DNA of 64,000 nucleotides. Source: Phycicoccus sonneratiae. Lineage in GTDB: Bacteria; Actinomycetota; Actinomycetes; Actinomycetales; Dermatophilaceae. The stretch lies in contig NZ_JAFDVD010000012.1 in the NCBI RefSeq assembly GCF_016887965.1, positions 62,001 through 126,000 of the forward strand, written 5' to 3'. The notes beneath the pieces are model-generated. The model saw only the letters and a list, made by a program, of their open reading frames with translations. It had not been told where the DNA came from and made no database searches. The position numbers and the translations under genes are program-made. Below, one piece after another: positions 1-64,000 of this stretch (position 1 is its first letter; each line of letters begins with the position of its first letter).

Positions 1-278
1 TCGACCGTGACGACGCCGGCGCGGGGGACGAGCACCTCCCGCAGCCCACCGGCCACGAGGAGCCACTCGTCCCCGACGTCGGTGAGGGTGCCGGTGACGA
101 CGCGGCCGCCCGTCAGCGCCACCGCGACCGGCGAGCCGACGCCGCCGGCCAGCCGCGCGGTGAGGTCGACGAGCGCGCGCTCCCTCCGGGTCCGCTCGGC
201 GACCTCGCTGTCGAGCTCGCGGCGCTCCTCGGCGGCCAGCTGGCCCTCGAGGTCCGCGAACAACCCCTCCCACCTCAT
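1..278 (-). CDS. Conserved hypothetical protein, 5' part only
   Basis: About 92 N-terminal residues are visible; the rest lies beyond the left edge. The protein opens MRWEGLFADLEGQL, has a charged helix rich in Glu and Arg, then alternating short beta strands (VAVALTGG, VVTGTLTDV, WLLVAGG). That suggests a small SH3- or Sm-like barrel, which is inference. I recall similar short proteins beside LysM and Rv3235-like genes in actinobacteria but know no function. The ATG at 278 lies 8 bases after a TACCCT -10 box (287-292, minus strand) and has no Shine-Dalgarno, so a leaderless mRNA is likely. It is divergent from the LysM gene at 339. Confidence 0.72.
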   Translation of the reverse strand, partial: MRWEGLFADLEGQLAAEERRELDSEVAERTRRERALVDLTARLAGGVGSPVAVALTGGRVVTGTLTDVGDEWLLVAGGLREVLVPRAGVVTV

Positions 279-286
279 GGATGCAC

Positions 287-331
287 AGGGTACGCACGAC
301 CCTTGCCGGTGTCGGACCGACCGTCTAGTGT
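287..331. promoter_or_regulatory. Divergent leaderless promoter pair
   Basis: Minus strand: -10 box TACCCT at 287-292, 8 bases before the ATG at 278. Plus strand: TTGCCG at 303-308, a 17-base spacer, then TAGTGT at 326-331, 7 bases before the ATG at 339. Neither start codon has a purine-rich ribosome site. The spacing puts the transcription start at or next to the start codon on both sides. Confidence 0.5.
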
Positions 332-338
332 CCTCGTC

Positions 339-1121
339 ATGCAAACCGCACCAAACAGCACCAAACGCATGTTTCTGCGATTCATCGTCTCCCTCGCCAC
401 GCTCGTGGCGGCGGGCGGGTGCGCCGCGGGTCTCTCCGTCGTGCTCGGGTCGACGCTCGCGGCGGCGCTGCGCGGGGCGCCGGTCGAGGCCGCCGACGTG
501 CTGCTCGCCCTCGTGGCGGCGCTCGGCCTCCTCGGGCTGGCGTGGCTGGCGCTCGGGGTCCTCCTCGAGGCCCTCGCGCGGGTGCCGGGCGTGGTGGGCC
601 GGTTCGCGCGCCGCGCCTCGGCCGCGCTCTCGCCGTTCGTCGTCCGCCGGGTCGCAGCCGTCGTGCTCGGGGTCGGCGTCGGCGCCACCGGGGTCGGCGC
701 CGGGGGTGCGGTCGCCGCACCCGCCCGGGCCGTCGGTACGGTCGTCGCCGGGGCGCTCGCGCCGTCGGCCGGCCCGCCCGTGGTGCTCGCGGCGGCCGAC
801 CCCCTCCCCGACCCGGGGTGGCGGGTCGAGCCCGACCCCGGGTGGACGCCGCGGGCGCCCGCCGTGCGGCCTCAGCCGGACGTCTCGGTCGTCAGCGGAC
901 GCGGCCCGGCGGCCCGCGACGCCGACGGCGTGGTCGTCGTGCACCGCGGCGACACCCTGTGGTCGGTCGCCGCCCGGCACCTCGGCCCTGGCGCGTCCGA
1001 CGCGGAGATCGCCGAGCAGTGGCCGCTCTGGTACGCCGCCAACCGCGACGTCGTCGGTCCCGACCCCGACCTGCTCCTGCCCGGTCAGGTGCTCCGGGCC
1101 CCGTCGGCGGTCGTGTCGTGA
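339..1121 (+). CDS. LysM-domain membrane protein
   Basis: 260 residues. Two or three hydrophobic segments lie in the N-terminal half (FIVSLATLVAA, VLLALVAALGLLGLAWLAL, AAVVLGVGVGATGVGAG). A proline-rich linker leads to a C-terminal LysM domain (GVVVVHRGDTLWSVAARHL ... LLLPGQVLRAP), which in this family binds peptidoglycan or other GlcNAc polymers. It is likely a membrane-anchored cell-wall protein. An in-frame TTG lies further upstream at 303, but it sits inside the probable -35 box, so I take the ATG at 339, which fits a leaderless start; ATG 369 is another option. The stop overlaps the next start in GTGA, so the two genes are translationally coupled. Confidence 0.85.
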   Translation: MQTAPNSTKRMFLRFIVSLATLVAAGGCAAGLSVVLGSTLAAALRGAPVEAADVLLALVAALGLLGLAWLALGVLLEALARVPGVVGRFARRASAALSPFVVRRVAAVVLGVGVGATGVGAGGAVAAPARAVGTVVAGALAPSAGPPVVLAAADPLPDPGWRVEPDPGWTPRAPAVRPQPDVSVVSGRGPAARDADGVVVVHRGDTLWSVAARHLGPGASDAEIAEQWPLWYAANRDVVGPDPDLLLPGQVLRAPSAVVS

Positions 1122-1657
1122 GCCGGGCGCCGCTGCACGTCGCGCCACCGGTGCGTCCCCTGCCCCCCGCCCTGCCGCTCCACGAGGCGGTCCGCCGGGC
1201 CCGGGCCGCCGACCCCGCGGCGCGGCGGGTGCCGGGCTACGTCCAGGACGCCCTCGCCGTCGACTTCTCGTGCGCCTCCGACGACCAGGTCTTCGGGCCG
1301 CAGCGCACCACCCGCTCGGACCTGCCCGACCCGGTCGAGTGGGCGGCGCGGATGGCGCACGCCCTCCTCGAGGTGATGACCGGCGCCCGGCCCGCGCCCC
1401 AGGTCGTCCGGTGGACCACCCCCGAGGTCTACGCGGTCGTCGCCCGCCGCGGCGCCCTCGTCGCCCGCCGCGCCGCCGACGGACGCTCCGGCCGGCGGCA
1501 CCGGCTCACCGTGCGCCGGGTTCGGGTCTGCGAGCCGGTCGACGGGGTCGCCGAGGCCGCGGTCGTCGTCCAGGACGGCCCGCGGGTGCGCGCCGTGGCG
1601 CTGCGGCTCGTCGGCCAGGACGGCAAGTGGCGGGTCAGCGCCCTCCAGGTCGGCTGA
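1118..1657 (+). CDS. Rv3235 family protein (DUF6459)
   Basis: 179 residues from a GTG that overlaps the LysM stop by four bases. The C-terminal ~110 residues show the pattern I associate with the Rv3235/DUF6459 family: a helix with WAARMAHALLEVMTGARP, the WTTPEVYAVVARR segment, a basic stretch, and paired strands ending GKWRVSALQVG. Proteins of this family sit just upstream of secA in many actinobacteria, often with LysM or SH3-like partners; their role is unknown. No signal peptide or membrane segment is visible, so it is probably cytoplasmic. It is co-transcribed with the LysM gene and followed by a strong hairpin. Confidence 0.8.
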   Translation: MSRAPLHVAPPVRPLPPALPLHEAVRRARAADPAARRVPGYVQDALAVDFSCASDDQVFGPQRTTRSDLPDPVEWAARMAHALLEVMTGARPAPQVVRWTTPEVYAVVARRGALVARRAADGRSGRRHRLTVRRVRVCEPVDGVAEAAVVVQDGPRVRAVALRLVGQDGKWRVSALQVG

Positions 1658-1662
1658 GCCGC

Positions 1663-1713
1663 GCACGACCGCGGGCCGCACCCTCGCGTGGAGGGTGCGG
1701 CCCGCGGTCGTGC
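1663..1713. terminator. Perfect 23-bp hairpin between convergent genes
   Basis: Arms 1663-1685 and 1691-1713 are exact reverse complements of 23 bases around a 5-base loop (GCGTG). It lies between the convergent stops of the Rv3235-like gene and secA. There is no long U tract, which is usual for high-GC actinobacterial terminators. It can serve both strands. Confidence 0.85.
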
Positions 1714-1727
1714 TGCCGGGAGCGCCG

Positions 1728-4607
<2,880 letters not shown>

Positions 4608-4662
4608 GAGTGGGACTCCTTGGGAAAGACGGATGCGGGCGGCGTGGCCGCCGGACCCGCCT

Positions 4663-4668
4663 AGGGTA
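4663..4668 (-). promoter_or_regulatory. -10 box for secA
   Basis: TACCCT on the minus strand, giving a leader of about 50 nt before GTG 4607. The leader contains a short GGCGG/CCGCC stem-loop and then the AAGGAG site. No clear -35 box was seen. Confidence 0.4.
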
Positions 4669-4775
4669 GTCGAGCCCCCCGGACCCGGCGGCGCGGCGGT
4701 GCCCGCCGAGGGGTCCAACGGGCCGGGCCCCGCGCCGAGTTCCCCCGGCACCGGCGACGGTGGTTGGCTGTCGCC

Positions 4776-5915
4776 ATGACCGACGCGACCTTCCCCGGGT
4801 GCGTGCCCGAGCTCACCGACGGCCACGTCCGGCTGCGCGCGCACCGCCCGGACGACCTCGAGCGCATCGTCGAGCAGAGCGGGGACCCCGACTCGAAGCG
4901 CTGGACGCTCGTGCCCCGCCCCTACGGCGAGGAGCAGGGCCGCGAGTTCCTGGCCCTCATCGAGGCGGCCTGGAACGACCCCGGCGGGCACCGGTACTGG
5001 GCGATCACCGACGCCGAGGACGCCGACGGGCGCTACGCCGGCACCATCGACCTGCGACCGTCCGCGGCCGCCGGCGTCGCCGAGGTCGGGTTCGGCCTGC
5101 ACCCCGACGCGCGGGGTCGGGGCCTCATGGCCGGTGCGCTGCGGCTCCTCGCCCAGCACTGGTTCGAGCAGGGCGGCCAGCGCCTGCACTGGCGGGCCCT
5201 GCGCGGCAACTTCGCCTCGTGGCGGGTGGCCTGGGCGTGCGGCTTCACCCACCACGGCACGCTGCCCGGCTCGCACCCGGACCCCGACGGTGGCCCGGCC
5301 GCCGACACCTGGATGGCCAGCCTCGGCGCCGACGACGTCCTCGAGGCCCGCACGCCGTGGCCCGAGCCGCTCGTCCTGCGCACCGAGGAGGCCGGCGGGC
5401 TCGTCCTGCGCCCGTGGCTCGACGAGGACGTCGACGCCCTCGAGCCGCGCGACCAGCCGGCGCACCACATGCCGGCGCGGGGCGTCCTCGAGCCGGACAC
5501 CTTCCCCGAGTGGCTGATGACCCGCCGCGAGAAGATGGCCCTCGGCACGACCCTCAGCTGGTGCGTCGCCGACGCCGCCACCGGGCGGGCGCTCGGCGAG
5601 GCGCTCGTGTTCGTCCACGAGGGCACGCTCGACGACGACACCGCCGAGCTCGGGTACCAGGTCGTCCCGAGCGCCCGCGGGCGCGGCGTCGCGACGGCGG
5701 CGGCCCGGCTCGTCGCCGAGCACGCGCTCGCGCCGCGCGAGGACGGGGGCCTCGGCCTGCGCCGGCTCGTCGCCCAGACCGCGGAGGACAACACCGGCAG
5801 CAACAAGGTCCTCGACGCCCTCGGCTTCGACCTGTGGGGCCGCGAGAGCGCGGCCGACGTCCTCCCGGGCGGCCGGGAGGTGGCCGCCCTGCACTGGGAG
5901 CGGCTCAGGCGCTGA
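4776..5915 (+). CDS. Tandem two-domain GNAT N-acetyltransferase
   Basis: 379 residues containing two RimJ/RimL-type acetyltransferase modules. The N-terminal module has [15 protein letters not shown] and an acetyl-CoA-binding loop of the form [14 protein letters not shown]; after it come a [12 protein letters not shown] helix and strand. The second module starts near residue 205 ([16 protein letters not shown]) and has [16 protein letters not shown] and [13 protein letters not shown]. Such doublets usually acetylate small molecules or protein N-termini; the substrate is unknown. The ATG at 4776 is preferred over TTG 4764 because homology begins with the [10 protein letters not shown] strand. 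The 3' end overlaps the convergent YcaQ-like gene by 11 bases. Confidence 0.88.
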
Positions 5916-7104
5916 CGCCGCCGGACAGGTCGAGCCAGCGGGCCAGCAGGGCCAGCTCCTCGCCCAGCTCGCGCGCGTCCTCGGGCCCTCCGCGACCGGC
6001 CTCCCAGGTACACCGGCGCACCCGCAGGACACCGGCCGCCCGGTCGCTCTTGAGGTCGACGCGGGCGACGAGCCGGTCGCCGAGGAGGAACGGCAGGACG
6101 TAGTAGCCGTGCACCCGCAGCTCCTCCGGCACGTAGATCTCGAGCCGGTAGTCGAACCCGAAGAGCGCCCGGGTGCGGTCGCGCTGCCAGACGAGGGAGT
6201 CGAACGGCGAGAGCAGCGCGCGGGCGTGCACCCGCCGGGGCCGCCGGGCCTCGCGGTGCAGGTAGGCCGGGCGGTGCCAGCCCTCGATCGTCGCGGGCAC
6301 GAGCGTGCCGTCGGCGACGAGCGAGGCGATGGCCGGCCGCGCCTGCTCGGGCTTGAGCCGGAAGTAGTCGCGCAGGCACTGCTCGCTGCCGACGCCGTGG
6401 GCCCGTGCGGAGATCTCGACGAGCCGCCGGAACGCCTCCTCGTCGCCGGGGCGGGCGGCCGGGTCGAGCGCCACCGCGCGCAGCGCCGGCGGCAGCACCC
6501 GCGACGGGTGGGCGTACCGGCGCTCGAACTGCTGCGTGCGACCGGCGCTGGAGAGCTCGCCGCTCCAGAAGAGGTGCTCGAGCGCGTTCTTGACGAGCGA
6601 CCAGTTCCAGCCCCAGTGCTCCCGCTCGCGCGGCAGGTCGTGGGCCAGCGCCGCCTCGACCTCGCGGCTGGTCATCGGGCCGCCGGCGCTCACCTCGGCG
6701 AGCACGCGGGCGACGAGGTCGGGGTGGTCGCGGGCGACGCGCTGCATCCCGCCCCACGCGTCGGAGCGGGCCCGGCGCATCCGGAAGTCGAGGAGCGGCC
6801 AGGTCGAGGGCGGCACGAGCGAGGCCTCGTGGGCCCAGTACTCGACGACGCGGCGCGGGGCGCGGTCGCGGGCCCGGTCGAGGAGCGAGCGGTCGTACGG
6901 GCCGAGGCGGGAGAAGAACGGCAGGTACTGGCTGCGGACGAGCACGTTGACGCTGTCGATCTGCACGATCCCGACCGTGTCGACCACCCGCTGGAGGTCG
7001 CGGGTGCCGGGGAGGTCGGGGCGGGGCCGGGCGAAGCCCTGGGCGGCGAGGGCGATGCGCCGCGCCGCGGGGACGCCGAGCCGGACCGGGTCCGGCTCAG
7101 GCAT
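5905..7104 (-). CDS. YcaQ/AlkZ-like winged-helix DNA glycosylase family protein
   Basis: 399 residues of the HTH_42 superfamily. Characterised members (AlkZ, E. coli YcaQ) are DNA glycosylases that unhook interstrand crosslinks or bulky alkyl adducts. The catalytic Q-phi-Q or Q-phi-D motif is visible as VQIDSVNVL near residue 50; QID is the YcaQ type. Other family blocks are [33 protein letters not shown] (winged helix), LRDYFRL and [26 protein letters not shown]. It overlaps the upstream response regulator gene by 8 bases and so is probably co-transcribed with it, which suggests no shared pathway by itself. Specificity for a given lesion cannot be read from sequence. Confidence 0.85.
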
Positions 7105-7789
7105 CCGGGGGGACGAGCCGCTGCTGGTGGGCGTAGACGGCCGCCTCGACCCGCGAGTGGAGGTGGAGCTTCTCGAGGATGCTGCGGACGTGGTTCTTCA
7201 CGGTGTTCTCGGCGATGCCGAGGCTCTCGGCGATCTCGCGGTTGACCATCCCGCGGGCGACGAGGCGCAGCACCTCGACCTCGCGGTCGGTGAGGTGGGC
7301 GGCGGCGGGGTCGCCGGGCGCGGCGTCCTGGCTGAGCCGGGAGAACTCCTGGAGGAGGGTGGCGGCCATCCCCGGTGGGATGATCGCCTGCCCGTCGTGG
7401 ACGCGGCGGATGGCGTCGGCGACCTCCTCGCCGGGCAGGTCCTTGAGGAGGTAGCCGCTGGCCCCGGCCTTGATCGCCTGGAACAGGTCGCTCTCGTCGT
7501 CGCTCATCGTCAGCATGAGGATGCGGGCGCCCGGGTCGGCGGCGTGGAGGCGGCCGGCCGCCTCGATGCCGCCGACCACGGGCATCCGCACGTCCATGAG
7601 GACGACGTCGGGGCGCAGCCGGGCGCAGACCTCGACGGCCTCGGCCCCGTTGCTCGCCTGGCCGACGACCTTGGCCGCGCCGTCGAGCTCGACGACGACG
7701 GCCATCCCCTGGCGGTAGAGCGCGTGGTCGTCGGCGATGACGACGCGGATGACCCCCGGCGGGGCGTCCCCGTCGTGGTCGTCGTTCAC
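7097..7789 (-). CDS. Orphan NarL/LuxR-family response regulator
   Basis: 230 residues. The receiver domain has acidic pair D20-D21, phosphoacceptor D66 in VLMDVRMP, the conserved Thr region (LMLTMSDDE) and Lys (YLLKDLP). The C-terminal LuxR-type HTH shows LTDREVEVLRLVARGMVNREIAESL and TVKNHVRSILEKL. It should be a DNA-binding transcription factor controlled by phosphorylation. No histidine kinase is adjacent. The GTG at 7789 has a GGAGGAG site five bases upstream; an ATG at 7810 in the same frame has none, so I prefer 7789. Confidence 0.9.
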   Translation of the reverse strand: MNDDHDGDAPPGVIRVVIADDHALYRQGMAVVVELDGAAKVVGQASNGAEAVEVCARLRPDVVLMDVRMPVVGGIEAAGRLHAADPGARILMLTMSDDESDLFQAIKAGASGYLLKDLPGEEVADAIRRVHDGQAIIPPGMAATLLQEFSRLSQDAAPGDPAAAHLTDREVEVLRLVARGMVNREIAESLGIAENTVKNHVRSILEKLHLHSRVEAAVYAHQQRLVPPDA

Positions 7790-7858
7790 GCTCTCCTCCA
7801 CGGGGGTCATGGTGTCAGGTCGGGGGCCGCCGACGAAGTCTCCACGCCCGGGGCCCGC

Positions 7859-8503
7859 CTAGGAGGCCGCGACCTCGACCACGTCCCCACCGGCGTCGGC
7901 GAGCGAGCCGTCGAGGTCGAGGTGGAGGACCCCGTAGGACCAGCCGCGCCGCCGGTAGACCACGCTCGCGCGGTCGGTGTCGACGTCGTGGAAGAGGTAG
8001 AAGTCGTGGCCGACGGCCTCCATCTCGCGCAGCGCGTCCGCGAGGGACATCGGCTCGGAGCGGTGGACCTTCTCGCGGACCTCGATCGGGGAGTCGCCGA
8101 AGGGGCGGCCGTCGACGCCGGCGTCGTCGGGCGCGGCCTCGGTGGGCGCCTCGATGCGCGCGGTCGCGGCGGCGACGGACTCGGGGGTGCGGCGCCCCCG
8201 GTGGACCTGGTGCTTGTCGCTGCGGCGCCTCAGCCGTTCCATCAGCTTGTCGAGGACGACGTCGAGGGCGGCGTACTTGTCATCGGCACACGCCTCGGCC
8301 CGGACGACGGGCCCCTTGGCGTAGCAGGTGATCTCGACCCGGTCGCAGGCCTTGGCCTGGCGGCGGTTGGGTTCGTGACTGACCATGACCTCGACCCGTC
8401 GGGTCCGGGGGGCGAGCTGGGTGATCTTGGCCAGCTTCTCCTCGATGTGGTCCCGGAAACGGTCGGAGACGGTCAGGTGCCGTCCGGTGACGACGATGTC
8501 CAC
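7859..8503 (-). CDS. hpf: Long-form ribosome hibernation promoting factor
   Basis: 214 residues. The N-terminal S30AE/YfiA domain (VDIVVTGRHLTVSDRFRDHIEEKL ... VEITCYAKGPVVRAEA, about residues 1-105) binds the 30S decoding region. A basic linker (KLMERLRRRSDKHQVHRGRR) and a C-terminal dimerisation domain (VREKVHRSEPMSLADALREMEAVGHDFYLFHDVDT) mark the long form, which forms 100S ribosome dimers in stationary phase. GTG 8503 has AGGAGG five bases upstream and matches family N-termini. The frame is open for 29 more codons to GTG 8590, but that extension resembles no HPF. Its promoter probably overlaps the comF stop codon. Confidence 0.95.
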   Translation of the reverse strand: MDIVVTGRHLTVSDRFRDHIEEKLAKITQLAPRTRRVEVMVSHEPNRRQAKACDRVEITCYAKGPVVRAEACADDKYAALDVVLDKLMERLRRRSDKHQVHRGRRTPESVAAATARIEAPTEAAPDDAGVDGRPFGDSPIEVREKVHRSEPMSLADALREMEAVGHDFYLFHDVDTDRASVVYRRRGWSYGVLHLDLDGSLADAGGDVVEVAAS

Positions 8504-8535
8504 GTGGTCCTCCTCGTGCTCGGTGGTGTTCGGGC

Positions 8536-8586
8536 TCAGCACTCGTCTGGCGTGGGACGCACCACCTCCCGAGGAATCGGGTCCAT
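8536..8586 (-). other. Possible leaderless upstream ORF in the hpf leader
   Basis: ATG 8586 lies six bases after a TAGCGT -10 box (8593-8598) and opens 16 codons, MDPIPREVVRPTPDEC, ending in TGA 32 bases before the hpf GTG. The frame differs from hpf. The spacing copies that of other leaderless genes in the window. Translation and any control of hpf are unproven. Confidence 0.25.
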
Positions 8587-8592
8587 GCACAG

Positions 8593-8598
8593 ACGCTA
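8593..8598 (-). promoter_or_regulatory. -10 box for hpf overlapping the comF stop
   Basis: TAGCGT on the minus strand; its TAG is the comF stop codon. The same hexamer precedes several other genes here (30388, 36864, 41982, 54490). Expected leader to GTG 8503 is about 80 nt. Confidence 0.4.
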
Positions 8599-9396
8599 GC
8601 CGTCGGACCGGACCCTCACAACACCGACGGCCGAACCCGGGCCGTCGGCTGGGTCACCCTCCTCGTGGAGCCGCGGCCGGCCCGGTGGCGCGCCCGGTGT
8701 CGCGGCGACGGTGGCAGCCACGACGTGCGCCGCACCGGCGGCCCGCAGCGCCCGGGCGGCCTCGCCGAGCGTGGCCCCGGTCGTGACGACGTCGTCGACG
8801 ACGACGCACGCCGCACCCACGACCCGCTCCGCCCCGCGGCCCGCGACCCCCAGGGCGCCGGCGAGGTTGGCGGCCCGCTCGGAGCGGCCGAGACGCGACT
8901 GGTCGGCGACCCGGCGGGTGTGCCGGAGGACGGGGACGAGGGCGACCCCCGGGTCGTCGAGCCGGCCGACCGCCGCGCCGGCCAGCCGACCGACGGGATC
9001 CTCGCCCCGGCGCCGGGCCGCCGACCGCGTCTCGGGGACCGGGACGACGAGCACCGGGCCCCCCGCGGCGACGGCGGCCCGGAGCACCGGGTCCTCGGCG
9101 AGGGCCCGGGCGAGCGCGGCGGCGAGGAGGTCGACGAGCACCGGGTGCAGGTCGCGGCGGCCACCGTCCTTGTGGGCCGAGACCGCACGGCGCACCGGGC
9201 CGACCAGCGGCGTGGCCGACCAGCACGGCGGGACCCCCGCCCCCACCGTCAGGCCGCCGGCCGGGCGGCGCGCCTCGTGCCGGCAGCGCGGGCACCACCC
9301 CTCGCCCGGGGCCCCGCACCCCGCGCAGCGCACGGGCAGGACGAGGCCGGCCGCGGCCCGCAGGCCCCCGCCCCACCGCCGCCTCGTCCCGCCCAC
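8596..9396 (-). CDS. comF: ComF family phosphoribosyltransferase-like protein
   Basis: 266 residues. A four-cysteine zinc ribbon sits near the N terminus (C24, C27, C35, C38 in RCAGCG ... WCPRCRH). It is followed by the ComF region (PVRRAVSAHKDGGRRDLHPVLVDLL) and a type I phosphoribosyltransferase fold with the PRPP loop VVVDDVVTTGAT. ComF proteins support DNA uptake in competent bacteria, but in non-competent actinobacteria their role is unclear. GTG 9396 gives a normal N terminus; the frame further upstream is antisense sequence of no known type. It follows lpqB by about 110 bases, in the usual actinobacterial order mtrA-mtrB-lpqB-comF-hpf. Confidence 0.9.
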   Translation of the reverse strand: MGGTRRRWGGGLRAAAGLVLPVRCAGCGAPGEGWCPRCRHEARRPAGGLTVGAGVPPCWSATPLVGPVRRAVSAHKDGGRRDLHPVLVDLLAAALARALAEDPVLRAAVAAGGPVLVVPVPETRSAARRRGEDPVGRLAGAAVGRLDDPGVALVPVLRHTRRVADQSRLGRSERAANLAGALGVAGRGAERVVGAACVVVDDVVTTGATLGEAARALRAAGAAHVVAATVAATPGAPPGRPRLHEEGDPADGPGSAVGVVRVRSDG

Positions 9397-9505
9397 GACG
9401 CGAGCCTGCCCCGGGACCCCGTGCGCGGGCGAGGGGTGCGGCGGGACCTGTGGACGAGGCCCGGTCCGGGGCGGCCTGTGGACGGGCGCACCGACGCGCC
9501 GTGGG

Positions 9506-11272
9506 TCAGCCGGCCGCCGCGGCGAGGTCGTCGGCGGGGCCGCTGTCGACCCAGCGCACCCCCGAGCGCGACAGCAGCCGCCCCTTGTCGGTGACGACGT
9601 AGAGGTCGCGCTCGCCGCCGGTGGCGGCGACCGCCCGGGCCCCGGGCGCGGCGGTGAGGGCGGTGACCGACCCGTCGACCGAGACGACGAGCGGGCGGGC
9701 GCCGACCGCGCGGGTCGCCGCGACGGTGACGACCTGCCGGTCGTCGAGCCAGGCCAGCCCGCGGGCCGAGGTGAGCCCGGACCCCAGGCGCAGCGGCGCC
9801 GCGAGCCGCTCGGGGCGCTGCGTGCTGCCCCGGACCACGCCGGCGAGGTCGAGCGTCGGTCCGGTGCCGTCGGGCTTCGTCGAGAGGACGACGACGCGGT
9901 CGCCGTCGGCGGCCACCCGGGCCTCGACGACGCGGCGCCCGGCGAGCCAGTCGGCCCGCACCGGTGTCGCGCGCGCGGCCTCGGGGTCGGCGGGGTCGAC
10001 CCGGGTGTCGACGACGAAGAGGCGCTGGCCCTGTGTCCCGAGGCCCCCGACCCAGAGGAAGCCGCGCCGGTCGTAGGCCGGCGCACCGACGGCCCCGCCG
10101 ACGCCCGGGACCTCGTAGCGGGTGTCACCGCGCCACCGCGAGACGCCGTCGCCGGACGGGTCGACGGCCGCGAGCTCCGTGCCGTCGGCCGAGAGCGCGA
10201 GGTGGGTGTACTCGGCGGGCACGTCGGGGTAGCCGCTCGACGGGGTCGCCGGACGACCCTGCTGACGGGCGCTGCCGCCCGGGTCGAAGACGCCGACGTC
10301 CGCCCCGCGCCGGACGACCGGCTTGGTCGTGGACGTCGACGAGGACGCGGCCGGGAAGCCGACACGGCTCAGCGAGTCGACGGGGCCGTCGACCCCGTCG
10401 AGGTCGACCGGGACGCCGTCGACGGCGAGCGAGACCGCGCCGACCGTCGGGTCCTGGGTGAGCGTCGTGAGGAACTGGGCCCAGAGGTTCTGCCGGGTGG
10501 CCTCGCCGGGCGCCAGCCGGCTCGCGACGAGGTTGACCGAGGCCACGCCGTCGGCGTCGACCGAGACCGCGTCACCGAGCAGCCGCGTCCCGGCCGGGAC
10601 GGCGGTGGTGCCGGCGCCGACGAGGAAGTCGGGCACGGGGTCGAGCTGGGCGCGCGCCAACCGGGTGGCCAGCCGGTCGAGCGGGAACCAGCGGACGTCG
10701 GGAACCGTGGAGCGCCGGCTCGTCGACACGTAGTGGACGGCGAACGGCTGCACGAGCCGGGCGACGTAGCTCTGGGCGATCCACCGGCCGAAGTCCTTCG
10801 GGATGCCGTCGATGCGCCACTCGCCCCCGACGGTGCTCACCGTGAACGTCGCGGTGACGGTCGCGCCCGAGGCCGCCGGGGTGAGGCGCCCGCCGGAGTC
10901 GATGGTGGCCGAGGCCTTGGCCCGCACCTCGACGGTCGCCGAGTCGACGAGCCGGGTGCTGACCGGCGCGTCGTCGGCGAGCAGGACGATCGTCGCGTCG
11001 GGGTTCCACCGCTCGCTGACCTTCGAGGTGAGGAAGGCCCGGGCGTTGTCGTACTGCGCGTCGCTCGAGGCCCCGGCACTGAGGAAGCCGCTGACGATGC
11101 TCTCCTGGTCGGCGCCCGCCCCGGGACCGGGGAAGACGACCCCGAGCTCCGGGCCCTTGCCCGACCCGACCTCGAGGCCCTGCTCGACCTGCCCGGTGCC
11201 GCTGAGCCCGCCGCACCCGGTGAGCACCGCGACGAGCGCGACGCCGAGGAGCAGCCGGCCCCGCCGGCTCAC
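9506..11272 (-). CDS. lpqB: Lipoprotein LpqB, MtrB-associated
   Basis: 588 residues. The signal peptide ends in a lipobox, VLTGC, with the lipidated Cys near residue 19. A GerMN-like region follows (WFPLDRLATRLARAQLDPVPDFL ... GVASVNLV), then a beta-propeller-like C-terminal half with repeated strands such as LALSADGTELAAVD and ARVAADGDRVVVLS. In mycobacteria LpqB binds the sensor MtrB outside the membrane and tunes MtrA signalling. The GTG at 11272 overlaps the mtrB stop in GTGA, so the pair is translationally coupled. The alternative in-frame sequence upstream is the antisense of mtrB. Confidence 0.95.
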   Translation of the reverse strand: MSRRGRLLLGVALVAVLTGCGGLSGTGQVEQGLEVGSGKGPELGVVFPGPGAGADQESIVSGFLSAGASSDAQYDNARAFLTSKVSERWNPDATIVLLADDAPVSTRLVDSATVEVRAKASATIDSGGRLTPAASGATVTATFTVSTVGGEWRIDGIPKDFGRWIAQSYVARLVQPFAVHYVSTSRRSTVPDVRWFPLDRLATRLARAQLDPVPDFLVGAGTTAVPAGTRLLGDAVSVDADGVASVNLVASRLAPGEATRQNLWAQFLTTLTQDPTVGAVSLAVDGVPVDLDGVDGPVDSLSRVGFPAASSSTSTTKPVVRRGADVGVFDPGGSARQQGRPATPSSGYPDVPAEYTHLALSADGTELAAVDPSGDGVSRWRGDTRYEVPGVGGAVGAPAYDRRGFLWVGGLGTQGQRLFVVDTRVDPADPEAARATPVRADWLAGRRVVEARVAADGDRVVVLSTKPDGTGPTLDLAGVVRGSTQRPERLAAPLRLGSGLTSARGLAWLDDRQVVTVAATRAVGARPLVVSVDGSVTALTAAPGARAVAATGGERDLYVVTDKGRLLSRSGVRWVDSGPADDLAAAAG

Positions 11273-12927
11273 GACTCGTCCGCGGGGCTGAGCGGCAGGG
11301 GCGAGGCGTGCAGGCTCGCGCCGGCGTGCCGGGGCAGGGTGAGCCGGAACCGCGACCCCTCCCCCGGCTCGCCCCAGGCCTGCAGCCAGCCGTTGTGGAG
11401 GCGGGCGTCCTCGAGCGAGATCGAGAGCCCGAGCCCGGTGCCGCCGGTGGTGCGGGCCCGGGCCGGGTCGGCGCGCCAGAAGCGGGTGAAGACGTTGGCC
11501 GCCTCCCCCGGGCGAAGACCCACCCCGTGGTCCTCGACGACGACCGCGACCGCGTCGGACCCGGAGGCGACGTGGACGTCGACCGGGCGCCCCTCCCCGT
11601 GCTCGACGGCGTTGACGACGAGGTTGCGCAGGATCCGCTCGACGCGCCGCTCGTCGACCTCGGCCTCGGCGGGCCCGCCCGCGGCGTGGACCCGGACGAC
11701 GCTGCCGCGCCGGTCGGCGAGCGGCCGGGCCGCCTCGACGACCTTGGCGACGGTGCCGCACAGGTCGACCGGCTCGAGGTCGAGGGCCGCGGCTCCGGCG
11801 TCGAACCGGCTGATCTCGAGGAGGTCGGCGAGCAGGTCCTCGAACCGGTCGAGCTCGCCGGCGAGGAGCTCGGCGGAGCGCGAGACCGACGGCTCGAAGG
11901 CCTGCCGCGAGTCGTGGATGACGTCGACGGCCATCCGGATCGTGGTCAGCGGGGTGCGCAGCTCGTGGGAGACGTCGGAGACGAACCGCTGCTGCACCGC
12001 CGAGAGCCCCTCGAGCTGGCGGATCTGGCTCTGCAGGCTGTCGGCCATGTTGTTGAACGAGGTCGCGAGCAGCGCGAGGTCGTCCTCGCCGCGGGCCGGC
12101 ATCCGCTCGTTGAGCCGGCCGGCGGACAGCCGCTGGGCGACCTCGCCGGCCCGGCGCACCGGCGTGACGACCTGCCGCGTGACGACCCACGCGACCGCCC
12201 CGACGAGGAGGGTGAGGATGACGCCGGCGACGAGGAAGGCGTTGCCGATGAGGTCCATCGTCGCGACCTCCTGCTCCATCGGGAAGATGAAGTAGAGGTC
12301 GTAGGGGCCGGCGTCGCCCGCCTGGACGACGCTGCCGACGATGACCGAGGGCACCTCCCGGGTGCCGATGCGCACCTCGGTGACCTGGGTCTGCTGCCGG
12401 CCGGGGGTGGCGGCGACCGCCTCCCGGAGCTCCTCGGTGACGACGTCGATGTCGACGGCCCGGCTGCTGGCCAGCTGGACGAGCGTGACGTCGGTGTCGT
12501 TGGCGGGCGAGCGGTCCATGACGACGTAGCGGCTGGGGTCGGGCCCGGGCGCGCTGAGGAACTTGGTCATGATGTCGTTCGCGGCGCGGTTGAGCTCGGC
12601 GACCGACGTCGAGGTCGAGGCGTCCCACTGCTTCTGGGCCTGCGCGGTGAGGGCCAGCGCCTCGTACTGCGAGCTCTGCATCCGGCTGCGCTCGAGCCCG
12701 CCCGCGATCTGCGCGTGGAGGACCGAGCCGAGCACGGTGACGACGACGAGGCCGAGGAGCATCGTCGTCGCGACGACCCGCAGCCGCAGCGACTGCCGCC
12801 AGCGCCGCCGCACCCCGGCGAACCCGGCCCGGACGGTGGGGAAGAAGGTCGCGAGCGACGCGCGCGCCCGGGCCCCGCGACCCGGGGCCGCGACCCGCTG
12901 CACGCCGACGCCGGCGGACCCGGCCAT
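11269..12927 (-). CDS. mtrB: Sensor histidine kinase MtrB
   Basis: 552 residues. Two membrane segments (VVATTMLLGLVVVTVLGSVL and AFLVAGVILTLLVGAVAWVV) flank an extracytoplasmic sensor loop. Then come HAMP (RQVVTPVRRAGEVAQRLSAG), HisKA with the phosphorylated His in DVSHELRTPL, and HATPase with N box (LRNLVVNAVEHGEG), G1 (VEDHGVGL) and G2 (GGTGLGLSIS). All catalytic boxes are intact. MtrB phosphorylates MtrA, which controls cell division, wall and osmotic genes. ATG 12927 is two bases after the mtrA stop. It is encoded between mtrA and lpqB as usual. Confidence 0.97.
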   Translation of the reverse strand: MAGSAGVGVQRVAAPGRGARARASLATFFPTVRAGFAGVRRRWRQSLRLRVVATTMLLGLVVVTVLGSVLHAQIAGGLERSRMQSSQYEALALTAQAQKQWDASTSTSVAELNRAANDIMTKFLSAPGPDPSRYVVMDRSPANDTDVTLVQLASSRAVDIDVVTEELREAVAATPGRQQTQVTEVRIGTREVPSVIVGSVVQAGDAGPYDLYFIFPMEQEVATMDLIGNAFLVAGVILTLLVGAVAWVVTRQVVTPVRRAGEVAQRLSAGRLNERMPARGEDDLALLATSFNNMADSLQSQIRQLEGLSAVQQRFVSDVSHELRTPLTTIRMAVDVIHDSRQAFEPSVSRSAELLAGELDRFEDLLADLLEISRFDAGAAALDLEPVDLCGTVAKVVEAARPLADRRGSVVRVHAAGGPAEAEVDERRVERILRNLVVNAVEHGEGRPVDVHVASGSDAVAVVVEDHGVGLRPGEAANVFTRFWRADPARARTTGGTGLGLSISLEDARLHNGWLQAWGEPGEGSRFRLTLPRHAGASLHASPLPLSPADES

Positions 12928-12929
12928 CG

Positions 12930-13607
<678 letters not shown>

Positions 13608-13629
13608 TCCGTCCCGTCCTTCCCCGAGC

Positions 13630-13667
13630 GATGACAGGGGCCAATCATCACACAAACGGCTGTCATC
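13630..13667. promoter_or_regulatory. Inverted repeat in the mtrA/kinase spacer
   Basis: GATGACAG (13630-13637) and CTGTCATC (13660-13667) are exact inverted 8-mers whose centres lie about 30 bases apart, three helical turns. The AT-richer DNA between them (CCAATCATCACACAAACGG) is unusual here and fits a promoter for mtrA. It could bind a dimeric regulator, perhaps MtrA itself; that is inference. Confidence 0.4.
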
Positions 13668-13703
13668 ACCCACGAAACGCAGGAGTCCGCGGCGTCCCGG
13701 CCG

Positions 13704-13709
13704 TACCCT
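13704..13709 (+). promoter_or_regulatory. -10 box for the LuxR-type kinase gene
   Basis: TACCCT lies six bases before GTG 13716, the leaderless geometry seen elsewhere in the window. No ribosome site is visible. Confidence 0.4.
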
Positions 13710-13715
13710 GTGGGC

Positions 13716-15314
13716 GTGGTTCGCACCCTCGGCCTGTCGCGTCTCGACGCGTCGGCCACCATCCGGCTCGCCTTCGTGGTCCTCAGCGTGTTCCTCGCCG
13801 TGGTCTCGGAGCAGGGCGTGCTGCCCGCGCTGCCCTGGCTCGTGGCCGTCATCGTCCTCGACCTCGTCGTCGGCGCCCTCGACCGGATGCCCATCTCGCG
13901 CCAGGGCGTGCTCGACACCGTCGTCCTCACGCTGCTCTGCCTGTCCGCCGGCGCGGCCGGGGCCGGGTACGCCCTCGTCGACCTCTCGGCGGCCCTGCTG
14001 ATCCTCGTCCCGGCCTACCACGCGGGCACCCGCTTCGGCCGGATCGGTTACCTGCTCACCGGGGTCGTCGGCAGCCTCGTCTACCTCATGGCCAAGGCGA
14101 GCGTCGGCACCGACGACGGCCTCCAGGTCGGGCTCGTCGCGTGGCTCGCGGCGGCGCTCGTGCTCGGCGCGCTCGGCGCGTGGAACCAGCGGCTGGCCTC
14201 CGAGCAGGGCCACGAGCTGTCCGACCCCGCCGCGCGCGAGGCGATCCAGCTCATCCAGCGCCTCCACGACCTCTCCGAGGAGATGGCCACCGGCCTCGAC
14301 GCCCCGGCCGGCGCGACCCTCGCCCTCGACCTGCTCGCCGCCGAGGTCCCCTCCGCGCGCAGCGCCGTCCTCGTCGCCTCCGACTCCGAGCACCTCGTGC
14401 CGGTGGCGCTGCGCGGCTCGACCCGCGCGCCCTGGCACCTCGCCGAGGCGGTCTCCGACCTCCTCGCGCAGAACTCCGCGAGCTGGCGGCCCACCGAGGT
14501 CCCGTTCAGCGACGAGATGGGCCGGCGCAGCGCGCTCGTCGTCCCCTTCGCCTACGGCACCGGCCCGACGACCGTCGTCGTCGTCGAGCGCGGGGTCGAC
14601 CACCCCTTCACCGAGGCCGAGCGGGCGGCGGTCTCCGACGTCACGCGCCGCCTCGCCCCCACCGTCCAGGCCGGCCTGCTCTTCGGCAACCTCCGGCAGT
14701 ACGCGAGCCTCGAGGAGCGCAACCGCATCGCCCGCGACATCCACGACGGCATCGCCCAGGAGCTCGCGGCCCTCGGCTACTCCGTCGACGCGCTGCGGAT
14801 GCAGGCCGGCCCGCCCGGTCAGGGGATGCGCGACTCGCTCGACGCCCTGCGCGAGCAGCTGAGCGAGGCGATGGCCGACCTGCGCCTGCACATCACCGAC
14901 CTGCGGGTCGCCGAGCGGCCCGGCACCGGGCTCGGGGCGGTCCTCGGGGCGGCGGTCCAGAGCTTCGGGTCGATGACCGGCGTCCGCACGACGATCACCG
15001 TCAGCGAGGGCCGGCGCCGCCTCGACCCCCGGGTCGAGATGTTCGTGCACCGCCTCGTCATGGACGTGCTCGCCGACGCGCAGGCCTCGGGGGCCCGCAA
15101 CGCGTGGGTCAGCCTCACGACCTCGGTCGTCGGCCCGGCGGTCGTCGACGTGTCGCACGACGGCGACCCGCGGCGCGCGCGGCGGTCCTACCGGAACACC
15201 ACGCTCGACGAACTCGACGGGACACTCGTGGTACGCAACGAGCCGAATGGGCGCACCACCGTTAACCTGACCGTCGAGGAGCCGTCCGCCGCGGGTGCGC
15301 TCCGGGCCACCTGA
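13716..15314 (+). CDS. NarL-type sensor kinase with degenerate ATPase domain
   Basis: 532 residues. Four or five membrane segments fill the first ~150 residues. A GAF-like sensor module follows (about 190-320), then a HisKA_3 dimerisation helix with the phosphoacceptor motif RDIHDGIAQELAALGYS (His near 343). The expected HATPase part is odd: the N-box position reads LVMDVLADAQASGARNAWV without the usual Asn, and the G1 site is replaced by VSHDGDPRRARR. The C terminus keeps a strand-like GRTTVNLTV. ATP binding may be lost, so it could be a pseudokinase, phosphatase or scaffold. The cognate regulator gene follows 16 bases on. The start could also be GTG 13710. Confidence 0.85.
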   Translation: MVRTLGLSRLDASATIRLAFVVLSVFLAVVSEQGVLPALPWLVAVIVLDLVVGALDRMPISRQGVLDTVVLTLLCLSAGAAGAGYALVDLSAALLILVPAYHAGTRFGRIGYLLTGVVGSLVYLMAKASVGTDDGLQVGLVAWLAAALVLGALGAWNQRLASEQGHELSDPAAREAIQLIQRLHDLSEEMATGLDAPAGATLALDLLAAEVPSARSAVLVASDSEHLVPVALRGSTRAPWHLAEAVSDLLAQNSASWRPTEVPFSDEMGRRSALVVPFAYGTGPTTVVVVERGVDHPFTEAERAAVSDVTRRLAPTVQAGLLFGNLRQYASLEERNRIARDIHDGIAQELAALGYSVDALRMQAGPPGQGMRDSLDALREQLSEAMADLRLHITDLRVAERPGTGLGAVLGAAVQSFGSMTGVRTTITVSEGRRRLDPRVEMFVHRLVMDVLADAQASGARNAWVSLTTSVVGPAVVDVSHDGDPRRARRSYRNTTLDELDGTLVVRNEPNGRTTVNLTVEEPSAAGALRAT

Positions 15315-15330
15315 CCCCCGAGGAGAAGCC

Positions 15331-15987
15331 GTGACGATCAGCGTGGTGCTCGTCGACGACCACGCGGTGGTCCGCGAGGCCGTCGCCGGCATGCTCGGCG
15401 CCCAGCCCGAGATCAGCGTCGTCGGCCAGGCCGGGTCGCTCGCCGAGGGCCGCGCCCTCTTCGACCGGCTCCTGCGCACCCCACCGCCCGGCAAGGTCGT
15501 CGCCGTCATCGACGTGACGATGCCCGACGGCAGCGGCCTCGCCCTCGTGCGCGCCGTTCGCGACCGGTCCAAGGACATCGGGCTCGTCGTCCTGACGATG
15601 CTCAGCGACGACTCCACGCTCCTCGAGGCCCTCGACGCCGGCGCCTCCGCGCTCGTGCGCAAGAGCGCGCCGGCCGACCAGGTCCTCTCGGCGGTGCGCC
15701 GCGCGGCCGACTTCCCGCTCGAGTTCTCCGCGAGCGGCCTCGCCGAGGCGATGCGCCGCCAGCACGAGACGCCGCAGACGACCCTGACCAGCCGTGAGAC
15801 CGAGGTCCTCAAGCTGCTCGTCGAGGGTGCGTCGGTGGCCCAGGTCGGCCGTCAGCTCTTCATGAGCCCGTCGACGGTCAAGACCCACATCGGCAAGATC
15901 TACGAGAAGCTCGGCGCGCACAACCGCGCCAGCGCGGTCATCGCCGCGGTCCGGCTCGGCCTCGTCGCCGACGTCGACCGCACCTGA
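15331..15987 (+). CDS. NarL/LuxR-family response regulator paired with the kinase
   Basis: 218 residues. The receiver has D9-D10, phosphoacceptor D61 (VIDVTMPDGSG) and the conserved Lys in LVRKSAPADQ. There is a small insertion (LLRTPPPGK) before the phosphoacceptor strand. The LuxR HTH is complete (LTSRETEVLKLLVEGASVAQVGRQL, STVKTHIGKIYEKLG). GTG 15331 has an AGGAG site. With the kinase upstream it forms a two-component operon, convergent with the Tad operon; that position makes pilus control a reasonable guess but nothing in the sequence proves it. Confidence 0.93.
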   Translation: MTISVVLVDDHAVVREAVAGMLGAQPEISVVGQAGSLAEGRALFDRLLRTPPPGKVVAVIDVTMPDGSGLALVRAVRDRSKDIGLVVLTMLSDDSTLLEALDAGASALVRKSAPADQVLSAVRRAADFPLEFSASGLAEAMRRQHETPQTTLTSRETEVLKLLVEGASVAQVGRQLFMSPSTVKTHIGKIYEKLGAHNRASAVIAAVRLGLVADVDRT

Positions 15988-16017
15988 CCTGCCGTCACCC
16001 CTGGCGTCGATCCGGCG

Positions 16018-16929
16018 TCACATGTTCGAGAAGGCGTCCATGATCTGGATCGCACCCGGGCCGATGATGACGATGAACAGCGCCGGGAAGATGCACAGGA
16101 GCAGCGGGAAGAGGATCTTGACGGTCACCTTCTGCGCCTGCTCCTCCGCGCGCTGACGGCGCACGACGCGCATCTCCTTGGTCTGCTCGCGCAGGACGCC
16201 GGCGATCGGGAGGCCGAGCCGGTCGGCCTGGACGAGCGTCGACACGAAGTTCTTCAGCTCGGGCGCGGTCGTGCGCTCGCCGAGGGAGGAGAACGCCTCG
16301 CCGCGCGACTTGCCGATCTGCATCTCGGACAGGACGCGGGCGAACTCGCCGGCGATCGGGCCGGTGACCGTCCGGGCCACCTGGAGGATCGCCGCGTCGA
16401 AGCCCTGACCGGCCTCGACGCAGACCGTGAGCATGTCGAGCGCGTCGGCCAGGCCCTTGCGCATGTCCTGCTGGCGCTTCATCCCGGCGTTGTAGACGAG
16501 CAGGTCCGGGAGGAAGAACCCGGCGGCGCCCGCCGCGAGCGCGATGAGCAGGCTCTTGACGCTGAAGCCCATGACGAGCAGCACGACGATCACGCCGAGG
16601 ATGAGGCCGAGCCCCTTGGCGCCCATGACGCGCTCGACGGTCCACGCCTGCGGGTTGCCGGCCCGGTCGAGGTTGCGCGCGATCCGCCCGCCGGTGCCGG
16701 CCGGGGAGATCCGGGCCGAGAAGCCGCGCAGCCGCTCGAGCATCGGGGCGAGCAGCCGCTCCTGGACCCCGAGCTCGTTGCGGGCGACCTCGCGGACGGT
16801 CGGCTTGTGGTCGAGCAGCTCGAGGGAGCGGGCGACACCGGTCGAGCTGTTCGCGCCCAGGCCCACGGCGAGGACGAGGAGCACGAGCGCGAGGCCGATG
16901 AAGCAGACGGCGGCGAGCAGGAGGATCAC
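16018..16929 (-). CDS. tadC: Tad pilus inner-membrane platform protein TadC
   Basis: 303 residues with an N-terminal membrane helix (ILLLAAVCFIGLALVLLVLAVGL), a mid-protein membrane pair (LGLILGVIVVLLVMG, LLIALAAGAAGFFLP), a T2SSF cytoplasmic domain (ALDMLTVCVEAGQGFDAAI ... FVSTLVQADRLGLPIAGVLREQ) and a last helix (FPLLLCIFPALFIVIIGPG). TadC pairs with TadB as the platform on which the ATPase TadA works to polymerise Flp pilin. It is the last gene of the operon, one base after the VWA-TadB stop. GTG 16929 is the start. Confidence 0.93.
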   Translation of the reverse strand: MILLLAAVCFIGLALVLLVLAVGLGANSSTGVARSLELLDHKPTVREVARNELGVQERLLAPMLERLRGFSARISPAGTGGRIARNLDRAGNPQAWTVERVMGAKGLGLILGVIVVLLVMGFSVKSLLIALAAGAAGFFLPDLLVYNAGMKRQQDMRKGLADALDMLTVCVEAGQGFDAAILQVARTVTGPIAGEFARVLSEMQIGKSRGEAFSSLGERTTAPELKNFVSTLVQADRLGLPIAGVLREQTKEMRVVRRQRAEEQAQKVTVKILFPLLLCIFPALFIVIIGPGAIQIMDAFSNM

Positions 16930-16930
16930 G

Positions 16931-18943
16931 TCACACCTCGATCTTGACGATCTTGCGCATCCAGAGGATGCCGAGCCCGATGGCGACGATTCCCGCCGTG
17001 AGCATGAACAGGCCGATGGTGCGGGTCCACAGCAGGCTGACGTACGCGTGGTTGGCCCACGTGCTGTAGAAGAACAGGCCGATCGGCAGGCCGACGAGGG
17101 CGTAGGCCGAGAGCCGGCCCTCGGCGGAGAGCGCCTTGACCTGGCGGCGCAGCATCTCGCGCTCGCGGAGCGTGGCCGCGGTCGTGCGCAGGGTCTCGGC
17201 GAGGTTGCCGCCGACCTCGCGCTGGATGCGGATGGCCATCGTCGTCCAGCGCATGTTGTGGCTGTCCATGCGCAGCGCCATCTTGTCGAGCGCGTCGCTG
17301 ACGTCGGCGCCGATGCGCGCCTCGGCCAGGGCCCGGCTGAACTCCTTGGCGGCCGGCTCGGGCGCGTCCTTGGCGACCGAGTCGAGGGCCTGGAGGAGGC
17401 TGAAGCCGGAGGCGAGCGAGGTCGCGACGAGCATCATGACGTCCGGCAGCACGGTCTCGAACTTGCGGGCCCGCCGCTTGGCGAGGAAGCGCAGGACGAA
17501 CGGCGGGGCGATCGCGCCGAACACGAGGCCGAGGACGCCGCCGATGATCGGGTGCGAGCCGAGCAGGAGGATGCCGGCGGCCAGGCCGATGACGAGGGCG
17601 ACGAGCCGCATGACGAGCCACTCCCCCGCGCGCCACGGCAGGTCGGCGCGGACGAGGAGCTCCATCGTCCGGGTGGTCGAGTCGCGACCCTCCATCAGCT
17701 GCTCGCCCATGCTGACGATGGACTCGCTGATGGCCGACGCGCTCGCGGCCTGCCGCTGCGGGGACCGGGCCTTGCCGAGGCCGTAGTCGTCGATGGCCGA
17801 GATCCGCTCGCTGCGCTTGCTCCGGAAGGTCGGGGCGGCGAAGGCGATCGAGAGGACGAAGACGCCGATGAACACGACGGCCACGGCCGGGACGAGGAGG
17901 GCGGGCGAGAGCGCGGTGAGCGACGCGAGGGCGGCCGGGGTCTCGTCGAGGTCCGGGGCGACGAGCGGGCCGTCGTCCTCCGGCACCTCGACGGGCGCGG
18001 TGTCGCCGAGGTTCAGCTCGGAGGTGTTGTGGAAGGCCTGCCCGGAGGCGGTGCCGTCGACCTTGAGGGTCTGGGCGCCGCCGACGTCCGCGGGCTTGGT
18101 GATGGTCAGCCGCACCTGCGAGTTGAGCGCGACGGCCGCGGCCGAGAACGCCGAGGCGACCGCGGCCCGGTCGGCGGCGTTGGCCACCGAGCCACCGCCG
18201 GCGTCCGCGAACTGCTGGAGCACGGCCGTGTTCGCCTCGCCGGAGTTGAACGAGACGACCTCGGCACGGACCTTGGCGCGGGTCAGGGCCCGCAGCGCGG
18301 CCTGGCGCTGGCTCTCGGCGCGGGCGTCGCCGCCCTCCATCGCCGCGACGGTGTCGCCACCGTCGCTCAGCAGCAGGAGGCTGCGCTCGCCCTTGGTGCC
18401 GAGGCCGCGGACCGCGTCCTGCACACCCTTGTAGAGGGAGGTCTCGCCGCCCGAGCGCAGCGAGTTGACCGCCCGCGACACCTTCCCGCGGTCGGTCGTC
18501 GGGGCGACGTCGATGCCCGAGGTCGAGGCGAACGAGACGACGCCGACCTTGACGTCCGACGGCGCCTCGGCGAGGAACTTCGCGACACCGGCGCGGACCG
18601 TGGCCATGCCGGAGGCGCCCATCGAGCCGCTCGTGTCGATGACGAGCATCGTCGAGCGCGGCTGCTTCGAGGGCTCGGAGACGGTCACCGGCACGAGCCG
18701 CGAGCCGAAGGTCGCCGTGACGGACTTCCAGTCGACCTTGACCGCGCTGCGCGGGCGGAGCACGAGCGTCGCCGTCACCGTGTCCTTGGCGACGCGCACG
18801 TCGCTGAGGGTCGACGGGATGCCGTCGGCCGCGACCGCGGCCGGGGCGCCGAGGGCGGGGACGAGGAGTGCGGCGAGGGTCGCGAGCGCGACCGGCGCCG
18901 CGGACAGCCGCCGGCGCACGGAGCGGGCGGGAGCAGGGCTCAC
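16931..18943 (-). CDS. VWA domain-TadB fusion, Tad pilus platform protein
   Basis: 670 residues joining two modules. The N-terminal half has a signal sequence (VALATLAALLVPALGAPAAVAA) and an extracytoplasmic von Willebrand A domain with MIDAS motif DTSGSMG near residue 104, the conserved Thr in GGETSLYKG and Asp in LLLSDGGDT, then a beta-rich linker. A membrane segment (LLVPAVAVVFIGVFVLSIAF) leads to a TadB-type T2SSF half (LPDVMMLVATSLASGFSLLQALDSVA ... MRWTTMAIRIQREVGGNLAETL) with further helices. The MIDAS could bind metal and an external ligand or pilin. Start GTG 18943 overlaps the tadA stop (GTGA). The fusion appears intact, with no frameshift. Confidence 0.92.
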   Translation of the reverse strand: MSPAPARSVRRRLSAAPVALATLAALLVPALGAPAAVAADGIPSTLSDVRVAKDTVTATLVLRPRSAVKVDWKSVTATFGSRLVPVTVSEPSKQPRSTMLVIDTSGSMGASGMATVRAGVAKFLAEAPSDVKVGVVSFASTSGIDVAPTTDRGKVSRAVNSLRSGGETSLYKGVQDAVRGLGTKGERSLLLLSDGGDTVAAMEGGDARAESQRQAALRALTRAKVRAEVVSFNSGEANTAVLQQFADAGGGSVANAADRAAVASAFSAAAVALNSQVRLTITKPADVGGAQTLKVDGTASGQAFHNTSELNLGDTAPVEVPEDDGPLVAPDLDETPAALASLTALSPALLVPAVAVVFIGVFVLSIAFAAPTFRSKRSERISAIDDYGLGKARSPQRQAASASAISESIVSMGEQLMEGRDSTTRTMELLVRADLPWRAGEWLVMRLVALVIGLAAGILLLGSHPIIGGVLGLVFGAIAPPFVLRFLAKRRARKFETVLPDVMMLVATSLASGFSLLQALDSVAKDAPEPAAKEFSRALAEARIGADVSDALDKMALRMDSHNMRWTTMAIRIQREVGGNLAETLRTTAATLREREMLRRQVKALSAEGRLSAYALVGLPIGLFFYSTWANHAYVSLLWTRTIGLFMLTAGIVAIGLGILWMRKIVKIEV

Positions 18944-20340
18944 GTCAGCCTCGCCCCGGTGACGAACAGCTGCGGGGCCACCTCGACGCCGAGGTCCTGG
19001 AGGTCGGTGAGGAACTTCGGCCGCAGACCGGTGGAGATGAGGGTGCCGCGGAAGCGGCCGTTCTCGTCACGGCCGGCGCCCCAGTCGAAGGTGAAGATGT
19101 CCTGGAGGGTGACGACGTCGCCTTCCATGCCGACCACCTCGGTGATCGCGACGATGCGCCGCGAGCCGTCCTTGAGGCGGGCCTGCTGGACGATGAGGTC
19201 GACCGCGCCGGCCACCTGCTCGCGGATGGCCCGGACCGGCAGCTCGACGCCGGCCATGAGGACCATCGTCTCGAGGCGGGAGAGCGAGTCGCGCGGGGTG
19301 TTGGCGTGGACGGTCGTGATCGAGCCGTCGTGGCCGGTGTTCATCGCCTGGAGCATGTCGAGCGCGGCGCCGTCACGGACCTCGCCGACGACGATGCGGT
19401 CGGGCCGCATGCGGAGGCTGTTCTTCACGAGGTCGCGGATCGCGATCGAGCCCTTGCCCTCGATGTTCGCCGGCCGGGACTCCAGGCGCAGCACGTGGTC
19501 CTGGTGCAGCTGGAGCTCGGCGGCGTCCTCGATGGTGACGATGCGCTCGTCCTCGGGGATGAACGAGGAGATGACGTTGAGGGTCGTCGTCTTCCCCGAG
19601 CCCGTACCGCCGGAGATGATGATGTTCCGCCGACCGATGACGCAGGCGCGCAGGAAGTCGCGGACGCTGGCCGTGATCGTCCCGAAGGCGATGAGGTCGG
19701 CGTCGGTGTAGGGGTCCTGGGAGAACTTCCGGATGGTGAGCATGGCGCCGTCGAGGGCGATCGGGTTGATCACCGCGTTGACGCGCGAGCCGTCGGGGAG
19801 GCGGGCGTCGACGAGCGGGCTGGCCTCGTCGACGCGGCGGCCGACCCGGCCGACGATCTTGTCGATGACGCGGCGCAGGTGCGCCTCGTTCGAGAAGTGC
19901 GTCTCGACCCGGTAGAGCTTGCCGGAGCGCTCGACGTAGATCATGTCGGCGCCGTTGACCATGATCTCGGAGATGTCCGGGTCGCGCAGCAGCGGCTCGA
20001 GCGGGCCGTGGCCGAGGATCTCGTCCGAGACCTCCTGGGCGATGCGGGTCCGGTCCGCGTGGCTGAGCGGCGTCTGCTCGGCGTCGATCGTCTCCTGGAG
20101 GGTGGTGCGCACCTGCTGGGCCAGCTCGGCCTCGGGCAGGTGGGGGTCGTAGAGGCGCGGCCCGAGGTGGTCGATGAGGGCCTGGTGCACGCGGCCCTTG
20201 ACCTCCGAGAACGGGTCGAGGACCCGGCGCCGGGCCGCCGCGCCCTGCCGGGCGGTGCCGGTCGAGGCGGAGGGGTCGGTCGTGGCCGTGGCGGCCGCCT
20301 GGGCGCGGCGGACGCTGTCGAGACGGTCGGCGAGGCTCAT
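18940..20340 (-). CDS. tadA: Tad pilus assembly ATPase TadA/CpaF
   Basis: 466 residues of the secretion-ATPase GspE/VirB11 superfamily. An N-terminal helical domain (LSHADRTRIAQEVSDEILGHGPLEPLLRDPDISEIMVNG) precedes the motor with Walker A GGTGSGKTT, Asp box (IEDAAELQL), Walker B (RIVVGEVRDGAALDMLQAMNTGHDGS) and a His box (TTVHANTPRDSL). It supplies energy for Flp pilus polymerisation. ATG 20340 overlaps the tadZ stop (ATGA). All catalytic motifs look intact. Confidence 0.96.
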   Translation of the reverse strand: MSLADRLDSVRRAQAAATATTDPSASTGTARQGAAARRRVLDPFSEVKGRVHQALIDHLGPRLYDPHLPEAELAQQVRTTLQETIDAEQTPLSHADRTRIAQEVSDEILGHGPLEPLLRDPDISEIMVNGADMIYVERSGKLYRVETHFSNEAHLRRVIDKIVGRVGRRVDEASPLVDARLPDGSRVNAVINPIALDGAMLTIRKFSQDPYTDADLIAFGTITASVRDFLRACVIGRRNIIISGGTGSGKTTTLNVISSFIPEDERIVTIEDAAELQLHQDHVLRLESRPANIEGKGSIAIRDLVKNSLRMRPDRIVVGEVRDGAALDMLQAMNTGHDGSITTVHANTPRDSLSRLETMVLMAGVELPVRAIREQVAGAVDLIVQQARLKDGSRRIVAITEVVGMEGDVVTLQDIFTFDWGAGRDENGRFRGTLISTGLRPKFLTDLQDLGVEVAPQLFVTGARLT

Positions 20341-21515
20341 CGACGGCTCCTGAAGAGGCCCTTGCGCGCGGCGGCGTCGCCGTGGTCCGGCTCCTCGCTC
20401 GCGCGCTGGGTGCGGATGTGGGACTCGACGAGCTCCTTGATGGCGACCGCGACCGGCGCCTTCGGCTCGTCGAGGACGATCGGCACACCCCGGTTGACCG
20501 ACGCGGGGACGGTCAGCGAGTTCGGGATGTTGACGGCGATGCCGGTCTTGATGGCCGACTCGACGTCCTCGGGACGCAGCCCGACCTTCGTGTCGGCCTT
20601 GTTGAGCACGATGACGCGGGCGTCCTTCGGGCTGCCGATCATGTCGAGCGTGTCGAGCGCGACGCGCAGGTTCTTCACCGCGGGGATGTCGAGCGTGGCG
20701 ATGAGCACGAGCGCGTCCGAGACGTCGATCGAGGCGAGCACGTGCTCGGTGAACGACGGCGGGGTGTCGATGAGGACGTAGTCGTAGCTGCGCCGGGCGA
20801 CCTTGATGACCTCGGCCACGGTGGGCACCGGGATGCGGTCGGCGTCGCCGGGGTCGTTCGGCGCGCAGAGCACGTCGAGGCCGCTCGGCTCGTGACGGGT
20901 CACCAGGCTGCGCAGCGCCTCGTCGTCGAGGTTCCCCGACATCGAGACCGCGTCGAAGATCGACTGGTGCGGCACGAGCTGCAGGCTGATCGCGACGTCG
21001 CCGAAGGACAGGTCGAGGTCGACGAGCAGGGTGCGGTGCCCCTCGCTCGCGAGCGCCACGGCAGCGTTCGTCGAGAGGGTCGTCTTGCCGACGCCGCCCT
21101 TGGCAGAGAAGACCGTGACGACCTTGCCCTCGCGGGCGGCACCGCCACCGGCGTGGCCGATGAGGCGGGAGGTCAGCTCGCGGCTGCGCCGCAGCGCGTC
21201 CGCGATGGCCGTGTGGTCGTCGGCGCCGACGACCTCGCGCACACCGGCGCGCAGCGCCTGCGAGAGGGTCGTGACGTCGATCCGGCTGCGCAGGAGGATG
21301 ACTCCGAGCTCCGGACGGTCGAGGCGGGCGGCCTCGGAGAGCTGGCAGGCCTCCTCCACCGGCACGTCCGCACCGATGACGACCTGCTCGACCTGGGGGT
21401 TGTCGTGCAGCGCGCGGGCCACCATGCCCGAGGAGTCGAGGGCCGTGGTGTCGGGACCCAGCGCGAAGCGGTAGCGCTCCAGGGCCGAGGGGTCGGGGTC
21501 CCAGAGGATGTTCAC
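20337..21515 (-). CDS. tadZ: Tad pilus localisation ATPase TadZ/CpaE
   Basis: 392 residues. An N-terminal receiver-like domain (about 1-125, with VEQVVIGADVP, LGVILLRSRIDVTTLSQALRAGVREVV) lacks the usual acidic pocket. A ParA/MinD-type ATPase follows with deviant Walker A SAKGGVGKTTLS, switch I and II segments (DLDLSFGDVAISL, DYVLIDTPPS) and VLNKAD. TadZ-type proteins place the pilus machine at a cell site. GTG 21515 overlaps the cpaB stop (GTGA). Confidence 0.94.
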   Translation of the reverse strand: MNILWDPDPSALERYRFALGPDTTALDSSGMVARALHDNPQVEQVVIGADVPVEEACQLSEAARLDRPELGVILLRSRIDVTTLSQALRAGVREVVGADDHTAIADALRRSRELTSRLIGHAGGGAAREGKVVTVFSAKGGVGKTTLSTNAAVALASEGHRTLLVDLDLSFGDVAISLQLVPHQSIFDAVSMSGNLDDEALRSLVTRHEPSGLDVLCAPNDPGDADRIPVPTVAEVIKVARRSYDYVLIDTPPSFTEHVLASIDVSDALVLIATLDIPAVKNLRVALDTLDMIGSPKDARVIVLNKADTKVGLRPEDVESAIKTGIAVNIPNSLTVPASVNRGVPIVLDEPKAPVAVAIKELVESHIRTQRASEEPDHGDAAARKGLFRSRR

Positions 21516-22294
21516 CGGACCTTGTCCTTCAACATCGTCATGTCGCTCACCGACAGGTTCGGGTCGATCTTCAGCTCGGAGCCGCGCAGGCCCGCGTAGA
21601 GCGTGAAGTTGTTGATTCCGTGGACGAGGCGTGCGGCCTGCTCGGGCGTGACCTCGAGGGTCACGAGGAAGCTCGCGGACTGCGCCGCGGCCTCTCCCCC
21701 CTCGCCCGTCGACTGCACCGGCGTGAGCGACGCGTCGCCCATCGCGATGACCTTGACGTTGTCGAGGAGGATCGAGGTGCCGGACCCGACGGCGGTCTTC
21801 TCGGTCTCGCCGCTGCTCTTCTTCTCGAGCGTGGCGAGGTCGTAGGTCATGAAGATCGTCAGCATCGACCCGGGGCGCACGAAGTTGCCGACCCGGGCGG
21901 GGTCCTGGAGCTGCACGGACACCGCGAGCTTGCCGGCGCCGACCTGGAGGGCCTTCTCGCCGACGGGGGTGTCGCCGAAGGCCGACCCGAGGACGTACTG
22001 CCCGGGCGCGATGTCGGTGAGCGCGACGAGGTCGCTGTTGTTCTCGTCGACCCCCTCGAGCGCGCCGACCGGCTTGGCCCGGGCGGCGACGTCGGTCTGC
22101 GTCAGCTGGCCGAGGCGGACCGCGTCCTTGAGCGTCGTGCCGGCGGGGACCACCGAGGTGCTGACGTACACCTTCGTGGGGCTGGCCGCGGCGACCGCGC
22201 GGGCGTCGGCTCCGCGGGCGTAGACGAGGACGAGGACCGCGCCGACGAGGGCGATGACCGCAGCCGCGAGGATGGCGAGGATTCGACGACCCAT
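21512..22294 (-). CDS. cpaB: Flp pilus assembly protein CpaB/RcpC
   Basis: 260 residues. One N-terminal membrane anchor (ILAILAAAVIALVGAVLVLVYA) precedes a SAF domain (KVYVSTSVVPAGTTLKDAV ... ALTDIAPGQYVLGSAF) and the RcpC region (LQVGAGKLAVSVQLQDPARVGNFVRPGSMLTIF ... LVTLEVTPEQAARLVHG). It sits outside the membrane and assists pilus assembly, perhaps by contacting the wall. ATG 22294 has an AGGA site. It is the first assembly gene after the pilin genes, separated from them by two hairpins. Confidence 0.93.
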   Translation of the reverse strand: MGRRILAILAAAVIALVGAVLVLVYARGADARAVAAASPTKVYVSTSVVPAGTTLKDAVRLGQLTQTDVAARAKPVGALEGVDENNSDLVALTDIAPGQYVLGSAFGDTPVGEKALQVGAGKLAVSVQLQDPARVGNFVRPGSMLTIFMTYDLATLEKKSSGETEKTAVGSGTSILLDNVKVIAMGDASLTPVQSTGEGGEAAAQSASFLVTLEVTPEQAARLVHGINNFTLYAGLRGSELKIDPNLSVSDMTMLKDKVR

Positions 22295-22332
22295 GGAAAC
22301 CGTGTCCTAACAGAGGTATGGGGTGCTGGGCG

Positions 22333-22386
22333 GCGCGACCCGGTCGCGCGGAGGTCTGGTGGGCATCGGGTCGCGGGTGCGACCCG
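22333..22386 (-). terminator. Two stem-loops between pilin and assembly genes
   Basis: Stem 1: GCGCGACC 22333-22340 with GGTCGCGC 22342-22349. Stem 2: CGGGTCGC 22367-22374 with GCGACCCG 22379-22386, 4-base loop. They lie in the 164-base gap after flp on the transcribed minus strand. They may end most pilin transcripts, letting pilin outnumber assembly proteins. Confidence 0.55.
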
Positions 22387-22458
22387 GTGTCCCGGGTCCT
22401 CGCTCCGCGCCGGGGGTGGCAGCGGTGCGCGAGGGGTGTGGCGCCGTCCGGCTGGAGC

Positions 22459-22659
22459 TCAGATGCTGGTCGCGGCGTCGCGGAAGAAGGTGGAGAGGTT
22501 GCGGCCGAGGATGAACACGGACGCGATGATCACGAGGGCGATGAGGGCGACCATGAGCGCGTACTCGACCGCGGTCGCGCCGCGCTCGCGGGGGAGGCGC
22601 AGGACGCGCTCGACGTGCGGACGGACGCGGAGGGTGGTCCGGGCCAGGAGGGAGGTCAT
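22459..22659 (-). CDS. flp: Flp/Fap-type pilin, second copy
   Basis: 66 residues. A basic N-terminal leader (MTSLLARTTLRVRPHVERVLRLPRERG) precedes the processing site and mature start ATAVEYALMVALIALVIIASVFIL, with Glu and Tyr at the class IVb pilin positions. The tail is very short (GRNLSTFFRDAATSI). The leader is longer than that of the neighbouring pilin. ATG 22659 follows AGGTGA by eight bases; GTG 22671 is also in frame. No prepilin peptidase gene is seen in the window, so TadV must be elsewhere. Confidence 0.9.
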   Translation of the reverse strand: MTSLLARTTLRVRPHVERVLRLPRERGATAVEYALMVALIALVIIASVFILGRNLSTFFRDAATSI

Positions 22660-22690
22660 CAGGGGTGTCACCTGTCCTTCGGAAGTGGTT

Positions 22691-22735
22691 CGGGGCGCCG
22701 GCCCTGTCGGTGACCCGACGGTGACCGACGCCCCG
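22691..22735 (-). terminator. Nested stem-loop between the two flp genes
   Basis: CGGGGCG 22691-22697 pairs with CGCCCCG 22729-22735; inside, GTCGGT 22706-22711 pairs with ACCGAC 22724-22729. It lies between flp copies on the transcribed strand and could be an attenuator or an mRNA-stabilising 3' end. Confidence 0.45.
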
Positions 22736-22756
22736 ACTCGTTGGTGATCCGGCGGA

Positions 22757-22936
22757 TCAGATGCTGTTGGACACCGTGTTGAACATGGTGGACAGGCGGG
22801 TGCCCAGGAGGGCGACGGCGACGATGATGACGACCGCGATGAGCGCGACCATCAGGCCGTACTCCACGGCGGTGGCGCCCTTCTCGGAGCGGATGTCGGC
22901 GAGCTTGGCCTGGAACTTGACGAGAGCCTTGGTCAT
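22757..22936 (-). CDS. flp: Flp/Fap-type pilin, first copy
   Basis: 59 residues: MTKALVKFQAKLADIRSEKG, then the cleavage site and mature ATAVEYGLMVALIAVVIIVAVALLG, ending STMFNTVSNSI. The E-Y pair and hydrophobic helix are the class IVb pilin signature. AAGGA precedes ATG 22936 by ten bases. It is the first gene of the Tad operon and is probably the major subunit, since its form is closest to the family standard; that choice is inference. The 215-base gap upstream holds its promoter and that of the divergent membrane protein gene. Confidence 0.92.
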   Translation of the reverse strand: MTKALVKFQAKLADIRSEKGATAVEYGLMVALIAVVIIVAVALLGTRLSTMFNTVSNSI

Positions 22937-23109
22937 GACGGGTGGTTCCTTTTCTGGTCTGGAGGGGTGCTGTCGAGCAAGGTCAACGCTGTCAGGTCGC
23001 GACCGGCCGCGACATACGCCGATGGGTCCGTGCTGGCCCGCCCGTACGGCGCAGCGGGGTCAACCGTTCGGCCGATCGCTCCGGAGCGGGCCGGCGACGC
23101 GGTTTCTGC

Positions 23110-23115
23110 GATAGT
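23110..23115 (+). promoter_or_regulatory. Possible -10 box for the membrane protein gene at 23152
   Basis: GATAGT, two mismatches from TATAAT, about 36 bases before ATG 23152, with GGAAG as a weak ribosome site. The rest of 22937-23109 is the shared spacer with flp; it contains CCGTTCGGCCGA (23064-23075) and, on the minus strand, TTGACC boxes but no convincing flp -10 box. Confidence 0.3.
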
Positions 23116-23151
23116 CGACACCGCCCCCGGCCCTGCGACGGAAGTGCCGCG

Positions 23152-24561
23152 ATGACCGCCAGCCCGACCAGCGAGAGCGTCGGCATGCGCGAAAAGCGTT
23201 CTGCCACAGGCGCTCTGTGGATCGCCTGGGGCGTCTGCGTCGCGCTCGTGGCGGTCGTGGTCCGGTTGCGTGGGCAGCCGGACGTCGACCTCTGGCTGCA
23301 CCTGCGGATCGGCACGGAGCTGCGGTCCGGGCGGTGGTTCGGGGTGCTCCCCGACCCGCTGGCCCTCGCGGCCGACCGCCCGTACCTGCCGACGCAGTGG
23401 CTCGCGGAGCGGGCGATGGTGCTCGTGCACGAGGTCGCCGGCGTCACGGGTCTGCACCTCGTCCGGGCGCTGCTCCTCGTGGCCCTCGCGGGCCTGCTCC
23501 ACGCCGTCGCGCGGCTGTGGGCCGGCCCGGTGGCCGCGGCCGTCGTCGCGACGGCGGCCGTCCTCGCGACCTCCGCCGCTTGGGGCGAGCGGCCGCAGCT
23601 GGCCGGGGTCGTCGCGGCGGCCCTCGCGCTCCTGCTGTGGTGCCGCACCCTCGTCGACGGGCGGGCGCGCTGGGCCCTCGTCCCGCTCTCGTGGGTGTGG
23701 GCCACGGTCCACGGGTCGTGGCCGGTGGGGGTCGCGTTCGGCGGGCTCGTCCTCGTCGCCCTCGCGCTCGAGCGCCCGCGTCCCCCGGTCCGCTGGGGCC
23801 GGGTCACGGCGGTCCTCGGGGCCACCGCCGTCGTCCCGGCGCTCACCCCGCTCGGCCCGCGCCTGCTCCTCGAGCCGTTCGCCGTGGGCGCGGCCGCCCG
23901 GGCGGGCGTCAACGAGTGGCGCGCCCCGTCGCCCGGCAACCCGCTCCTCGTGCTCGTCCTGCTCCTCGCCGCCCTCGTCCTCGTCCGGCTGGCGCGGTCC
24001 CGGAGGCTCGACCCCGCCGCGCTGCTCCTCACGGCGGCCGGGGTGACCCTCGCGGCGACCTCGGTGCGCACCATCGCCCTCGGCGCCCTGCTCCTCGTGC
24101 CCGCCCTGGCCCGCGCGCACCGCGCCGCCATCCCCCGGGAGGCGGTCCGGCGCGAGTGGTGGCCGGCGGTGGCCGCGGGACTGGTGCTGCTCGTCGTGCC
24201 GGGGGTGGTCCTCGGCGGGCCGGCGGGCGGGCCGCTGCCCGCGTCCGTCGACGCCGCGGTGGACCGGCTGCCCGCCGGGACGCCCGTCGCGGTCGACGCG
24301 TACGCGTCCGGGTGGGTCCTCTGGGCGCACCCCGGCGTGCGGGTGCTGCGCGACCTGCGCGCGGAGGTCTACACCCCGGCCGCGGCCGCCGCGTACGAGG
24401 ATTTCGAGCGGGCCCGGCCGGGGTGGCCGGCGTACGCGGACGCGCACGACGTCGGAGCCGTCGTGTGGCGCGCGGGCGAGCCGCTCGACCGCGCCCTCGC
24501 CGCGGACGGCGGCTGGACGCGCACGGCCGCCGGCGACGGCTGGGTGCTCTGGACCCGCTGA
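23152..24561 (+). CDS. Polytopic GT-C-like membrane protein, array member 1
   Basis: 469 residues, about ten membrane helices and a C-terminal extracytoplasmic domain. The first loop carries PDVDLWLHLRIGTELRSG, which matches a DPDTWWHLRTG motif in the member at 30568; acidic first-loop motifs of this kind bind metal and lipid-phosphate sugar in GT-C enzymes. The soluble tail has VAVDAYASGWVLWAHPGVRVLRDLR and EVYTPAAAAAYEDFE, again shared with 30568. I take it to be a lipid-linked-sugar glycosyltransferase or relative, substrate unknown. ATG 23152 is the first good start. It is divergent from the Flp pilin genes. Confidence 0.75.
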   Translation: MTASPTSESVGMREKRSATGALWIAWGVCVALVAVVVRLRGQPDVDLWLHLRIGTELRSGRWFGVLPDPLALAADRPYLPTQWLAERAMVLVHEVAGVTGLHLVRALLLVALAGLLHAVARLWAGPVAAAVVATAAVLATSAAWGERPQLAGVVAAALALLLWCRTLVDGRARWALVPLSWVWATVHGSWPVGVAFGGLVLVALALERPRPPVRWGRVTAVLGATAVVPALTPLGPRLLLEPFAVGAAARAGVNEWRAPSPGNPLLVLVLLLAALVLVRLARSRRLDPAALLLTAAGVTLAATSVRTIALGALLLVPALARAHRAAIPREAVRREWWPAVAAGLVLLVVPGVVLGGPAGGPLPASVDAAVDRLPAGTPVAVDAYASGWVLWAHPGVRVLRDLRAEVYTPAAAAAYEDFERARPGWPAYADAHDVGAVVWRAGEPLDRALAADGGWTRTAAGDGWVLWTR

Positions 24562-24577
24562 GCGTCCGGAGCCGGGC

Positions 24578-25957
24578 TCAGGACGGGACGCGCTCGAGGA
24601 CGGTGAGGTCCCCGAGGTCGCGGGCGACCCGCCAGCCGCCGGCCTCGACGAGCCGCCCGGCATGGTCGGTGTCGAGCACGACGACGTCGACGTCGGCGTC
24701 TGGTGGCACCGTCCCGTCGTGGAGGAAGTCGAGGAAGGCCGCCTGCACCGCGCGCGGGAAGGCGTCGACGGGATTGGCCGCCCAGACCCGCACGCCGTCG
24801 CGCGCGAGGGTCTCGGCGAGCGGCTCGACGGCGAGCACGGGTCGGCCCTGCGCCACCTCGCGGACCGCCGGGACGAACCGCTCCCCCGGTGCGGCGGCCG
24901 CCGACCCGCGACCCGCGAGCACGACCCCCGCCGCGAGGGCGACCACGAGGGCGGTCACCGCGGGGAGCACGAGGCGCGCCGCCCCGGGTCGTGTGGCGGG
25001 GACCGTGGCGTCGTCGGCGTCCGGGCGCCGGTCCCGGGCCCGCATCGCCGCGCCGGCGAGGAAGAGGACCAGCCAGACGCCGTTGCGCGCCGCGGAGGCG
25101 GTCCCGACCGCCAGTCCGGCGACGGCGACCCACTCCCACAGCGGCATCCGGCCGCGGACGGCGAGGACGAGCAGCAGCGCCGCGGCGGCGAGCATCGCGA
25201 CGTCGAGCGGGTGGCCGAGGTCGGGACGGGCCCAGAGGTCGGTGTGGCGGGCCGCGGCCTCGTTCCGCAGCGCCGACAGGTAGTACGCCGGCGTCCCGGT
25301 TCCGGCCGAGGTGAGCACGAGGGTGAGCGCGGCACCGGCCCCGACCCCGAGCCGCCTCACCAGCGGCCCGCCGCCGGGCGAGAGGACGAGGAAGACCCCG
25401 AGGACGGCCAGCCCGACGAGCACCGCGCCGTGGAGGTTGCCCCAGAGCAGCACGAGCGGCACGACCCACCAGAGACCGCGGTCGGGGCGGTCGTGCTGAC
25501 GGCGCAGGAGGAGCACGACGAGGACGAAGGGCACGAGGGAGAGGGACGGCAGCCGGGTGACGGCGAACGCGGACGCGGCCCCCACGACGACGAGGGACAC
25601 GACGAGCGCCCCGCGCCCCTCCCCGCCGCCGAGCCGCCGCCCGTCGGCGAGGACGACGAGGAGGGTCGCGGCGACGAGCACGAGCTGGAGGGCGGCGAGG
25701 GCGGAGGTCCCCAGCCCGTCGACGACGGAGAGCAGGACCTGGGCGAGGACGATCGGGTTGTGCCAGCCGGCCTGCGGTGCCGTGACGAACGGGACGCCGT
25801 CGGGGACCGCTCCGGTGGCTCGGACCGCGTCGCCGAGCGCGACGACCCACAGCAGGTCGGACCCGAGGACGACGAAGACGGCGAGCCCCACCACCCAGGC
25901 GCCCACGGCGACGGTCGCCAGCGGCAGGGCACGGGCGGGTGCGGGGGTCCGCGACAT
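24578..25957 (-). CDS. Polytopic GT-C-like membrane protein, array member 2
   Basis: 459 residues with about ten membrane helices. The first loop reads SDLLWVVALGDAVRATGAVPDGVPF, a diverged version of the array motif, followed by WHNPIVLAQVLLSV. The tail has VLAVEPLAETLARDGVRVWAANPVDAF and FLDFLHDG where other members carry the GWLxWAHP block. The key His of the HLR motif is absent, so activity may differ or be lost. ATG 25957 has a GAGGA site eight bases upstream. It converges on member 1 with a 16-base gap and diverges from the gene at 26015. Confidence 0.72.
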   Translation of the reverse strand: MSRTPAPARALPLATVAVGAWVVGLAVFVVLGSDLLWVVALGDAVRATGAVPDGVPFVTAPQAGWHNPIVLAQVLLSVVDGLGTSALAALQLVLVAATLLVVLADGRRLGGGEGRGALVVSLVVVGAASAFAVTRLPSLSLVPFVLVVLLLRRQHDRPDRGLWWVVPLVLLWGNLHGAVLVGLAVLGVFLVLSPGGGPLVRRLGVGAGAALTLVLTSAGTGTPAYYLSALRNEAAARHTDLWARPDLGHPLDVAMLAAAALLLVLAVRGRMPLWEWVAVAGLAVGTASAARNGVWLVLFLAGAAMRARDRRPDADDATVPATRPGAARLVLPAVTALVVALAAGVVLAGRGSAAAAPGERFVPAVREVAQGRPVLAVEPLAETLARDGVRVWAANPVDAFPRAVQAAFLDFLHDGTVPPDADVDVVVLDTDHAGRLVEAGGWRVARDLGDLTVLERVPS

Positions 25958-26000
25958 GACGGGAATCCTCGAGCTGCCGGGGTCGGGGCGGCGGCTCGAC

Positions 26001-26006
26001 CATAAT
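26001..26006 (+). promoter_or_regulatory. -10 box for the gene at 26015
   Basis: CATAAT, one mismatch from consensus, eight bases before ATG 26015: leaderless geometry. The same AT-rich patch reads GATTAT on the minus strand and could serve the gene at 25957. Confidence 0.45.
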
Positions 26007-26014
26007 CGACGACC

Positions 26015-28225
26015 ATGGCCGCCGGGACCGCGACACGAGCTCGACGGACGCGTGAGGTGCCGTGGCTCGCGGCCACGGTCCTCGTCGCGTTCGCCGTCGG
26101 TGCGTGGTCCCTGCGCCTCTGGGAGTGGGACCCCCGCAACCCCATCGCCATCGGCTGGGACCACACCCAGATCTCGATGCAGCTCAAGGACATCCACGAC
26201 CACGGCTGGTACTGGCGCAACCCCGACCTCGGGTTCCCGTTCGGGCAGGTGGGCTCGTTCTTCCCCGAGCTCAACGTCGTGCACATGCTCGCCATCAAGG
26301 CCCTCGACCTCGTCCTGCCCGGCACCTTCACCGCCGGCAGCGTCTACTTCGTCCTGTCCTTCCCCCTGACCGGCGCCACCGGCTACCTGCTGGCGCGCAG
26401 CCAGGGGCTCTCGCGGGCGGCGGGCTTCGTCCTCGGCGTGCTGTTCGCCAACGCCCCCGGGCACGCCGAGCGCTTCGGCCACCTCTACCTCGCCCAGTAC
26501 TGGGTGGTCCCCGTCGCGATGTGGCTCGTCCTCGAGGTGGCCCGGGGTCGGGCCCTGCTCTCGCCGGCCGGCACCGGCACCCCCCGCTGGCGAGGCGGAC
26601 GGACCCTCGTCACGGTCGCGGCGGTGCTCGTCGTGGGGCTGAGCGGCGTGTACTACGTCGCGTTCACCCTGATCCTCCTGCTCGTCGCCGCCCTCGCGCG
26701 ACGCTTCGGCGGCGGGTCCCCCGTCGACCTCCTGCGGGGCGTGGCGGTCATGGCCGGCCTCGTCGTGTGCATCGGCCTGCCGCTGGCCGCGGCCCGCCTC
26801 GGCCTGCGGGGCGAGCTCGTCACGGGCCGGGTCCCGGCGCAGCGGAACCCGGGCGAGTCCGAGCTCTTCGCGGGCAAGCTGATGGACCTCCTGCTGCCGT
26901 GGCCGGGGCACCGCCTGCCGGCCCTCGAGTACCTCACCTTCGCCTACCGCACCGCCACGCACGCGACGGTCGAGACCTCCGCCCTCGGGGTCGTCGGCGT
27001 CGCCGGCCTCGTCGGGCTCTCGCTCCTCGGCCTCCTCACCCTGCTCTCCGGCCGGCGGACCGACCCCCAGCTGTCCCGGTGGTCCGGGCTGACCCTCGTC
27101 TCCTTCCTCGTGTACACCGTCGGCGGGCTCGGGTCGTTCATCGCCGTCTTCGCGACCCCACAGGTGCGCACCTGGTCGCGGATGTCGCTCTACGTCCTCG
27201 TCCTCGCGCTCCTCGCCGTCGGCGCCTGGCTGACCCGCCTCGAGCGCCGGCGCGGGGTCCTCACCGCGGGGCTCGTCGCGGTGCTGCTCGTCGTCGTCGG
27301 CAGCCTCGACCAGACCAACCCCGCGCTCGCGCCCGACCACCGGGCCGTCGCCCGCGAGATGGACGGCCTGCGGTCCTACACCTCCGCGCTCCAGCAGCGG
27401 GTGGGCCCCGGGTGCGGCGTCTTCCAGGTGCCGGTGCTGCCCTATCCCGAGACGCTGGGCCCGGAGCGGATGGAGGGCTACGACCAGCTCAAGCCCTACC
27501 TCGCGGGCAGCGACCTGCGCTTCAGCGTCGCGGCGATGCGCGGCACGGCGGCGGCCACGTGGCAGTCGGCGGTCGACACCCGCGACCTCGACGGCCTGGC
27601 CGCCGACCTGCGCTCGGCCGGCTTCTGCGCGCTCGAGGTCGACACCGAGGGCTTCTCCGCCAAGCAGGACCCGACCGGCCGGCTCACCGAGGCGTGGGGC
27701 GACCCCGTCGCGCGCACGCCCGACGGCACGTTCCTCGCGTGGGACCTGCGGGCCGCGGGTGCTGCGGGCGAGGGCGACACCGCCCGCCGCACCCGGGTGC
27801 TCGAACCGCTGCTCGTGTCGGTCGGCGGCTACGAGCCCGAGGAGGTCGACGGCACGCTCGGGCAGTACCTCGGACCGCTCGGCGGCATCTCCGTCGCCAA
27901 CCCCGGCGCACCCGCGCGGGTCACGGTGCAGATGGAGGTGCGCGGGGTCGGCACGTCCCGGCGCGAGGTCACCGTGAGCCACGGTGACGAGGTGCTCGCC
28001 CGGGTCACCGCCTCCGCCGACGTCTCCACCCGGCTCGCCCTCACCGTCGACGCACCCCGGGGGGCCACCGACCTCGTCGTCCGGGTGTCCGGTCCGACCG
28101 AGAAGGAGTCCGACGGCGACCGCGTCACCACCCTCTTCGTCAGTGACGTCGAGGTCACGGCCGACGGCGGGCGCCGCGCGGTCTCCCTCCTCGACCAGGT
28201 CGCGACCGGCTGGGTCCTCCCGTGA
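26015..28225 (+). CDS. Large polytopic membrane protein with C-terminal ectodomain
   Basis: 736 residues. The first ~430 hold about twelve membrane helices; the first loop has GWDHTQISMQLKDIHDHGWYW and LGFPFGQ, typical of large bacterial GT-C-like or YfhO-like proteins. The rest is soluble, with CGVFQVPVLPYPE, GYDQLKPYL, a FCALEVDTEGF segment and a beta-rich end (VTVQMEVRGVG, ALTVDAPRGATDLVVRVSG). It is likely to move or transfer a lipid-linked sugar or polyol group outside the membrane; this is inference from the fold class. The stop overlaps the next gene by GTGA. Confidence 0.72.
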   Translation: MAAGTATRARRTREVPWLAATVLVAFAVGAWSLRLWEWDPRNPIAIGWDHTQISMQLKDIHDHGWYWRNPDLGFPFGQVGSFFPELNVVHMLAIKALDLVLPGTFTAGSVYFVLSFPLTGATGYLLARSQGLSRAAGFVLGVLFANAPGHAERFGHLYLAQYWVVPVAMWLVLEVARGRALLSPAGTGTPRWRGGRTLVTVAAVLVVGLSGVYYVAFTLILLLVAALARRFGGGSPVDLLRGVAVMAGLVVCIGLPLAAARLGLRGELVTGRVPAQRNPGESELFAGKLMDLLLPWPGHRLPALEYLTFAYRTATHATVETSALGVVGVAGLVGLSLLGLLTLLSGRRTDPQLSRWSGLTLVSFLVYTVGGLGSFIAVFATPQVRTWSRMSLYVLVLALLAVGAWLTRLERRRGVLTAGLVAVLLVVVGSLDQTNPALAPDHRAVAREMDGLRSYTSALQQRVGPGCGVFQVPVLPYPETLGPERMEGYDQLKPYLAGSDLRFSVAAMRGTAAATWQSAVDTRDLDGLAADLRSAGFCALEVDTEGFSAKQDPTGRLTEAWGDPVARTPDGTFLAWDLRAAGAAGEGDTARRTRVLEPLLVSVGGYEPEEVDGTLGQYLGPLGGISVANPGAPARVTVQMEVRGVGTSRREVTVSHGDEVLARVTASADVSTRLALTVDAPRGATDLVVRVSGPTEKESDGDRVTTLFVSDVEVTADGGRRAVSLLDQVATGWVLP

Positions 28226-29736
28226 CGCCGGCGCCGGCGCGGCGCGGGTGGCTGCTCCCGTGGCTGGCGCTGGCCGCCCTCGCCATCGTGCGGGCCGGGG
28301 TCGTCGACGAGCGGGACCCGTACTGGCAGGTGCGGGCCGGGCTCGAGAACCTGCGCGGCGCACCCCTGTCGCGACCGGACTCCTGGAGCTGGGCGCCGGT
28401 CGACCGGCTCTTCACCCAGACCTCCCCGGCGTGGAACGACGCGCTCGCCCTCGGCTGGCGCACGGCCCGCTCCGCCGGCCTCTTCACGGTCTCGCTCGCC
28501 TCCATGCTGCTCTTCACGACCCTCGTGCTCGTCGCCGCGCGACGGCTCGGGGCACGCCCGCTCCCGGCCCTCGGCGGGGTGCTCGCCGTGCTCCTCCTCG
28601 CCCTGCCGATGGTCTCGCCGCGGGCCACGCTCGTCGCGCAGTCACTCTTCCTCGCGGCGGTCCTCGGCACCGACCGGCTCCGGGTGCCGGCGCAGCGGGT
28701 CCCGGCCGTCGTCGTCGGGGCCCTGGCGCTGCTCGGCGGGGTCGTCGTCGCCGGCGCCGGGAGCTGGGTGCACCTGTCCTGGCTGCTCCTCGCCCCGGCG
28801 CTCTGGCTGGCCGTGCTCGTCCTCTGCCTCGCGACGCCGGACCTCGGTCGTGCGCGGACCGTCGCCGCGACGCTGGGCGCCGGGGCCGGCCTGCTCCTGG
28901 GAGTGCTGGTGGGCCCGTACGGCACGCGCGCCTGGGAGGTCACGCGCACCGTGCAGGACGCCGCCGACGGGGTCATCCTCGAGTGGATGCCGCCGACCGC
29001 CGCCGGGCTCGCCGCGCGCTGGGTGCCGACGGCGGTCGTCGCCCTCGTGCTCGCCGGGGCCGGCGCGGTGCACACCGCCCGCCGCTGGGGTGGGCGGGCG
29101 GGCGACCCCCGGGTCGGGCTCGCCGCCGCCCTCCTCGTGCTCGCGATGCCGGCCGCGGTCGGCGGGTTCCTCGGCGTGCGGTTCGTCGGCCTCGCGCTGC
29201 TCACCCTCGCGCCGCTCGCCGGGGTGGGTGCGACCCGGCTGGCAGGTCGGGCCGGTGCCCGGGCCCGGGCGGAGGTGCCGACCGGTGCCTTCCGCAGCCC
29301 GGTCGTCCGGCGCTGGTCGGTCGGCGGGCCGTGGCGCGTCGTCGGGTGGCTGACGCTCGCGCTGCTCAGCCCGCTCGTCCTGCTCGCGGGCGCCCGGCTC
29401 GGCCGGCCCGCGGAGGCCGCCGTCCTCGACGCCCTCCCGCGCGGCTGCCGGCTGGTGTCCGACCCGGCCTCGGCCGGTCCGGTGCTCCTCCTGCGGCCCG
29501 ACGTCCGGGTGTGGATCGACACCCGGGCCGACTACTGGGGAGCCGCCCGCAACCGGGAGGCGCTCGAGGTGCTCGCCGGGCGCTCCACCGACGTGCCGGC
29601 CGTCACGGGGGCGACCTGCGCGATGCTCTCGGCCGCCGACCTGCCGACCGGTGACCTCGCCGCGGCGTTCGACGCCGACCCGCGGTGGCGCGCGACGGCG
29701 AGCGCGCCCGGCCTGCGCACGTGGGTGCGGCGCTGA
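28222..29736 (+). CDS. Polytopic GT-C-like membrane protein, array member 3
   Basis: 504 residues, about ten membrane helices. The first loop has DERDPYWQVRAGLENLRGAPLSRPDSW and TSPAWNDALALGW, related to the WWHLRTG block of the 30568 protein but with Gln in place of His. The extracytoplasmic tail keeps GCRLVSDPASAGPVLLLRPDVRVWIDTRADYWGA-like elements, matching VPVIDGRTELYTP in member 4. GTG 28222 overlaps the preceding stop, so the two membrane proteins are made together. A tandem hairpin repeat follows the gene. Confidence 0.73.
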   Translation: MTPAPARRGWLLPWLALAALAIVRAGVVDERDPYWQVRAGLENLRGAPLSRPDSWSWAPVDRLFTQTSPAWNDALALGWRTARSAGLFTVSLASMLLFTTLVLVAARRLGARPLPALGGVLAVLLLALPMVSPRATLVAQSLFLAAVLGTDRLRVPAQRVPAVVVGALALLGGVVVAGAGSWVHLSWLLLAPALWLAVLVLCLATPDLGRARTVAATLGAGAGLLLGVLVGPYGTRAWEVTRTVQDAADGVILEWMPPTAAGLAARWVPTAVVALVLAGAGAVHTARRWGGRAGDPRVGLAAALLVLAMPAAVGGFLGVRFVGLALLTLAPLAGVGATRLAGRAGARARAEVPTGAFRSPVVRRWSVGGPWRVVGWLTLALLSPLVLLAGARLGRPAEAAVLDALPRGCRLVSDPASAGPVLLLRPDVRVWIDTRADYWGAARNREALEVLAGRSTDVPAVTGATCAMLSAADLPTGDLAAAFDADPRWRATASAPGLRTWVRR

Positions 29737-29884
29737 CCGCGGGGGACCTGCCGGTTCGAGGTGATGCACGACCGGATGCTGGTCGGGTTTCACCTCGACT
29801 CCGCGGGGGTGCCGGCCGGTCGAGGTGATGTACGACCGGATGCTGGTCGGGTTTCACCTCGACTCCGCGGGGGACCTGCCGGTT
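29737..29884. repeat. 64-bp tandem repeat with internal hairpins, about 2.3 copies
   Basis: Two full 64-base units (29757-29820 and 29821-29884) follow a 20-base partial copy (29737-29756). Each unit holds an imperfect hairpin: outer arms CGAGGTGA and TCACCTCG (29821-29828 with 29854-29861) and inner arms CGACC and GGTCG (29833-29837 with 29845-29849). The copies differ at a C/T near the start and in the last dozen bases. It fills the spacer between convergent genes, like REP-type elements. I noticed no other copy in the window. Confidence 0.8.
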
Positions 29885-29904
29885 CGAGAGTGGCGGTGGG
29901 CCCG

Positions 29905-30351
29905 TCAGGCGCCGGGACGGCGGAAGGTCACCCGCAGGTGGCCGAGGAACGAGAAGCCCACGACGACGACGAGGACGAGCAGCTGCGCGACGAACGGGTG
30001 CAACCCGAACGCCTCGACGCACAGCGGGACGCCGACGAGGCTCAGCGCCGCCCCCGTCCACCAGACGCCGAGGAAGGTGGCGAACTGCCGGCCGAGCGGG
30101 CCCTCGGCCGCGAAGACGAGGCCGCGGTAGGCCGGGAACGCGAAGGCGATGGCGCTCAGCTGCGCGGCCGCGAGCCCGACGAGGTAGTGCGCGCCGAGCG
30201 CGAGGGCCGCGCCGAGCACGGAGAGGTAGACGACCTGGGTGACCCCGCCGACGACGCCGTAGCGCACGACGACGGGCAGCGCGGTCCACGCGCGGCGGAC
30301 CCGGCCGAGGTCGGCGGCGACCGGCACGGGGGCCAGGGTCGGCTGGGCCAT
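29905..30351 (-). CDS. GtrA-like membrane protein
   Basis: 148 residues with four membrane helices: RYGVVGGVTQVVYLSVLGAALAL, LVGLAAAQLSAIAFAFP, QFATFLGVWWTGAALSLVGVPL and PFVAQLLVLVVVVGFSFLGH, ending in a short basic tail (RVTFRRPGA). This is the GtrA/DPMS family, whose members are thought to flip or anchor polyprenyl-phosphate sugars made by GtrB-type transferases. A GtrB/ArnC-like enzyme is encoded at 35773, so the two may act in one pathway. ATG 30351 has AAGGAG four bases upstream. Confidence 0.88.
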   Translation of the reverse strand: MAQPTLAPVPVAADLGRVRRAWTALPVVVRYGVVGGVTQVVYLSVLGAALALGAHYLVGLAAAQLSAIAFAFPAYRGLVFAAEGPLGRQFATFLGVWWTGAALSLVGVPLCVEAFGLHPFVAQLLVLVVVVGFSFLGHLRVTFRRPGA

Positions 30352-30387
30352 CGGGCTCCTTCGGGTCGCGTCGGACGGGCGCCGGTC

Positions 30388-30393
30388 ACGCTA
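30388..30393 (-). promoter_or_regulatory. -10 box for the GtrA-like gene
   Basis: TAGCGT on the minus strand, giving a leader of about 30 nt before ATG 30351. Confidence 0.4.
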
Positions 30394-30515
30394 CGGGCCG
30401 GGCCGGTGCGCGGTCACGGGCGCGAGCCGCGAACGGGCCGTTCGGCCGACCGGGGCCGACCCGAAAGACCCGAACGGTCGATGCGGCCGGCGGGCGGGGC
30501 GCGGCCCGCGCGGGC

Positions 30516-30521
30516 TATCTT
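30516..30521 (+). promoter_or_regulatory. -10 box for array member 4
   Basis: TATCTT, followed by a leader of about 40 nt to GTG 30568. The spacer 30394-30515 also holds GAACGGGCCGTTC (30431-30443), a 6-1-6 palindrome, and CCCGAACGGTC near 30470. Confidence 0.4.
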
Positions 30522-30567
30522 CGCTGCGGCGGGACCCCTGCCCGCAGCCGACGGCGAGGAGCAAGAC

Positions 30568-32028
30568 GTGGACCAGGCCCGGCCCGCCCGCGTCCCGGTC
30601 GCCGACCGGCCGGGCCCGGAGACCGGCGGACGCGTCGAGGGGTCGCGGCGCGCGTCGGGGCTCCCCCTCACCGGTCGCCTGGCCCCCGCCGTCCTCCTCG
30701 TCGTCGTGGCCGCCGTCCAGACCCTGCACGCGGTCGACGACCCCGACACGTGGTGGCACCTGCGGACCGGTGCCGACCTGCGCCGCTCCTTCGAGCTCGT
30801 CGGACCCGACCCGTGGAGCCCGTTCACCACCCATGAGTGGATCCGCCACCAGTGGCTCGGCGACCTGCTCATGGTGACGGTGCACGACGTCGCCGGCCTG
30901 CCCGGCATCGCCTGGCTGGTCACCGCGTTCTCCGTCGTCACCGTCCTCGCCGTCTACGCGGTGGCCCGGCGGCGCGCCTCGGTGCTCGTCGCGACGGCGG
31001 TGGCCGTCGCCGCCCTCGTCGGCGCCTCGATGACCCTCTCGGCCCGGCCACAGTCGATCTCGTTGCCGCTCACCGTGATCGCTGCGGGTGCGTGGCTCTC
31101 GACGGTCCGCGACCTGCGCGCGCGGTGGTGGCTCGTGCCGCTCACCTGGGTGTGGGCCTGCTGCCACGGCTTCTGGTTCCTCGTCCCCGCCCTCGGCGTG
31201 GTGGTCGCCGTCGGGCTCGTCCTCGAGCGGGCGCCGTGGCGGGCCGTCGGGCGGGCCGTGGCCCTGGCCGGGGCCTGCCTCGCGGCGGCGGCGCTCACCC
31301 CGGTGGGCCCGCGTCTGCTCGTCGCGCCCTTCGAGGTCGGCCCGATCACCGGCTTCATCGAGGAGTGGCGGCCGCCGCCCGCCGGCGCGCCCGCGTTCGT
31401 CGCGGTGTGCGTCATGGCCGGGCTCGTCGTCCTGCTCCGCACGGTCGGCGAGCCCCCGCACTGGGCCGAGGTCGGCGTCCTCGTCGTCGCGGGGTACCTC
31501 GCCGTCGCCCACGGCCGGACCGTCTCGCTCGCCGCGCTGCTCCTCGTGCCGCCGCTGGCAAGCGCCCTCCAGGAGCGCCTTCCGTTCGTGCGCGAGAGGG
31601 TCGGCCGCGGCGAGGTCGCGGCCCTCGCCGCCGCGAGCGCGGTCGGCCTCGGCCTCACCGCCGTGCTCGCCCCCGCGCAGGGCGGCACCCCCGACGGCTT
31701 CCCGACGGCCCTCTCCCCCCGGCTGTCGGCCCTGCCAGCCGGCACGGTCGTCTGCGACGACTACGACGCCGGTGGCTGGCTGTGGTGGGCGCACCCGGAC
31801 CTCGTCCCCGTCATCGACGGTCGCACCGAGCTCTACACCCCGGCCGACCTGCGCGCCTACGCAGGCTTCGCCGCGGGCGGGCCGGGGACCGAGGCCGAGG
31901 TCCGCCGCCGCGGGTGCACGGCGGCCCTGCTGCGCGACCCCTCCCCCGCCGCGGACTCGTTGCAGGACCTCGGCTGGCGCCTCGACGGCCGCGCCGACGG
32001 GTGGCAGCTGCTCCGCCCCGGCGGCTGA
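30568..32028 (+). CDS. Polytopic GT-C-like membrane protein, array member 4
   Basis: 486 residues and the best example of the array family. The first loop has VDDPDTWWHLRTGADLRRSFELV and EWIRHQWLGD. About ten membrane helices follow, with a GPITGFIEEWRPPPAGAP loop mid-way. The tail reads VVCDDYDAGGWLWWAHPDLVPVIDGR, then TELYTPADLRAYAGF. The acidic DPD and His of the first loop are as expected for a metal-dependent GT-C active site. The frame is open well upstream, but GTG 30568 has GAGGAG eight bases before it and follows a good -10 box. It converges on the gene at 32039 with a 10-base gap. Confidence 0.77.
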   Translation: MDQARPARVPVADRPGPETGGRVEGSRRASGLPLTGRLAPAVLLVVVAAVQTLHAVDDPDTWWHLRTGADLRRSFELVGPDPWSPFTTHEWIRHQWLGDLLMVTVHDVAGLPGIAWLVTAFSVVTVLAVYAVARRRASVLVATAVAVAALVGASMTLSARPQSISLPLTVIAAGAWLSTVRDLRARWWLVPLTWVWACCHGFWFLVPALGVVVAVGLVLERAPWRAVGRAVALAGACLAAAALTPVGPRLLVAPFEVGPITGFIEEWRPPPAGAPAFVAVCVMAGLVVLLRTVGEPPHWAEVGVLVVAGYLAVAHGRTVSLAALLLVPPLASALQERLPFVRERVGRGEVAALAAASAVGLGLTAVLAPAQGGTPDGFPTALSPRLSALPAGTVVCDDYDAGGWLWWAHPDLVPVIDGRTELYTPADLRAYAGFAAGGPGTEAEVRRRGCTAALLRDPSPAADSLQDLGWRLDGRADGWQLLRPGG

Positions 32029-32038
32029 CCCCGCTGCG

Positions 32039-33823
32039 TCAGCCGCAGCCGAGGGCCGCGGCGACCCCGGGACCGGGACGCAGGACGAGGTGCTCCGTGC
32101 CGGCCGTCGCCGCGTACCCGGTGTACCGGTGGGCGACGACGTAGGCCTCGGCGACGCGGGCCCAGTCCGCCGACCACGCCTCGGCGAGCGACGGTGTGCC
32201 GGAGGCGGGGACGACGAGCCAGGCCCGGGCCCGCTCGGTGCACGGGACCCGGCCGAGGGCCGCCCGCGCCGAGTCCACGCCCCCGTTCCACGACGTGTAG
32301 AAGTGCGCGCGGCCCAACGGCGGCCCGCCGAGCGCGAGCGCGACCGAGGCCTGCGTGCCCGTGAGGTCGACGACCGGCGTCCGGTCGTCGATCCCGCCAC
32401 GCCGGGCGACCTCGTGGAGGGGTCCGAGCACCGCCGCGGCCTCCGGCGTGACGTCGAGCGTCCCGTCGAGGATGCCGACCGGCCGGTCGGCGCGGCTGAC
32501 CTGCGCGCTGCGCGGCCCGTCCCACCACAGCGGCGCGACCATGAGGACGACGCACGAGCAGGCCGCGACGAGCAGGCCGGGCGCGACCGGCGGGAGGTCG
32601 TCCACCACCTGCGGACCCGGACCGGCGACGGGACCGGCGGAGCGGACGACGAGCAGGCCGACGAGGAGGACCCACGCGGCAGCGGTCTGACCCGTCGTCG
32701 TCAGCAGCTCGCGGTTCGAGCCCACCGCGTAGAGGTAGGGCACGAGCGCGACGAGGACGAGGACGGGCAGGACGCGCCGGCGCTGCTCGCCGGTCCAGCC
32801 GCGCAGGACCGGCACGGCCAGCCCGAGCAGGACGACCCCGACCCCGAGCGTCCGGTAGCCGTTCGTCGACCCGGACAGCAGGCCGACGGCCAGCCATGCC
32901 GTCCCGACCCCCACGAGCACGAGCAGGGGGGCGACGATCGCGTCGACCCGCGTGGCGCCGTCGTCGGCGTGGCGGCGCCCGACGAGCCACGCACCGAGCA
33001 CGACGACGAGCGGCACCGCGAAGAGGAGGGCCACGACGTCGACCGGGCCGAGGCCCAGCAGCTGCGGAACGCTCGGGTAGGCACCGGTCCGGCGCACGAC
33101 GTCCAGGCCCCCGGCGAGGTAGCGCCCCGCGTCGCCCGGCGTCATCCGGGCCAGGGCCAGCACGAGCACGGAGCCGGCGAGCAGCGCACCGGCCGCGGTG
33201 AGCAGCGAGCGCAGCGGCGGTCGGACCCACAGCCCGAGCGCGACGACGACGAGCAGCAGGGCCACCGCCGAGGTCGGCTTGGCGACGAAGACGAGGCACG
33301 CGCCCGCCCCGAGGAGGGCGCCGCCACCGAGCGGGCGGCCGCGCTGCACGCGGGCGACGCCCCAGGCGGCGAGGAGCAGGCCGACGAGGGCGAGCGACCG
33401 GTAGCTGAGGACACGGACCTCGAGGAGGAACACCAGCTGTGCGGCGGCGGCCGTGGTCAGCGCGCCGACGGCGAGCGCCAGTCGCTGCGGGCGCGAGGCG
33501 ACCAGCCGCGCTCCCTCGACGAAGCAGCCCGCGGCCACCGCGCCGACGACGAGGTCGCCGACGAGCCTGAAGAGCCCGACGTCGTTGCCGCAGAGGGCGA
33601 GCAGGGGGTGGAGGAGGAACGGGAAGAGGTAGACCTCGCCGGCGGCGACCGACGACCGGGGGTGGCGCACGAGCCGTAGGACGTAGCTCTCGTCGATCGG
33701 GTCCAGGCCGCGCCACGCCGACCCGAGGAGGAGGACGAGCAGCCCCACGGACACGACGCCCGCGACGACGAGCGGGACCCGGGCGGACCTGCCGACGTCG
33801 TGCTGTGCGGCGGCCTCAGCCAC
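32039..33823 (-). CDS. Polytopic membrane protein, probable GT-C-like
   Basis: 594 residues, about twelve helices. The first loop has RGLDPIDESYVLRLVRHP and AGEVYLFPFLLHPLLAL, with acidic residues in the usual GT-C place. A soluble segment near the C terminus contains DGTLDVTPEAAAVLGPLHEV and VDLTGTQASVALALGGPPLG and HFYTSWNGGVDSARAAL. It is the last gene of the minus-strand operon with aminotransferase and acetyltransferase genes, so it may act on the sugar they make. GTG 33823 overlaps the acetyltransferase stop by eight bases. Confidence 0.72.
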   Translation of the reverse strand: MAEAAAQHDVGRSARVPLVVAGVVSVGLLVLLLGSAWRGLDPIDESYVLRLVRHPRSSVAAGEVYLFPFLLHPLLALCGNDVGLFRLVGDLVVGAVAAGCFVEGARLVASRPQRLALAVGALTTAAAAQLVFLLEVRVLSYRSLALVGLLLAAWGVARVQRGRPLGGGALLGAGACLVFVAKPTSAVALLLVVVALGLWVRPPLRSLLTAAGALLAGSVLVLALARMTPGDAGRYLAGGLDVVRRTGAYPSVPQLLGLGPVDVVALLFAVPLVVVLGAWLVGRRHADDGATRVDAIVAPLLVLVGVGTAWLAVGLLSGSTNGYRTLGVGVVLLGLAVPVLRGWTGEQRRRVLPVLVLVALVPYLYAVGSNRELLTTTGQTAAAWVLLVGLLVVRSAGPVAGPGPQVVDDLPPVAPGLLVAACSCVVLMVAPLWWDGPRSAQVSRADRPVGILDGTLDVTPEAAAVLGPLHEVARRGGIDDRTPVVDLTGTQASVALALGGPPLGRAHFYTSWNGGVDSARAALGRVPCTERARAWLVVPASGTPSLAEAWSADWARVAEAYVVAHRYTGYAATAGTEHLVLRPGPGVAAALGCG

Positions 33824-34583
33824 GACGCAGGTGCACGGTGGTCCACGCCGACACCGGTCGGAGCCCGAGGCCGCACCACGCGCGCTGCACGGCGGTGTTC
33901 GAGGCCTGCGTGGAGATGACGAGCCGCTGGCTGCCGGCGGCGCAGGCCGCGCCCAGCACGCCGGTGAGCAGCGCCCGGTAGACGCCCCGGCCGCGGTGGT
34001 CCGGGTGGGTGCCGGCGAGCAGCACCTCGGTGGCCCGCCCGCCGTCGACGCGGGCCGTCGTCGCGACCGCCGCGGGGGCGCCGTCGACGAGCCGGAGGAG
34101 GACCTCCTCCGGGTGCTCCCCGGCGGTGCGACGGGCCCAGTCGACGTAGCCGGCGAGGACGAGGTCGGGCCGGAAGGCGCGGCTCGCGAGGTAGTGCGTC
34201 GGGTAGTCGGCGAAGGTGGCCGCGACGAGGTCCCCCACGGCGCCCGCGAGGTGGGGTGCCTCGGCCAGCGGCACGACGTCGTCGGCGCCGTCACCGCTCG
34301 CCGCGGCCGCGTCGCCCTCCCAGTACACGAGGGTGTCGGCGGGCAGGACCTCGAGGCCGTGCCGCGTGAGCGCGCCGGCGAGCCGCACCCGGTCCGCCGG
34401 CCAGCGGGCGACGAGGACGTCGGGGCGCAGCCGCTCGAACGCCTCGAGGACACCGGCCACGGCCTCGTCGTCGGTGCTCCTCCGACCGACCCGGACCCTG
34501 GCCACGGGGAACCCGAAGCGCCGCGTGTCGACCTCGCTCGCGCTCGCGTCGACCCCGGCCCCCTCGAGGTCGTCCCAGCTCAT
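33816..34583 (-). CDS. WecD-like GNAT acetyltransferase
   Basis: 255 residues. The layout resembles E. coli WecD/RffC: a divergent N-terminal half (VARVRVGRRSTDD, ERLRPDVLVARWPADRVRLAGAL) and a C-terminal GNAT fold with a YPTHYLASRAFRPDLVLAGYVDWARR segment and the acetyl-CoA loop GTHPDHRGRGVYRALL. WecD acetylates dTDP-4-amino-4,6-dideoxygalactose; the WecE-like gene directly upstream makes that amine, which supports the match. ATG 34583 overlaps the aminotransferase stop (ATGA). Sugar identity is inference. Confidence 0.82.
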   Translation of the reverse strand: MSWDDLEGAGVDASASEVDTRRFGFPVARVRVGRRSTDDEAVAGVLEAFERLRPDVLVARWPADRVRLAGALTRHGLEVLPADTLVYWEGDAAAASGDGADDVVPLAEAPHLAGAVGDLVAATFADYPTHYLASRAFRPDLVLAGYVDWARRTAGEHPEEVLLRLVDGAPAAVATTARVDGGRATEVLLAGTHPDHRGRGVYRALLTGVLGAACAAGSQRLVISTQASNTAVQRAWCGLGLRPVSAWTTVHLRRG

Positions 34584-35776
34584 GCCACCGGACGATAGGC
34601 GAGAACCGCCGCGACCACCCGGTCGACGTCCTGGCGGGTCAGGCCCGCGTGCAGCGGCAGCCGCACGAGCCGCGCGGCGACGTCCGCGGTCACCGGGCAG
34701 GGGAACGGCGTGCGGCCGAGCGCCCGGCCGCCCGGCGAGGAGTCGAGCGGCTGGTAGTGGAAGACCGCCGACACCTCCTGCATCCCGAGGTGGCGGATGA
34801 GGCCACCCTGGTCGGCGGCCGACGGGAGGAGGAGGTAGTAGAGGTGGGCCGGGTGCTCCGCGCCGTCCGGCACGACCATCTGCCGCACGCCGTGCGCGGC
34901 CGCCCACGGGGCGAGCTCGGCGGCGTACCGGTCCCAGACGTGGTGCCGGCGGGCCTGGATGTCGTCGAAGGCCTCGAGCTGGGCGACGAGCACCGCCGAC
35001 TGCAGCTCGCTCGGCAGGTACGAGGACCCCTGGTCCTGCCACGTGTACTTGTCGACCTCGCCGCGGAGGAACCGGGAGCGGTCGGTGCCCTTCTCCCGGA
35101 CCACCTCGGCCCGCGCGCGGAAGGCGGGGTCGTTGACGACGAGGGCGCCGCCCTCCCCGCTCGTGACGTTCTTCGTGTCGTGGAAGCTCTGCGTCGCGAA
35201 GGTGCCGAACGACCCGAGCGGTTGGCCGCGCCACGCCCCGCCGAGGCCGTGCGCGTTGTCCTCGACGAGGGCCAGGCCCCGCGCGTCGCAGAGGGCACGG
35301 AGCCGGTCGACGTCGGCGGCGACCCCGCCGTAGTGGACGACGAACACCGCCCGCGTGCGCTCGGTGAGGGCGGCCTCGACGGCGTCGACGTCGAGGTTGA
35401 GGGTGTCCGGGCGGACGTCGACGAAGACCGGGGTCGCGCCCCGGATGGCGATCGCCGTCGCGGTCGAGGTGAAGGTGAAGCTCGGGCAGACGACCTCGTC
35501 GCCGGGGCCGAGGTCGAGGAGCACCGCGGCCAGCTCGAGGGCGTGCGTGCACGAGGGGGTCAGGTGCACGCACCCGCCGCCGAGCCGTTCGCGCAGCAGG
35601 GCCTCGGCCGTCCGGGTGTGGACGCCGTCGCCGTGCCACATCGGCGAGGCGAGCACCTGGGCGAGCAGCTCCTGCTCGCGGCCGGTGCGGAAGGGGGCGG
35701 TGAACCGGACCGGGGCGACGGGGGGCGCGACGGGGGCCGCGGGCCGTAGCCGGGTCCGGGTCGTCCGGGTGGTCAC
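34580..35776 (-). CDS. wecE: DegT/DnrJ-type sugar aminotransferase, WecE-like
   Basis: 398 residues of the PLP-dependent sugar aminotransferase family. Blocks closely match E. coli WecE (RffA), which makes dTDP-4-amino-4,6-dideoxygalactose: LTPSCTHALELAAVLLDL, GDEVVCPSFTFTSTA, VHYGGVA, VEDNAHG, SFHDTKN with the PLP lysine at about K202, REKGTDRSRFLRG and VDKYTWQDQGSSYLPSELQ. GTG 35776 overlaps the preceding stop (GTGA). The dTDP-sugar precursor enzymes RmlA and RmlB are not in the window. Confidence 0.9.
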   Translation of the reverse strand: MTTRTTRTRLRPAAPVAPPVAPVRFTAPFRTGREQELLAQVLASPMWHGDGVHTRTAEALLRERLGGGCVHLTPSCTHALELAAVLLDLGPGDEVVCPSFTFTSTATAIAIRGATPVFVDVRPDTLNLDVDAVEAALTERTRAVFVVHYGGVAADVDRLRALCDARGLALVEDNAHGLGGAWRGQPLGSFGTFATQSFHDTKNVTSGEGGALVVNDPAFRARAEVVREKGTDRSRFLRGEVDKYTWQDQGSSYLPSELQSAVLVAQLEAFDDIQARRHHVWDRYAAELAPWAAAHGVRQMVVPDGAEHPAHLYYLLLPSAADQGGLIRHLGMQEVSAVFHYQPLDSSPGGRALGRTPFPCPVTADVAARLVRLPLHAGLTRQDVDRVVAAVLAYRPVA

Positions 35777-36825
35777 GGATGCTCCGAGAGCGCGGCGGAC
35801 GCCGGCCGGGCCGGGACGTCGAGGAGGGCGGAGGTGGCCAGCGGCTCGGGCCGCACGACGTAGGCGGGGCGCTGCATCGAGCGCACGTGGAGGCGGCCGA
35901 GGTACTCGCCGACGATGCCGATCGAGAGCATGAGCGCGCCGGAGAGGATGCCGAGCATCGCGACGACGGTCGTGAAGCCGGCGACCTGGATCCGGCCGGT
36001 CCAGTACATGCCGAGGACGGCGACGAGCGCGACCGCCCCGAGGACGGAGACGGCGAGGCCGAGCATCGTCACGAGGCGCAGCGGCAGGACGCTGTAGCCG
36101 GTCGCCATGTTCGCGGCGTGCTTGAGCAGGCCGCGGACGGTGTAGTTCGAGGTGCCGACGCTGCGGTGGTCCATCCGGACGGGCACGCGCTCGACCGAGG
36201 TCGTCGCCCAGGACAGGACGACGTCGAGCGAGACGAACGGGTCGGTGACGTGGCTGAAGGCCTCGCGCAGGTCGGTGCGGAAGGCGCGGAAGGCGCTGAC
36301 GTCGCGCGCGTTCGGGACCCCGGCGATGGCCAGCGCGGACTTGACGACGCGGGAGGCGAGCGAGCGGGCCGCGCCGTGCTCCTCGTCGACGGCGACGCCG
36401 TACACGAGGTCGGTGCGGGGGTCGGCGAGCGGCGCCAGCAGGGTGGCGAGCTGGTCGGGCCGGTGCTGGAGGTCGTCGTCCATCGTCACCGTGACGGCGT
36501 AGCGGGCCCGGGCCACCCCGGCGAGCAGGGCGTTGTGCTGGCCGTAGTTGCGCCGCAGCTCGACGACCCGGACGACCTGGGCGGGGTGCTCGGCGGCGAC
36601 CGCGCGGGCGACGGTGGCGGTGTCGTCGGGCGAGCCGTCGACGACGAGGAGGACCTCGTGGTGGGGGGTGAGCGCGGCGAGGGCCGGCACGACGGCGCGG
36701 ACGAGGTCGGCGAGCGTGCCCTCGGAGCGGTAGCAGGGGACGACGACGGAGACGCCGCCCGACCACGGGGAGGCGCCCGAGGGAGCGTCTCCGGCCGCGT
36801 GGGCGCGGGGGTGCGTGTCCGACAC
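35773..36825 (-). CDS. GtrB/ArnC-like polyprenyl-phosphate glycosyltransferase
   Basis: 350 residues. A GT2 domain (VSVVVPCYRSEGTLADLV, LLVVDGSPDDT, RNYGQHNALLAGVARA, VTMDDDLQHRPDQL) precedes two C-terminal membrane helices (LVTMLGLAVSVLGAVALVAVLGMYW, VVAMLGILSGALMLSIGIVGEYLG). This is the layout of enzymes that move a sugar from a nucleotide to undecaprenyl phosphate on the inner face. It begins the operon GT2-aminotransferase-acetyltransferase-membrane protein. GTG 36825 has GGAGGT five bases upstream; the frame extends to 36909 but without homology. Confidence 0.9.
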   Translation of the reverse strand: MSDTHPRAHAAGDAPSGASPWSGGVSVVVPCYRSEGTLADLVRAVVPALAALTPHHEVLLVVDGSPDDTATVARAVAAEHPAQVVRVVELRRNYGQHNALLAGVARARYAVTVTMDDDLQHRPDQLATLLAPLADPRTDLVYGVAVDEEHGAARSLASRVVKSALAIAGVPNARDVSAFRAFRTDLREAFSHVTDPFVSLDVVLSWATTSVERVPVRMDHRSVGTSNYTVRGLLKHAANMATGYSVLPLRLVTMLGLAVSVLGAVALVAVLGMYWTGRIQVAGFTTVVAMLGILSGALMLSIGIVGEYLGRLHVRSMQRPAYVVRPEPLATSALLDVPARPASAALSEHP

Positions 36826-36863
36826 CGAGTACCTCCGCCGAGCCGTCCGACTGTGACGGGTCG

Positions 36864-36869
36864 ACGCTA
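36864..36869 (-). promoter_or_regulatory. -10 box for the amino-sugar operon
   Basis: TAGCGT on the minus strand, with a leader of about 32 nt to GTG 36825. CGTTCGGCCGA occurs upstream at 36915-36925. Confidence 0.4.
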
Positions 36870-36945
36870 GGAGCGGGCCGGCGCGGCGGGCGAGGGGACG
36901 CCGGGACAACTGGACGTTCGGCCGACCCGGGTCCGGGCGGACGAC

Positions 36946-36981
36946 CGAGGGCGCCGCCGGGTGGTCCCGACGGCGCCCTCG
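36946..36981 (-). terminator. Hairpin downstream of ahcY
   Basis: CGAGGGCGCCG 36946-36956 pairs with CGGCGCCCTCG 36971-36981; inside it CGGG and CCCG add four pairs around TGGT. It lies 22 bases after the ahcY stop on the transcribed strand. Confidence 0.8.
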
Positions 36982-37003
36982 TGGCGTGCTGTGAGCCGGT
37001 GGC

Positions 37004-38452
<1,449 letters not shown>

Positions 38453-38556
38453 GCGTGAGCTCCTCAGGAGGTCGTTGCGTTCGATTGACCGGCATCGCCC
38501 ATCTGGGCCGCGCAGTGCGAGGGTCATCACCCAGGCCGGTGGTGCAGCGCAACAGG

Positions 38557-39453
38557 TTACCGCAGCCGCCCGGTCATCTCGAAGTCCGCGCTCCCTGCTT
38601 CGACACTCCCCGGGGACCCCGCGCCGCTCGACGTCGGCCCTAGGGACGTGGTGAGCAACCTCGGGACAGCGGCCAGGAGGAGCAGGACTCCCGAGGACCA
38701 GAGCGGCATCGCGACGACCATCCCGACGGCCAGCAGCCAGCGGCGGTCCCGCGCGGCACCCCAGGCCACGAGTCCCGCCGCGAGCGGCAGCCGCACCCAC
38801 AGGGGAAGGTCGCGGACCTGCGTGGTCTCCTCGCTCTCGACGAGGTACCGCACCCACCGCACCCAGGCGTCGGGATCCGCCGCCGCCGAGGCGCCGACGA
38901 TCGCCGCGGTCCACAGGGCCACGGCGGCGAGCCGCCCCCACTCGCGACGCACCGCGAACCACACGACACCGAGCGCGGGAGTGATCTTCGTCAGGAGCGG
39001 GAAGGCCCAGGCGCCGGGACGGGTCGAGCCCACGACCACCGCCACCGCGACCAGCGGTTCGATGTTGCCGATGGCCACGGCGGGAGGAAGGGCGTACCCG
39101 AGGGCGAGCCAGCGCCAGGCGCCGGGCAGTGGCCACAGCAGCCACGCCAGGGCCGCCGCGAGCAGGAGGGACCACACGACGAGGAACACCGACCACGGCA
39201 CGCCCGCCAAGGGGTGGATGACCTGCGCGAAGACGGGCGCGTAGCTGTACGCGTCGAACGACCCGGGGGAAGGTCCGTAGAGGTCCTGCTGCCAGGCGTG
39301 CCAGTAGGCGTGGGCCGAGTCCAGGCCGATGACGTGGCGCCGGCTCCCGAGGAAGACCCAGGCGGCCGGGAGCAGCCCGATCCAGAGCGCGTGCCGGGCG
39401 GCGCGCGGCACCTCGTCCACGTCGATCCGGAGAAGCCCCACGCGCACCGCCAT
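38557..39453 (-). CDS. GT87-like membrane mannosyltransferase
   Basis: 298 residues, six to eight helices. The first loop has [18 protein letters not shown] and [14 protein letters not shown]; later blocks are [22 protein letters not shown] and [24 protein letters not shown]. This is the pattern of GT87/DUF2029 enzymes, which use polyprenyl-phosphate mannose outside the membrane. It is shorter than most GT87 proteins (about 400), so it may be a reduced member. ATG 39453 has no strong ribosome site. It lies 104 bases upstream of ahcY on the same strand. Confidence 0.75.
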
Positions 39454-39519
39454 GACCCGTCCCGCGCTTCCCCGCTGACCGTCCCTCGGCCACCGACCGG
39501 TCCCCCCGGGCGCGGTGGC

Positions 39520-39525
39520 ACCCTA
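39520..39525 (-). promoter_or_regulatory. Possible -10 box for the GT87-like gene
   Basis: TAGGGT on the minus strand, about 66 bases before ATG 39453. The rest of the 39454-39686 spacer carries CGAACGGCCGA at 39623-39633 and the plus-strand promoter at 39674. Confidence 0.3.
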
Positions 39526-39673
39526 CCCGGCACGACAGCCGGGCGTGCCTGATCGGCACTTTCCCACGCGTCCTACCTGGTCTGCGTGATGAAGTGCCGC
39601 CATCTCGACCGTCTCGACCGGCCGAACGGCCGAGGGGTCTCTCCACGCCGCGACAGCGTCTCGACCCGGCGGC

Positions 39674-39679
39674 TAACGT
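39674..39679 (+). promoter_or_regulatory. -10 box for the gene at 39687
   Basis: TAACGT, seven bases before GTG 39687; leaderless geometry, no ribosome site. Confidence 0.45.
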
Positions 39680-39686
39680 GCGCCAC

Positions 39687-40913
39687 GTGGCCCTGACCGA
39701 CCAGCGACCCTCCACCGAGCCCGCGCAGACGGCGCGACGCCGTGTCGGCGACCTCCTGCTGCCCCTGGTCGTGTTCGCCGTGGCCCGCGTCGTCTCCGGG
39801 GCGATGCTCACCGTCGCGGCCCGGCGTCAGCCGGACCTCACCGACTACCCGTTCTGGCACGTCGAGGGCACGCGTCCCGCGGGGCCCTCCTACCTCGAGA
39901 TCCTGTCGAACTGGGACGGGCAGTGGTTCAAGACGATCGCGTTGCACGGGTACGGCGGGGTCGAGGCAGCGGAGGCCTCTGGGCAGAGCGCCCTCGCCTT
40001 CTCACCCGTCTACCCCGCGGTCGTCCGCGCGGTGATGGCGGTCACCGGGCTCGGCTTCGAGGCCGCGGCGACGACGGTCTCCCTCCTCGCGTCGGCCGCC
40101 GCCGTCGTGCTGCTCTTCCGCTGGCTGCTCGTGACGCGGGGTCGCGGCCCGGCGGTCGCCGCGGTCGCCGTCCTGTCCTTCTTCCCCGCCGCCCCGGTGC
40201 TCCAGGCCGCGTACAGCGACGGGCTCGCGCTGCTCCTCGTCGTCGTCCTCCTGCGAGCGGTCGCCGAGGACCGGTGGCGGGTCGCGTGGGCCGTCGCCCC
40301 CCTCCTCGCCCTGACCCGTCCGGTCCTGCTCCCCGTCGCGCTGCTGATGCTCGTCGTCCGCTGGCGTGCCGAGGGGGGCCGGCTGCGGGCCGTGCTCGCC
40401 GACCGGCGCTTCCTCGCGCGGGTCGCCGGCATCGGGGCCCTGGCCTTCCTCTGGCCGGTGCTCGCCGGGGTGATCTCCGGGTCGGCGGCCGCCTACTCCG
40501 AGACGCTCAAGGCCTGGCGCTCCGACGGGCTCTCGGTGGGCGGCTGGTTCAGCGGCCTGTGGACCAACGGGCTGCAGGTGCCGGCCGTCCTCGCCGCCGT
40601 GCTCCTCGTGGCGCTCGTCGCCCTCCGGCTGCGCCGCCGCGTCCCGGACGGGCCCGCCGACCACCTCGGCACCTGGGCGGGCGCCTACCTCGTCTTCGTG
40701 CTCGCCACCGCACCGCCGAACGCGGGGATCATCCGGCACACCCTGCTGACCCTCGTCCCGCTCGGCACCGTCGGCCCGATGGCCGCCGACCTCCCGCCGC
40801 GGCGGCGGGCCGTGCTGCTGGGCGTGGTCGTGGTCCTCGAGGTGGTCCTCATGTGGCTCTGGGTGCGGTACGTGTTCGTCGTCGCCGACCCCGACGCCGC
40901 GCGCATCCCCTGA
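39687..40913 (+). CDS. PIG-V-like membrane mannosyltransferase
   Basis: 408 residues, about nine helices. The first loop has [18 protein letters not shown], the WD-x-x-WF signature of PIG-V/GT76-like enzymes, followed by [18 protein letters not shown]. Other blocks are [22 protein letters not shown] and [19 protein letters not shown]. Family members transfer mannose from polyprenyl-phosphate mannose. The frame begins at 39594, but GTG 39687 fits a leaderless promoter and a charged N terminus ahead of the first helix. It ends 13 bases from the convergent CDF gene. Confidence 0.82.
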
Positions 40914-40926
40914 CCGACGTGCGGGC

Positions 40927-41952
40927 TCAGCCCCGGGAGGCGTCCTCGACGGCCGACTCCGAGGCCTCGTCGGCGCCCTCCGGCACCCCGGGGCCGTCGA
41001 CGCTCGGGCTGCCGGGCGTGAGGTCGACGTCGGGCTCGAGGTAGATGACGAGGCGCAGCTGCGGGACGCTCTCGCGCGCGGCCCGCTCGGCCTCGTTGAT
41101 GGCTGCGACCACCTCGGCCGCGCTGTCGGTCTCCCCCACCGCGAGCTTGGCGGCGACGAGCAGCTCATCGGGCCCGAGGTGCATCGTGCGGCTGTTGATG
41201 ACGCGGTCGACGACCTCCGGGGACTCCAGGGCCGCGAGGATGCCCTTCCGCACCGGCAGGGACGCCGACTCGCCGACGAGCAGCGAGCTCATCTCGACCG
41301 CCAGCACGGCGGCGAGGACGACGAGCAGGACGCCGATGGCCCCGGACCCCAGGCCGTCCCACACCGGGTTGCCGGTGAGCAGCGTCAGCCCCACGCCGGC
41401 CAGCGCGAACGAGAGGCCGAGGAGGGCCCCGAAGTCCTCGAGGAGGACGACGGGCAGCTCCGGCGACTTCGTCGTGCGGATGAAGCGCACCCACGAGCGG
41501 CCGCGGCGGATGGCGTTGGACTCGCGGACGGCGGTGCGCAGGCTGAAGCCCTCGAGGACCATCGCGACGAGCAGCACGGCGACCGGCACCCACCACCACT
41601 GCGACTCGAAGGGGTCGTAGTCGGTGTCCTGCACCGCTTCCCGCACCTTCTCGTACGACTCGTAGAGCGCGAAGACCCCACCGAGGACGAAGAGCATGAT
41701 CGCGACGATGAACGAGTAGACGTAGCGCTGCTGACCGAAGCCGAAGGGGTGCTCGAGGGTGGCGTCGCGGCTGGCGCGCCGGCTGCCGACGAGGAGGAGC
41801 ACCTGGTTGCCGGTGTCGGCGAGCGAGTGCACCGACTCGGCGAGCATCGAGGAGAAGCCGGTGAGGAGGAAGGCGACGAGCTTGGTGACCGCGACCCCGA
41901 GGTTCGCCAGCAGCGCCGCGATGATCGCCGTCCGTCCACCCTCGCTCGCCAT
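40927..41952 (-). CDS. Cation diffusion facilitator family transporter
   Basis: 341 residues. Six membrane helices include the metal-site pattern in AESVHSLADTGNQVLLLVG (H-x-x-x-D) and the EHPFGFGQQRYVYSF block of the ZitB/FieF-like branch, then LLEDFGALLGLSFALAGVGL with the second acidic site. The C-terminal cytoplasmic domain has VINSRTMHLGPDELLVAAKLAV. It probably exports Zn2+, Mn2+ or Fe2+ in exchange for protons; the metal is unknown. ATG 41952 lies seven bases after TAGGAT, so a leaderless mRNA is likely. It is divergent from the YbaK gene. Confidence 0.93.
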   Translation of the reverse strand: MASEGGRTAIIAALLANLGVAVTKLVAFLLTGFSSMLAESVHSLADTGNQVLLLVGSRRASRDATLEHPFGFGQQRYVYSFIVAIMLFVLGGVFALYESYEKVREAVQDTDYDPFESQWWWVPVAVLLVAMVLEGFSLRTAVRESNAIRRGRSWVRFIRTTKSPELPVVLLEDFGALLGLSFALAGVGLTLLTGNPVWDGLGSGAIGVLLVVLAAVLAVEMSSLLVGESASLPVRKGILAALESPEVVDRVINSRTMHLGPDELLVAAKLAVGETDSAAEVVAAINEAERAARESVPQLRLVIYLEPDVDLTPGSPSVDGPGVPEGADEASESAVEDASRG

Positions 41953-41959
41953 GGGCCCG

Positions 41960-41987
41960 ATCCTAGGGACCGCTCGTCGGTTAGCGT
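41960..41987. promoter_or_regulatory. Divergent leaderless promoters, CDF and YbaK genes
   Basis: Minus strand: TAGGAT at 41960-41965, seven bases before ATG 41952. Plus strand: TAGCGT at 41982-41987, seven bases before ATG 41995. The start codons are only 42 bases apart, leaving no room for leaders. Confidence 0.55.
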
Positions 41988-41994
41988 CGGTCGC

Positions 41995-42531
41995 ATGCCG
42001 ACCTCTCGCGGAACCCTCGACTGGGCGCCGGCCACCGACCGGCCCGAGCTGCTGGCGGCGCCGGTGGCCGGGGCGGTGGTGTCGGTGCCGGGCGCGCTCG
42101 TCGCCCCCATCGACGCCGACCTCGCCGACACGGCCGCGTTCTGCGCGGCCTACGACGTCGCCCTCGGGGCCAGCGCGAACTGCGTCGTCGTCGCGGGGCG
42201 GCGGGGCGGCGTCACGACCCACGCGGCGGTCATGGTGCTCGCGACGCACCGCGCCGACGTCAACGGCGTCGTCCGCCGCCACCTCGACGTCCGCAAGATC
42301 TCCTTCGCCCCGATGGACGAGGCGGTCGGGCTGACCGGCATGGAGTACGGCGGCATCACGCCCGTCGGGCTGCCGGCCGACTGGCCGGTGCTCGTCGACG
42401 AGGCCGTCGTGGCCGCCGGCGAGGTCGTGGTCGGCAGCGGCCTGCGCCGCAGCAAGCTGCTGCTCACCGGTGAGGACCTGCTGCGGCTGCCGGGCGCCCA
42501 GGCCCTGGCGCTGGCCCAGCCGAGCCCCTGA
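41995..42531 (+). CDS. YbaK/EbsC-family aminoacyl-tRNA deacylase
   Basis: 178 residues. The YbaK fold is visible from residue 40 on: FCAAYDVALGASANCVVVAGRR, THAAVMVLATHRADVNGVVRRHL, ARKISFAPMDEAVGLTGMEYGGITPVGLP-like segments (here DVRKISFAPMDEA) and VVVGSGLRRSKLLLTGEDLLRLP. Family members remove wrong amino acids from tRNA, as with Cys-tRNA(Pro). The G-x-x-P loop (GGITPVGLP) is intact. It is a free-standing domain. Confidence 0.9.
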   Translation: MPTSRGTLDWAPATDRPELLAAPVAGAVVSVPGALVAPIDADLADTAAFCAAYDVALGASANCVVVAGRRGGVTTHAAVMVLATHRADVNGVVRRHLDVRKISFAPMDEAVGLTGMEYGGITPVGLPADWPVLVDEAVVAAGEVVVGSGLRRSKLLLTGEDLLRLPGAQALALAQPSP

Positions 42532-42557
42532 CCGGGCGCTCCGGCGTCCGCCGCGGG

Positions 42558-42617
42558 CGGGGGTGGGGGGGGGGGGGGCGGGGGGGTGGGGGGCCCCCCC
42601 CCCCCCCCCCACCCCCG
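42558..42617. repeat. Poly-G/poly-C inverted repeat
   Basis: Runs of 5 G, 14 G, 7 G and 6 G, broken by single T, C and T, are followed by 17 C, one A and 5 C. Left arm 42558-42578 and right arm 42594-42617 are near-perfect inverted copies and can pair in several registers. It could form a hairpin or G-quadruplex and would be prone to slippage. It occupies the spacer between two plus-strand genes (42532-42680). Confidence 0.85.
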
Positions 42618-42680
42618 GCCGTCCCCCGGCTCCTCGCGACGTGGGGATTGGGCCGAGACGCCGACGGGTACCCCCCACCC

Positions 42681-42965
42681 ATGGACATCGAACCGAGCGA
42701 GCGGGCCCGGCAGGACGCCGCACACGCCCAAGCGGCCGAGGACGAGGAGCGCACGGGCAAGGCCGCTCGCCAGTGGCGGGCCGAGGCCGAGGACATCGCC
42801 GCGATCCACCGGGACGCGGTCGAGCGGGCCGAGGAGATGGGTGACGAGGTCGAGGCCTCGATCCCCGTCCCCGACCCCGGGCACGACCCCGGTGTCGTGC
42901 AGGAGCGCAGCCTCGGGGAGGCCCGGGAGGCGCAGACCGGCCGGCACCACGCCGAGAACGGCTGA
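42681..42965 (+). CDS. Small charged hypothetical protein
   Basis: 94 residues, very rich in Glu, Ala, Arg and Asp (MDIEPSERARQDAAHAQAAEDEERTGKAARQWRAEAEDIAAIHRDAVERAEEMGDE...), with helix and possible coiled-coil character in the first 55 residues and a Pro/Gly-rich end. No membrane segment, Cys or known motif. It starts 63 bases after the poly-C run and ends 43 bases before the convergent PGI/PMI-like gene. A strong ribosome site is absent. It could be real or chance; its skewed composition and ATG support it only moderately. Confidence 0.5.
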   Translation: MDIEPSERARQDAAHAQAAEDEERTGKAARQWRAEAEDIAAIHRDAVERAEEMGDEVEASIPVPDPGHDPGVVQERSLGEAREAQTGRHHAENG

Positions 42966-43008
42966 CGGCGGGTCGCGCCAACGGACGGCCCCCGACCGCC
43001 GGACCGGC

Positions 43009-44160
43009 TCAGGAGGTGCGGTCGCGCAGGTCGGTGACGTGGCGCGACACCGAGGGGTCGAGCCCGAGGCCGAGGGCCAGGTAGGTGGCCGCGAAGTCCG
43101 TGAGGCCGACGAGCGAGGCGAACCGCTCGACCGGGTGACCCGCCCGCGCCTCGTGCTCGAGGACGACGGCGCCCGACTCGCGGGCCGACCCGAGCACCGC
43201 CTCGGCGAGCGCGGCGCCGGCGGGCTCGAGGGCGGGGTCGCGCAGGGCGAGCAGCCCGAGCCGCGGCAGCGCGGGGCCGTCGAGGTAGGGGTCGGCGAAG
43301 ATGTCGCGCTCGCCGGTGGGAGCCGCGCCCAACCCGCTGCCGAACGGTCCGTCGAGGGTCGCGACGACCGACGCGGCGGCGTCCGGCAGCGCGCCGTGGG
43401 TCGCGGGCACCCGGGCCGTGCGCGAGAGCATCTGGGCGGCCCGGCAGGCCGCGACACCGGTGAGCGCCCCGTCGCCGAGGACGACGGGCACCGTGCCGTC
43501 GAGGCCGGTGGCGAGCACCTTGGCCGGGTTGACGAAGGCGTCGGACGAGGGCCGGCACTCCTCGGCGACCTCGTCGAGGACGTCGGCGACGGCGTCGAGG
43601 ACGGCCGGCGGGGCGGCCGCCAGCCCGAGCGCGTCGGCGGCCACGAGCACCGGGGTGAGGAGCGACCACAGCGCCGTGCGCGACGACGGCGCGGCGAGCG
43701 CCACCTCGACGTGCACCCCCCGCGCCCGGGCGCAGACCTCGGCGAGCGGCGAGTCGGCCGCGCCTACGGTCAGCAGCGAGGCGCCCCGGCGGGCCGCCTC
43801 CGCGGCCAGGGCCAGCGGGCCGGCCGCCCGGCCCGACTGCGAGACGGCGATGACGAGGTCGAGCGGGCCGACCCATCCCGGCAGCGGTGCGTCGCGGCGG
43901 GCCGACACCGGCACCGGCGACCCCGGTTCGGCGAGCAGGTCGAGGACGTCGCCGACGATCCCCGAGCCACCGAGGGCCGCGACGAGGACCGAGCGCGGAC
44001 GCTCACCGCCGGCGACCCGCTCGACGCCGGCCTCCTGCGCGGCGACCACCGCGCGACGCACCTGCGCGCCGGCCGAGGCCAGCCAGCGCAGCGTGTCGCG
44101 GGTGTCGAGCGCCGCGAGCGCGGCGACGTCGTCCAGCCGGTTCTCGTCGACCCAGGGCAT
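43009..44160 (-). CDS. SIS-domain phosphoglucose/phosphomannose isomerase-like protein
   Basis: 383 residues with two SIS domains: VLVAALGGSGIVGDVLDLL and VIAVSQSGRAAGPLALAAEAA in the first, SSDAFVNPAKVLATGL and THGALPDAAASVV in the second. It matches the bifunctional PGI/PMI family located beside manB in actinobacteria (Rv3256c type). The catalytic Glu and His-Asn-Glu stretch of characterised archaeal enzymes is not obvious; only the His in THGALPD aligns by eye, so activity is uncertain. It follows Trm112 by 25 bases and has a GAGGAG site before ATG 44160. Confidence 0.85.
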   Translation of the reverse strand: MPWVDENRLDDVAALAALDTRDTLRWLASAGAQVRRAVVAAQEAGVERVAGGERPRSVLVAALGGSGIVGDVLDLLAEPGSPVPVSARRDAPLPGWVGPLDLVIAVSQSGRAAGPLALAAEAARRGASLLTVGAADSPLAEVCARARGVHVEVALAAPSSRTALWSLLTPVLVAADALGLAAAPPAVLDAVADVLDEVAEECRPSSDAFVNPAKVLATGLDGTVPVVLGDGALTGVAACRAAQMLSRTARVPATHGALPDAAASVVATLDGPFGSGLGAAPTGERDIFADPYLDGPALPRLGLLALRDPALEPAGAALAEAVLGSARESGAVVLEHEARAGHPVERFASLVGLTDFAATYLALGLGLDPSVSRHVTDLRDRTS

Positions 44161-44185
44161 CGCGGGCGGCTCCTCGGGGGGAGGG

Positions 44186-44392
44186 TCAGGAGGGGTGGCG
44201 GGCCTCGTCGACGAGCAGCACGGGCACGCCCTCGTCGATGCGGTAGGCCAGCCCGCACGAGGCGTTCGTGCAGACCAGCTCGGGGCCGGCGGGGCCGTCG
44301 GCGTCGCGCAGCTCGCTGCGGCACGCGGGGCAGCGGAGGATCTCGCGGAGCCAGGGCTCGAGGTGGGAGCTGGGGCCGGCCGGCTCGCTCAT
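44186..44392 (-). CDS. Trm112 family zinc-binding protein
   Basis: 68 residues with C21-x2-C24 and C41-x4-C46 (RCPACR, VCTNASC), a short zinc-ribbon form of the Trm112/YcaR family. The end VDEGVPVLL-like stretch (RIDEGVPVLLVDEARHP) is typical. In actinobacteria it lies between manB and the PGI/PMI-like gene; its partner is unknown. ATG 44392 has GAGAGGA upstream. Here manB lies 4 kb further upstream because two other genes intervene. Confidence 0.9.
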   Translation of the reverse strand: MSEPAGPSSHLEPWLREILRCPACRSELRDADGPAGPELVCTNASCGLAYRIDEGVPVLLVDEARHPS

Positions 44393-44500
44393 GGGGTCCT
44401 CTCGGGGGGTGGTTCGGGGACGGCCCCGATCCTTCCACACGCCGACCGCGGCGGGGAGTGCTCCCCGGCCTCCCGTGTTGTGACCTGCGGATCCCGTGCC

Positions 44501-44506
44501 TAGGGT
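44501..44506 (+). promoter_or_regulatory. -10 box for the BTAD regulator gene
   Basis: TAGGGT, with a leader of about 28 nt that contains GGAGGGA (44526-44532) eight bases before GTG 44541. Confidence 0.4.
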
Positions 44507-44540
44507 CCCCTGTGACGACACGTGCGGAGGGACGGACCTG

Positions 44541-47500
44541 GTGCAGCTCGAGATCCTCGGCAGGGTGCGCCTGTCCACCGACGCCGGGCCCGTGCGGCTC
44601 ACCGAGCTCGAGCACGGGCTGCTCGCCTCGGCGGCCCTCCACGGCCACGTCGGCGTCGACACCCTCGCCGAGTGGCTCTGGGACGGGGAGCCGCCGTCGT
44701 CGGTGCGCAACCGCGTCCAGTCGCTCGTCTCCGGCATCCGCCGCAAGGCCGGCGCCGAGCTGCCGGTCATCGTCACCGAGGGGCGCGGCTACCGCCTCGG
44801 GGAGGGCGTCGCCGTCGACCTCGCCCTCTGGGGCGATGCCGTCGCCGAGGCCCGCGCCCTGCGCCCGGAGGACCCCGTCGCCGCCCTCGGCCGCTACGAC
44901 GCCGCGCTCGCCGTCTTCGGGCACGAGCCCCTCCAGGGCGCCCCGGAGACGGCCGCGGTCGAGGTCGAGCGCAACCGCCTCGTCCAGGAGCGCCTCTCGG
45001 TGCTCGAGGAGCGCCACGACGCCGCGCTGCGCTCCGGGGCCCACGACGGGCTCGTCGCCGAGCTCGACGCCCTGTGCGCCCGGCACCCGTACCACGAGGG
45101 CTTCGTCGCGCTGTTCATGCTCGCCCTCGCCGCCACCGGCCAGCAGGGCCGGGCGCTCGAGGTGTTCCAGGAGGCCCGGGCCCGCCTCGACGACGAGCTC
45201 GGGGTGCGTCCCTCGGACCAGCTGACCGAGGCCCAGCGCATCGTCCTCTCGGGAGTGCCCGTCGGGCGCCGCCCCGAGCCGCTCGACGACGCCATCCCCG
45301 CCCCCGAGGCACCGGAGCACCCGAGCACTCCGCCGGCCCAGCCCACGGTGCTCGGCCTGCCGGTGCCGCGCACGCTGCCCCGTCGACCCGACCCGTTCGT
45401 CGGGCGGGTCACCGAGCTCGCGGAGGTGCGACGGGCCGCCGAGGGCCTCGACGACGGACCCGTCGTCGTCGCCGTCACCGGGCTCCCCGGGTCGGGGACC
45501 TCGGCCCTCGCCCTCGAGGCCGGCCACGCGCTGCGTGACCTGTTCCCCGACGGCACGCTCTACCACGACGGCGCCAACAGCCCCGGTGGCGTGCCGGTCG
45601 AGGCCGTCGTCACCTCGTTCCTCCCGCTGCTCGGTGTGCACCCCGAGGCCGTCCCGGCGTCACCGCGCGCCCGGGCCGGCCTCTTCCGCTCGCTGCTCGA
45701 CGGCCGCCGGGTGCTCGTCGTCCTCGACAACGTCACCGGCGGCGAGGACGTCACCGACCTGCTCCCGGCCGGTCCGGGCTCGATGGCCCTCGTCACCTCG
45801 CGCCGGCCCGTCGAGGGGCTCGGGGCGGGGCACCGGGTCCGGCTGCGCAGCCTCGACCCCGCCGCCGCGCGCACGCTGCTCGAGGCCCTCGTCGGCGCGG
45901 ACCGGGTCGCCGAGGCCCCGGACGCCGTCGACGACGTCGTCCGGCTCACCGGGGCCGTGCCACTCGCGCTGCGCCTCGCGGCCGCCCGGCTGAGCCAGCG
46001 TCCCGACCTCGGGCTCGACGACGTCGTCGAGCGCCTCGAGCGGCTCGGCCGCACCCCCGGCACCGACGAGATCGCCGTCCTCCGCGAGAGCCTCGACGAG
46101 CTCCTCGAGGGCCTCGACGCCACGGCGCAGCGCTGCGTGGCGGCGCTGGCGCACCTGCCCGCCGACGCGTTCAGCGGATGGGTGGCCGGCGCGGTGCTCG
46201 GCGACCCCGCCGCGGGTGACGCCGCCCTCGACGCCATGCTCGAGGCCAGCCTCGTCGAGCCGGTCGTCCGCGAGGACCACGACACCCAGTACCGGCTCCA
46301 CGACCTCGTCCGGGCCCAGGTGCGCGCCGGCGCCGCCCGGGGCGCGGGGGCCGGCACCGCCGCCCACCCGGACACCCGGCGCGAGACGGAGGCGGCCGCC
46401 GCGGCGGCGCTGGCGCGGTCGGCGGCGTTCCTCGAGGACCGGCCCCACCGCTTCCTCCCCGTCGCGCCCCGCTCCCCCGAGCTCGGCACCCCCGAGCCGC
46501 GACCACGCACCCGGCGGCGGTCGCGCCGCTTCTTCCGTACCGAGACACCGCTGTTCGTCGCCCTCGCCCGGTCCGTGGCGAGCCAACGCCCCGACCTCGC
46601 CTGGCGGCTGCTCGACGACTGCGCCCTCGGCACCGACGCGGCGAGCGACCTGCACGCGTGGTTCGAGGCCGAGGCGGAGGTCGCCCGCGCCCTGAGCGGG
46701 GCCGACGACGACAGCCGCCTCGGCGCCGCCCACCTCCTCCTCTGCCGGGCCTGGCTGCTCCAGGACCGCCGGTCGGCCTCCCGCGAGGCCCACGACCTCG
46801 CCGAGGGGGCCCGGCCCCGGCTGCTGCTGCTCGGTGCGCACGGCGCCGCGGCGGCCGCGTCCCTCGTCAGCGCCCAGGCCTCGACCTCGCTCGGCCGGCG
46901 CGACGAGGCGGAGGCCGCGATCGCGACGGCCGAGTCCTCGATCGGCCGGGTGTCCGACCACACGCTCGCGGCCTGGGCGGCCATCGCCCGCGGCACCGTC
47001 CACAACGACTACGACGAGCTCTCCGACGCGGCCCGCGAGTTCACCCGCGCCCGCGAGATCCTCCGCGACACGCCGCGCACCGTCGCGTACGCGCTCGCGA
47101 CCCTCGAGCTCTCCCGCGCGCGCCGCCGCACCGGCGAGCTCGGGCCGGCGACCCTGCTCGTCGACGAGTCGCTCGAGATCCTCTCCGGCGTCGGGGCCGT
47201 CCACATGTACTCGTACGCGCTGGACGCCCGGGCCGAGGTGAGCCTCGCGGGTGGGCACGCCACCGAGGCCCTCGACGAGGCCGGCACCGCGCTCGAGCGG
47301 GCCTCGGCCTCCCGCGACGCCTTCCTCACCGCCCGGGCCCGCCGGACCCGGGCGCGGGCGCTGCTCGCGCTCGGCCGGCTCGGCGAGGCGGAGGCCGAGC
47401 TGCGGAGGGCGGTCGAGGAGTTCACCGCCCTCGACCGCCCGCTGAGCGTCGCCTTCACCTACCAGGTGCTCGCGGCCGCCCTCGACGCCGCCGGGGACGC

Positions 47501-47603
47501 GGTGGGCGCGAGCGAGGCGCTGCGGCTGGAGCAGACGGCGCTGCGACGGGCCACCGCCTCGCGCGTGGCCGCCCCGCAGCGGCGCTCCCCGGGCCCCGCC
47601 TGA
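44541..47603 (+). CDS. AfsR-like BTAD-STAND transcriptional regulator
   Basis: 1020 residues. An OmpR-type winged helix (LRLTEL-like start VQLEILGRVRLS ... VRNRVQSLVSGIRRKAG ... GRGYRLG, about 1-90) and a BTAD (about 95-240, HPYHEGFVALFMLALAATGQQGRALEVF) form a SARP-like DNA-binding half. A STAND/NB-ARC ATPase follows, with Walker A-like VTGLPGSGTSALA, in which the usual Lys is Thr, and Walker B RVLVVLDNV. The last ~350 residues are TPR-like helices. It is likely a transcription activator sensing a ligand through its TPR part. The start at GTG 44541 has GGAGGGA. Confidence 0.9.
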   Translation: MQLEILGRVRLSTDAGPVRLTELEHGLLASAALHGHVGVDTLAEWLWDGEPPSSVRNRVQSLVSGIRRKAGAELPVIVTEGRGYRLGEGVAVDLALWGDAVAEARALRPEDPVAALGRYDAALAVFGHEPLQGAPETAAVEVERNRLVQERLSVLEERHDAALRSGAHDGLVAELDALCARHPYHEGFVALFMLALAATGQQGRALEVFQEARARLDDELGVRPSDQLTEAQRIVLSGVPVGRRPEPLDDAIPAPEAPEHPSTPPAQPTVLGLPVPRTLPRRPDPFVGRVTELAEVRRAAEGLDDGPVVVAVTGLPGSGTSALALEAGHALRDLFPDGTLYHDGANSPGGVPVEAVVTSFLPLLGVHPEAVPASPRARAGLFRSLLDGRRVLVVLDNVTGGEDVTDLLPAGPGSMALVTSRRPVEGLGAGHRVRLRSLDPAAARTLLEALVGADRVAEAPDAVDDVVRLTGAVPLALRLAAARLSQRPDLGLDDVVERLERLGRTPGTDEIAVLRESLDELLEGLDATAQRCVAALAHLPADAFSGWVAGAVLGDPAAGDAALDAMLEASLVEPVVREDHDTQYRLHDLVRAQVRAGAARGAGAGTAAHPDTRRETEAAAAAALARSAAFLEDRPHRFLPVAPRSPELGTPEPRPRTRRRSRRFFRTETPLFVALARSVASQRPDLAWRLLDDCALGTDAASDLHAWFEAEAEVARALSGADDDSRLGAAHLLLCRAWLLQDRRSASREAHDLAEGARPRLLLLGAHGAAAAASLVSAQASTSLGRRDEAEAAIATAESSIGRVSDHTLAAWAAIARGTVHNDYDELSDAAREFTRAREILRDTPRTVAYALATLELSRARRRTGELGPATLLVDESLEILSGVGAVHMYSYALDARAEVSLAGGHATEALDEAGTALERASASRDAFLTARARRTRARALLALGRLGEAEAELRRAVEEFTALDRPLSVAFTYQVLAAALDAAGDAVGASEALRLEQTALRRATASRVAAPQRRSPGPA

Positions 47604-47622
47604 CGCGCCGTCACCGCGGACC

Positions 47623-48288
47623 TCACTCCCGCGAGGTGTACCCGCGGAAGGTCTTCCCGGCCCGCTGCGGGCCGCCGGTGCCCCACGTGTAGCTCTTCCG
47701 GGCGATCTCGTCGCCGTCGACGTTGCCCTCGACGGTGAGGATGGTGCGCGTGCTCGCGGTGACCTTGACGACGAGCCCGACGTGGCCGGCCCGGCTCGAG
47801 CCGTCGTCGCTCCAGACGAGCACGTCTCCGGGCGCCGGGAGGGCCTGTCGCGCCCCGGTGTACGGATGCCACCGGTCGGCGACGCGCGGGTCGGTGCGCC
47901 AGGCCTGCGAGCTCTCGTAGCTCGTCGGGATGCGCGGGAAGGCCGCGGGGTCGGGCATCGTGTGGCCGGTCCACATCGCCGCGATGAACGAGCCGCACCA
48001 CGAGTTGCCGTTGTAGTCGTTGTAGACCACCCGGTTGTCGTTGCTGCCGGACAGCTCGAGGACGTTGCGGTTCTGGGCCTTCTTGACCGTGCTGCTGTGC
48101 AGCGTGTTCGAGCCGGCGAGCTTGAACGACCGGGGGTTGTTGAGGGCGGCGTCGGCGCGGTCGACCGTGGCCTGCCGCAGCCCGGACAGGCCGGTCGTGG
48201 ACGGCAGCGGGTCGGCGAGGGCCGGGACGGCGGCCAGGGCGGTGAGGACCGACGCGGCGGCGAGGGCGAGGGCTGGACGGTGGTGCAC
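47623..48288 (-). CDS. Secreted CHAP-domain protein
   Basis: 221 residues. A signal peptide (PALALAAASVLTALAAVPALA) is followed by a CHAP-type cysteine amidase domain: catalytic Cys in GNSWCGSFIAAMW, then PAPGDVLVWSDDGSSRAGHVGLVVKV with the catalytic His, and TVEGNVDGDEI with an Asn. Such proteins cut peptidoglycan cross-links or act as scaffolds. GTG 48288 has AGGAGGT four bases upstream. It is convergent with the BTAD regulator (19-base gap), and the two seem to have entered together between manB and trm112. Confidence 0.88.
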   Translation of the reverse strand: MHHRPALALAAASVLTALAAVPALADPLPSTTGLSGLRQATVDRADAALNNPRSFKLAGSNTLHSSTVKKAQNRNVLELSGSNDNRVVYNDYNGNSWCGSFIAAMWTGHTMPDPAAFPRIPTSYESSQAWRTDPRVADRWHPYTGARQALPAPGDVLVWSDDGSSRAGHVGLVVKVTASTRTILTVEGNVDGDEIARKSYTWGTGGPQRAGKTFRGYTSRE

Positions 48289-48374
48289 GGCGACCTCCTG
48301 CGGGTGGCGTCTCGCGGACGTCCCGAGCCTGCCGCGGGCCGCTGCGAGGACGCTGCGGCGCGGCTGCGCGGCCG

Positions 48375-49802
48375 TCAGCCCCGGACGATGCCGAGCACGG
48401 CGTCGCGCACCCGGGCCATCGTCACGGCGTCCTCGGCCTCGACGTTGAGGCGCAGCAGGGGCTCGGTGTTCGAGGCCCGCAGGTTGAGCCACCACATCGG
48501 GTCGTCCGCTCCACCCTCGTGGACGAGGGTCAGCCCGTCGAGCCGGTCGACGGTGACCCCCTCCCCCTGCGCCCAGGCGAGGACCGCGTCGGTCGCGGCA
48601 CCGGCGTCGGCGACCGTCGAGTTGACCTCGCCGGACGCGGGGTAGCGGCTGAGGTCGGCCATGAGCGCGCTCAGCGGCTCGTCCTGCTCGCCGAGCGCCG
48701 CGAGCACGTGCATCGCGGCGAGCATCCCGGTGTCGGCGAACCAGAAGTCGCGGAAGTAGTAGTGCGCGCTGTGCTCGCCGCCGAAGACCGCCCGGTGCCG
48801 GGCCATCTCGCCCTTGATGAACGAGTGACCGACGCGGGTGCGGACGGCCCGGGCGCCGGTGGCCGCGATGACCTCGGGGACCTGCGCCGAGGTGATGACG
48901 TTGTGCACGACCGCGACGTCGGCGGGGTCCGCGCCCTCGGCGACGGCGCGGGCGACCTCGCGGCGGGCGATGAGCGCGGTGATCGCGCTCGGGCTGACCG
49001 GCTCACCGCGCTCGTCGACGACGAAGCAGCGGTCGGCGTCGCCGTCGAAGGCCAGCCCGAGGTCGGCGCCGTGGGCCGTGACCGCGGCCTGCAGGTCGCG
49101 CAGGTTCTCGGGCTCGAGCGGGTTCGCCTCGTGGTTCGGGAAGGTGCCGTCGAGCTCGAAGTACAGCGGCTCGACGGTGAGTGGCAGGGCGGTCAGGCCG
49201 GCCCCCGTGCCGAGGACGGCGGGGACGGTGAAGCCGCCCATCCCGTTGCCGGCGTCGACGACGACCCGCAGCGGCCGGATGCCCGAGAGGTCGACGAGGC
49301 CGCGGAGGAAGCCGGCGTAGTCGGCGAGCACGTCGCGCTCGACGAGGGTCCCGGTGGGTTCGTCGGCGGGGACGCCGTCGGCGAGCATCCGCTCCGCGAG
49401 GGTGCGGATGTCGGCGAGTCCGGAGTCCTGGCCGACCGGCCGGGCTCCGCTGCGGCACAGCTTGATCCCGTTGTAGCGCGCCGGGTTGTGGCTCGCGGTG
49501 AACATCGCGCCCGGCAGGTCGAGCGCCCCGCTGGCGTAGTAGAGCCCGTCGGTGCTGCACAGCCCGACGAGCGTGACGTCGAGCCCGCGTGCACGGACGC
49601 CGTCCGCGAAGGCCGCGACGAGCGCGGGTCCGCTGTCGCGCATGTCGTGGCCGAGCACGCAGCCCGCGGCACCGTCCGGCACGAGGACGACGTCGGCGAA
49701 CGCCGTGCCGAGGGCGCGGGCGACCTCGGGGTCGAGCTGGTCGGGCACGGTGCCGCGCACGTCGTAGGCCTTGACGACGTCGGCGAGGGAACGGGCGGTC
49801 AT
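48375..49802 (-). CDS. manB: Phosphomannomutase/phosphoglucomutase
   Basis: 475 residues of the alpha-D-phosphohexomutase family. Motifs in order are KAYDVRGTVPDQL, the phosphoserine loop TASHNPARYNGIK, the Mg2+ loop DGDADRCF, the sugar-binding GGEHSAHYYFRDFW and the phosphate-binding RASNTEPLLRLN. It interconverts mannose 6- and 1-phosphate for GDP-mannose, which feeds polyprenyl-phosphate mannose used by the GT87- and PIG-V-like proteins here. ATG 49802 lies eight bases after TAGGCT (49811-49816), so the mRNA may be leaderless. Confidence 0.95.
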   Translation of the reverse strand: MTARSLADVVKAYDVRGTVPDQLDPEVARALGTAFADVVLVPDGAAGCVLGHDMRDSGPALVAAFADGVRARGLDVTLVGLCSTDGLYYASGALDLPGAMFTASHNPARYNGIKLCRSGARPVGQDSGLADIRTLAERMLADGVPADEPTGTLVERDVLADYAGFLRGLVDLSGIRPLRVVVDAGNGMGGFTVPAVLGTGAGLTALPLTVEPLYFELDGTFPNHEANPLEPENLRDLQAAVTAHGADLGLAFDGDADRCFVVDERGEPVSPSAITALIARREVARAVAEGADPADVAVVHNVITSAQVPEVIAATGARAVRTRVGHSFIKGEMARHRAVFGGEHSAHYYFRDFWFADTGMLAAMHVLAALGEQDEPLSALMADLSRYPASGEVNSTVADAGAATDAVLAWAQGEGVTVDRLDGLTLVHEGGADDPMWWLNLRASNTEPLLRLNVEAEDAVTMARVRDAVLGIVRG

Positions 49803-49810
49803 GGCCGACG

Positions 49811-49816
49811 AGCCTA
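49811..49816 (-). promoter_or_regulatory. -10 box for manB
   Basis: TAGGCT on the minus strand, eight bases before ATG 49802. Confidence 0.45.
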
Positions 49817-49851
49817 CGGGAGGCGTCGCCGGCGGCCCCGGGACCCCGCCG

Positions 49852-51534
49852 TCACTCGACGAGCCGGATCGGGTCGCCGTCGAGGGTTGCCGTCCACGAC
49901 GTCGTGTCCGCCGGGCTCGAGCTCGGGCCGTAGTAGAACTCCAGCCGGACCCAGCACCCCGTCGGCGAGGAGTCGGTGCACGAGTACGTCGACGGGATGG
50001 GGACCGTGATCGTCTGCCATCGTCCGTTGTACGTGCTGCTCACCGAGATCTGGCAGGTCGGCAGCGACCCGTTGACGCGGCCCTTGCCGGTGCACCCGGT
50101 GAACGACCCGCCGCTCTCGATCGGCGGCACCACCGTGACCGTGCTGCCGGCCGTCGCGCCGTCGCCGATGTCGTAGAGGTTGACGTTGAGGAACTGCCCG
50201 CTGGAGTTCGTCGGCACCCGCGCGAGGAAGAACTTCGAGGTGCCGTTCGGGGTGTTGCCGTACATCACCATCTTCGAGAAGCCGGCGATGGAGATCTTGT
50301 CCTTGTCCGAGCTGTTGGTCCCGTAGGCCCGCAGGGCGAAGCGGTTGTGCCCGTCCTCGGTGTCGGCCCCGAGGCCGTTGGTGTGGATCTGCACCGCGTA
50401 GGTGCCGGCGGGCACCGGGCCGCTGATCCGGCACAGCCGCACCCAGCGCCGGAAGTTGTCGGCGACGTCGGGGCGCGCCGCGTACTGGGTGGTGCGCTTG
50501 TCGAGCACCTTGTTGAGGTCCCCGTAGTACCCGTCGAAGGTCTTCGGGGCGCAGCTGCCGCCGAGCTGCGGCCAGGCCGTCGGCTCCCACGGGTTGCCGG
50601 CCGGCCCGCGGAGGATGAACTCGGTGTCCGGTGCCGACGCCGAGGAGAACGGCTGGTCGCCGGTGCACCACGAGGTCGTCCCGCCGGCGTACCGCGTGGA
50701 CGGGTTCGAGACGAGGGCGGCGTCCGGGTAGGGCAGGTTCTTCGCGTTGTTGAGGTTCGCGGCGCCGAGGGTGCAGTAGTCACCGACCGCGACGAACGCC
50801 GGGTCGAAGGCCTCGATGGTGAGGTTGCTGACGGCCTGCCGGAGGGTGATCGTGTAGACGTGGCCCAGCGGGTCGTAGTCGACGTTGTCGTTGCCCGGGC
50901 AGCCGTCCGAGGTCGCCGCGGTGCACGTGTCGTTCTGGAAGGCGTCGCCGCTCTGCTTGTTCGCCGCCGGGCTCCCGATGTTGGCCCAGAACTGGCCGGT
51001 GTTGTCGCAGTTGCTGCTCGCCGTGCTGCCGGCCTCCGGGTCGTCCCCGAAGCGGTTGCACGGGCTGCCCAGCGGCACCGGACCCGCGAACTCGGCGACG
51101 GCGTGCCGGGACACCGCGGTGCTCGGCAGCCCGAGGAACCCGCCGAAGATGTTCTGCACCTGGGTGGTCACGTCGACCCGCAGGCGCGTCGAGCCGCCGG
51201 CGAGCGCCGCGGAGACCGTGGTCCCGCCGCCGTTGGTGAAGCCGTTGCCCGTCGCGTAGTCGCGCGCCGTCTGGTAGGCGGCGGTCCGGTCACCCGGCAG
51301 CTTGGTCACGCCGGCGAGGGCGGCGGCGTCGGCGGCCCGCTGCGCCCGTTGGCCCTCGAGGTACCAGTGCCCGACGTCGACCGCGAACGCCGAGAAGCCG
51401 AGCAGCACGACGAGCAGCAGGGCGGACGTGACCGCCACGTAGCCGCGCTCGTCGCGGCGGCGTGGACGGCGACGGGCGCGCGCGCTCAGCGCGAGGGGGA
51501 CGGAGGGACGGGTCCGGGGACGGGGACGAGCCAC
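49852..51534 (-). CDS. TadG-like protein with large ectodomain, copy 2
   Basis: 560 residues. After a basic N terminus comes the Tad/TadG signature: RDERGYVAVTSALLLVVLLGFSAFAVDVGHWYLEG, then QRAQRAADAAALAG. The remaining ~480 residues are extracytoplasmic, with Cys pairs (GSPCNRFGDD, CTAATSDGCPG, SCAPKTFDGYYGDL, GCTGKG) and a closing TITVPIPSTYSC ... GCWVRLEFYYG ... DGDPIRLVE. No VWA MIDAS is visible. It is closely related along its length to the protein encoded directly upstream. GTG 51534 has AGGAG five bases before it. Role: minor pilin, tip or adhesin, by inference. Confidence 0.83.
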   Translation of the reverse strand: MARPRPRTRPSVPLALSARARRRPRRRDERGYVAVTSALLLVVLLGFSAFAVDVGHWYLEGQRAQRAADAAALAGVTKLPGDRTAAYQTARDYATGNGFTNGGGTTVSAALAGGSTRLRVDVTTQVQNIFGGFLGLPSTAVSRHAVAEFAGPVPLGSPCNRFGDDPEAGSTASSNCDNTGQFWANIGSPAANKQSGDAFQNDTCTAATSDGCPGNDNVDYDPLGHVYTITLRQAVSNLTIEAFDPAFVAVGDYCTLGAANLNNAKNLPYPDAALVSNPSTRYAGGTTSWCTGDQPFSSASAPDTEFILRGPAGNPWEPTAWPQLGGSCAPKTFDGYYGDLNKVLDKRTTQYAARPDVADNFRRWVRLCRISGPVPAGTYAVQIHTNGLGADTEDGHNRFALRAYGTNSSDKDKISIAGFSKMVMYGNTPNGTSKFFLARVPTNSSGQFLNVNLYDIGDGATAGSTVTVVPPIESGGSFTGCTGKGRVNGSLPTCQISVSSTYNGRWQTITVPIPSTYSCTDSSPTGCWVRLEFYYGPSSSPADTTSWTATLDGDPIRLVE

Positions 51535-51610
51535 GGGGACTCCTGGGGGTGAGGCGGGTGCGAGAGAGGGGTGGTGCTGCCGACCGCCGGGTGCCCGCAC
51601 CGCGCCGCCG

Positions 51611-51629
51611 CCGACACCCGGGGTGTCGG
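51611..51629 (-). terminator. Stem-loop between the two TadG-like genes
   Basis: CCGACACCC 51611-51619 pairs exactly with GGGTGTCGG 51621-51629 around one base. It lies in the 120-base gap after copy 1 and may reduce read-through into copy 2. Confidence 0.5.
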
Positions 51630-51654
51630 TCGCTGCGGCGCCGCGGTGCTCATG

Positions 51655-53298
51655 TCACTCGACCAGTCGGATCGGGTCGCCGTCGAGGCTGGCGCTCCAC
51701 GACGTCGTGTCGGTCGGGCTGGACCCGCTGCCGTAGTTGAACTCCAGGCGGACCCAGCAGCCGGTCGGCGAGGAGTCGGTGCAGGAGTAGGTGGACGGAA
51801 TCGGCACGGTGATGGTCTGCCACTTGCCGTCGAAGCCGCTGTTCACCGTCACCTTGCAGTCGATGAGCGCGCCGTTGTACTTGCCCTTGCCGGTGCAGCC
51901 GGAGAACTTCGCGCTCGAGCCGTTCTCGGCGGGGGGCACGACGCGCACGTAGCTGCCCGTGCCGGCCCCCTCGCCGATGTCGAAGAGGTTGACGTTGAAG
52001 AACTGCCCGTCGGAGTTGCCCGGGATGCGGGCGAGGTAGAAGGTCGAGGTGCCGTTCGGGGTGTTGGCGAAGAGGGCCATCTTCGTGAACCCCGCGACCG
52101 CGATGTTGTCCTTGTCGTTGGCTCCGGAGCCGCGGGCCCGGAGCGCGAAGCGGTTGTGACCCTCCTGGGCGTCGGTGCCCTGCCCGTTGGTCTTCACCTG
52201 GATCGAGTAGGTGCCGGCCGGCGTCAAGCCCGGGACCTTGCAGAGCTGGACCCAGCGCCGGAAGTTCAGCGCCACGTCCTTGCGCGCGTTGTACTGGCTC
52301 GTCGTCTTGTCGAGCACCTTCGAGAGGTCCTCGTTGAACCCGTCGAAGGTCTTCGGGGCGCAGGTCCCGGTCATCACCGGCCAGGCGGTCGGCTCCCACG
52401 GGTTCGCCCCCGGCGAGCGGATGGTGAACTCGGTCGTCAGCAGGCCGATGTTCTTGGTGTTGGAGTTCGGGAATGCCGAGTCGCCGGGGCACCAGTCCCC
52501 CGGGCCGGTCTGGTAGCGGGTGGCGGGGTCGGTGACGAGGGTCTTGCTCGTGTTGAGGCCCGCCGCGCCGCTCAGCTGGGGGTTGTCGCACTTGGCCCCG
52601 GTGACGACCTGGGCCGGGTCGAATGCCTCGATGGTCAGGTCCGTGACCGCCTGACGGAGGGTGACCGTGTAGACGTACCCGTTCTCGTCGTAGTCGGTGT
52701 TGGTGCTCCCCGAGCACCCGTCGACGCCGCTGGTGCAGGTGCCGTTCTGGAAGGCGTCGCCCTGGGTCTTGTCGGTGCCGTAGTTGCCGACCATCGCGAA
52801 GAAGTTGCCGGCCGCGTTGCAGCTCGTGCTGTTGTAGGTGGTGCTGTTCTCGGGGTCGTCGCCGAACCGGTTGCACGGGCTGCCGAGCGGAACGGGGGCG
52901 GCGAACTCGGCGACGGCGTGCCGGCTGACGGCGGTGGTCGGCAGGCCGAGGAAGCCACCGAAGATGTTCGCCACCTGGGTGCTGACGTCGACCCGCAGGC
53001 GCGTCGAGCCGCCGGCGAGCGCGGACGAGACGGTCGTCCCGCCGCCGTTGGTGTAGCCGTTGCCCGTCGCGTAGTCGCGCGCCGTCTGGAACGCGGCGGG
53101 GCGGTCGCCGGGGAGCTTCGTCACGCCGGCGAGGGCCGCGGCGTCGGCCGCCCGCTGGGCCCGCTGGCCCTCGAGGTACCAGTGCCCGACGTCGACCGCG
53201 AACGCCGAGAAGCCGAGCAGCACGATGAGCAGCAGGCCGGACACGACGGCGACGTAGCCGCCCTCGTCGCGGGTCCGGCGGGAGGCGGCGCGGCTCAC
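51655..53298 (-). CDS. TadG-like protein with large ectodomain, copy 1
   Basis: 547 residues. It shares with copy 2 the membrane anchor (GGYVAVVSGLLLIVLLGFSAFAVDVGHWYLEG), the helix QRAQRAADAAALAGVTKLPGD, FGGFLGLPTTAVSRHAVAEFA, SCNAAG/CAPKTFDGFNEDLSKVLDK regions and the end PSTYSCTDSSPTGCWVRLEF. The central part (about residues 150-260) is the most diverged. GTG 53298 overlaps the TadE stop (GTGA); GTG 53307 is also in frame. It sits in the operon TadE-TadE-TadG-TadG. Confidence 0.83.
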   Translation of the reverse strand: MSRAASRRTRDEGGYVAVVSGLLLIVLLGFSAFAVDVGHWYLEGQRAQRAADAAALAGVTKLPGDRPAAFQTARDYATGNGYTNGGGTTVSSALAGGSTRLRVDVSTQVANIFGGFLGLPTTAVSRHAVAEFAAPVPLGSPCNRFGDDPENSTTYNSTSCNAAGNFFAMVGNYGTDKTQGDAFQNGTCTSGVDGCSGSTNTDYDENGYVYTVTLRQAVTDLTIEAFDPAQVVTGAKCDNPQLSGAAGLNTSKTLVTDPATRYQTGPGDWCPGDSAFPNSNTKNIGLLTTEFTIRSPGANPWEPTAWPVMTGTCAPKTFDGFNEDLSKVLDKTTSQYNARKDVALNFRRWVQLCKVPGLTPAGTYSIQVKTNGQGTDAQEGHNRFALRARGSGANDKDNIAVAGFTKMALFANTPNGTSTFYLARIPGNSDGQFFNVNLFDIGEGAGTGSYVRVVPPAENGSSAKFSGCTGKGKYNGALIDCKVTVNSGFDGKWQTITVPIPSTYSCTDSSPTGCWVRLEFNYGSGSSPTDTTSWSASLDGDPIRLVE

Positions 53299-53867
53299 GG
53301 CTGGCACGTCTGGGTCGACGGCTTGGGCTCGAAGCTGAGAACGGCGGACTCCTCGATGGTGATGTTCGTGAAGACGAACTTGGTGAAGGCGCTGTGGCGC
53401 ACCCGCATGTAGACGCCGACGCGGTCCGGGCCGGCGGTGTTCGTCGCCGACTTGGCGCAGGCCTTCTGGTCTGCCGCGGCCCAGTTCGAGTAGGTGGGGG
53501 CGAACGACGTGCCGTTCCACGTGAACTTCACGCAGGTCGTGCAGTCCGCGAAGCTGCTGGCCCCCGACGGGAACTTGTTGGCGGCGTTGGCCTTGTACAC
53601 CCAGAGCTGCTGGACCTGCCCGCGGTTGAAGGCCGACCCCTCGGCCATGACGCTGTTGACCGCGTCCTGGGCGTAGGTGCTCATCCGCGGTTCGGCCGAG
53701 GCGGTGCGCACACCGGCGCGCACGGCGCTGGCGACCGAGAGGTAGTCCTTGAAGAACATGCCGAACTCGATGATGCCGACGAGCAGCATGATGAAGAACG
53801 GGGTGACGAGGGCGGCCTCGACGGCCACGGCTCCTCGTTCCCGGTGGGGGCGGCGGGTCCTCGTCAT
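53295..53867 (-). CDS. TadE-like pseudopilin, second copy
   Basis: 190 residues. RERGAVAVEAALVTPFFIMLLVGIIEFGMFF is the TadE signature, with the processing Gly and mature Glu; the rest lies outside the membrane, with Cys residues in FADCTTCVKF, QKACAKS and TQTCQP. TadE-type pseudopilins are cleaved by TadV and help assemble Flp pili. ATG 53867 overlaps the upstream stop (ATGA). Confidence 0.9.
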   Translation of the reverse strand: MTRTRRPHRERGAVAVEAALVTPFFIMLLVGIIEFGMFFKDYLSVASAVRAGVRTASAEPRMSTYAQDAVNSVMAEGSAFNRGQVQQLWVYKANAANKFPSGASSFADCTTCVKFTWNGTSFAPTYSNWAAADQKACAKSATNTAGPDRVGVYMRVRHSAFTKFVFTNITIEESAVLSFEPKPSTQTCQP

Positions 53868-54448
53868 AGCACCGAGGCGCAGGCCTGGGTCGTGGGGATC
53901 TGCTCGAGACGCATGGACACCCGTTCCGTGACGACCTTGTTGTTGGCGAACATCACCGGCGCCTTGTGCGTGTAGCGCACCTGCACGCCGACCGAGTCGA
54001 CGATGGTCCCGGCGCAGGCGTTGCGGACCAGCCAGGTGCCCGCGGGGGCGCTCAGCGCGCCGGTGGCGTTGACGGTGTACTTGACGCAGGTCACGCCGGG
54101 GCAGGCCGGCGGGGAGACGAGGTTGCCGGCGACGTCGTTGGCCTCGTACACCCAGATGTCGACGACCCGCGTGTAGTCGAGGTCCGACATCGCGCTGACC
54201 GCCTGGCCCGCCGCGCTGGCGGCGAAGGTGGTGCTCATCGGGTCGGCCGAGCCCATCCGGGCGCCGGCCCGGGCGGCGGAGGAGACCGAGTAGGTGTCCT
54301 TGAAGAACATCGAGATGTCGATGACGCCCGCGAGCAGGAAGAACAGGAACATGAAGACGAGGGCGGCCTCGAGGGCCACGGCGCCTTGTTCGTCGCGCCG
54401 TGCCGCGCGGGAGACCGTACGCAGGGGACGCGGACGCAGCCGGTGCAC
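53864..54448 (-). CDS. TadE-like pseudopilin, first copy
   Basis: 194 residues. DEQGAVALEAALVFMFLFFLLAGVIDISMFF is the TadE-type helix and processing site. The ectodomain has paired Cys in PPACPGVTCVKY, RNACAGT and TQACASVL, resembling the second copy, so the two arose by duplication. It starts the operon; GTG 54448 follows a purine-rich AAAGGGG stretch. A -10 box TAGCGT lies at 54490-54495. Confidence 0.9.
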   Translation of the reverse strand: MHRLRPRPLRTVSRAARRDEQGAVALEAALVFMFLFFLLAGVIDISMFFKDTYSVSSAARAGARMGSADPMSTTFAASAAGQAVSAMSDLDYTRVVDIWVYEANDVAGNLVSPPACPGVTCVKYTVNATGALSAPAGTWLVRNACAGTIVDSVGVQVRYTHKAPVMFANNKVVTERVSMRLEQIPTTQACASVL

Positions 54449-54489
54449 GGCGGACCCCTTTCCCTGCGCGACGATTCTGGGCGGAACCG

Positions 54490-54495
54490 ACGCTA
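54490..54495 (-). promoter_or_regulatory. -10 box for the TadE/TadG operon
   Basis: TAGCGT on the minus strand, with a leader of about 35-40 nt to GTG 54448. The spacer beyond it (54496-54581) carries CGAACGGCCGA at about 54543 and GAACGGCCG nearby. Confidence 0.4.
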
Positions 54496-54581
54496 GGGCG
54501 GGGTGACGAGGGGTGGCGACGGGTCCGAGGGGTGAATCGTCCGAACGGCCGAGCAGGAACGGCCGTGTGGCCGCGGGCGGT

Positions 54582-54953
54582 TCAGGCCTCGGCGCTGCCC
54601 CGCAGGACGCGCAGGTGACCCCGGCGGGCGACCTCGCCGGTGACCTCGGGGTGGGACGGCGGGGGCTCGGCGGCCGGGCGGGGGCGGCCGGCCTCGCGGA
54701 CCGCGTCGGCGAGGGCCAGGAGGTCGTCGGAGCTGGGCTCGGGGTCCGGGTACTCGGTGGCGAGGCGCAGGACGTCCCAGCCGCGGGGGGCGGTGAGGCG
54801 CGTCGCGTGGTCGGCGCACAGGTCGTAGGTGTGCGGCTCGGCGTAGGTGGCCAGCGGACCGAGGACGGCCGCCCGGTCGGAGTACGCGTAGGTGAGCGTC
54901 GCCACCGCCGGCTGCCGGCAGCCGGTCTTGGTGCACTTCCGCGACAGGTTCAC
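54582..54953 (-). CDS. DUF3499 family protein
   Basis: 123 residues. Likely zinc ligands are C7 and C12 (RKCTKTGCRQ) and C46 with H49 (LCADHAT). The middle matches DUF3499: ATLTYAYSDRAAVLGPLATYAEPHTYDLC, then PRGWDVLRL. The tail is Pro/Glu-rich and variable. Function unknown; the gene is fixed beside the metallopeptidase-like gene and whiB2 in actinobacteria. GTG 54953 lies seven bases after TAGAGT; the frame is open upstream but without homology. Confidence 0.92.
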   Translation of the reverse strand: MNLSRKCTKTGCRQPAVATLTYAYSDRAAVLGPLATYAEPHTYDLCADHATRLTAPRGWDVLRLATEYPDPEPSSDDLLALADAVREAGRPRPAAEPPPSHPEVTGEVARRGHLRVLRGSAEA

Positions 54954-54960
54954 GCACGTG

Positions 54961-55007
54961 ACTCTAGGCGGCGGGTACGACGTCCCCTCGGAGGCACGCC
55001 GTAGCAT
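54961..55007. promoter_or_regulatory. Divergent leaderless promoters, DUF3499 and metallopeptidase-like genes
   Basis: Minus strand: TAGAGT at 54961-54966, seven bases before GTG 54953. Plus strand: TAGCAT at 55002-55007, seven bases before GTG 55015. Neither gene has a ribosome site. Confidence 0.55.
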
Positions 55008-55014
55008 CGGCCGG

Positions 55015-55431
55015 GTGACCGCCCGCCGCCGCGACCGCCACGGCCGGGGCCACCGGGGACCCCTCGCGTGGCCCACGGTCCCCGCGATGACCACCCGCCG
55101 CGAGCGCTTCGACGACCTCGTCCTCGACGCCGCCGACCGGTTGCGCCCCCATCTCGGGACCCGGTACGCCGGAACCGAGTTCGCGGTTCAGGACGTCCCC
55201 CCCACCGACCCGGCGCCGTGGGAGGAGCAGGTCGCCCCGCTCGGTCGGCTGCTGCGGGCGACCGCGTCGCGCACCGACCGGGTCGTCGTCTACCGGCGGC
55301 CGGTGGAGGCCCGGGCCCAGGACGACCAGGACCTCGCCGACATCGTCCGCGAGGTCGTCACCGAGCAGGTGGCGGCCCTCCTCGGCGTGCCGCCGCACGA
55401 GCTCGACCCGGACGCCGACCCCGACCGCTGA
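55015..55431 (+). CDS. Zincin-like metallopeptidase family protein, motif degenerate
   Basis: 138 residues. It aligns by eye with the DUF1025/MMP-like family: RERFDDLVLDAADRLRPHL, FAVQDVPP and VVVYRRPVEARAQDDQDLADIVREVV, but the HExxH site of the family reads TEQVA (VVTEQVAALLGV). Zinc catalysis is therefore unlikely. I recall the same change in other actinobacterial members. GTG 55015 gives a basic N terminus and fits the leaderless promoter; ATG 55087 (MTTRRERF) is the alternative start. It is convergent with the DUF5719 gene. Confidence 0.85.
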   Translation: MTARRRDRHGRGHRGPLAWPTVPAMTTRRERFDDLVLDAADRLRPHLGTRYAGTEFAVQDVPPTDPAPWEEQVAPLGRLLRATASRTDRVVVYRRPVEARAQDDQDLADIVREVVTEQVAALLGVPPHELDPDADPDR

Positions 55432-55435
55432 GGGG

Positions 55436-55461
55436 CCGGCCCCCGCTCGTCGCGGGGCCGG
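55436..55461. terminator. Hairpin between convergent genes
   Basis: CCGGCCCCCGC 55436-55446 pairs with GCGGGGCCGG 55452-55461 with one bulged C, around TCGTC. It fills the gap between the stops at 55431 and 55462. Confidence 0.65.
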
Positions 55462-56937
55462 TCAGGGCAGCGGGAAGGCCCGGCTGACCGGCGAGGTGAC
55501 GGCGACCGGCTCGAGCGGGATCTCGGACAGCACGAGCCCCGCACCCGAGCCGGCGACGGACACGATCCCGCCGCGCAGGCTCCCCGACCCCCCGGTGCGC
55601 TCGACCCAGACCGCCGAGGCGCCGGCGAGGTCGACGTCGGCGGCGCGGTCGGCGAGCAGGCTGACGGTGCGGGTGCGCTGCTCCCCGTCGACCACGAGGG
55701 TGAGGTCGGCGGTCGAGGCGCCGCCGGTGCTCACCAGCCGCAGTGACCTCGAGACCCCCTTGGTCGACGGGAGCGCGGCCCCGCCGAGGCCGTCGAGGGC
55801 CGGCGCGGACGTGGCCCAGCCGATGTCGCCCGCGGCCTTGGCGTCACCCGGCACGCTGAGCACCGCGGCGGCGACGGGGACGTCGGACCGGACGACGACC
55901 GAGTAGGCACCCGGCGGCACGGTGGGCAGCGCGAGCTCGGCGACGCCCTCACCGGGGACGGTGACGACGGTGTCCTCCGTCGTGGCGACCGGTCCGTCGC
56001 GGCCGAGGAGGGTGACGCTGGCGACGGCGTCCTCACCGCCCGTGGACACGACGCGCACGGTGGCCCGGCCCGAGCCGAGGACCGCGGCGGGCACGACCTG
56101 CACCGACGAAGGCGCGTCGGCGGGGACGACGGTCTCGGCGCCGCGCGGGGTGCTGCCGACCAGCCAGGTGTCGGTGAGGGTGGCGTGCAGGCCGCCGCCG
56201 TCGGCGACGACGTGCACCGCGGGCGTGCCCTCCTCCCCCGCCACCGCGTCGAGGAGCAGGGTGCTCCGGCCCCCGGGGGGCACCGTCTCGGTGCGTGCGG
56301 GGGCGACGGGGCCGGCCGTGCCGTGGACGGTGACGTCGGCGGTGACAGGGTTGCCACCGGGGTTGACGAGGACGAGGCGCTCCTGGCGCCCGGCCCCGGA
56401 CCCGCCGCCGAGCAGCCAGAGGTCGGAGCCGGCCGCGAGGCACGGGGTGGTGACCAGTCCGCGGAGGTCGCTGCGGCCGCTGATCCACTCCTGGGTCGCG
56501 GTGACCGCGGGGGCGAGGGACCCGGTGGCGCGCACCGCGACCGGGCCGGTGCGCGGCAGCGGTGACTGTGCGGCGGTGGGGCGCCCGGACAGCTCCTCGA
56601 GGGTGGCCGAGCCGCCGGTGAGCCGCGCCCGTCCGTCGCCGGTGGCCGGCACGGGCAGGAGGGACTCCGGGCCGGACGCGGCGGCGACGAGGCCGCCGAC
56701 GCCGACGTCGTCGACCCCGCCGATGCCGCTCAGCTCGTTGCCGGGGCACATCGTGTCGGTGCTCGTCGCGAGGCTCGTCGGCGCGACGGGGGCCTCCTCG
56801 GCACCGCTCGCCGCGGCGAGGTCGAGGGTGTCGGCGTGCGTGGCGGCGACCCAGACGAGGGCCGCGGCGAGGCCGCCACCGACGACGACGCGGGTGGCCG
56901 CGGGGAGGCCGGGGCGCAGGCGGGCGAGGCGGCTCAT
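55462..56937 (-). CDS. DUF5719 family secreted or membrane-anchored protein
   Basis: 491 residues. One N-terminal membrane segment (ATRVVVGGGLAAALVWVAATHA) is followed by a long beta-rich domain with repeated strands such as RLVLVNPGGNPVTADVTVHG, GGRSTLLLDAV, GLHATLTDTWLVGS and AVASVTLLGRDG. Two Cys (TMCPG, TTPCLA) could form a bridge. This fits the DUF5719 proteins encoded after the large GT2 in actinobacteria; function unknown. ATG 56937 overlaps the GT2 stop (ATGA), so they are coupled. Confidence 0.85.
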   Translation of the reverse strand: MSRLARLRPGLPAATRVVVGGGLAAALVWVAATHADTLDLAAASGAEEAPVAPTSLATSTDTMCPGNELSGIGGVDDVGVGGLVAAASGPESLLPVPATGDGRARLTGGSATLEELSGRPTAAQSPLPRTGPVAVRATGSLAPAVTATQEWISGRSDLRGLVTTPCLAAGSDLWLLGGGSGAGRQERLVLVNPGGNPVTADVTVHGTAGPVAPARTETVPPGGRSTLLLDAVAGEEGTPAVHVVADGGGLHATLTDTWLVGSTPRGAETVVPADAPSSVQVVPAAVLGSGRATVRVVSTGGEDAVASVTLLGRDGPVATTEDTVVTVPGEGVAELALPTVPPGAYSVVVRSDVPVAAAVLSVPGDAKAAGDIGWATSAPALDGLGGAALPSTKGVSRSLRLVSTGGASTADLTLVVDGEQRTRTVSLLADRAADVDLAGASAVWVERTGGSGSLRGGIVSVAGSGAGLVLSEIPLEPVAVTSPVSRAFPLP

Positions 56938-59900
56938 CGGGCCACCACCCGGGTCTCGCGCCGGCCGAAGGGCACGGCGAGGAAGGCGAGCACCGCGAGG
57001 GCGAGGACCTGGCCGAGGTGCCACCAGCGCTGCGGGTCGGTGAGCGTCACCGTGAGGGTGCCGCGGCCCGGGGGCAGCTCGTAGGTGGGCGACGCGGCGT
57101 CGGCGACCGGTGGGAGGACGCGCCGGTCGACCTCGACGACGGCGTGCTCGGCCCAGCCGGCCGGCTCGGCGACGACGAGGCGCGCACCCTCGGGGACGTC
57201 AACGGTGGTCGACGTGGCCCCGTGCGCGCCCGTCGTGACGACGAGGGTGGTCGCGCCCTTGCTCTCCATCCGGAGCCGGGGCGGCGCGACGAGGGACTCC
57301 GAGGCCCGGCCGGTGGGGCTGAGCCGCCACAGCTCCCAGCCGTCGCGCGGCGAGATGCGCTGGAGGCCGTCGGTGGCGTCGAGGCGACGCACCACCTCGG
57401 GGACCTGGCCGCCGCGGACGGCGAGCAGGTCGGCGGCGGTGGCCCCGACGAGCGCGCCGCTGCCGGGGACCGCCCCGAGCAGGCCCGTGACGTCGGCGGC
57501 GACGGCGGCGTCCGCTCCGGGCTCGCCGGGCAGGGTGCGCACGAGCGTGGCGTCCTCGCGGCCGACGAAGCGGTAGGCGGCGCCACGGTCCCCCGGGACG
57601 ACGAACAGCGAGCGGGTCGCGAACGCCCCACCGGCCTGGTCGACGGCGACGGCCGGGCGCGGGTCGCGCCACGGGGCGAGGCCGCTGCCGAGGGTGCCGA
57701 CGACGACCCCGCCGACGAGCACGGCGACCGCGGCGGCGGCCGTGCCCGCGACGAGCCGCAGGAGCACCTGCGAGCGGCGTCGGGCGGCGAGCACCGGGAG
57801 CACGTCGAGCCCGTGGGCCAGCGCGAGGACGAGGACGAGGACGACCGGGAGGAGCATCGTGCCCGCCCACGGCGTGATGGCCTCGCCGGCCGGCTCGACG
57901 CCGGCGGGGACCGTGCCGAGGCGCAGCCGCGGCGCGACGAGGGCGAGGGCGAGGAGCACGGTCAGGAGCGCGGCGAGCACGGCCGGCGCGCCGCGCCAGG
58001 TGCGCCCGCGGGCCAGTCCGGCGAGGCCGAGCGCGACGAGCGGCACGGCCGTCCAGACGAGCGGCGACCCCGCGCCGCCGGGGTCGAGGAGGGCCAGGCG
58101 CCACGCCGCCGGGGCGTCCCCACCCCACTGGGCGAGACCCGTGCCGGCGACGACCGCGGGCCACGACACCGACCCGGCGACGAGCACCCACGGCGCGAGG
58201 ACGGCCGACGGGACGAGCGCGGCGACGAGCGCGTGCCCGCGGACCCCGCGGCGCACCACCGCGAGGACGAGGGCGAGCACGACCGCGAGACCCGCGAGGA
58301 CCGGCGCGAAGGCGCCGAGGACGGTGGTGGCCAGGGCCGTCGCGAAGGCGCTCGTCGCGGTGGACCGGCGCGCGGCGACGAGCCACAGCCCCGCGGCGAC
58401 GGCCGGGAGGAGGACGAGCGCGACGACGGCGCCGAGCCGGCCCTGGGCGACGGCCGCCGCCGCCGGGCCCGAGCAGGCCCACGCCACCGCGCCGAGGGTG
58501 CGGACCCAGCGCCGGGAGGCCGCGACGCGCAGCGCGAGGTAGGCGGAGAGGGCCGCGGCGGGCATCGCGAGGAGGACGACGAGGGCGACGACGACGCCCC
58601 CGGGCGAGACCGGGTCGGGGACGAGCGGCAGGTGGTCGACGAGCCAGGCGGGGGCGGCGAGCAGCGCGCTCGCCGGGCCGGCCTGCTCGGGGCCGCCGAG
58701 CCCCGGTCCGGACCAGCCGTCGCGCCAGGCGTGCCAGAGGCCGCCGGCGTCGGCCCGGGCGCCGACGAGCTCGCCGCCGGTGAGGCCGTTGCCGAGGCCG
58801 GTGACGACGCCGAACCCGAGCGAGCGGCCGGCCGCGACCGTCGTCGCGAGGGCGAGGAGGACGGCGACGACGCCGGGATGGCGGACGACCTTGACGAGCC
58901 AGGAGCGCGGGTTGAGGTCGGCGGCCTCGTCGCCGATCGGCGGCGTCGGCGGGACGAGGGCGTGGTGCACCGAGTCGCCCCACGAGGTGAGGACGGCGCG
59001 GCGCGGCTCGAAGACCGCGTGGAGGTCGCGGCGGCGCACCTGCGGGCGGTGCCGGGTGCGCCAGCGGGCCCGCCAGCCGCGGACCGGGTCGAGGGAGGTG
59101 AGCGAGGCGACCTCGGCCCACGCGCTGCGCGGGCGCTTGAGGAGGAGCAGGCCGAGGGCGGCGAGCACCGAGCTGACCGCGACCCACGCGGCGAGGAACG
59201 GGGTGGCCCACCACGGGGCGCGCGCCATCGCGACCCGGCGGGCGGCGCGGCGCCGGGCGCCGGTGGTGGCGGTGGCGACGGCGACGCCGGGGCGCGAGCG
59301 CACGCGCGAGGCCGGCACGACGACGACCCGCCGGCCGCTGGACTGGGCGCGCCAGCCGAGGTCGAGGTCGGCGCCGACGTCGCCGAAGCTCGTCTCCCAG
59401 CCGCGCAGCCCGACGAGCAGGCCCCGCTCGACGAGCGAGCCGGCGAAGGGCACGGCGAGGACGTCGGTGGTCGTGTCGTACTGGCCCTGGTCGGGCTCGC
59501 CCGGCACCGGGCGGGCGAGCAGCCGCCCGCCCCGGGTCGTGCGGATGGACACCGCGCGCAGCCGGTGCGGCGCGTCGACGTCGACGTGCTTGGGGCCGAC
59601 GACACCCGTGGACGGCGAGCGCCGCCACGCGTCGACGAGGCGGACGAGGGCGGCGGGCTCCGGGTGCGTGCCGACCGGGAGGAACCACAGGAGGGCCGGG
59701 GCGGCGGGGTCGGGCTCGTGGTCGAGGACCGCCCGGTAGGCCGCCCGCCGGGCCGAGGAGCGCGGGTCGGCCGCCACGACGGAGACCGGCAGGTCGCGGG
59801 CGGCGCGGCCGACGACCTCGGGCAGCGTGCGCCCGGCGTCGGGGTCGCCCTCGGGCAGGACGGCACCGGAGGTGCGGTCGAGGACGAGGACTTCGTCCGG

Positions 59901-60050
59901 TCGCAGGGTCTGGGCGGCCAGGGCCTCGAGGACCTCGCGGACGCCGCCGGGGTCGCGGTGGGTCACGACCAGCGCCGTGACGACGGGAGCGGCCGCACCG
60001 GCGGAGGAGGCCGGTGCGGTGTCGACGGGGCGCGGCGGGGCCAGCGTCAT
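56934..60050 (-). CDS. Large GT2-polytopic membrane fusion protein
   Basis: 1038 residues. The N-terminal ~270 form a GT-A fold (VVTALVVTHRDPGGVREVLEALAAQTLRPDEVLVLD, FGDVGADLDLGWRAQ). The rest has about 14 membrane helices and a C-terminal ectodomain (TTLVVTTGAHGATSTTVDVP, YELPPGRGTLTVTLTDPQRWW) with a last helix. It is the mycobacterial-type family located beside whiB2, likely a polysaccharide or arabinogalactan-related transferase; substrate unknown. It follows whiB by 34 bases. Confidence 0.87.
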   Translation of the reverse strand: MTLAPPRPVDTAPASSAGAAAPVVTALVVTHRDPGGVREVLEALAAQTLRPDEVLVLDRTSGAVLPEGDPDAGRTLPEVVGRAARDLPVSVVAADPRSSARRAAYRAVLDHEPDPAAPALLWFLPVGTHPEPAALVRLVDAWRRSPSTGVVGPKHVDVDAPHRLRAVSIRTTRGGRLLARPVPGEPDQGQYDTTTDVLAVPFAGSLVERGLLVGLRGWETSFGDVGADLDLGWRAQSSGRRVVVVPASRVRSRPGVAVATATTGARRRAARRVAMARAPWWATPFLAAWVAVSSVLAALGLLLLKRPRSAWAEVASLTSLDPVRGWRARWRTRHRPQVRRRDLHAVFEPRRAVLTSWGDSVHHALVPPTPPIGDEAADLNPRSWLVKVVRHPGVVAVLLALATTVAAGRSLGFGVVTGLGNGLTGGELVGARADAGGLWHAWRDGWSGPGLGGPEQAGPASALLAAPAWLVDHLPLVPDPVSPGGVVVALVVLLAMPAAALSAYLALRVAASRRWVRTLGAVAWACSGPAAAAVAQGRLGAVVALVLLPAVAAGLWLVAARRSTATSAFATALATTVLGAFAPVLAGLAVVLALVLAVVRRGVRGHALVAALVPSAVLAPWVLVAGSVSWPAVVAGTGLAQWGGDAPAAWRLALLDPGGAGSPLVWTAVPLVALGLAGLARGRTWRGAPAVLAALLTVLLALALVAPRLRLGTVPAGVEPAGEAITPWAGTMLLPVVLVLVLALAHGLDVLPVLAARRRSQVLLRLVAGTAAAAVAVLVGGVVVGTLGSGLAPWRDPRPAVAVDQAGGAFATRSLFVVPGDRGAAYRFVGREDATLVRTLPGEPGADAAVAADVTGLLGAVPGSGALVGATAADLLAVRGGQVPEVVRRLDATDGLQRISPRDGWELWRLSPTGRASESLVAPPRLRMESKGATTLVVTTGAHGATSTTVDVPEGARLVVAEPAGWAEHAVVEVDRRVLPPVADAASPTYELPPGRGTLTVTLTDPQRWWHLGQVLALAVLAFLAVPFGRRETRVVAR

Positions 60051-60084
60051 CAGCAGGGGGCGGTCGGCAGGGGGAGCCCCCGCG

Positions 60085-60360
60085 TCAGACCGCGCGCTTC
60101 TTCAGCTTGCGGCGCTCCCGCTCGGACAGCCCACCCCAGATGCCGAAGCGCTCGTCGTTGGCCAGCGCGTACTCGAGGCACTCGGACCGGACCTCGCACC
60201 CGACGCAGACCTTCTTGGCCTCGCGGGTGGAGCCCCCCTTCTCCGGGAAGAACGCCTCCGGGTCGGTCTGCGCGCAGAGGGAGCGCTCCTGCCAGGACAG
60301 GGCACCCTCCTCGGGCTCGACGTTCCCGAGCATCCCCTCGACCAGAAAGAGCTCGTGCAT
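60085..60360 (-). CDS. whiB2: WhiB2-type iron-sulfur transcriptional regulator
   Basis: 91 residues. Four cysteines (C29, C52, C55, C61; VCVGCEVRSEC) hold a 4Fe-4S cluster. The G-I-W-G-G turn (FGIWGGLSERERRKLKKRAV) and basic end bind DNA with the housekeeping sigma factor. The spacing and FFPEKGGSTREAKKVC block match WhiB2/WhmD, a regulator of septation. ATG 60360 has GAGGAGGA five bases upstream; earlier in-frame codons are in the leader. Confidence 0.96.
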   Translation of the reverse strand: MHELFLVEGMLGNVEPEEGALSWQERSLCAQTDPEAFFPEKGGSTREAKKVCVGCEVRSECLEYALANDERFGIWGGLSERERRKLKKRAV

Positions 60361-60421
60361 GGTTCCTCCTCGACCTCGACCCGTGCACCCCGGCCGGTCG
60401 CTCCGGAGGTACATGCATGGA

Positions 60422-60451
60422 ATTACACGCGTGTCATGCCACGCTCGTCAA
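60422..60451 (-). promoter_or_regulatory. Promoter of the whiB2-GT2-DUF5719 operon
   Basis: TTGACG (60446-60451) and TGTAAT (60422-60427) on the minus strand, spacer 18 bases. The palindrome ACACGCGTGT (60425-60434) overlaps the -10 box and could be an operator; it includes GACAC, the core WhiA-type site in Streptomyces. Confidence 0.6.
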
Positions 60452-60452
60452 G

Positions 60453-60488
60453 CCGTTCGGTGTTATCGGGTGGATTTCACCCGAACGG
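60453..60488. promoter_or_regulatory. Inverted repeat in the whiB2/fbiA spacer
   Basis: Outer arms CCGTTCG (60453-60459) and CGAACGG (60482-60488); inner stem CGGGTG (60467-60472) with CACCCG (60478-60483) and loop GATTT. It lies just upstream of the whiB2 -35 box and may be an operator or an fbiA leader hairpin. Confidence 0.45.
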
Positions 60489-60558
60489 TCACCTGTGGTA
60501 CGCGAGTGACGAAGGTGCCGGATTCGGTCCCCGCCGGTCGGGCTGGGAGACTGCGGCC

Positions 60559-61536
60559 ATGCGCATCACGGCCCTCGCCGGGGGCGTCGGGGGCGCCCGG
60601 TTCGTCCGGGGCCTGCGGCACCACCTCGACTCCTCCCCCGCCCTCGCCGACTCCGAGGTCACCGTCGTCGCGAACACCGGCGACGACATCAGCCTCTTCG
60701 GGCTGCGGGTCTCCCCCGACGTCGACACCCTCCTCTACACCCTCGGCGGCGGCGTCGAGGAGTCGCAGGGCTGGGGCCGGGCCGACGAGTCCCACGTCGT
60801 GCAGTCCGAGCTCGCCGCGTACGGCGCGCTCCCCCAGTGGTTCGCGCTCGGCGACCGCGACCTCGGGACGCACGTCGTCCGCTCGCAGTGGCTCGCGCAG
60901 GGGGTGCCGCCGTCGGAGGTCACCGCGCGGCTCGCGGCCCGCTGGGGGCTGCCGGAGCGGCGCATCCGGCTGCTGCCGATGACCGACACCCCGGTCGAGA
61001 CCCACGTCGTCGTCGACGACGAGGACGGCGGCGAGCGCGCCGTCCACTTCCAGGAGTGGTGGGTCCGGCACCAGGCCTCGCTGCCCGCGAAGCGTTTCGT
61101 CGTCGCCGGTCTGGACCGCGCGGCGGCGGCGCCGGGCGTCCTCGACGCCATTCGGCAGGCCGACGTCGTGCTGCTGCCCCCGAGCAACCCGGTGGTCTCC
61201 ATCGGCATCGTGCTGGGGGTGCCGGGAGTGCGGGACGCGTTGCGGGGCACCGCTGCTCCCGTCGTCGGGGTCTCGCCGCTCATCTCGGGCCGCCCGGTGC
61301 GGGGCCACGCCGACGCCTGCCTGCGCACGGTCGGGGTGCCGGTGACCGCTGCCGGGGTCGCCGGGCTGTACGAGGACTTCCTCGACGCCTGGCTCGTCGA
61401 CCCCGCCGACGCCGGCACCACGCTGCCCCGGGCCCGGGTCGAGGCCTTCGACGGCCCGCTGCTCATGACCGACGTCGAGGCGACGGCGCGCATCGCCGCC
61501 CACGCGCTGCGGCTCGCGACCGCGGTCTCGGCGTGA
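60559..61536 (+). CDS. fbiA: F420 biosynthesis 2-phospho-L-lactate-type transferase
   Basis: 325 residues of the CofD/FbiA family. It joins the activated phospholactate or phosphoenolpyruvate donor to the deazaflavin Fo. Visible are the nucleotide loop [51 protein letters not shown] and [13 protein letters not shown] with [14 protein letters not shown] 60559 begins the canonical protein. It overlaps the next gene (GTGA). Confidence 0.95.
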
Positions 61537-62594
61537 CGTCGGGCGCCGCGGTGGAGGTGCACGCGCTCGCCGGGGTGCCCGAGGTCGTGGCCGGTGACGA
61601 CCTCGCCGGTCTGCTCCTCGCGGCGCTGGCGGCGGCCGGGCGGCGGCTCGAGGACGGCGACTGCCTCGTCGTCTCGAGCAAGGTCGTCTCCAAGGCACGC
61701 GGGCTGACGTGGGACGGCGAGCGGGCGGGCGCGGTCGATGCCCACACGCGCCGGGTCGTGGCGGAGCGGGGTTCGGCCTCGGGGGTCACGCGGGTCGTCG
61801 AGTCGGTGTCCGGACCGGTGATGGCCGCCGCGGGCGTCGACGCCTCGAACACCGGGCCCTCGGGCGCCGTGCTGCTGCTGCCGGAGGACCCGGACGCCGA
61901 GGCGGCCGGCCTGCGGGCCGCGCTGCTCGCCGCGGCCGGGCTCGACCCGGGCTCGCGGTGCGGGGTCGTGCTCTCCGACACCGCGGGTCGCCCGTGGCGG
62001 GCCGGGCTCACCGACTTCGCGCTCGGGGCCGCCGGCCTCGTCGTCCTCGACGACCTGCGCGGCGGGGTCGACCACGACGGCCGGCCGCTGGCCGTCACCG
62101 CCCGGGCCGTCGCCGACGAGGTGGCGGCCGCCGCGGACCTCGTCAAGGGCAAGGCCGACGGGGTACCGGCGGCGCTCGTGCGCGGGCTGCCGGCGGAGTG
62201 GTTCGCGCCCTCGCCGGCCGCCGCGGGTGCGCGCTCGCTCGTGCGCACCGGCGCGGGCGACTGGTTCGCCACCGGCCACGTCGAGGCGCTGCGGGCGGCG
62301 CTCGGGGTGGCGCCGGGGTCGGCGGAGTCGGCGGCGGTGGGCATCCGGTCCGTGGCGCCCGAGCCGCTCGCCGAGCGCGTGGCCCGGGTCGTGGCGCTCG
62401 CCCTGCACGATGTCGAGGACGGCTCGGCGGACGTGTCGGTCGGTGCGGACGCGGCCGAGGTCGTCCTCGCCGCGGAGGACCCCTACGACCTCGGGCGGCT
62501 CGTCGTGCGCGCCGAGGTGGCGGCGGCGTCCGAGGACCTCGTCGCCGAGCTCGCCTCCCGCACACCGACGTCCGCCACCCTGCGCCTCACCTGA
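61533..62594 (+). CDS. F420:gamma-glutamyl ligase with short C-terminal extension
   Basis: 353 residues. The CofE-type half (about 1-235) has [22 protein letters not shown]-like [37 protein letters not shown] and [26 protein letters not shown]. It adds glutamates to F420-0. The last ~110 residues ([25 protein letters not shown] ... [24 protein letters not shown]) replace the FMN nitroreductase domain found in mycobacterial FbiB and have no function known to me. The start overlaps fbiA by four bases. Confidence 0.9.
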
Positions 62595-62675
62595 CCCGCG
62601 CCGCCTGACGTCCGGTCCGAGCCCGGTGGGAGTCTCGACCGGGTCCGGACCCGTTCATCTCTCCCATCGCGGCAC

Positions 62676-63656
62676 TCAGCCGCGGACTGCGCAGCCCGCC
62701 CGCCGGCAGGGCCCGGGACGGCCCGGCCACCCCCGGGCCGCGAGCACTGCGCCGACCTCGATGGCGGTGCGGCACGGCGTCAGGGCGACGTCCGGCCAGA
62801 ACACCCGAGTGGTGAACTCGCCCTCCCCGGCCGCCAGCCGGTCACGACGTCCGTCGCGCACCCGCTCGGACCACCGCTCGTGTCCGAGGCGGCCGTCGAC
62901 CTCGACCACCGTCGCGTACGCCTCGTACACCGTGTCGTGGGTGGCGCCGCGATCTCGAGCCACCTGACGGCGCCCCCCGGGGAGCCCGTGCGCGCGCTCG
63001 ACGTCACGGACGTAGCGGATCTCGGCGGCACTGTGCGTCCCGTCCCCGACGTCCCCGAGGACCTCGCGCAGCAGGCCGCCGTGGCGGTGACCTCGGCGTC
63101 GCGCCAGCTCGGTGGCGAGGGAGGTGGACGACACGAGGCCGGACTGGACGGCGCGACCCACCAGCGCCAGCGCGGCGTCCTCGTCGCCCTGGCCCGCGCA
63201 GTCGACCACGGTGACGGCGGTCGCCGTCCTCCACGGGTAGGCGGTGTCGTCGAGGGCGTCGTGGAAGCGGGTCATGCGACGGATGCGGGTGCCCGGTGGC
63301 GCGTCGACCCGACGACGGTGCGGCACACCGATCTCGATCACCGGAGGGGCCGCCCGGACCAGCCCCCGGACGTGTGCTGCCGACCGGCCGACGAGGGCAG
63401 CGTCGACCTCGGTTCCCGGTGACTGCACGGCGAGGAACGCCGCGCAGGCCCGGACGTCCCAGCCGGTCCGGCCAGGGGTGGTCTGGTACACGCCGCGATG
63501 GAGGGGGTGCCAGCGGCCCGAGGTGACGCGCCAGTCGATCGCGTCCCGGGTCAGCCCGGCATCGCGAGCCTGGCTCCGCGTGACCAGGCCGCACTGCGCA
63601 GCCGCCCAGACCCGGAGGGCACTCCCCGGGGCCGGCTGCCCTCGTTCGTCGAGCAT
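62676..63656 (-). CDS. AbiEi-antitoxin-like/DUF559 protein, unpaired
   Basis: 326 residues. The N terminus reads as an AbiEi-type winged helix (GLVTRSQARDAGLTRDAIDWRV, GRWHPLHRGVYQ). The C terminus resembles DUF559/PDDEXK proteins (VVEVDGRLGHERWSERVRDGRRDRLA, then TTRVFWPDVA). No AbiEii-type toxin gene is adjacent. Such solitary proteins are common in actinobacteria and may not be toxin-antitoxin systems. ATG 63656 has GGGAGGA. It converges on the cofE-type gene with an 81-base gap that includes the palindrome CGGGTCCGGACCCG (62640-62653). Confidence 0.85.
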   Translation of the reverse strand: MLDERGQPAPGSALRVWAAAQCGLVTRSQARDAGLTRDAIDWRVTSGRWHPLHRGVYQTTPGRTGWDVRACAAFLAVQSPGTEVDAALVGRSAAHVRGLVRAAPPVIEIGVPHRRRVDAPPGTRIRRMTRFHDALDDTAYPWRTATAVTVVDCAGQGDEDAALALVGRAVQSGLVSSTSLATELARRRGHRHGGLLREVLGDVGDGTHSAAEIRYVRDVERAHGLPGGRRQVARDRGATHDTVYEAYATVVEVDGRLGHERWSERVRDGRRDRLAAGEGEFTTRVFWPDVALTPCRTAIEVGAVLAARGWPGRPGPCRRAGCAVRG

Positions 63657-63724
63657 CGTTCCTCCCCCGACAGGATGCCCGCCCCGCGAGACGGGCCCGA
63701 GCGGTCATCCACAGGCAGGCCGAC

Positions 63725-63762
63725 GGGAGGGTTCACCGGGTCCCGACCCGGTGAACCCTCCC
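63725..63762 (-). terminator. Perfect 18-bp inverted repeat downstream of the glycosylase gene
   Basis: Arms 63725-63742 and 63745-63762 are exact reverse complements separated by CC. It lies 26 bases after the stop of the minus-strand gene at 63788. Terminator is the simplest reading; the near-absent loop also fits an operator for the downstream gene. Confidence 0.65.
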
Positions 63763-63787
63763 ATCCGGCGGCCCGCGCTCGCGCGGG

Positions 63788-64000
63788 TCAGCGGCCGCGG
63801 GTCGGGAGGTGGGTCGGCAGCGACATCCGGGCGCCGCGGCGGGGCCGGTGGTGCCCACCGAGCTCGAGGAGCCGCTGCACCCGGTACCGGTGCCCCCGCC
63901 ACGGCTCGAGCAGCGCCTCGAGGGCGTCGTCGTCCTGCGGGGTGCCCGTGAGCGCCCAGGTGATGTCCTTCGCGACGTGGTAGTCGCCGAAGCTCACCTC
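63788..64000 (-). CDS. AlkA-like DNA-3-methyladenine glycosylase, 3' end only
   Basis: About 71 C-terminal residues are visible; the gene continues past the right edge. EVSFGDYHVAKDITWALTG, then LLEPWRGHRYRVQRLLELGG, and the ending RRGARMSLPTHLP match the C-terminal helices of actinobacterial HhH-GPD glycosylases, including the catalytic-domain Asp (GDYH). It removes alkylated bases from DNA. The identification rests on these blocks alone. Confidence 0.75.
   Translation of the reverse strand, partial: EVSFGDYHVAKDITWALTGTPQDDDALEALLEPWRGHRYRVQRLLELGGHHRPRRGARMSLPTHLPTRGR

Follow-up and report, generated by a model that had tools for sequence, protein, structure and literature searches.

Four large polytopic membrane proteins encoded beside the Tad pilus genes of Phycicoccus sonneratiae (G1, G2, G4 and G5) are homologous; the family they form is strongly linked to tad genes across genomes, and its sequence features point to outward-facing GT-C glycosyltransferases. 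That these would be GT-C-type enzymes dedicated to the Tad (type IVc) system, glycosylating the Flp pilus outside the membrane, is a proposal which, judged from sequence, we regard as evenly poised.

Gene content of the window

The window, i.e. the whole 64,000-nucleotide stretch that was analysed (contig NZ_JAFDVD010000012.1, positions 62,001 to 126,000), carries a Tad (type IVc) gene set comprising tadA, tadB, tadC, tadZ, cpaB, flp and tadE/G (Table 1). All genes listed in the first-pass annotation were present in the sequence at the positions it gave, and two Flp pilin genes missing from it were added; the start of Flp pilin 1 is 215 bp from the divergent start of G1. The Tad machine had been described as complete, which was too strong a word, because tadE/tadG are located away from tadC, tadB, tadA, tadZ and cpaB, at 49852-54379, and the Tad locus contains no prepilin peptidase gene, the only PF01478 match of the genome being on another contig (C21).

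Table 1. Tad, array and sugar-related genes in the window (scores are given against the model cut-off)
Feature	Position	Strand	Evidence or remark
TadC (T2SSF)	16018..16929	-	PF00482, 67.1 vs 25.2 bits
TadB with N-terminal von Willebrand A domain	16931..18943	-	VWA_2 and T2SSF above cut-off
TadA/CpaF ATPase	18940..20340	-	PF00437, 217.6 vs 24.9 bits
TadZ/CpaE ATPase	20337..21515	-	AAA_31 and CbiA above cut-off; named by position
CpaB/RcpC	21512..22294	-	PF16976, 61.9 vs 28.8 bits
Flp pilin 2	22459..22659	-	PF04964, 49.6 vs 32.2 bits
Flp pilin 1	22757..22936	-	PF04964, 59.7 vs 32.2 bits
G1, polytopic, Tad-linked GT-C-like family	23152..24561	+	hhalign 100% to profile A2 (G1 is a row of A2)
G2, divergent member of the G1/G5 family	24578..25957	-	hhalign 99.5%, E 2.9e-22
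G3, polytopic, unrelated to the G1/G5 family	26015..28225	+	no Pfam/NCBIfam match above cut-off
G4, divergent member of the G1/G5 family	28222..29736	+	hhalign 99.0%, E 2.7e-18
GtrA-like small membrane protein, putative lipid-linked-sugar flippase (inferred role)	29905..30351	-	PF04138, 48.3 vs 26.1 bits
G5, type member of the family	30568..32028	+	profiles A1/A2, conserved residues; alternative start 30634
G6, polytopic, last gene of the gtrB operon	32039..33826	-	overlaps GNAT gene; no family match; alternative start 33823
GNAT acetyltransferase, WecD-like	33816..34583	-	Acetyltransf_1, 28.2 vs 20.7 bits; WecD models below cut-off
WecE-like sugar aminotransferase	34580..35776	-	NF008687, 479 vs 375; TIGR02379, 421.9 vs 434.85 (below)
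GtrB/ArnC/PgfS-like GT2, two C-terminal membrane segments (hydropathy)	35773..36825	-	PF00535, 82.1 vs 23.3 bits
Tad (TadG-like) protein	49852..51438	-	PF13400, 42.4 vs 22.3 bits
Tad (TadG-like) protein	51655..53298	-	PF13400, 46.3 vs 22.3 bits
TadE pseudopilin	53295..53828	-	PF07811, 44.5 vs 22.9 bits
TadE pseudopilin	53864..54379	-	PF07811, 32.5 vs 22.9 bits

Relationship of the array proteins

None of the six polytopic proteins, G1 to G6, matched a Pfam or NCBIfam model above cut-off, sequence search of the PDB found no relative, and G5 had no match on plasmids. Profiles were built from G5, G1 and relatives (A2, 43 rows) and from a wider set of 88 rows. The hhalign alignments of A2 with the G2 and G4 profiles extended over 424 and 440 columns, respectively, and the homology of G1, G2, G4 and G5 is real by these comparisons; G3 and G6 were ruled out as members by the same profile comparison. 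It had been claimed that four array proteins share blocks of the types DPDxWWHLRxG and GWLxWAHPxxxVxIDGR. The kinship stands by profiles, but the literal match is confined to G5 (DPDTWWHLRTG and GWLWWAHPDLVPVIDGR); G1 has DVDLWLHLRIG and GWVLWAHPGVRVLRDLR, the version in G4 is looser, and that in G2 is the weakest. Among 58 genomes (our own and its relatives), G2 was found in 13 and G3 in 8, the latter all of one genus. The family extends to Nocardioides, Terrabacter and out to families beyond the class, and two remote relatives occur in Chloroflexi records.

Linkage of the family to tad genes

The link of the family to the Tad system is strong. In the 58-genome sample (24 genomes with this tadA orthologue and 34 without), the family and this tadA were within 15 kb of each other in all 16 family-bearing genomes and the family was found in none of the 34 genomes without this tadA (Fisher 9e-9), and in a class sample of 394 genomes, with a tadA threshold of E ≤1e-125, tadA was present in 28 of 30 genomes with the family versus 59 of 364 without it (Fisher 2.7e-18); both Fisher values overstate independence, because the genomes are related. 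Hand reading of the 28 class genomes with both placed the two within 20 kb in 16 and on different contigs in 12, and in none was the family far from tadA on the same contig. Tad genes were located within 3 kb of the family gene in 16 of 20 loci fetched phylum-wide, and two of these loci (L239 and L247) had no tad gene nearby. The association of the array with the Tad operon, said in the first-pass annotation to depend on the array proteins not occurring mostly without tad genes, is thus upheld by the 16/16 and 16/20 counts. No core tad gene was found within the stretch examined in 15 of 51 named loci; some of these 15 end at contig ends and others adjoin sahH-mtrA or a WhiB-sized gene. As a control, 68 PMT_2 matches were collected from 24 tadA-bearing genomes, of which by hand count one was within 20 kb of tadA, and this was the G1 orthologue itself. 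In the class sample, most genomes that carry tadA (59/87) are devoid of the family, which is therefore dispensable for building Tad pili.

Gene neighbourhoods and the sugar cassette

Four sugar-related genes accompany the array, namely gtrA and, in the operon order gtrB-wecE-gnat-G6, those for a GT2, an aminotransferase and an acetyltransferase. The best NCBIfam model for GtrB was ArnC, far under its cut-off (138 vs 529 bits). GtrA, GtrB and a GT-C enzyme make up a three-component scheme, and here GtrA and a GtrB-like GT2 are both present beside GT-C-like genes. The lipid-linked-sugar route suggested earlier from these genes fits gtrA, gtrB, wecE and GNAT, but some of the models passed are general and the cassette varies between species. 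In the genus the sugar cassette is species-variable and the array is expanded; the stretch from tad to sahH contains GT2s, WbsX, an acyltransferase, flippase-like proteins, DUF2304 and a Gfo/Idh oxidoreductase, and differs between species. In a genome of the same genus without this tadA (G007), sahH adjoins RR-HK-mtrA and the whole 21-kb block is missing, with tad genes, array and cassette absent together and tadE/G also missing at their place.

Many relatives have just one family gene, located next to flp or tadC, with none of the window's sugar genes detected adjacent, so that there the donor sugar would have to be supplied from another part of the genome. Scanning of five loci of deep relatives revealed a convergent GT4 glycosyltransferase gene adjoining the family gene in two (L142 and L143), and hence the statement that no sugar gene accompanies the family genes of deep relatives does not hold throughout; the other three (L149, L150 and L154) had an adjoining M48 peptidase gene and one unmatched protein each. 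In these three, and likewise in the deep loci L235, L236, L238 and L243, the gene preceding the family member is flp, RR or tadC. A polytopic protein of 500-525 residues encoded upstream of cpaB in other families was considered as a rival GT-C candidate and rejected, as it reads by eye as an ABC-2-type permease.

Such neighbourhoods bear on the possibility that the array serves to synthesise or modify a polysaccharide of the cell surface, supplying polymerase, ligase or side-branch enzymes, with the Tad pilus being a neighbour that uses the polymer or is co-regulated with it and not the acceptor. The species-variable stretch does resemble a surface-polysaccharide locus, wecE and GNAT encode polysaccharide-type enzymes, and the GT4 gene of L142 and L143 would also fit. 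Nevertheless, we consider this explanation unlikely, as the family tracks the presence and absence of tad, array, cassette and tad are jointly missing in G007, and none of the neighbours scanned in L149, L150 and L154 is a sugar enzyme, the family gene there coming after flp, RR or tadC.

Similarity to GT-C glycosyltransferases

The window's own G1, G2, G4 and G5 had no Pfam match, including to PMT_2. Among ten orthologues scanned against PMT_2 (PF13231), one G1 orthologue (L046:6498-7868) exceeded the cut-off (29.8 vs 26.1 bits), another scored 12.5 bits, and the others had no match; weak PMT_2 matches were seen in 7 of the 43 A2 members, the best with E 0.0015. Compared as profiles with 12 ArnT-like PMT_2 proteins taken from related genomes, A2 plus G1 gave E 2.3e-4 (44%) and the wider set E 8e-4 (24%), both in the expected register, with the alignment in register over 120 columns, whereas flippase, acyltransferase and ABC-2 controls gave E of at least 0.13 against the same two profiles. 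A second PMT_2 set, of seven shorter proteins, matched worse (E 0.0095 and 0.051, respectively), and on their own the profiles of G2 and G4 were no better than controls against the ArnT-like set (E 0.083 and 0.057). The best profile match reached no more than 44%.

A hydropathy model of A2, with boundaries set by hand, has about 11 membrane segments, within the GT-C range of 8-13, and a C-terminal domain of 120 residues that is the family's own; single-sequence counts were 8 segments for G1, 8 for G2, 9 for G4 and 7 for G5. Across the 88 rows, D38 is conserved in 75, R138 in 87, H178 in 82, E244 in 82 and R295 in 87, and all five fall in outer loops predicted by this model, where the R, H, E-W and R positions are near-invariant. 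The first outer loop has the acidic motif used as a GT-C criterion, D38 being kept in 42 and D36 in 26 of the 43 A2 rows. The earlier description of a GT-C-like family of outer-face enzymes thus gains from the PMT_2 match of one G1 orthologue and from the conserved residues in predicted outer loops.

Alternatively, the family could be a non-catalytic Tad accessory descended from GT-C enzymes, i.e. a pilin-handling, assembly or retraction factor with a role like that of TfpY. Tight linkage to flp and tadC, weak scores to catalytic families and the poor retention of the blocks in G2 and G4 would agree with this. We judge it improbable, since the acidic, R, H, E-W and R positions are kept in most of the 88 rows at sites predicted to face outward, and the absence of the family from most tadA-bearing genomes argues against an essential assembly factor.

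Proposed route and acceptor

We infer the fold, catalysis, donor, flipping, step order and acceptor of the following route, the attachment of sugar to pilins included. On the cytoplasmic side a GT2, in this case GtrB, would load a sugar onto polyprenyl phosphate; the sugar is probably a 4-acylamino-4,6-dideoxyhexose made by WecE and GNAT. GtrA would flip the lipid-linked sugar, and the GT-C enzymes, with an active site on the outer face, would transfer it from the lipid to the Flp pilins (or TadE/TadG), either ahead of pilus assembly or while it proceeds.

The Ser/Thr fraction of Flp tails was 0.29 at family-bearing loci versus 0.19 at others (p 1e-4, kinship ignored), with equal median counts (4 vs 4) because tails at the other loci are longer (22 vs 14 residues). 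An N-x-S/T sequon was present in 43 of 86 tails of family-bearing loci versus 10 of 53 others; being confounded by ancestry and tail length, sequon and Ser/Thr contents are no proof of glycosylation. A different target for the enzymes, either some other secreted protein or the TadE/TadG tip proteins instead of Flp pilin, might be suggested by the loss of TadE/TadG together with the block in G007 and by several loci in which TadE/TadG genes are close to the family gene. It seems very doubtful to us, given that 26 of 71 loci have flp no more than 700 bp from the family gene, and that in 14 of 71 flp is upstream of it on the same strand.

Comparison with known systems

In Pseudomonas, type IVa pilins are glycosylated by TfpO and TfpW, glycosyltransferases encoded as accessory genes of the pilin, and TfpW is named a GT-C enzyme (PMC11841053). 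The closeness of G1 to flp 1 is similar by description, whereas the present system concerns a Tad/IVc pilus with mature Flp of about 40 residues, another phylum, and up to four paralogues with a sugar cassette. For CsbB-YfhO and GtlA-GtlB, the part of PMC5836110 dealing with them proposes that a GT2 loads a C55-P sugar and a GT-C enzyme transfers it outside; the family is alike by description in the GT2, the outside GT-C and the acidic outer-loop motif, but the acceptor there is lipoteichoic acid. ArnT/PMT_2 resembles the family through the one G1 orthologue above cut-off and the in-register alignment, and differs in that the window members are unmatched and the family has its own segment number and C-terminal domain.

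Flp1 of Aggregatibacter actinomycetemcomitans, also a Tad pilin, although of a Gram-negative organism, is stated to be glycosylated (PMC6182317). The portions of PMC6182317 and PMC12307814 concerned with it name no enzyme for this, and RcpC, once implicated, is described there as an alignment complex. Among the matches listed, from mostly open-access literature, none concerned by title or abstract start a Tad-linked GT-C family or actinobacterial Tad pilin glycosylation, and the text of PMC4322843 on Micrococcus Flp pili contains no word beginning with "glycos".

Tentatively, and with somewhat less than even confidence, we suggest that this family provides the glycosyltransferase that Tad pili have been missing, an old GT-C enzyme for Flp pilin (or a Tad pseudopilin) present phylum-wide in actinobacteria beside flp/tadC, which in Phycicoccus-type genomes may have grown into a pilus glycan island, with sugar genes turning over between species and giving each its own pilus coat, e.g. 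against pilus phages. This unnamed Tad-linked GT-C-like family provides candidates for the enzyme that puts sugars on Tad pili, and with them a concrete gene to test. It is also a neighbourhood marker by which many "hypothetical membrane proteins" can be annotated, and it hints that the sugars on Tad pili may be variable among Gram-positive bacteria.

Gene organization of the tad locus and its neighbours

The host genome comprises 4.1 Mb in 33 contigs, with the window on contig C29, and the G+C content is 75%. Gene order was obtained by codon-based gene calling, which, together with family matches, bore out the gene list of the first-pass annotation. From the left end, genes that we take to be mtrB/mtrA, a histidine kinase and a response regulator were followed by tadC, vWA-tadB, tadA, tadZ and cpaB, all on the minus strand, two Flp pilin genes, the polytopic proteins G1 (+), G2 (-), G3 (+) and G4 (+), gtrA (-), G5 (+), an overlapping minus-strand operon gtrB-wecE-gnat-G6 (gnat, GNAT acetyltransferase), and sahH. 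Beyond sahH were located a GT87 protein, a PIG-V-like protein (match below the cut-off) and phosphomannose-type enzymes. The tad genes listed previously were all present, but the two Flp pilin genes (PF04964) had been left out. A prepilin peptidase was matched once in the genome, on a contig other than that of the window.

Features of the tad locus (positions in the window)
Feature	Position	Strand	Remarks
TadB with N-terminal von Willebrand A domain fused	16931-18943	-	
Flp pilin gene	22459-22659	-	PF04964 49.6 bits vs cut-off 32.2; gap cpaB/G1
Flp pilin gene	22757-22936	-	PF04964 59.7 bits vs cut-off 32.2; gap cpaB/G1
Second tad segment: two TadG-like and two TadE genes	49852-54379	-	49.8-54.4 kb; between manB and DUF5719 gene

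In other actinobacterial tad operons (loci L169, L173, L175, L177, L180, L185, L192 and L150), a polytopic protein of 500-525 residues, by eye an ABC-2-type permease, was encoded upstream of cpaB, mostly with a neighbour of 235-250 residues. The TadB relative of L169 likewise consisted, by eye, of a vWA-like part and TadB.

Four polytopic proteins form one family

No useful Pfam or NCBIfam match was obtained for G1, G2, G4 or G5. Their kinship was upheld by profile alignment: A2 (43 rows: G5, G1 and relatives) matched the profiles of G1, G2 and G4 with a probability of 99-100%, the aligned stretches spanning 424-452 columns. G3, G6 and the other polytopic proteins of the locus were rejected as members, having no alignment to A2; G3 was found in 8 genomes of a close set of 58 (the host's own and 57 relatives), every one within the genus. 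In a tree of 34 relatives, the G1, G2 and G4 rows each formed one supported clade and the G5-like rows were not a single clade, the placing of G2 and G4 being unsafe because of long branches beneath both. Two Chloroflexi records (L110 and L111) held distant relatives with 24-26% identity. In genome G010 (L007, L026 and L029), G2, G3, G4 and G6 were each split in two pieces, by either sequencing error or decay.

Linkage of the family to tad genes

Co-occurrence with tad genes was surveyed among close relatives, in the class and in the phylum. In the close set, the G5 search detected the family in 14 genomes and the G2 search in 13, 16 combined. An orthologue of tadA (E at most 1e-160) was present in 24 of the 58, including all 16 family-bearing genomes, and the family occurred in none of the 34 without it (Fisher 9e-9, too small a value because the genomes are related). 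By hand reading, each of the 16 carried at least one family copy less than 15 kb from tadA on the same contig. In a class sample of 394 genomes, 30 contained the family (E at most 1e-10); tadA at E 1e-125 or better was found in 28 of these 30 vs 59 of the 364 others (Fisher 2.7e-18, again too small because of relatedness), and at a laxer limit of 1e-100 in 28/30 vs 122/364. Spacing in the 28 genomes was within 20 kb in 16, on separate contigs in 12 and distant on one contig in none. As to the two exceptions, G105 is an 86% complete genome in which the family gene still adjoins two flp genes (L145), and the family match of G404 was among the weakest. The phylum sample had the family in 30 of 296 genomes; tad genes lay no more than 3 kb from it in 16 of 20 match regions fetched, the remaining four being L228 (contig edge), L246 (a 4.2-kb contig), L239 and L247.

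Among 51 named loci from Phycicoccus, Terrabacter, Intrasporangium, Pedococcus, Nocardioides, Marmoricola, Aeromicrobium and others, including two from Chloroflexi, and overlapping with the genome samples in that several records are the same genomes, a core tad gene was found in the available stretch of 36 (within 3 kb in 19), one of which, the Chloroflexi locus L111, depends on a doubtful flp match. Family genes of L064, L065, L072, L092, L097 and L103, with no core tad gene in the available stretch, either adjoined sahH-mtrA or had a gene for 92 residues, the size of a WhiB protein, close by; these are possibly tad-independent copies, or tad lies farther off.

The linkage to tad belongs to the family, not to GT-C enzymes in general. 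As a control, PMT_2 proteins were present in 55 of the 58 close-set genomes, and among 68 PMT_2 matches in the 24 tadA-bearing ones, a hand count placed one within 20 kb of the tadA orthologue, namely the G1 orthologue itself. A PMT_2 protein was also seen 2.4 kb from another, distant tadA-like ATPase (37% identity; G035:C2:3550171-3553866). The arrangement varied by lineage (flp then family gene, tadC then family gene, or the two of flp and family gene divergent), so that inherited gene order alone hardly accounts for the repeated re-linking to flp or tadC.

In G007, a genome of the same genus without this tadA, sahH directly adjoins the response regulator-kinase-mtrA genes, and the entire block of 21 kb, comprising tad genes, pilins, array and sugar cassette, is missing from this site. 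Also absent from their place, 13 kb past the block in the window, are the TadE/TadG genes (the DUF5719 counterpart in G007 was identified by eye). G012 belongs to a different genus and likewise has no orthologue of this tadA; its sahH adjoins mtrA. Thus the two tad segments go missing along with the array and the cassette. Since more distant tadA-like ATPases (best 51% identity, E 1e-108) occur elsewhere in G007, what is missing there is this particular tad locus, and other pilus systems may be present.

Similarity to GT-C glycosyltransferases

In the proposed check against GT-C profiles, the four window proteins themselves went unmatched, but the G1 orthologue of another species in the genus (G005, L046:6498-7868) scored 29.8 bits against PMT_2 (curated cut-off 26.1), the strongest single fact for GT-C likeness. 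In the same scan, one further G1 orthologue was sub-threshold (12.5 bits) and the rest of the other nine proteins had no match; weak PMT_2 matches occurred in 7 of the 43 A2 members (best E 0.0015). Against 12 ArnT-like PMT_2 proteins from related genomes, the A2 + G1 profile gave E 2.3e-4 (44%) and a wider-set profile E 8e-4 (24%), in the expected register from the first outer loop to the fourth membrane segment. With these two profiles, flippase, acyltransferase-3 and ABC-2 controls gave E 0.13 or worse; A2 alone gave E 0.05 against ABC-2. A second PMT_2 set of seven shorter proteins matched more poorly (E 0.0095 and 0.051, respectively), and the G2 and G4 profiles singly had no match to the ArnT-like set (E 0.083 and 0.057). 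In an 88-row alignment, D38, H42, G46, W74, R138, H178, E244-W245 and R295 were kept in 75-87 rows; a hydropathy model with hand-set boundaries places them in predicted outer loops and predicts a further domain on the outside, formed by some 120 residues at the C terminus. In sequence, the family appears GT-C-like.

Sugar genes and possible function

The stretch between G3/G4 and sahH differs in gene content by species within the genus. The ten proteins scanned there included GT2s, WbsX, acyltransferase-3, DUF2304 and a Gfo/Idh oxidoreductase, flippase-like proteins (one above, one just under the Polysacc_synt_3 cut-off) and an FkbM-like protein below cut-off. The window's version consists of gtrA, G5 and the gtrB-wecE-gnat-G6 operon, its WecE passing the dTDP-4-amino-4,6-dideoxygalactose transaminase model. 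That the family comprises surface polysaccharide enzymes, as this setting might suggest, is rather unlikely in our judgement. In G025, from another genus, gtrB, gtrA and wecE adjoin tad genes, yet there was no match to G5 or G2. In deep relatives, the window's sugar genes were not detected beside the family gene. Among ten neighbours scanned across five loci, those of L149, L150 and L154 included an adjoining M48 peptidase and no sugar enzyme, and in two small genomes a GT4 glycosyltransferase gene (L142:3595-4725 and L143:12952-14085) was convergent with the family gene next to flp.

A non-catalytic Tad accessory is a still less probable role. That 59 of the 87 tadA-bearing genomes of the class sample lack the family speaks against its being essential to Tad assembly. 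Transfer to another protein as acceptor is improbable.

The literature search revealed, among the matches listed, no description of a Tad-linked GT-C family. Glycosyltransferases such as TfpO and TfpW are encoded by pilin accessory genes of type IVa pili (PMC11841053), whereas the family here is Tad-linked; GT2 + GT-C pairs are described for lipoteichoic acid (PMC5836110). Flp1 of A. actinomycetemcomitans is stated to be glycosylated (PMC6182317), and PMC12307814 describes RcpC, once implicated in this, as an alignment complex. In Aeromicrobium, three Flp paralogues of L084 end in N-I-T-T, and in L096 one ends in N-I-T-T and one in N-L-H-T, possible C-terminal N-x-T sites.

The genes, their homology, the conserved residues and the tad linkage are consistent with the lipid-linked-sugar route proposed for the Tad pilus, which we consider the most likely reading, at about an even chance. 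A polyprenyl-phosphate sugar would be made inside the cell and flipped across the membrane, and the family, with a putative GT-C fold and activity, would move the sugar from this presumed donor, outside, onto Flp pilins or pseudopilins as the proposed acceptors.
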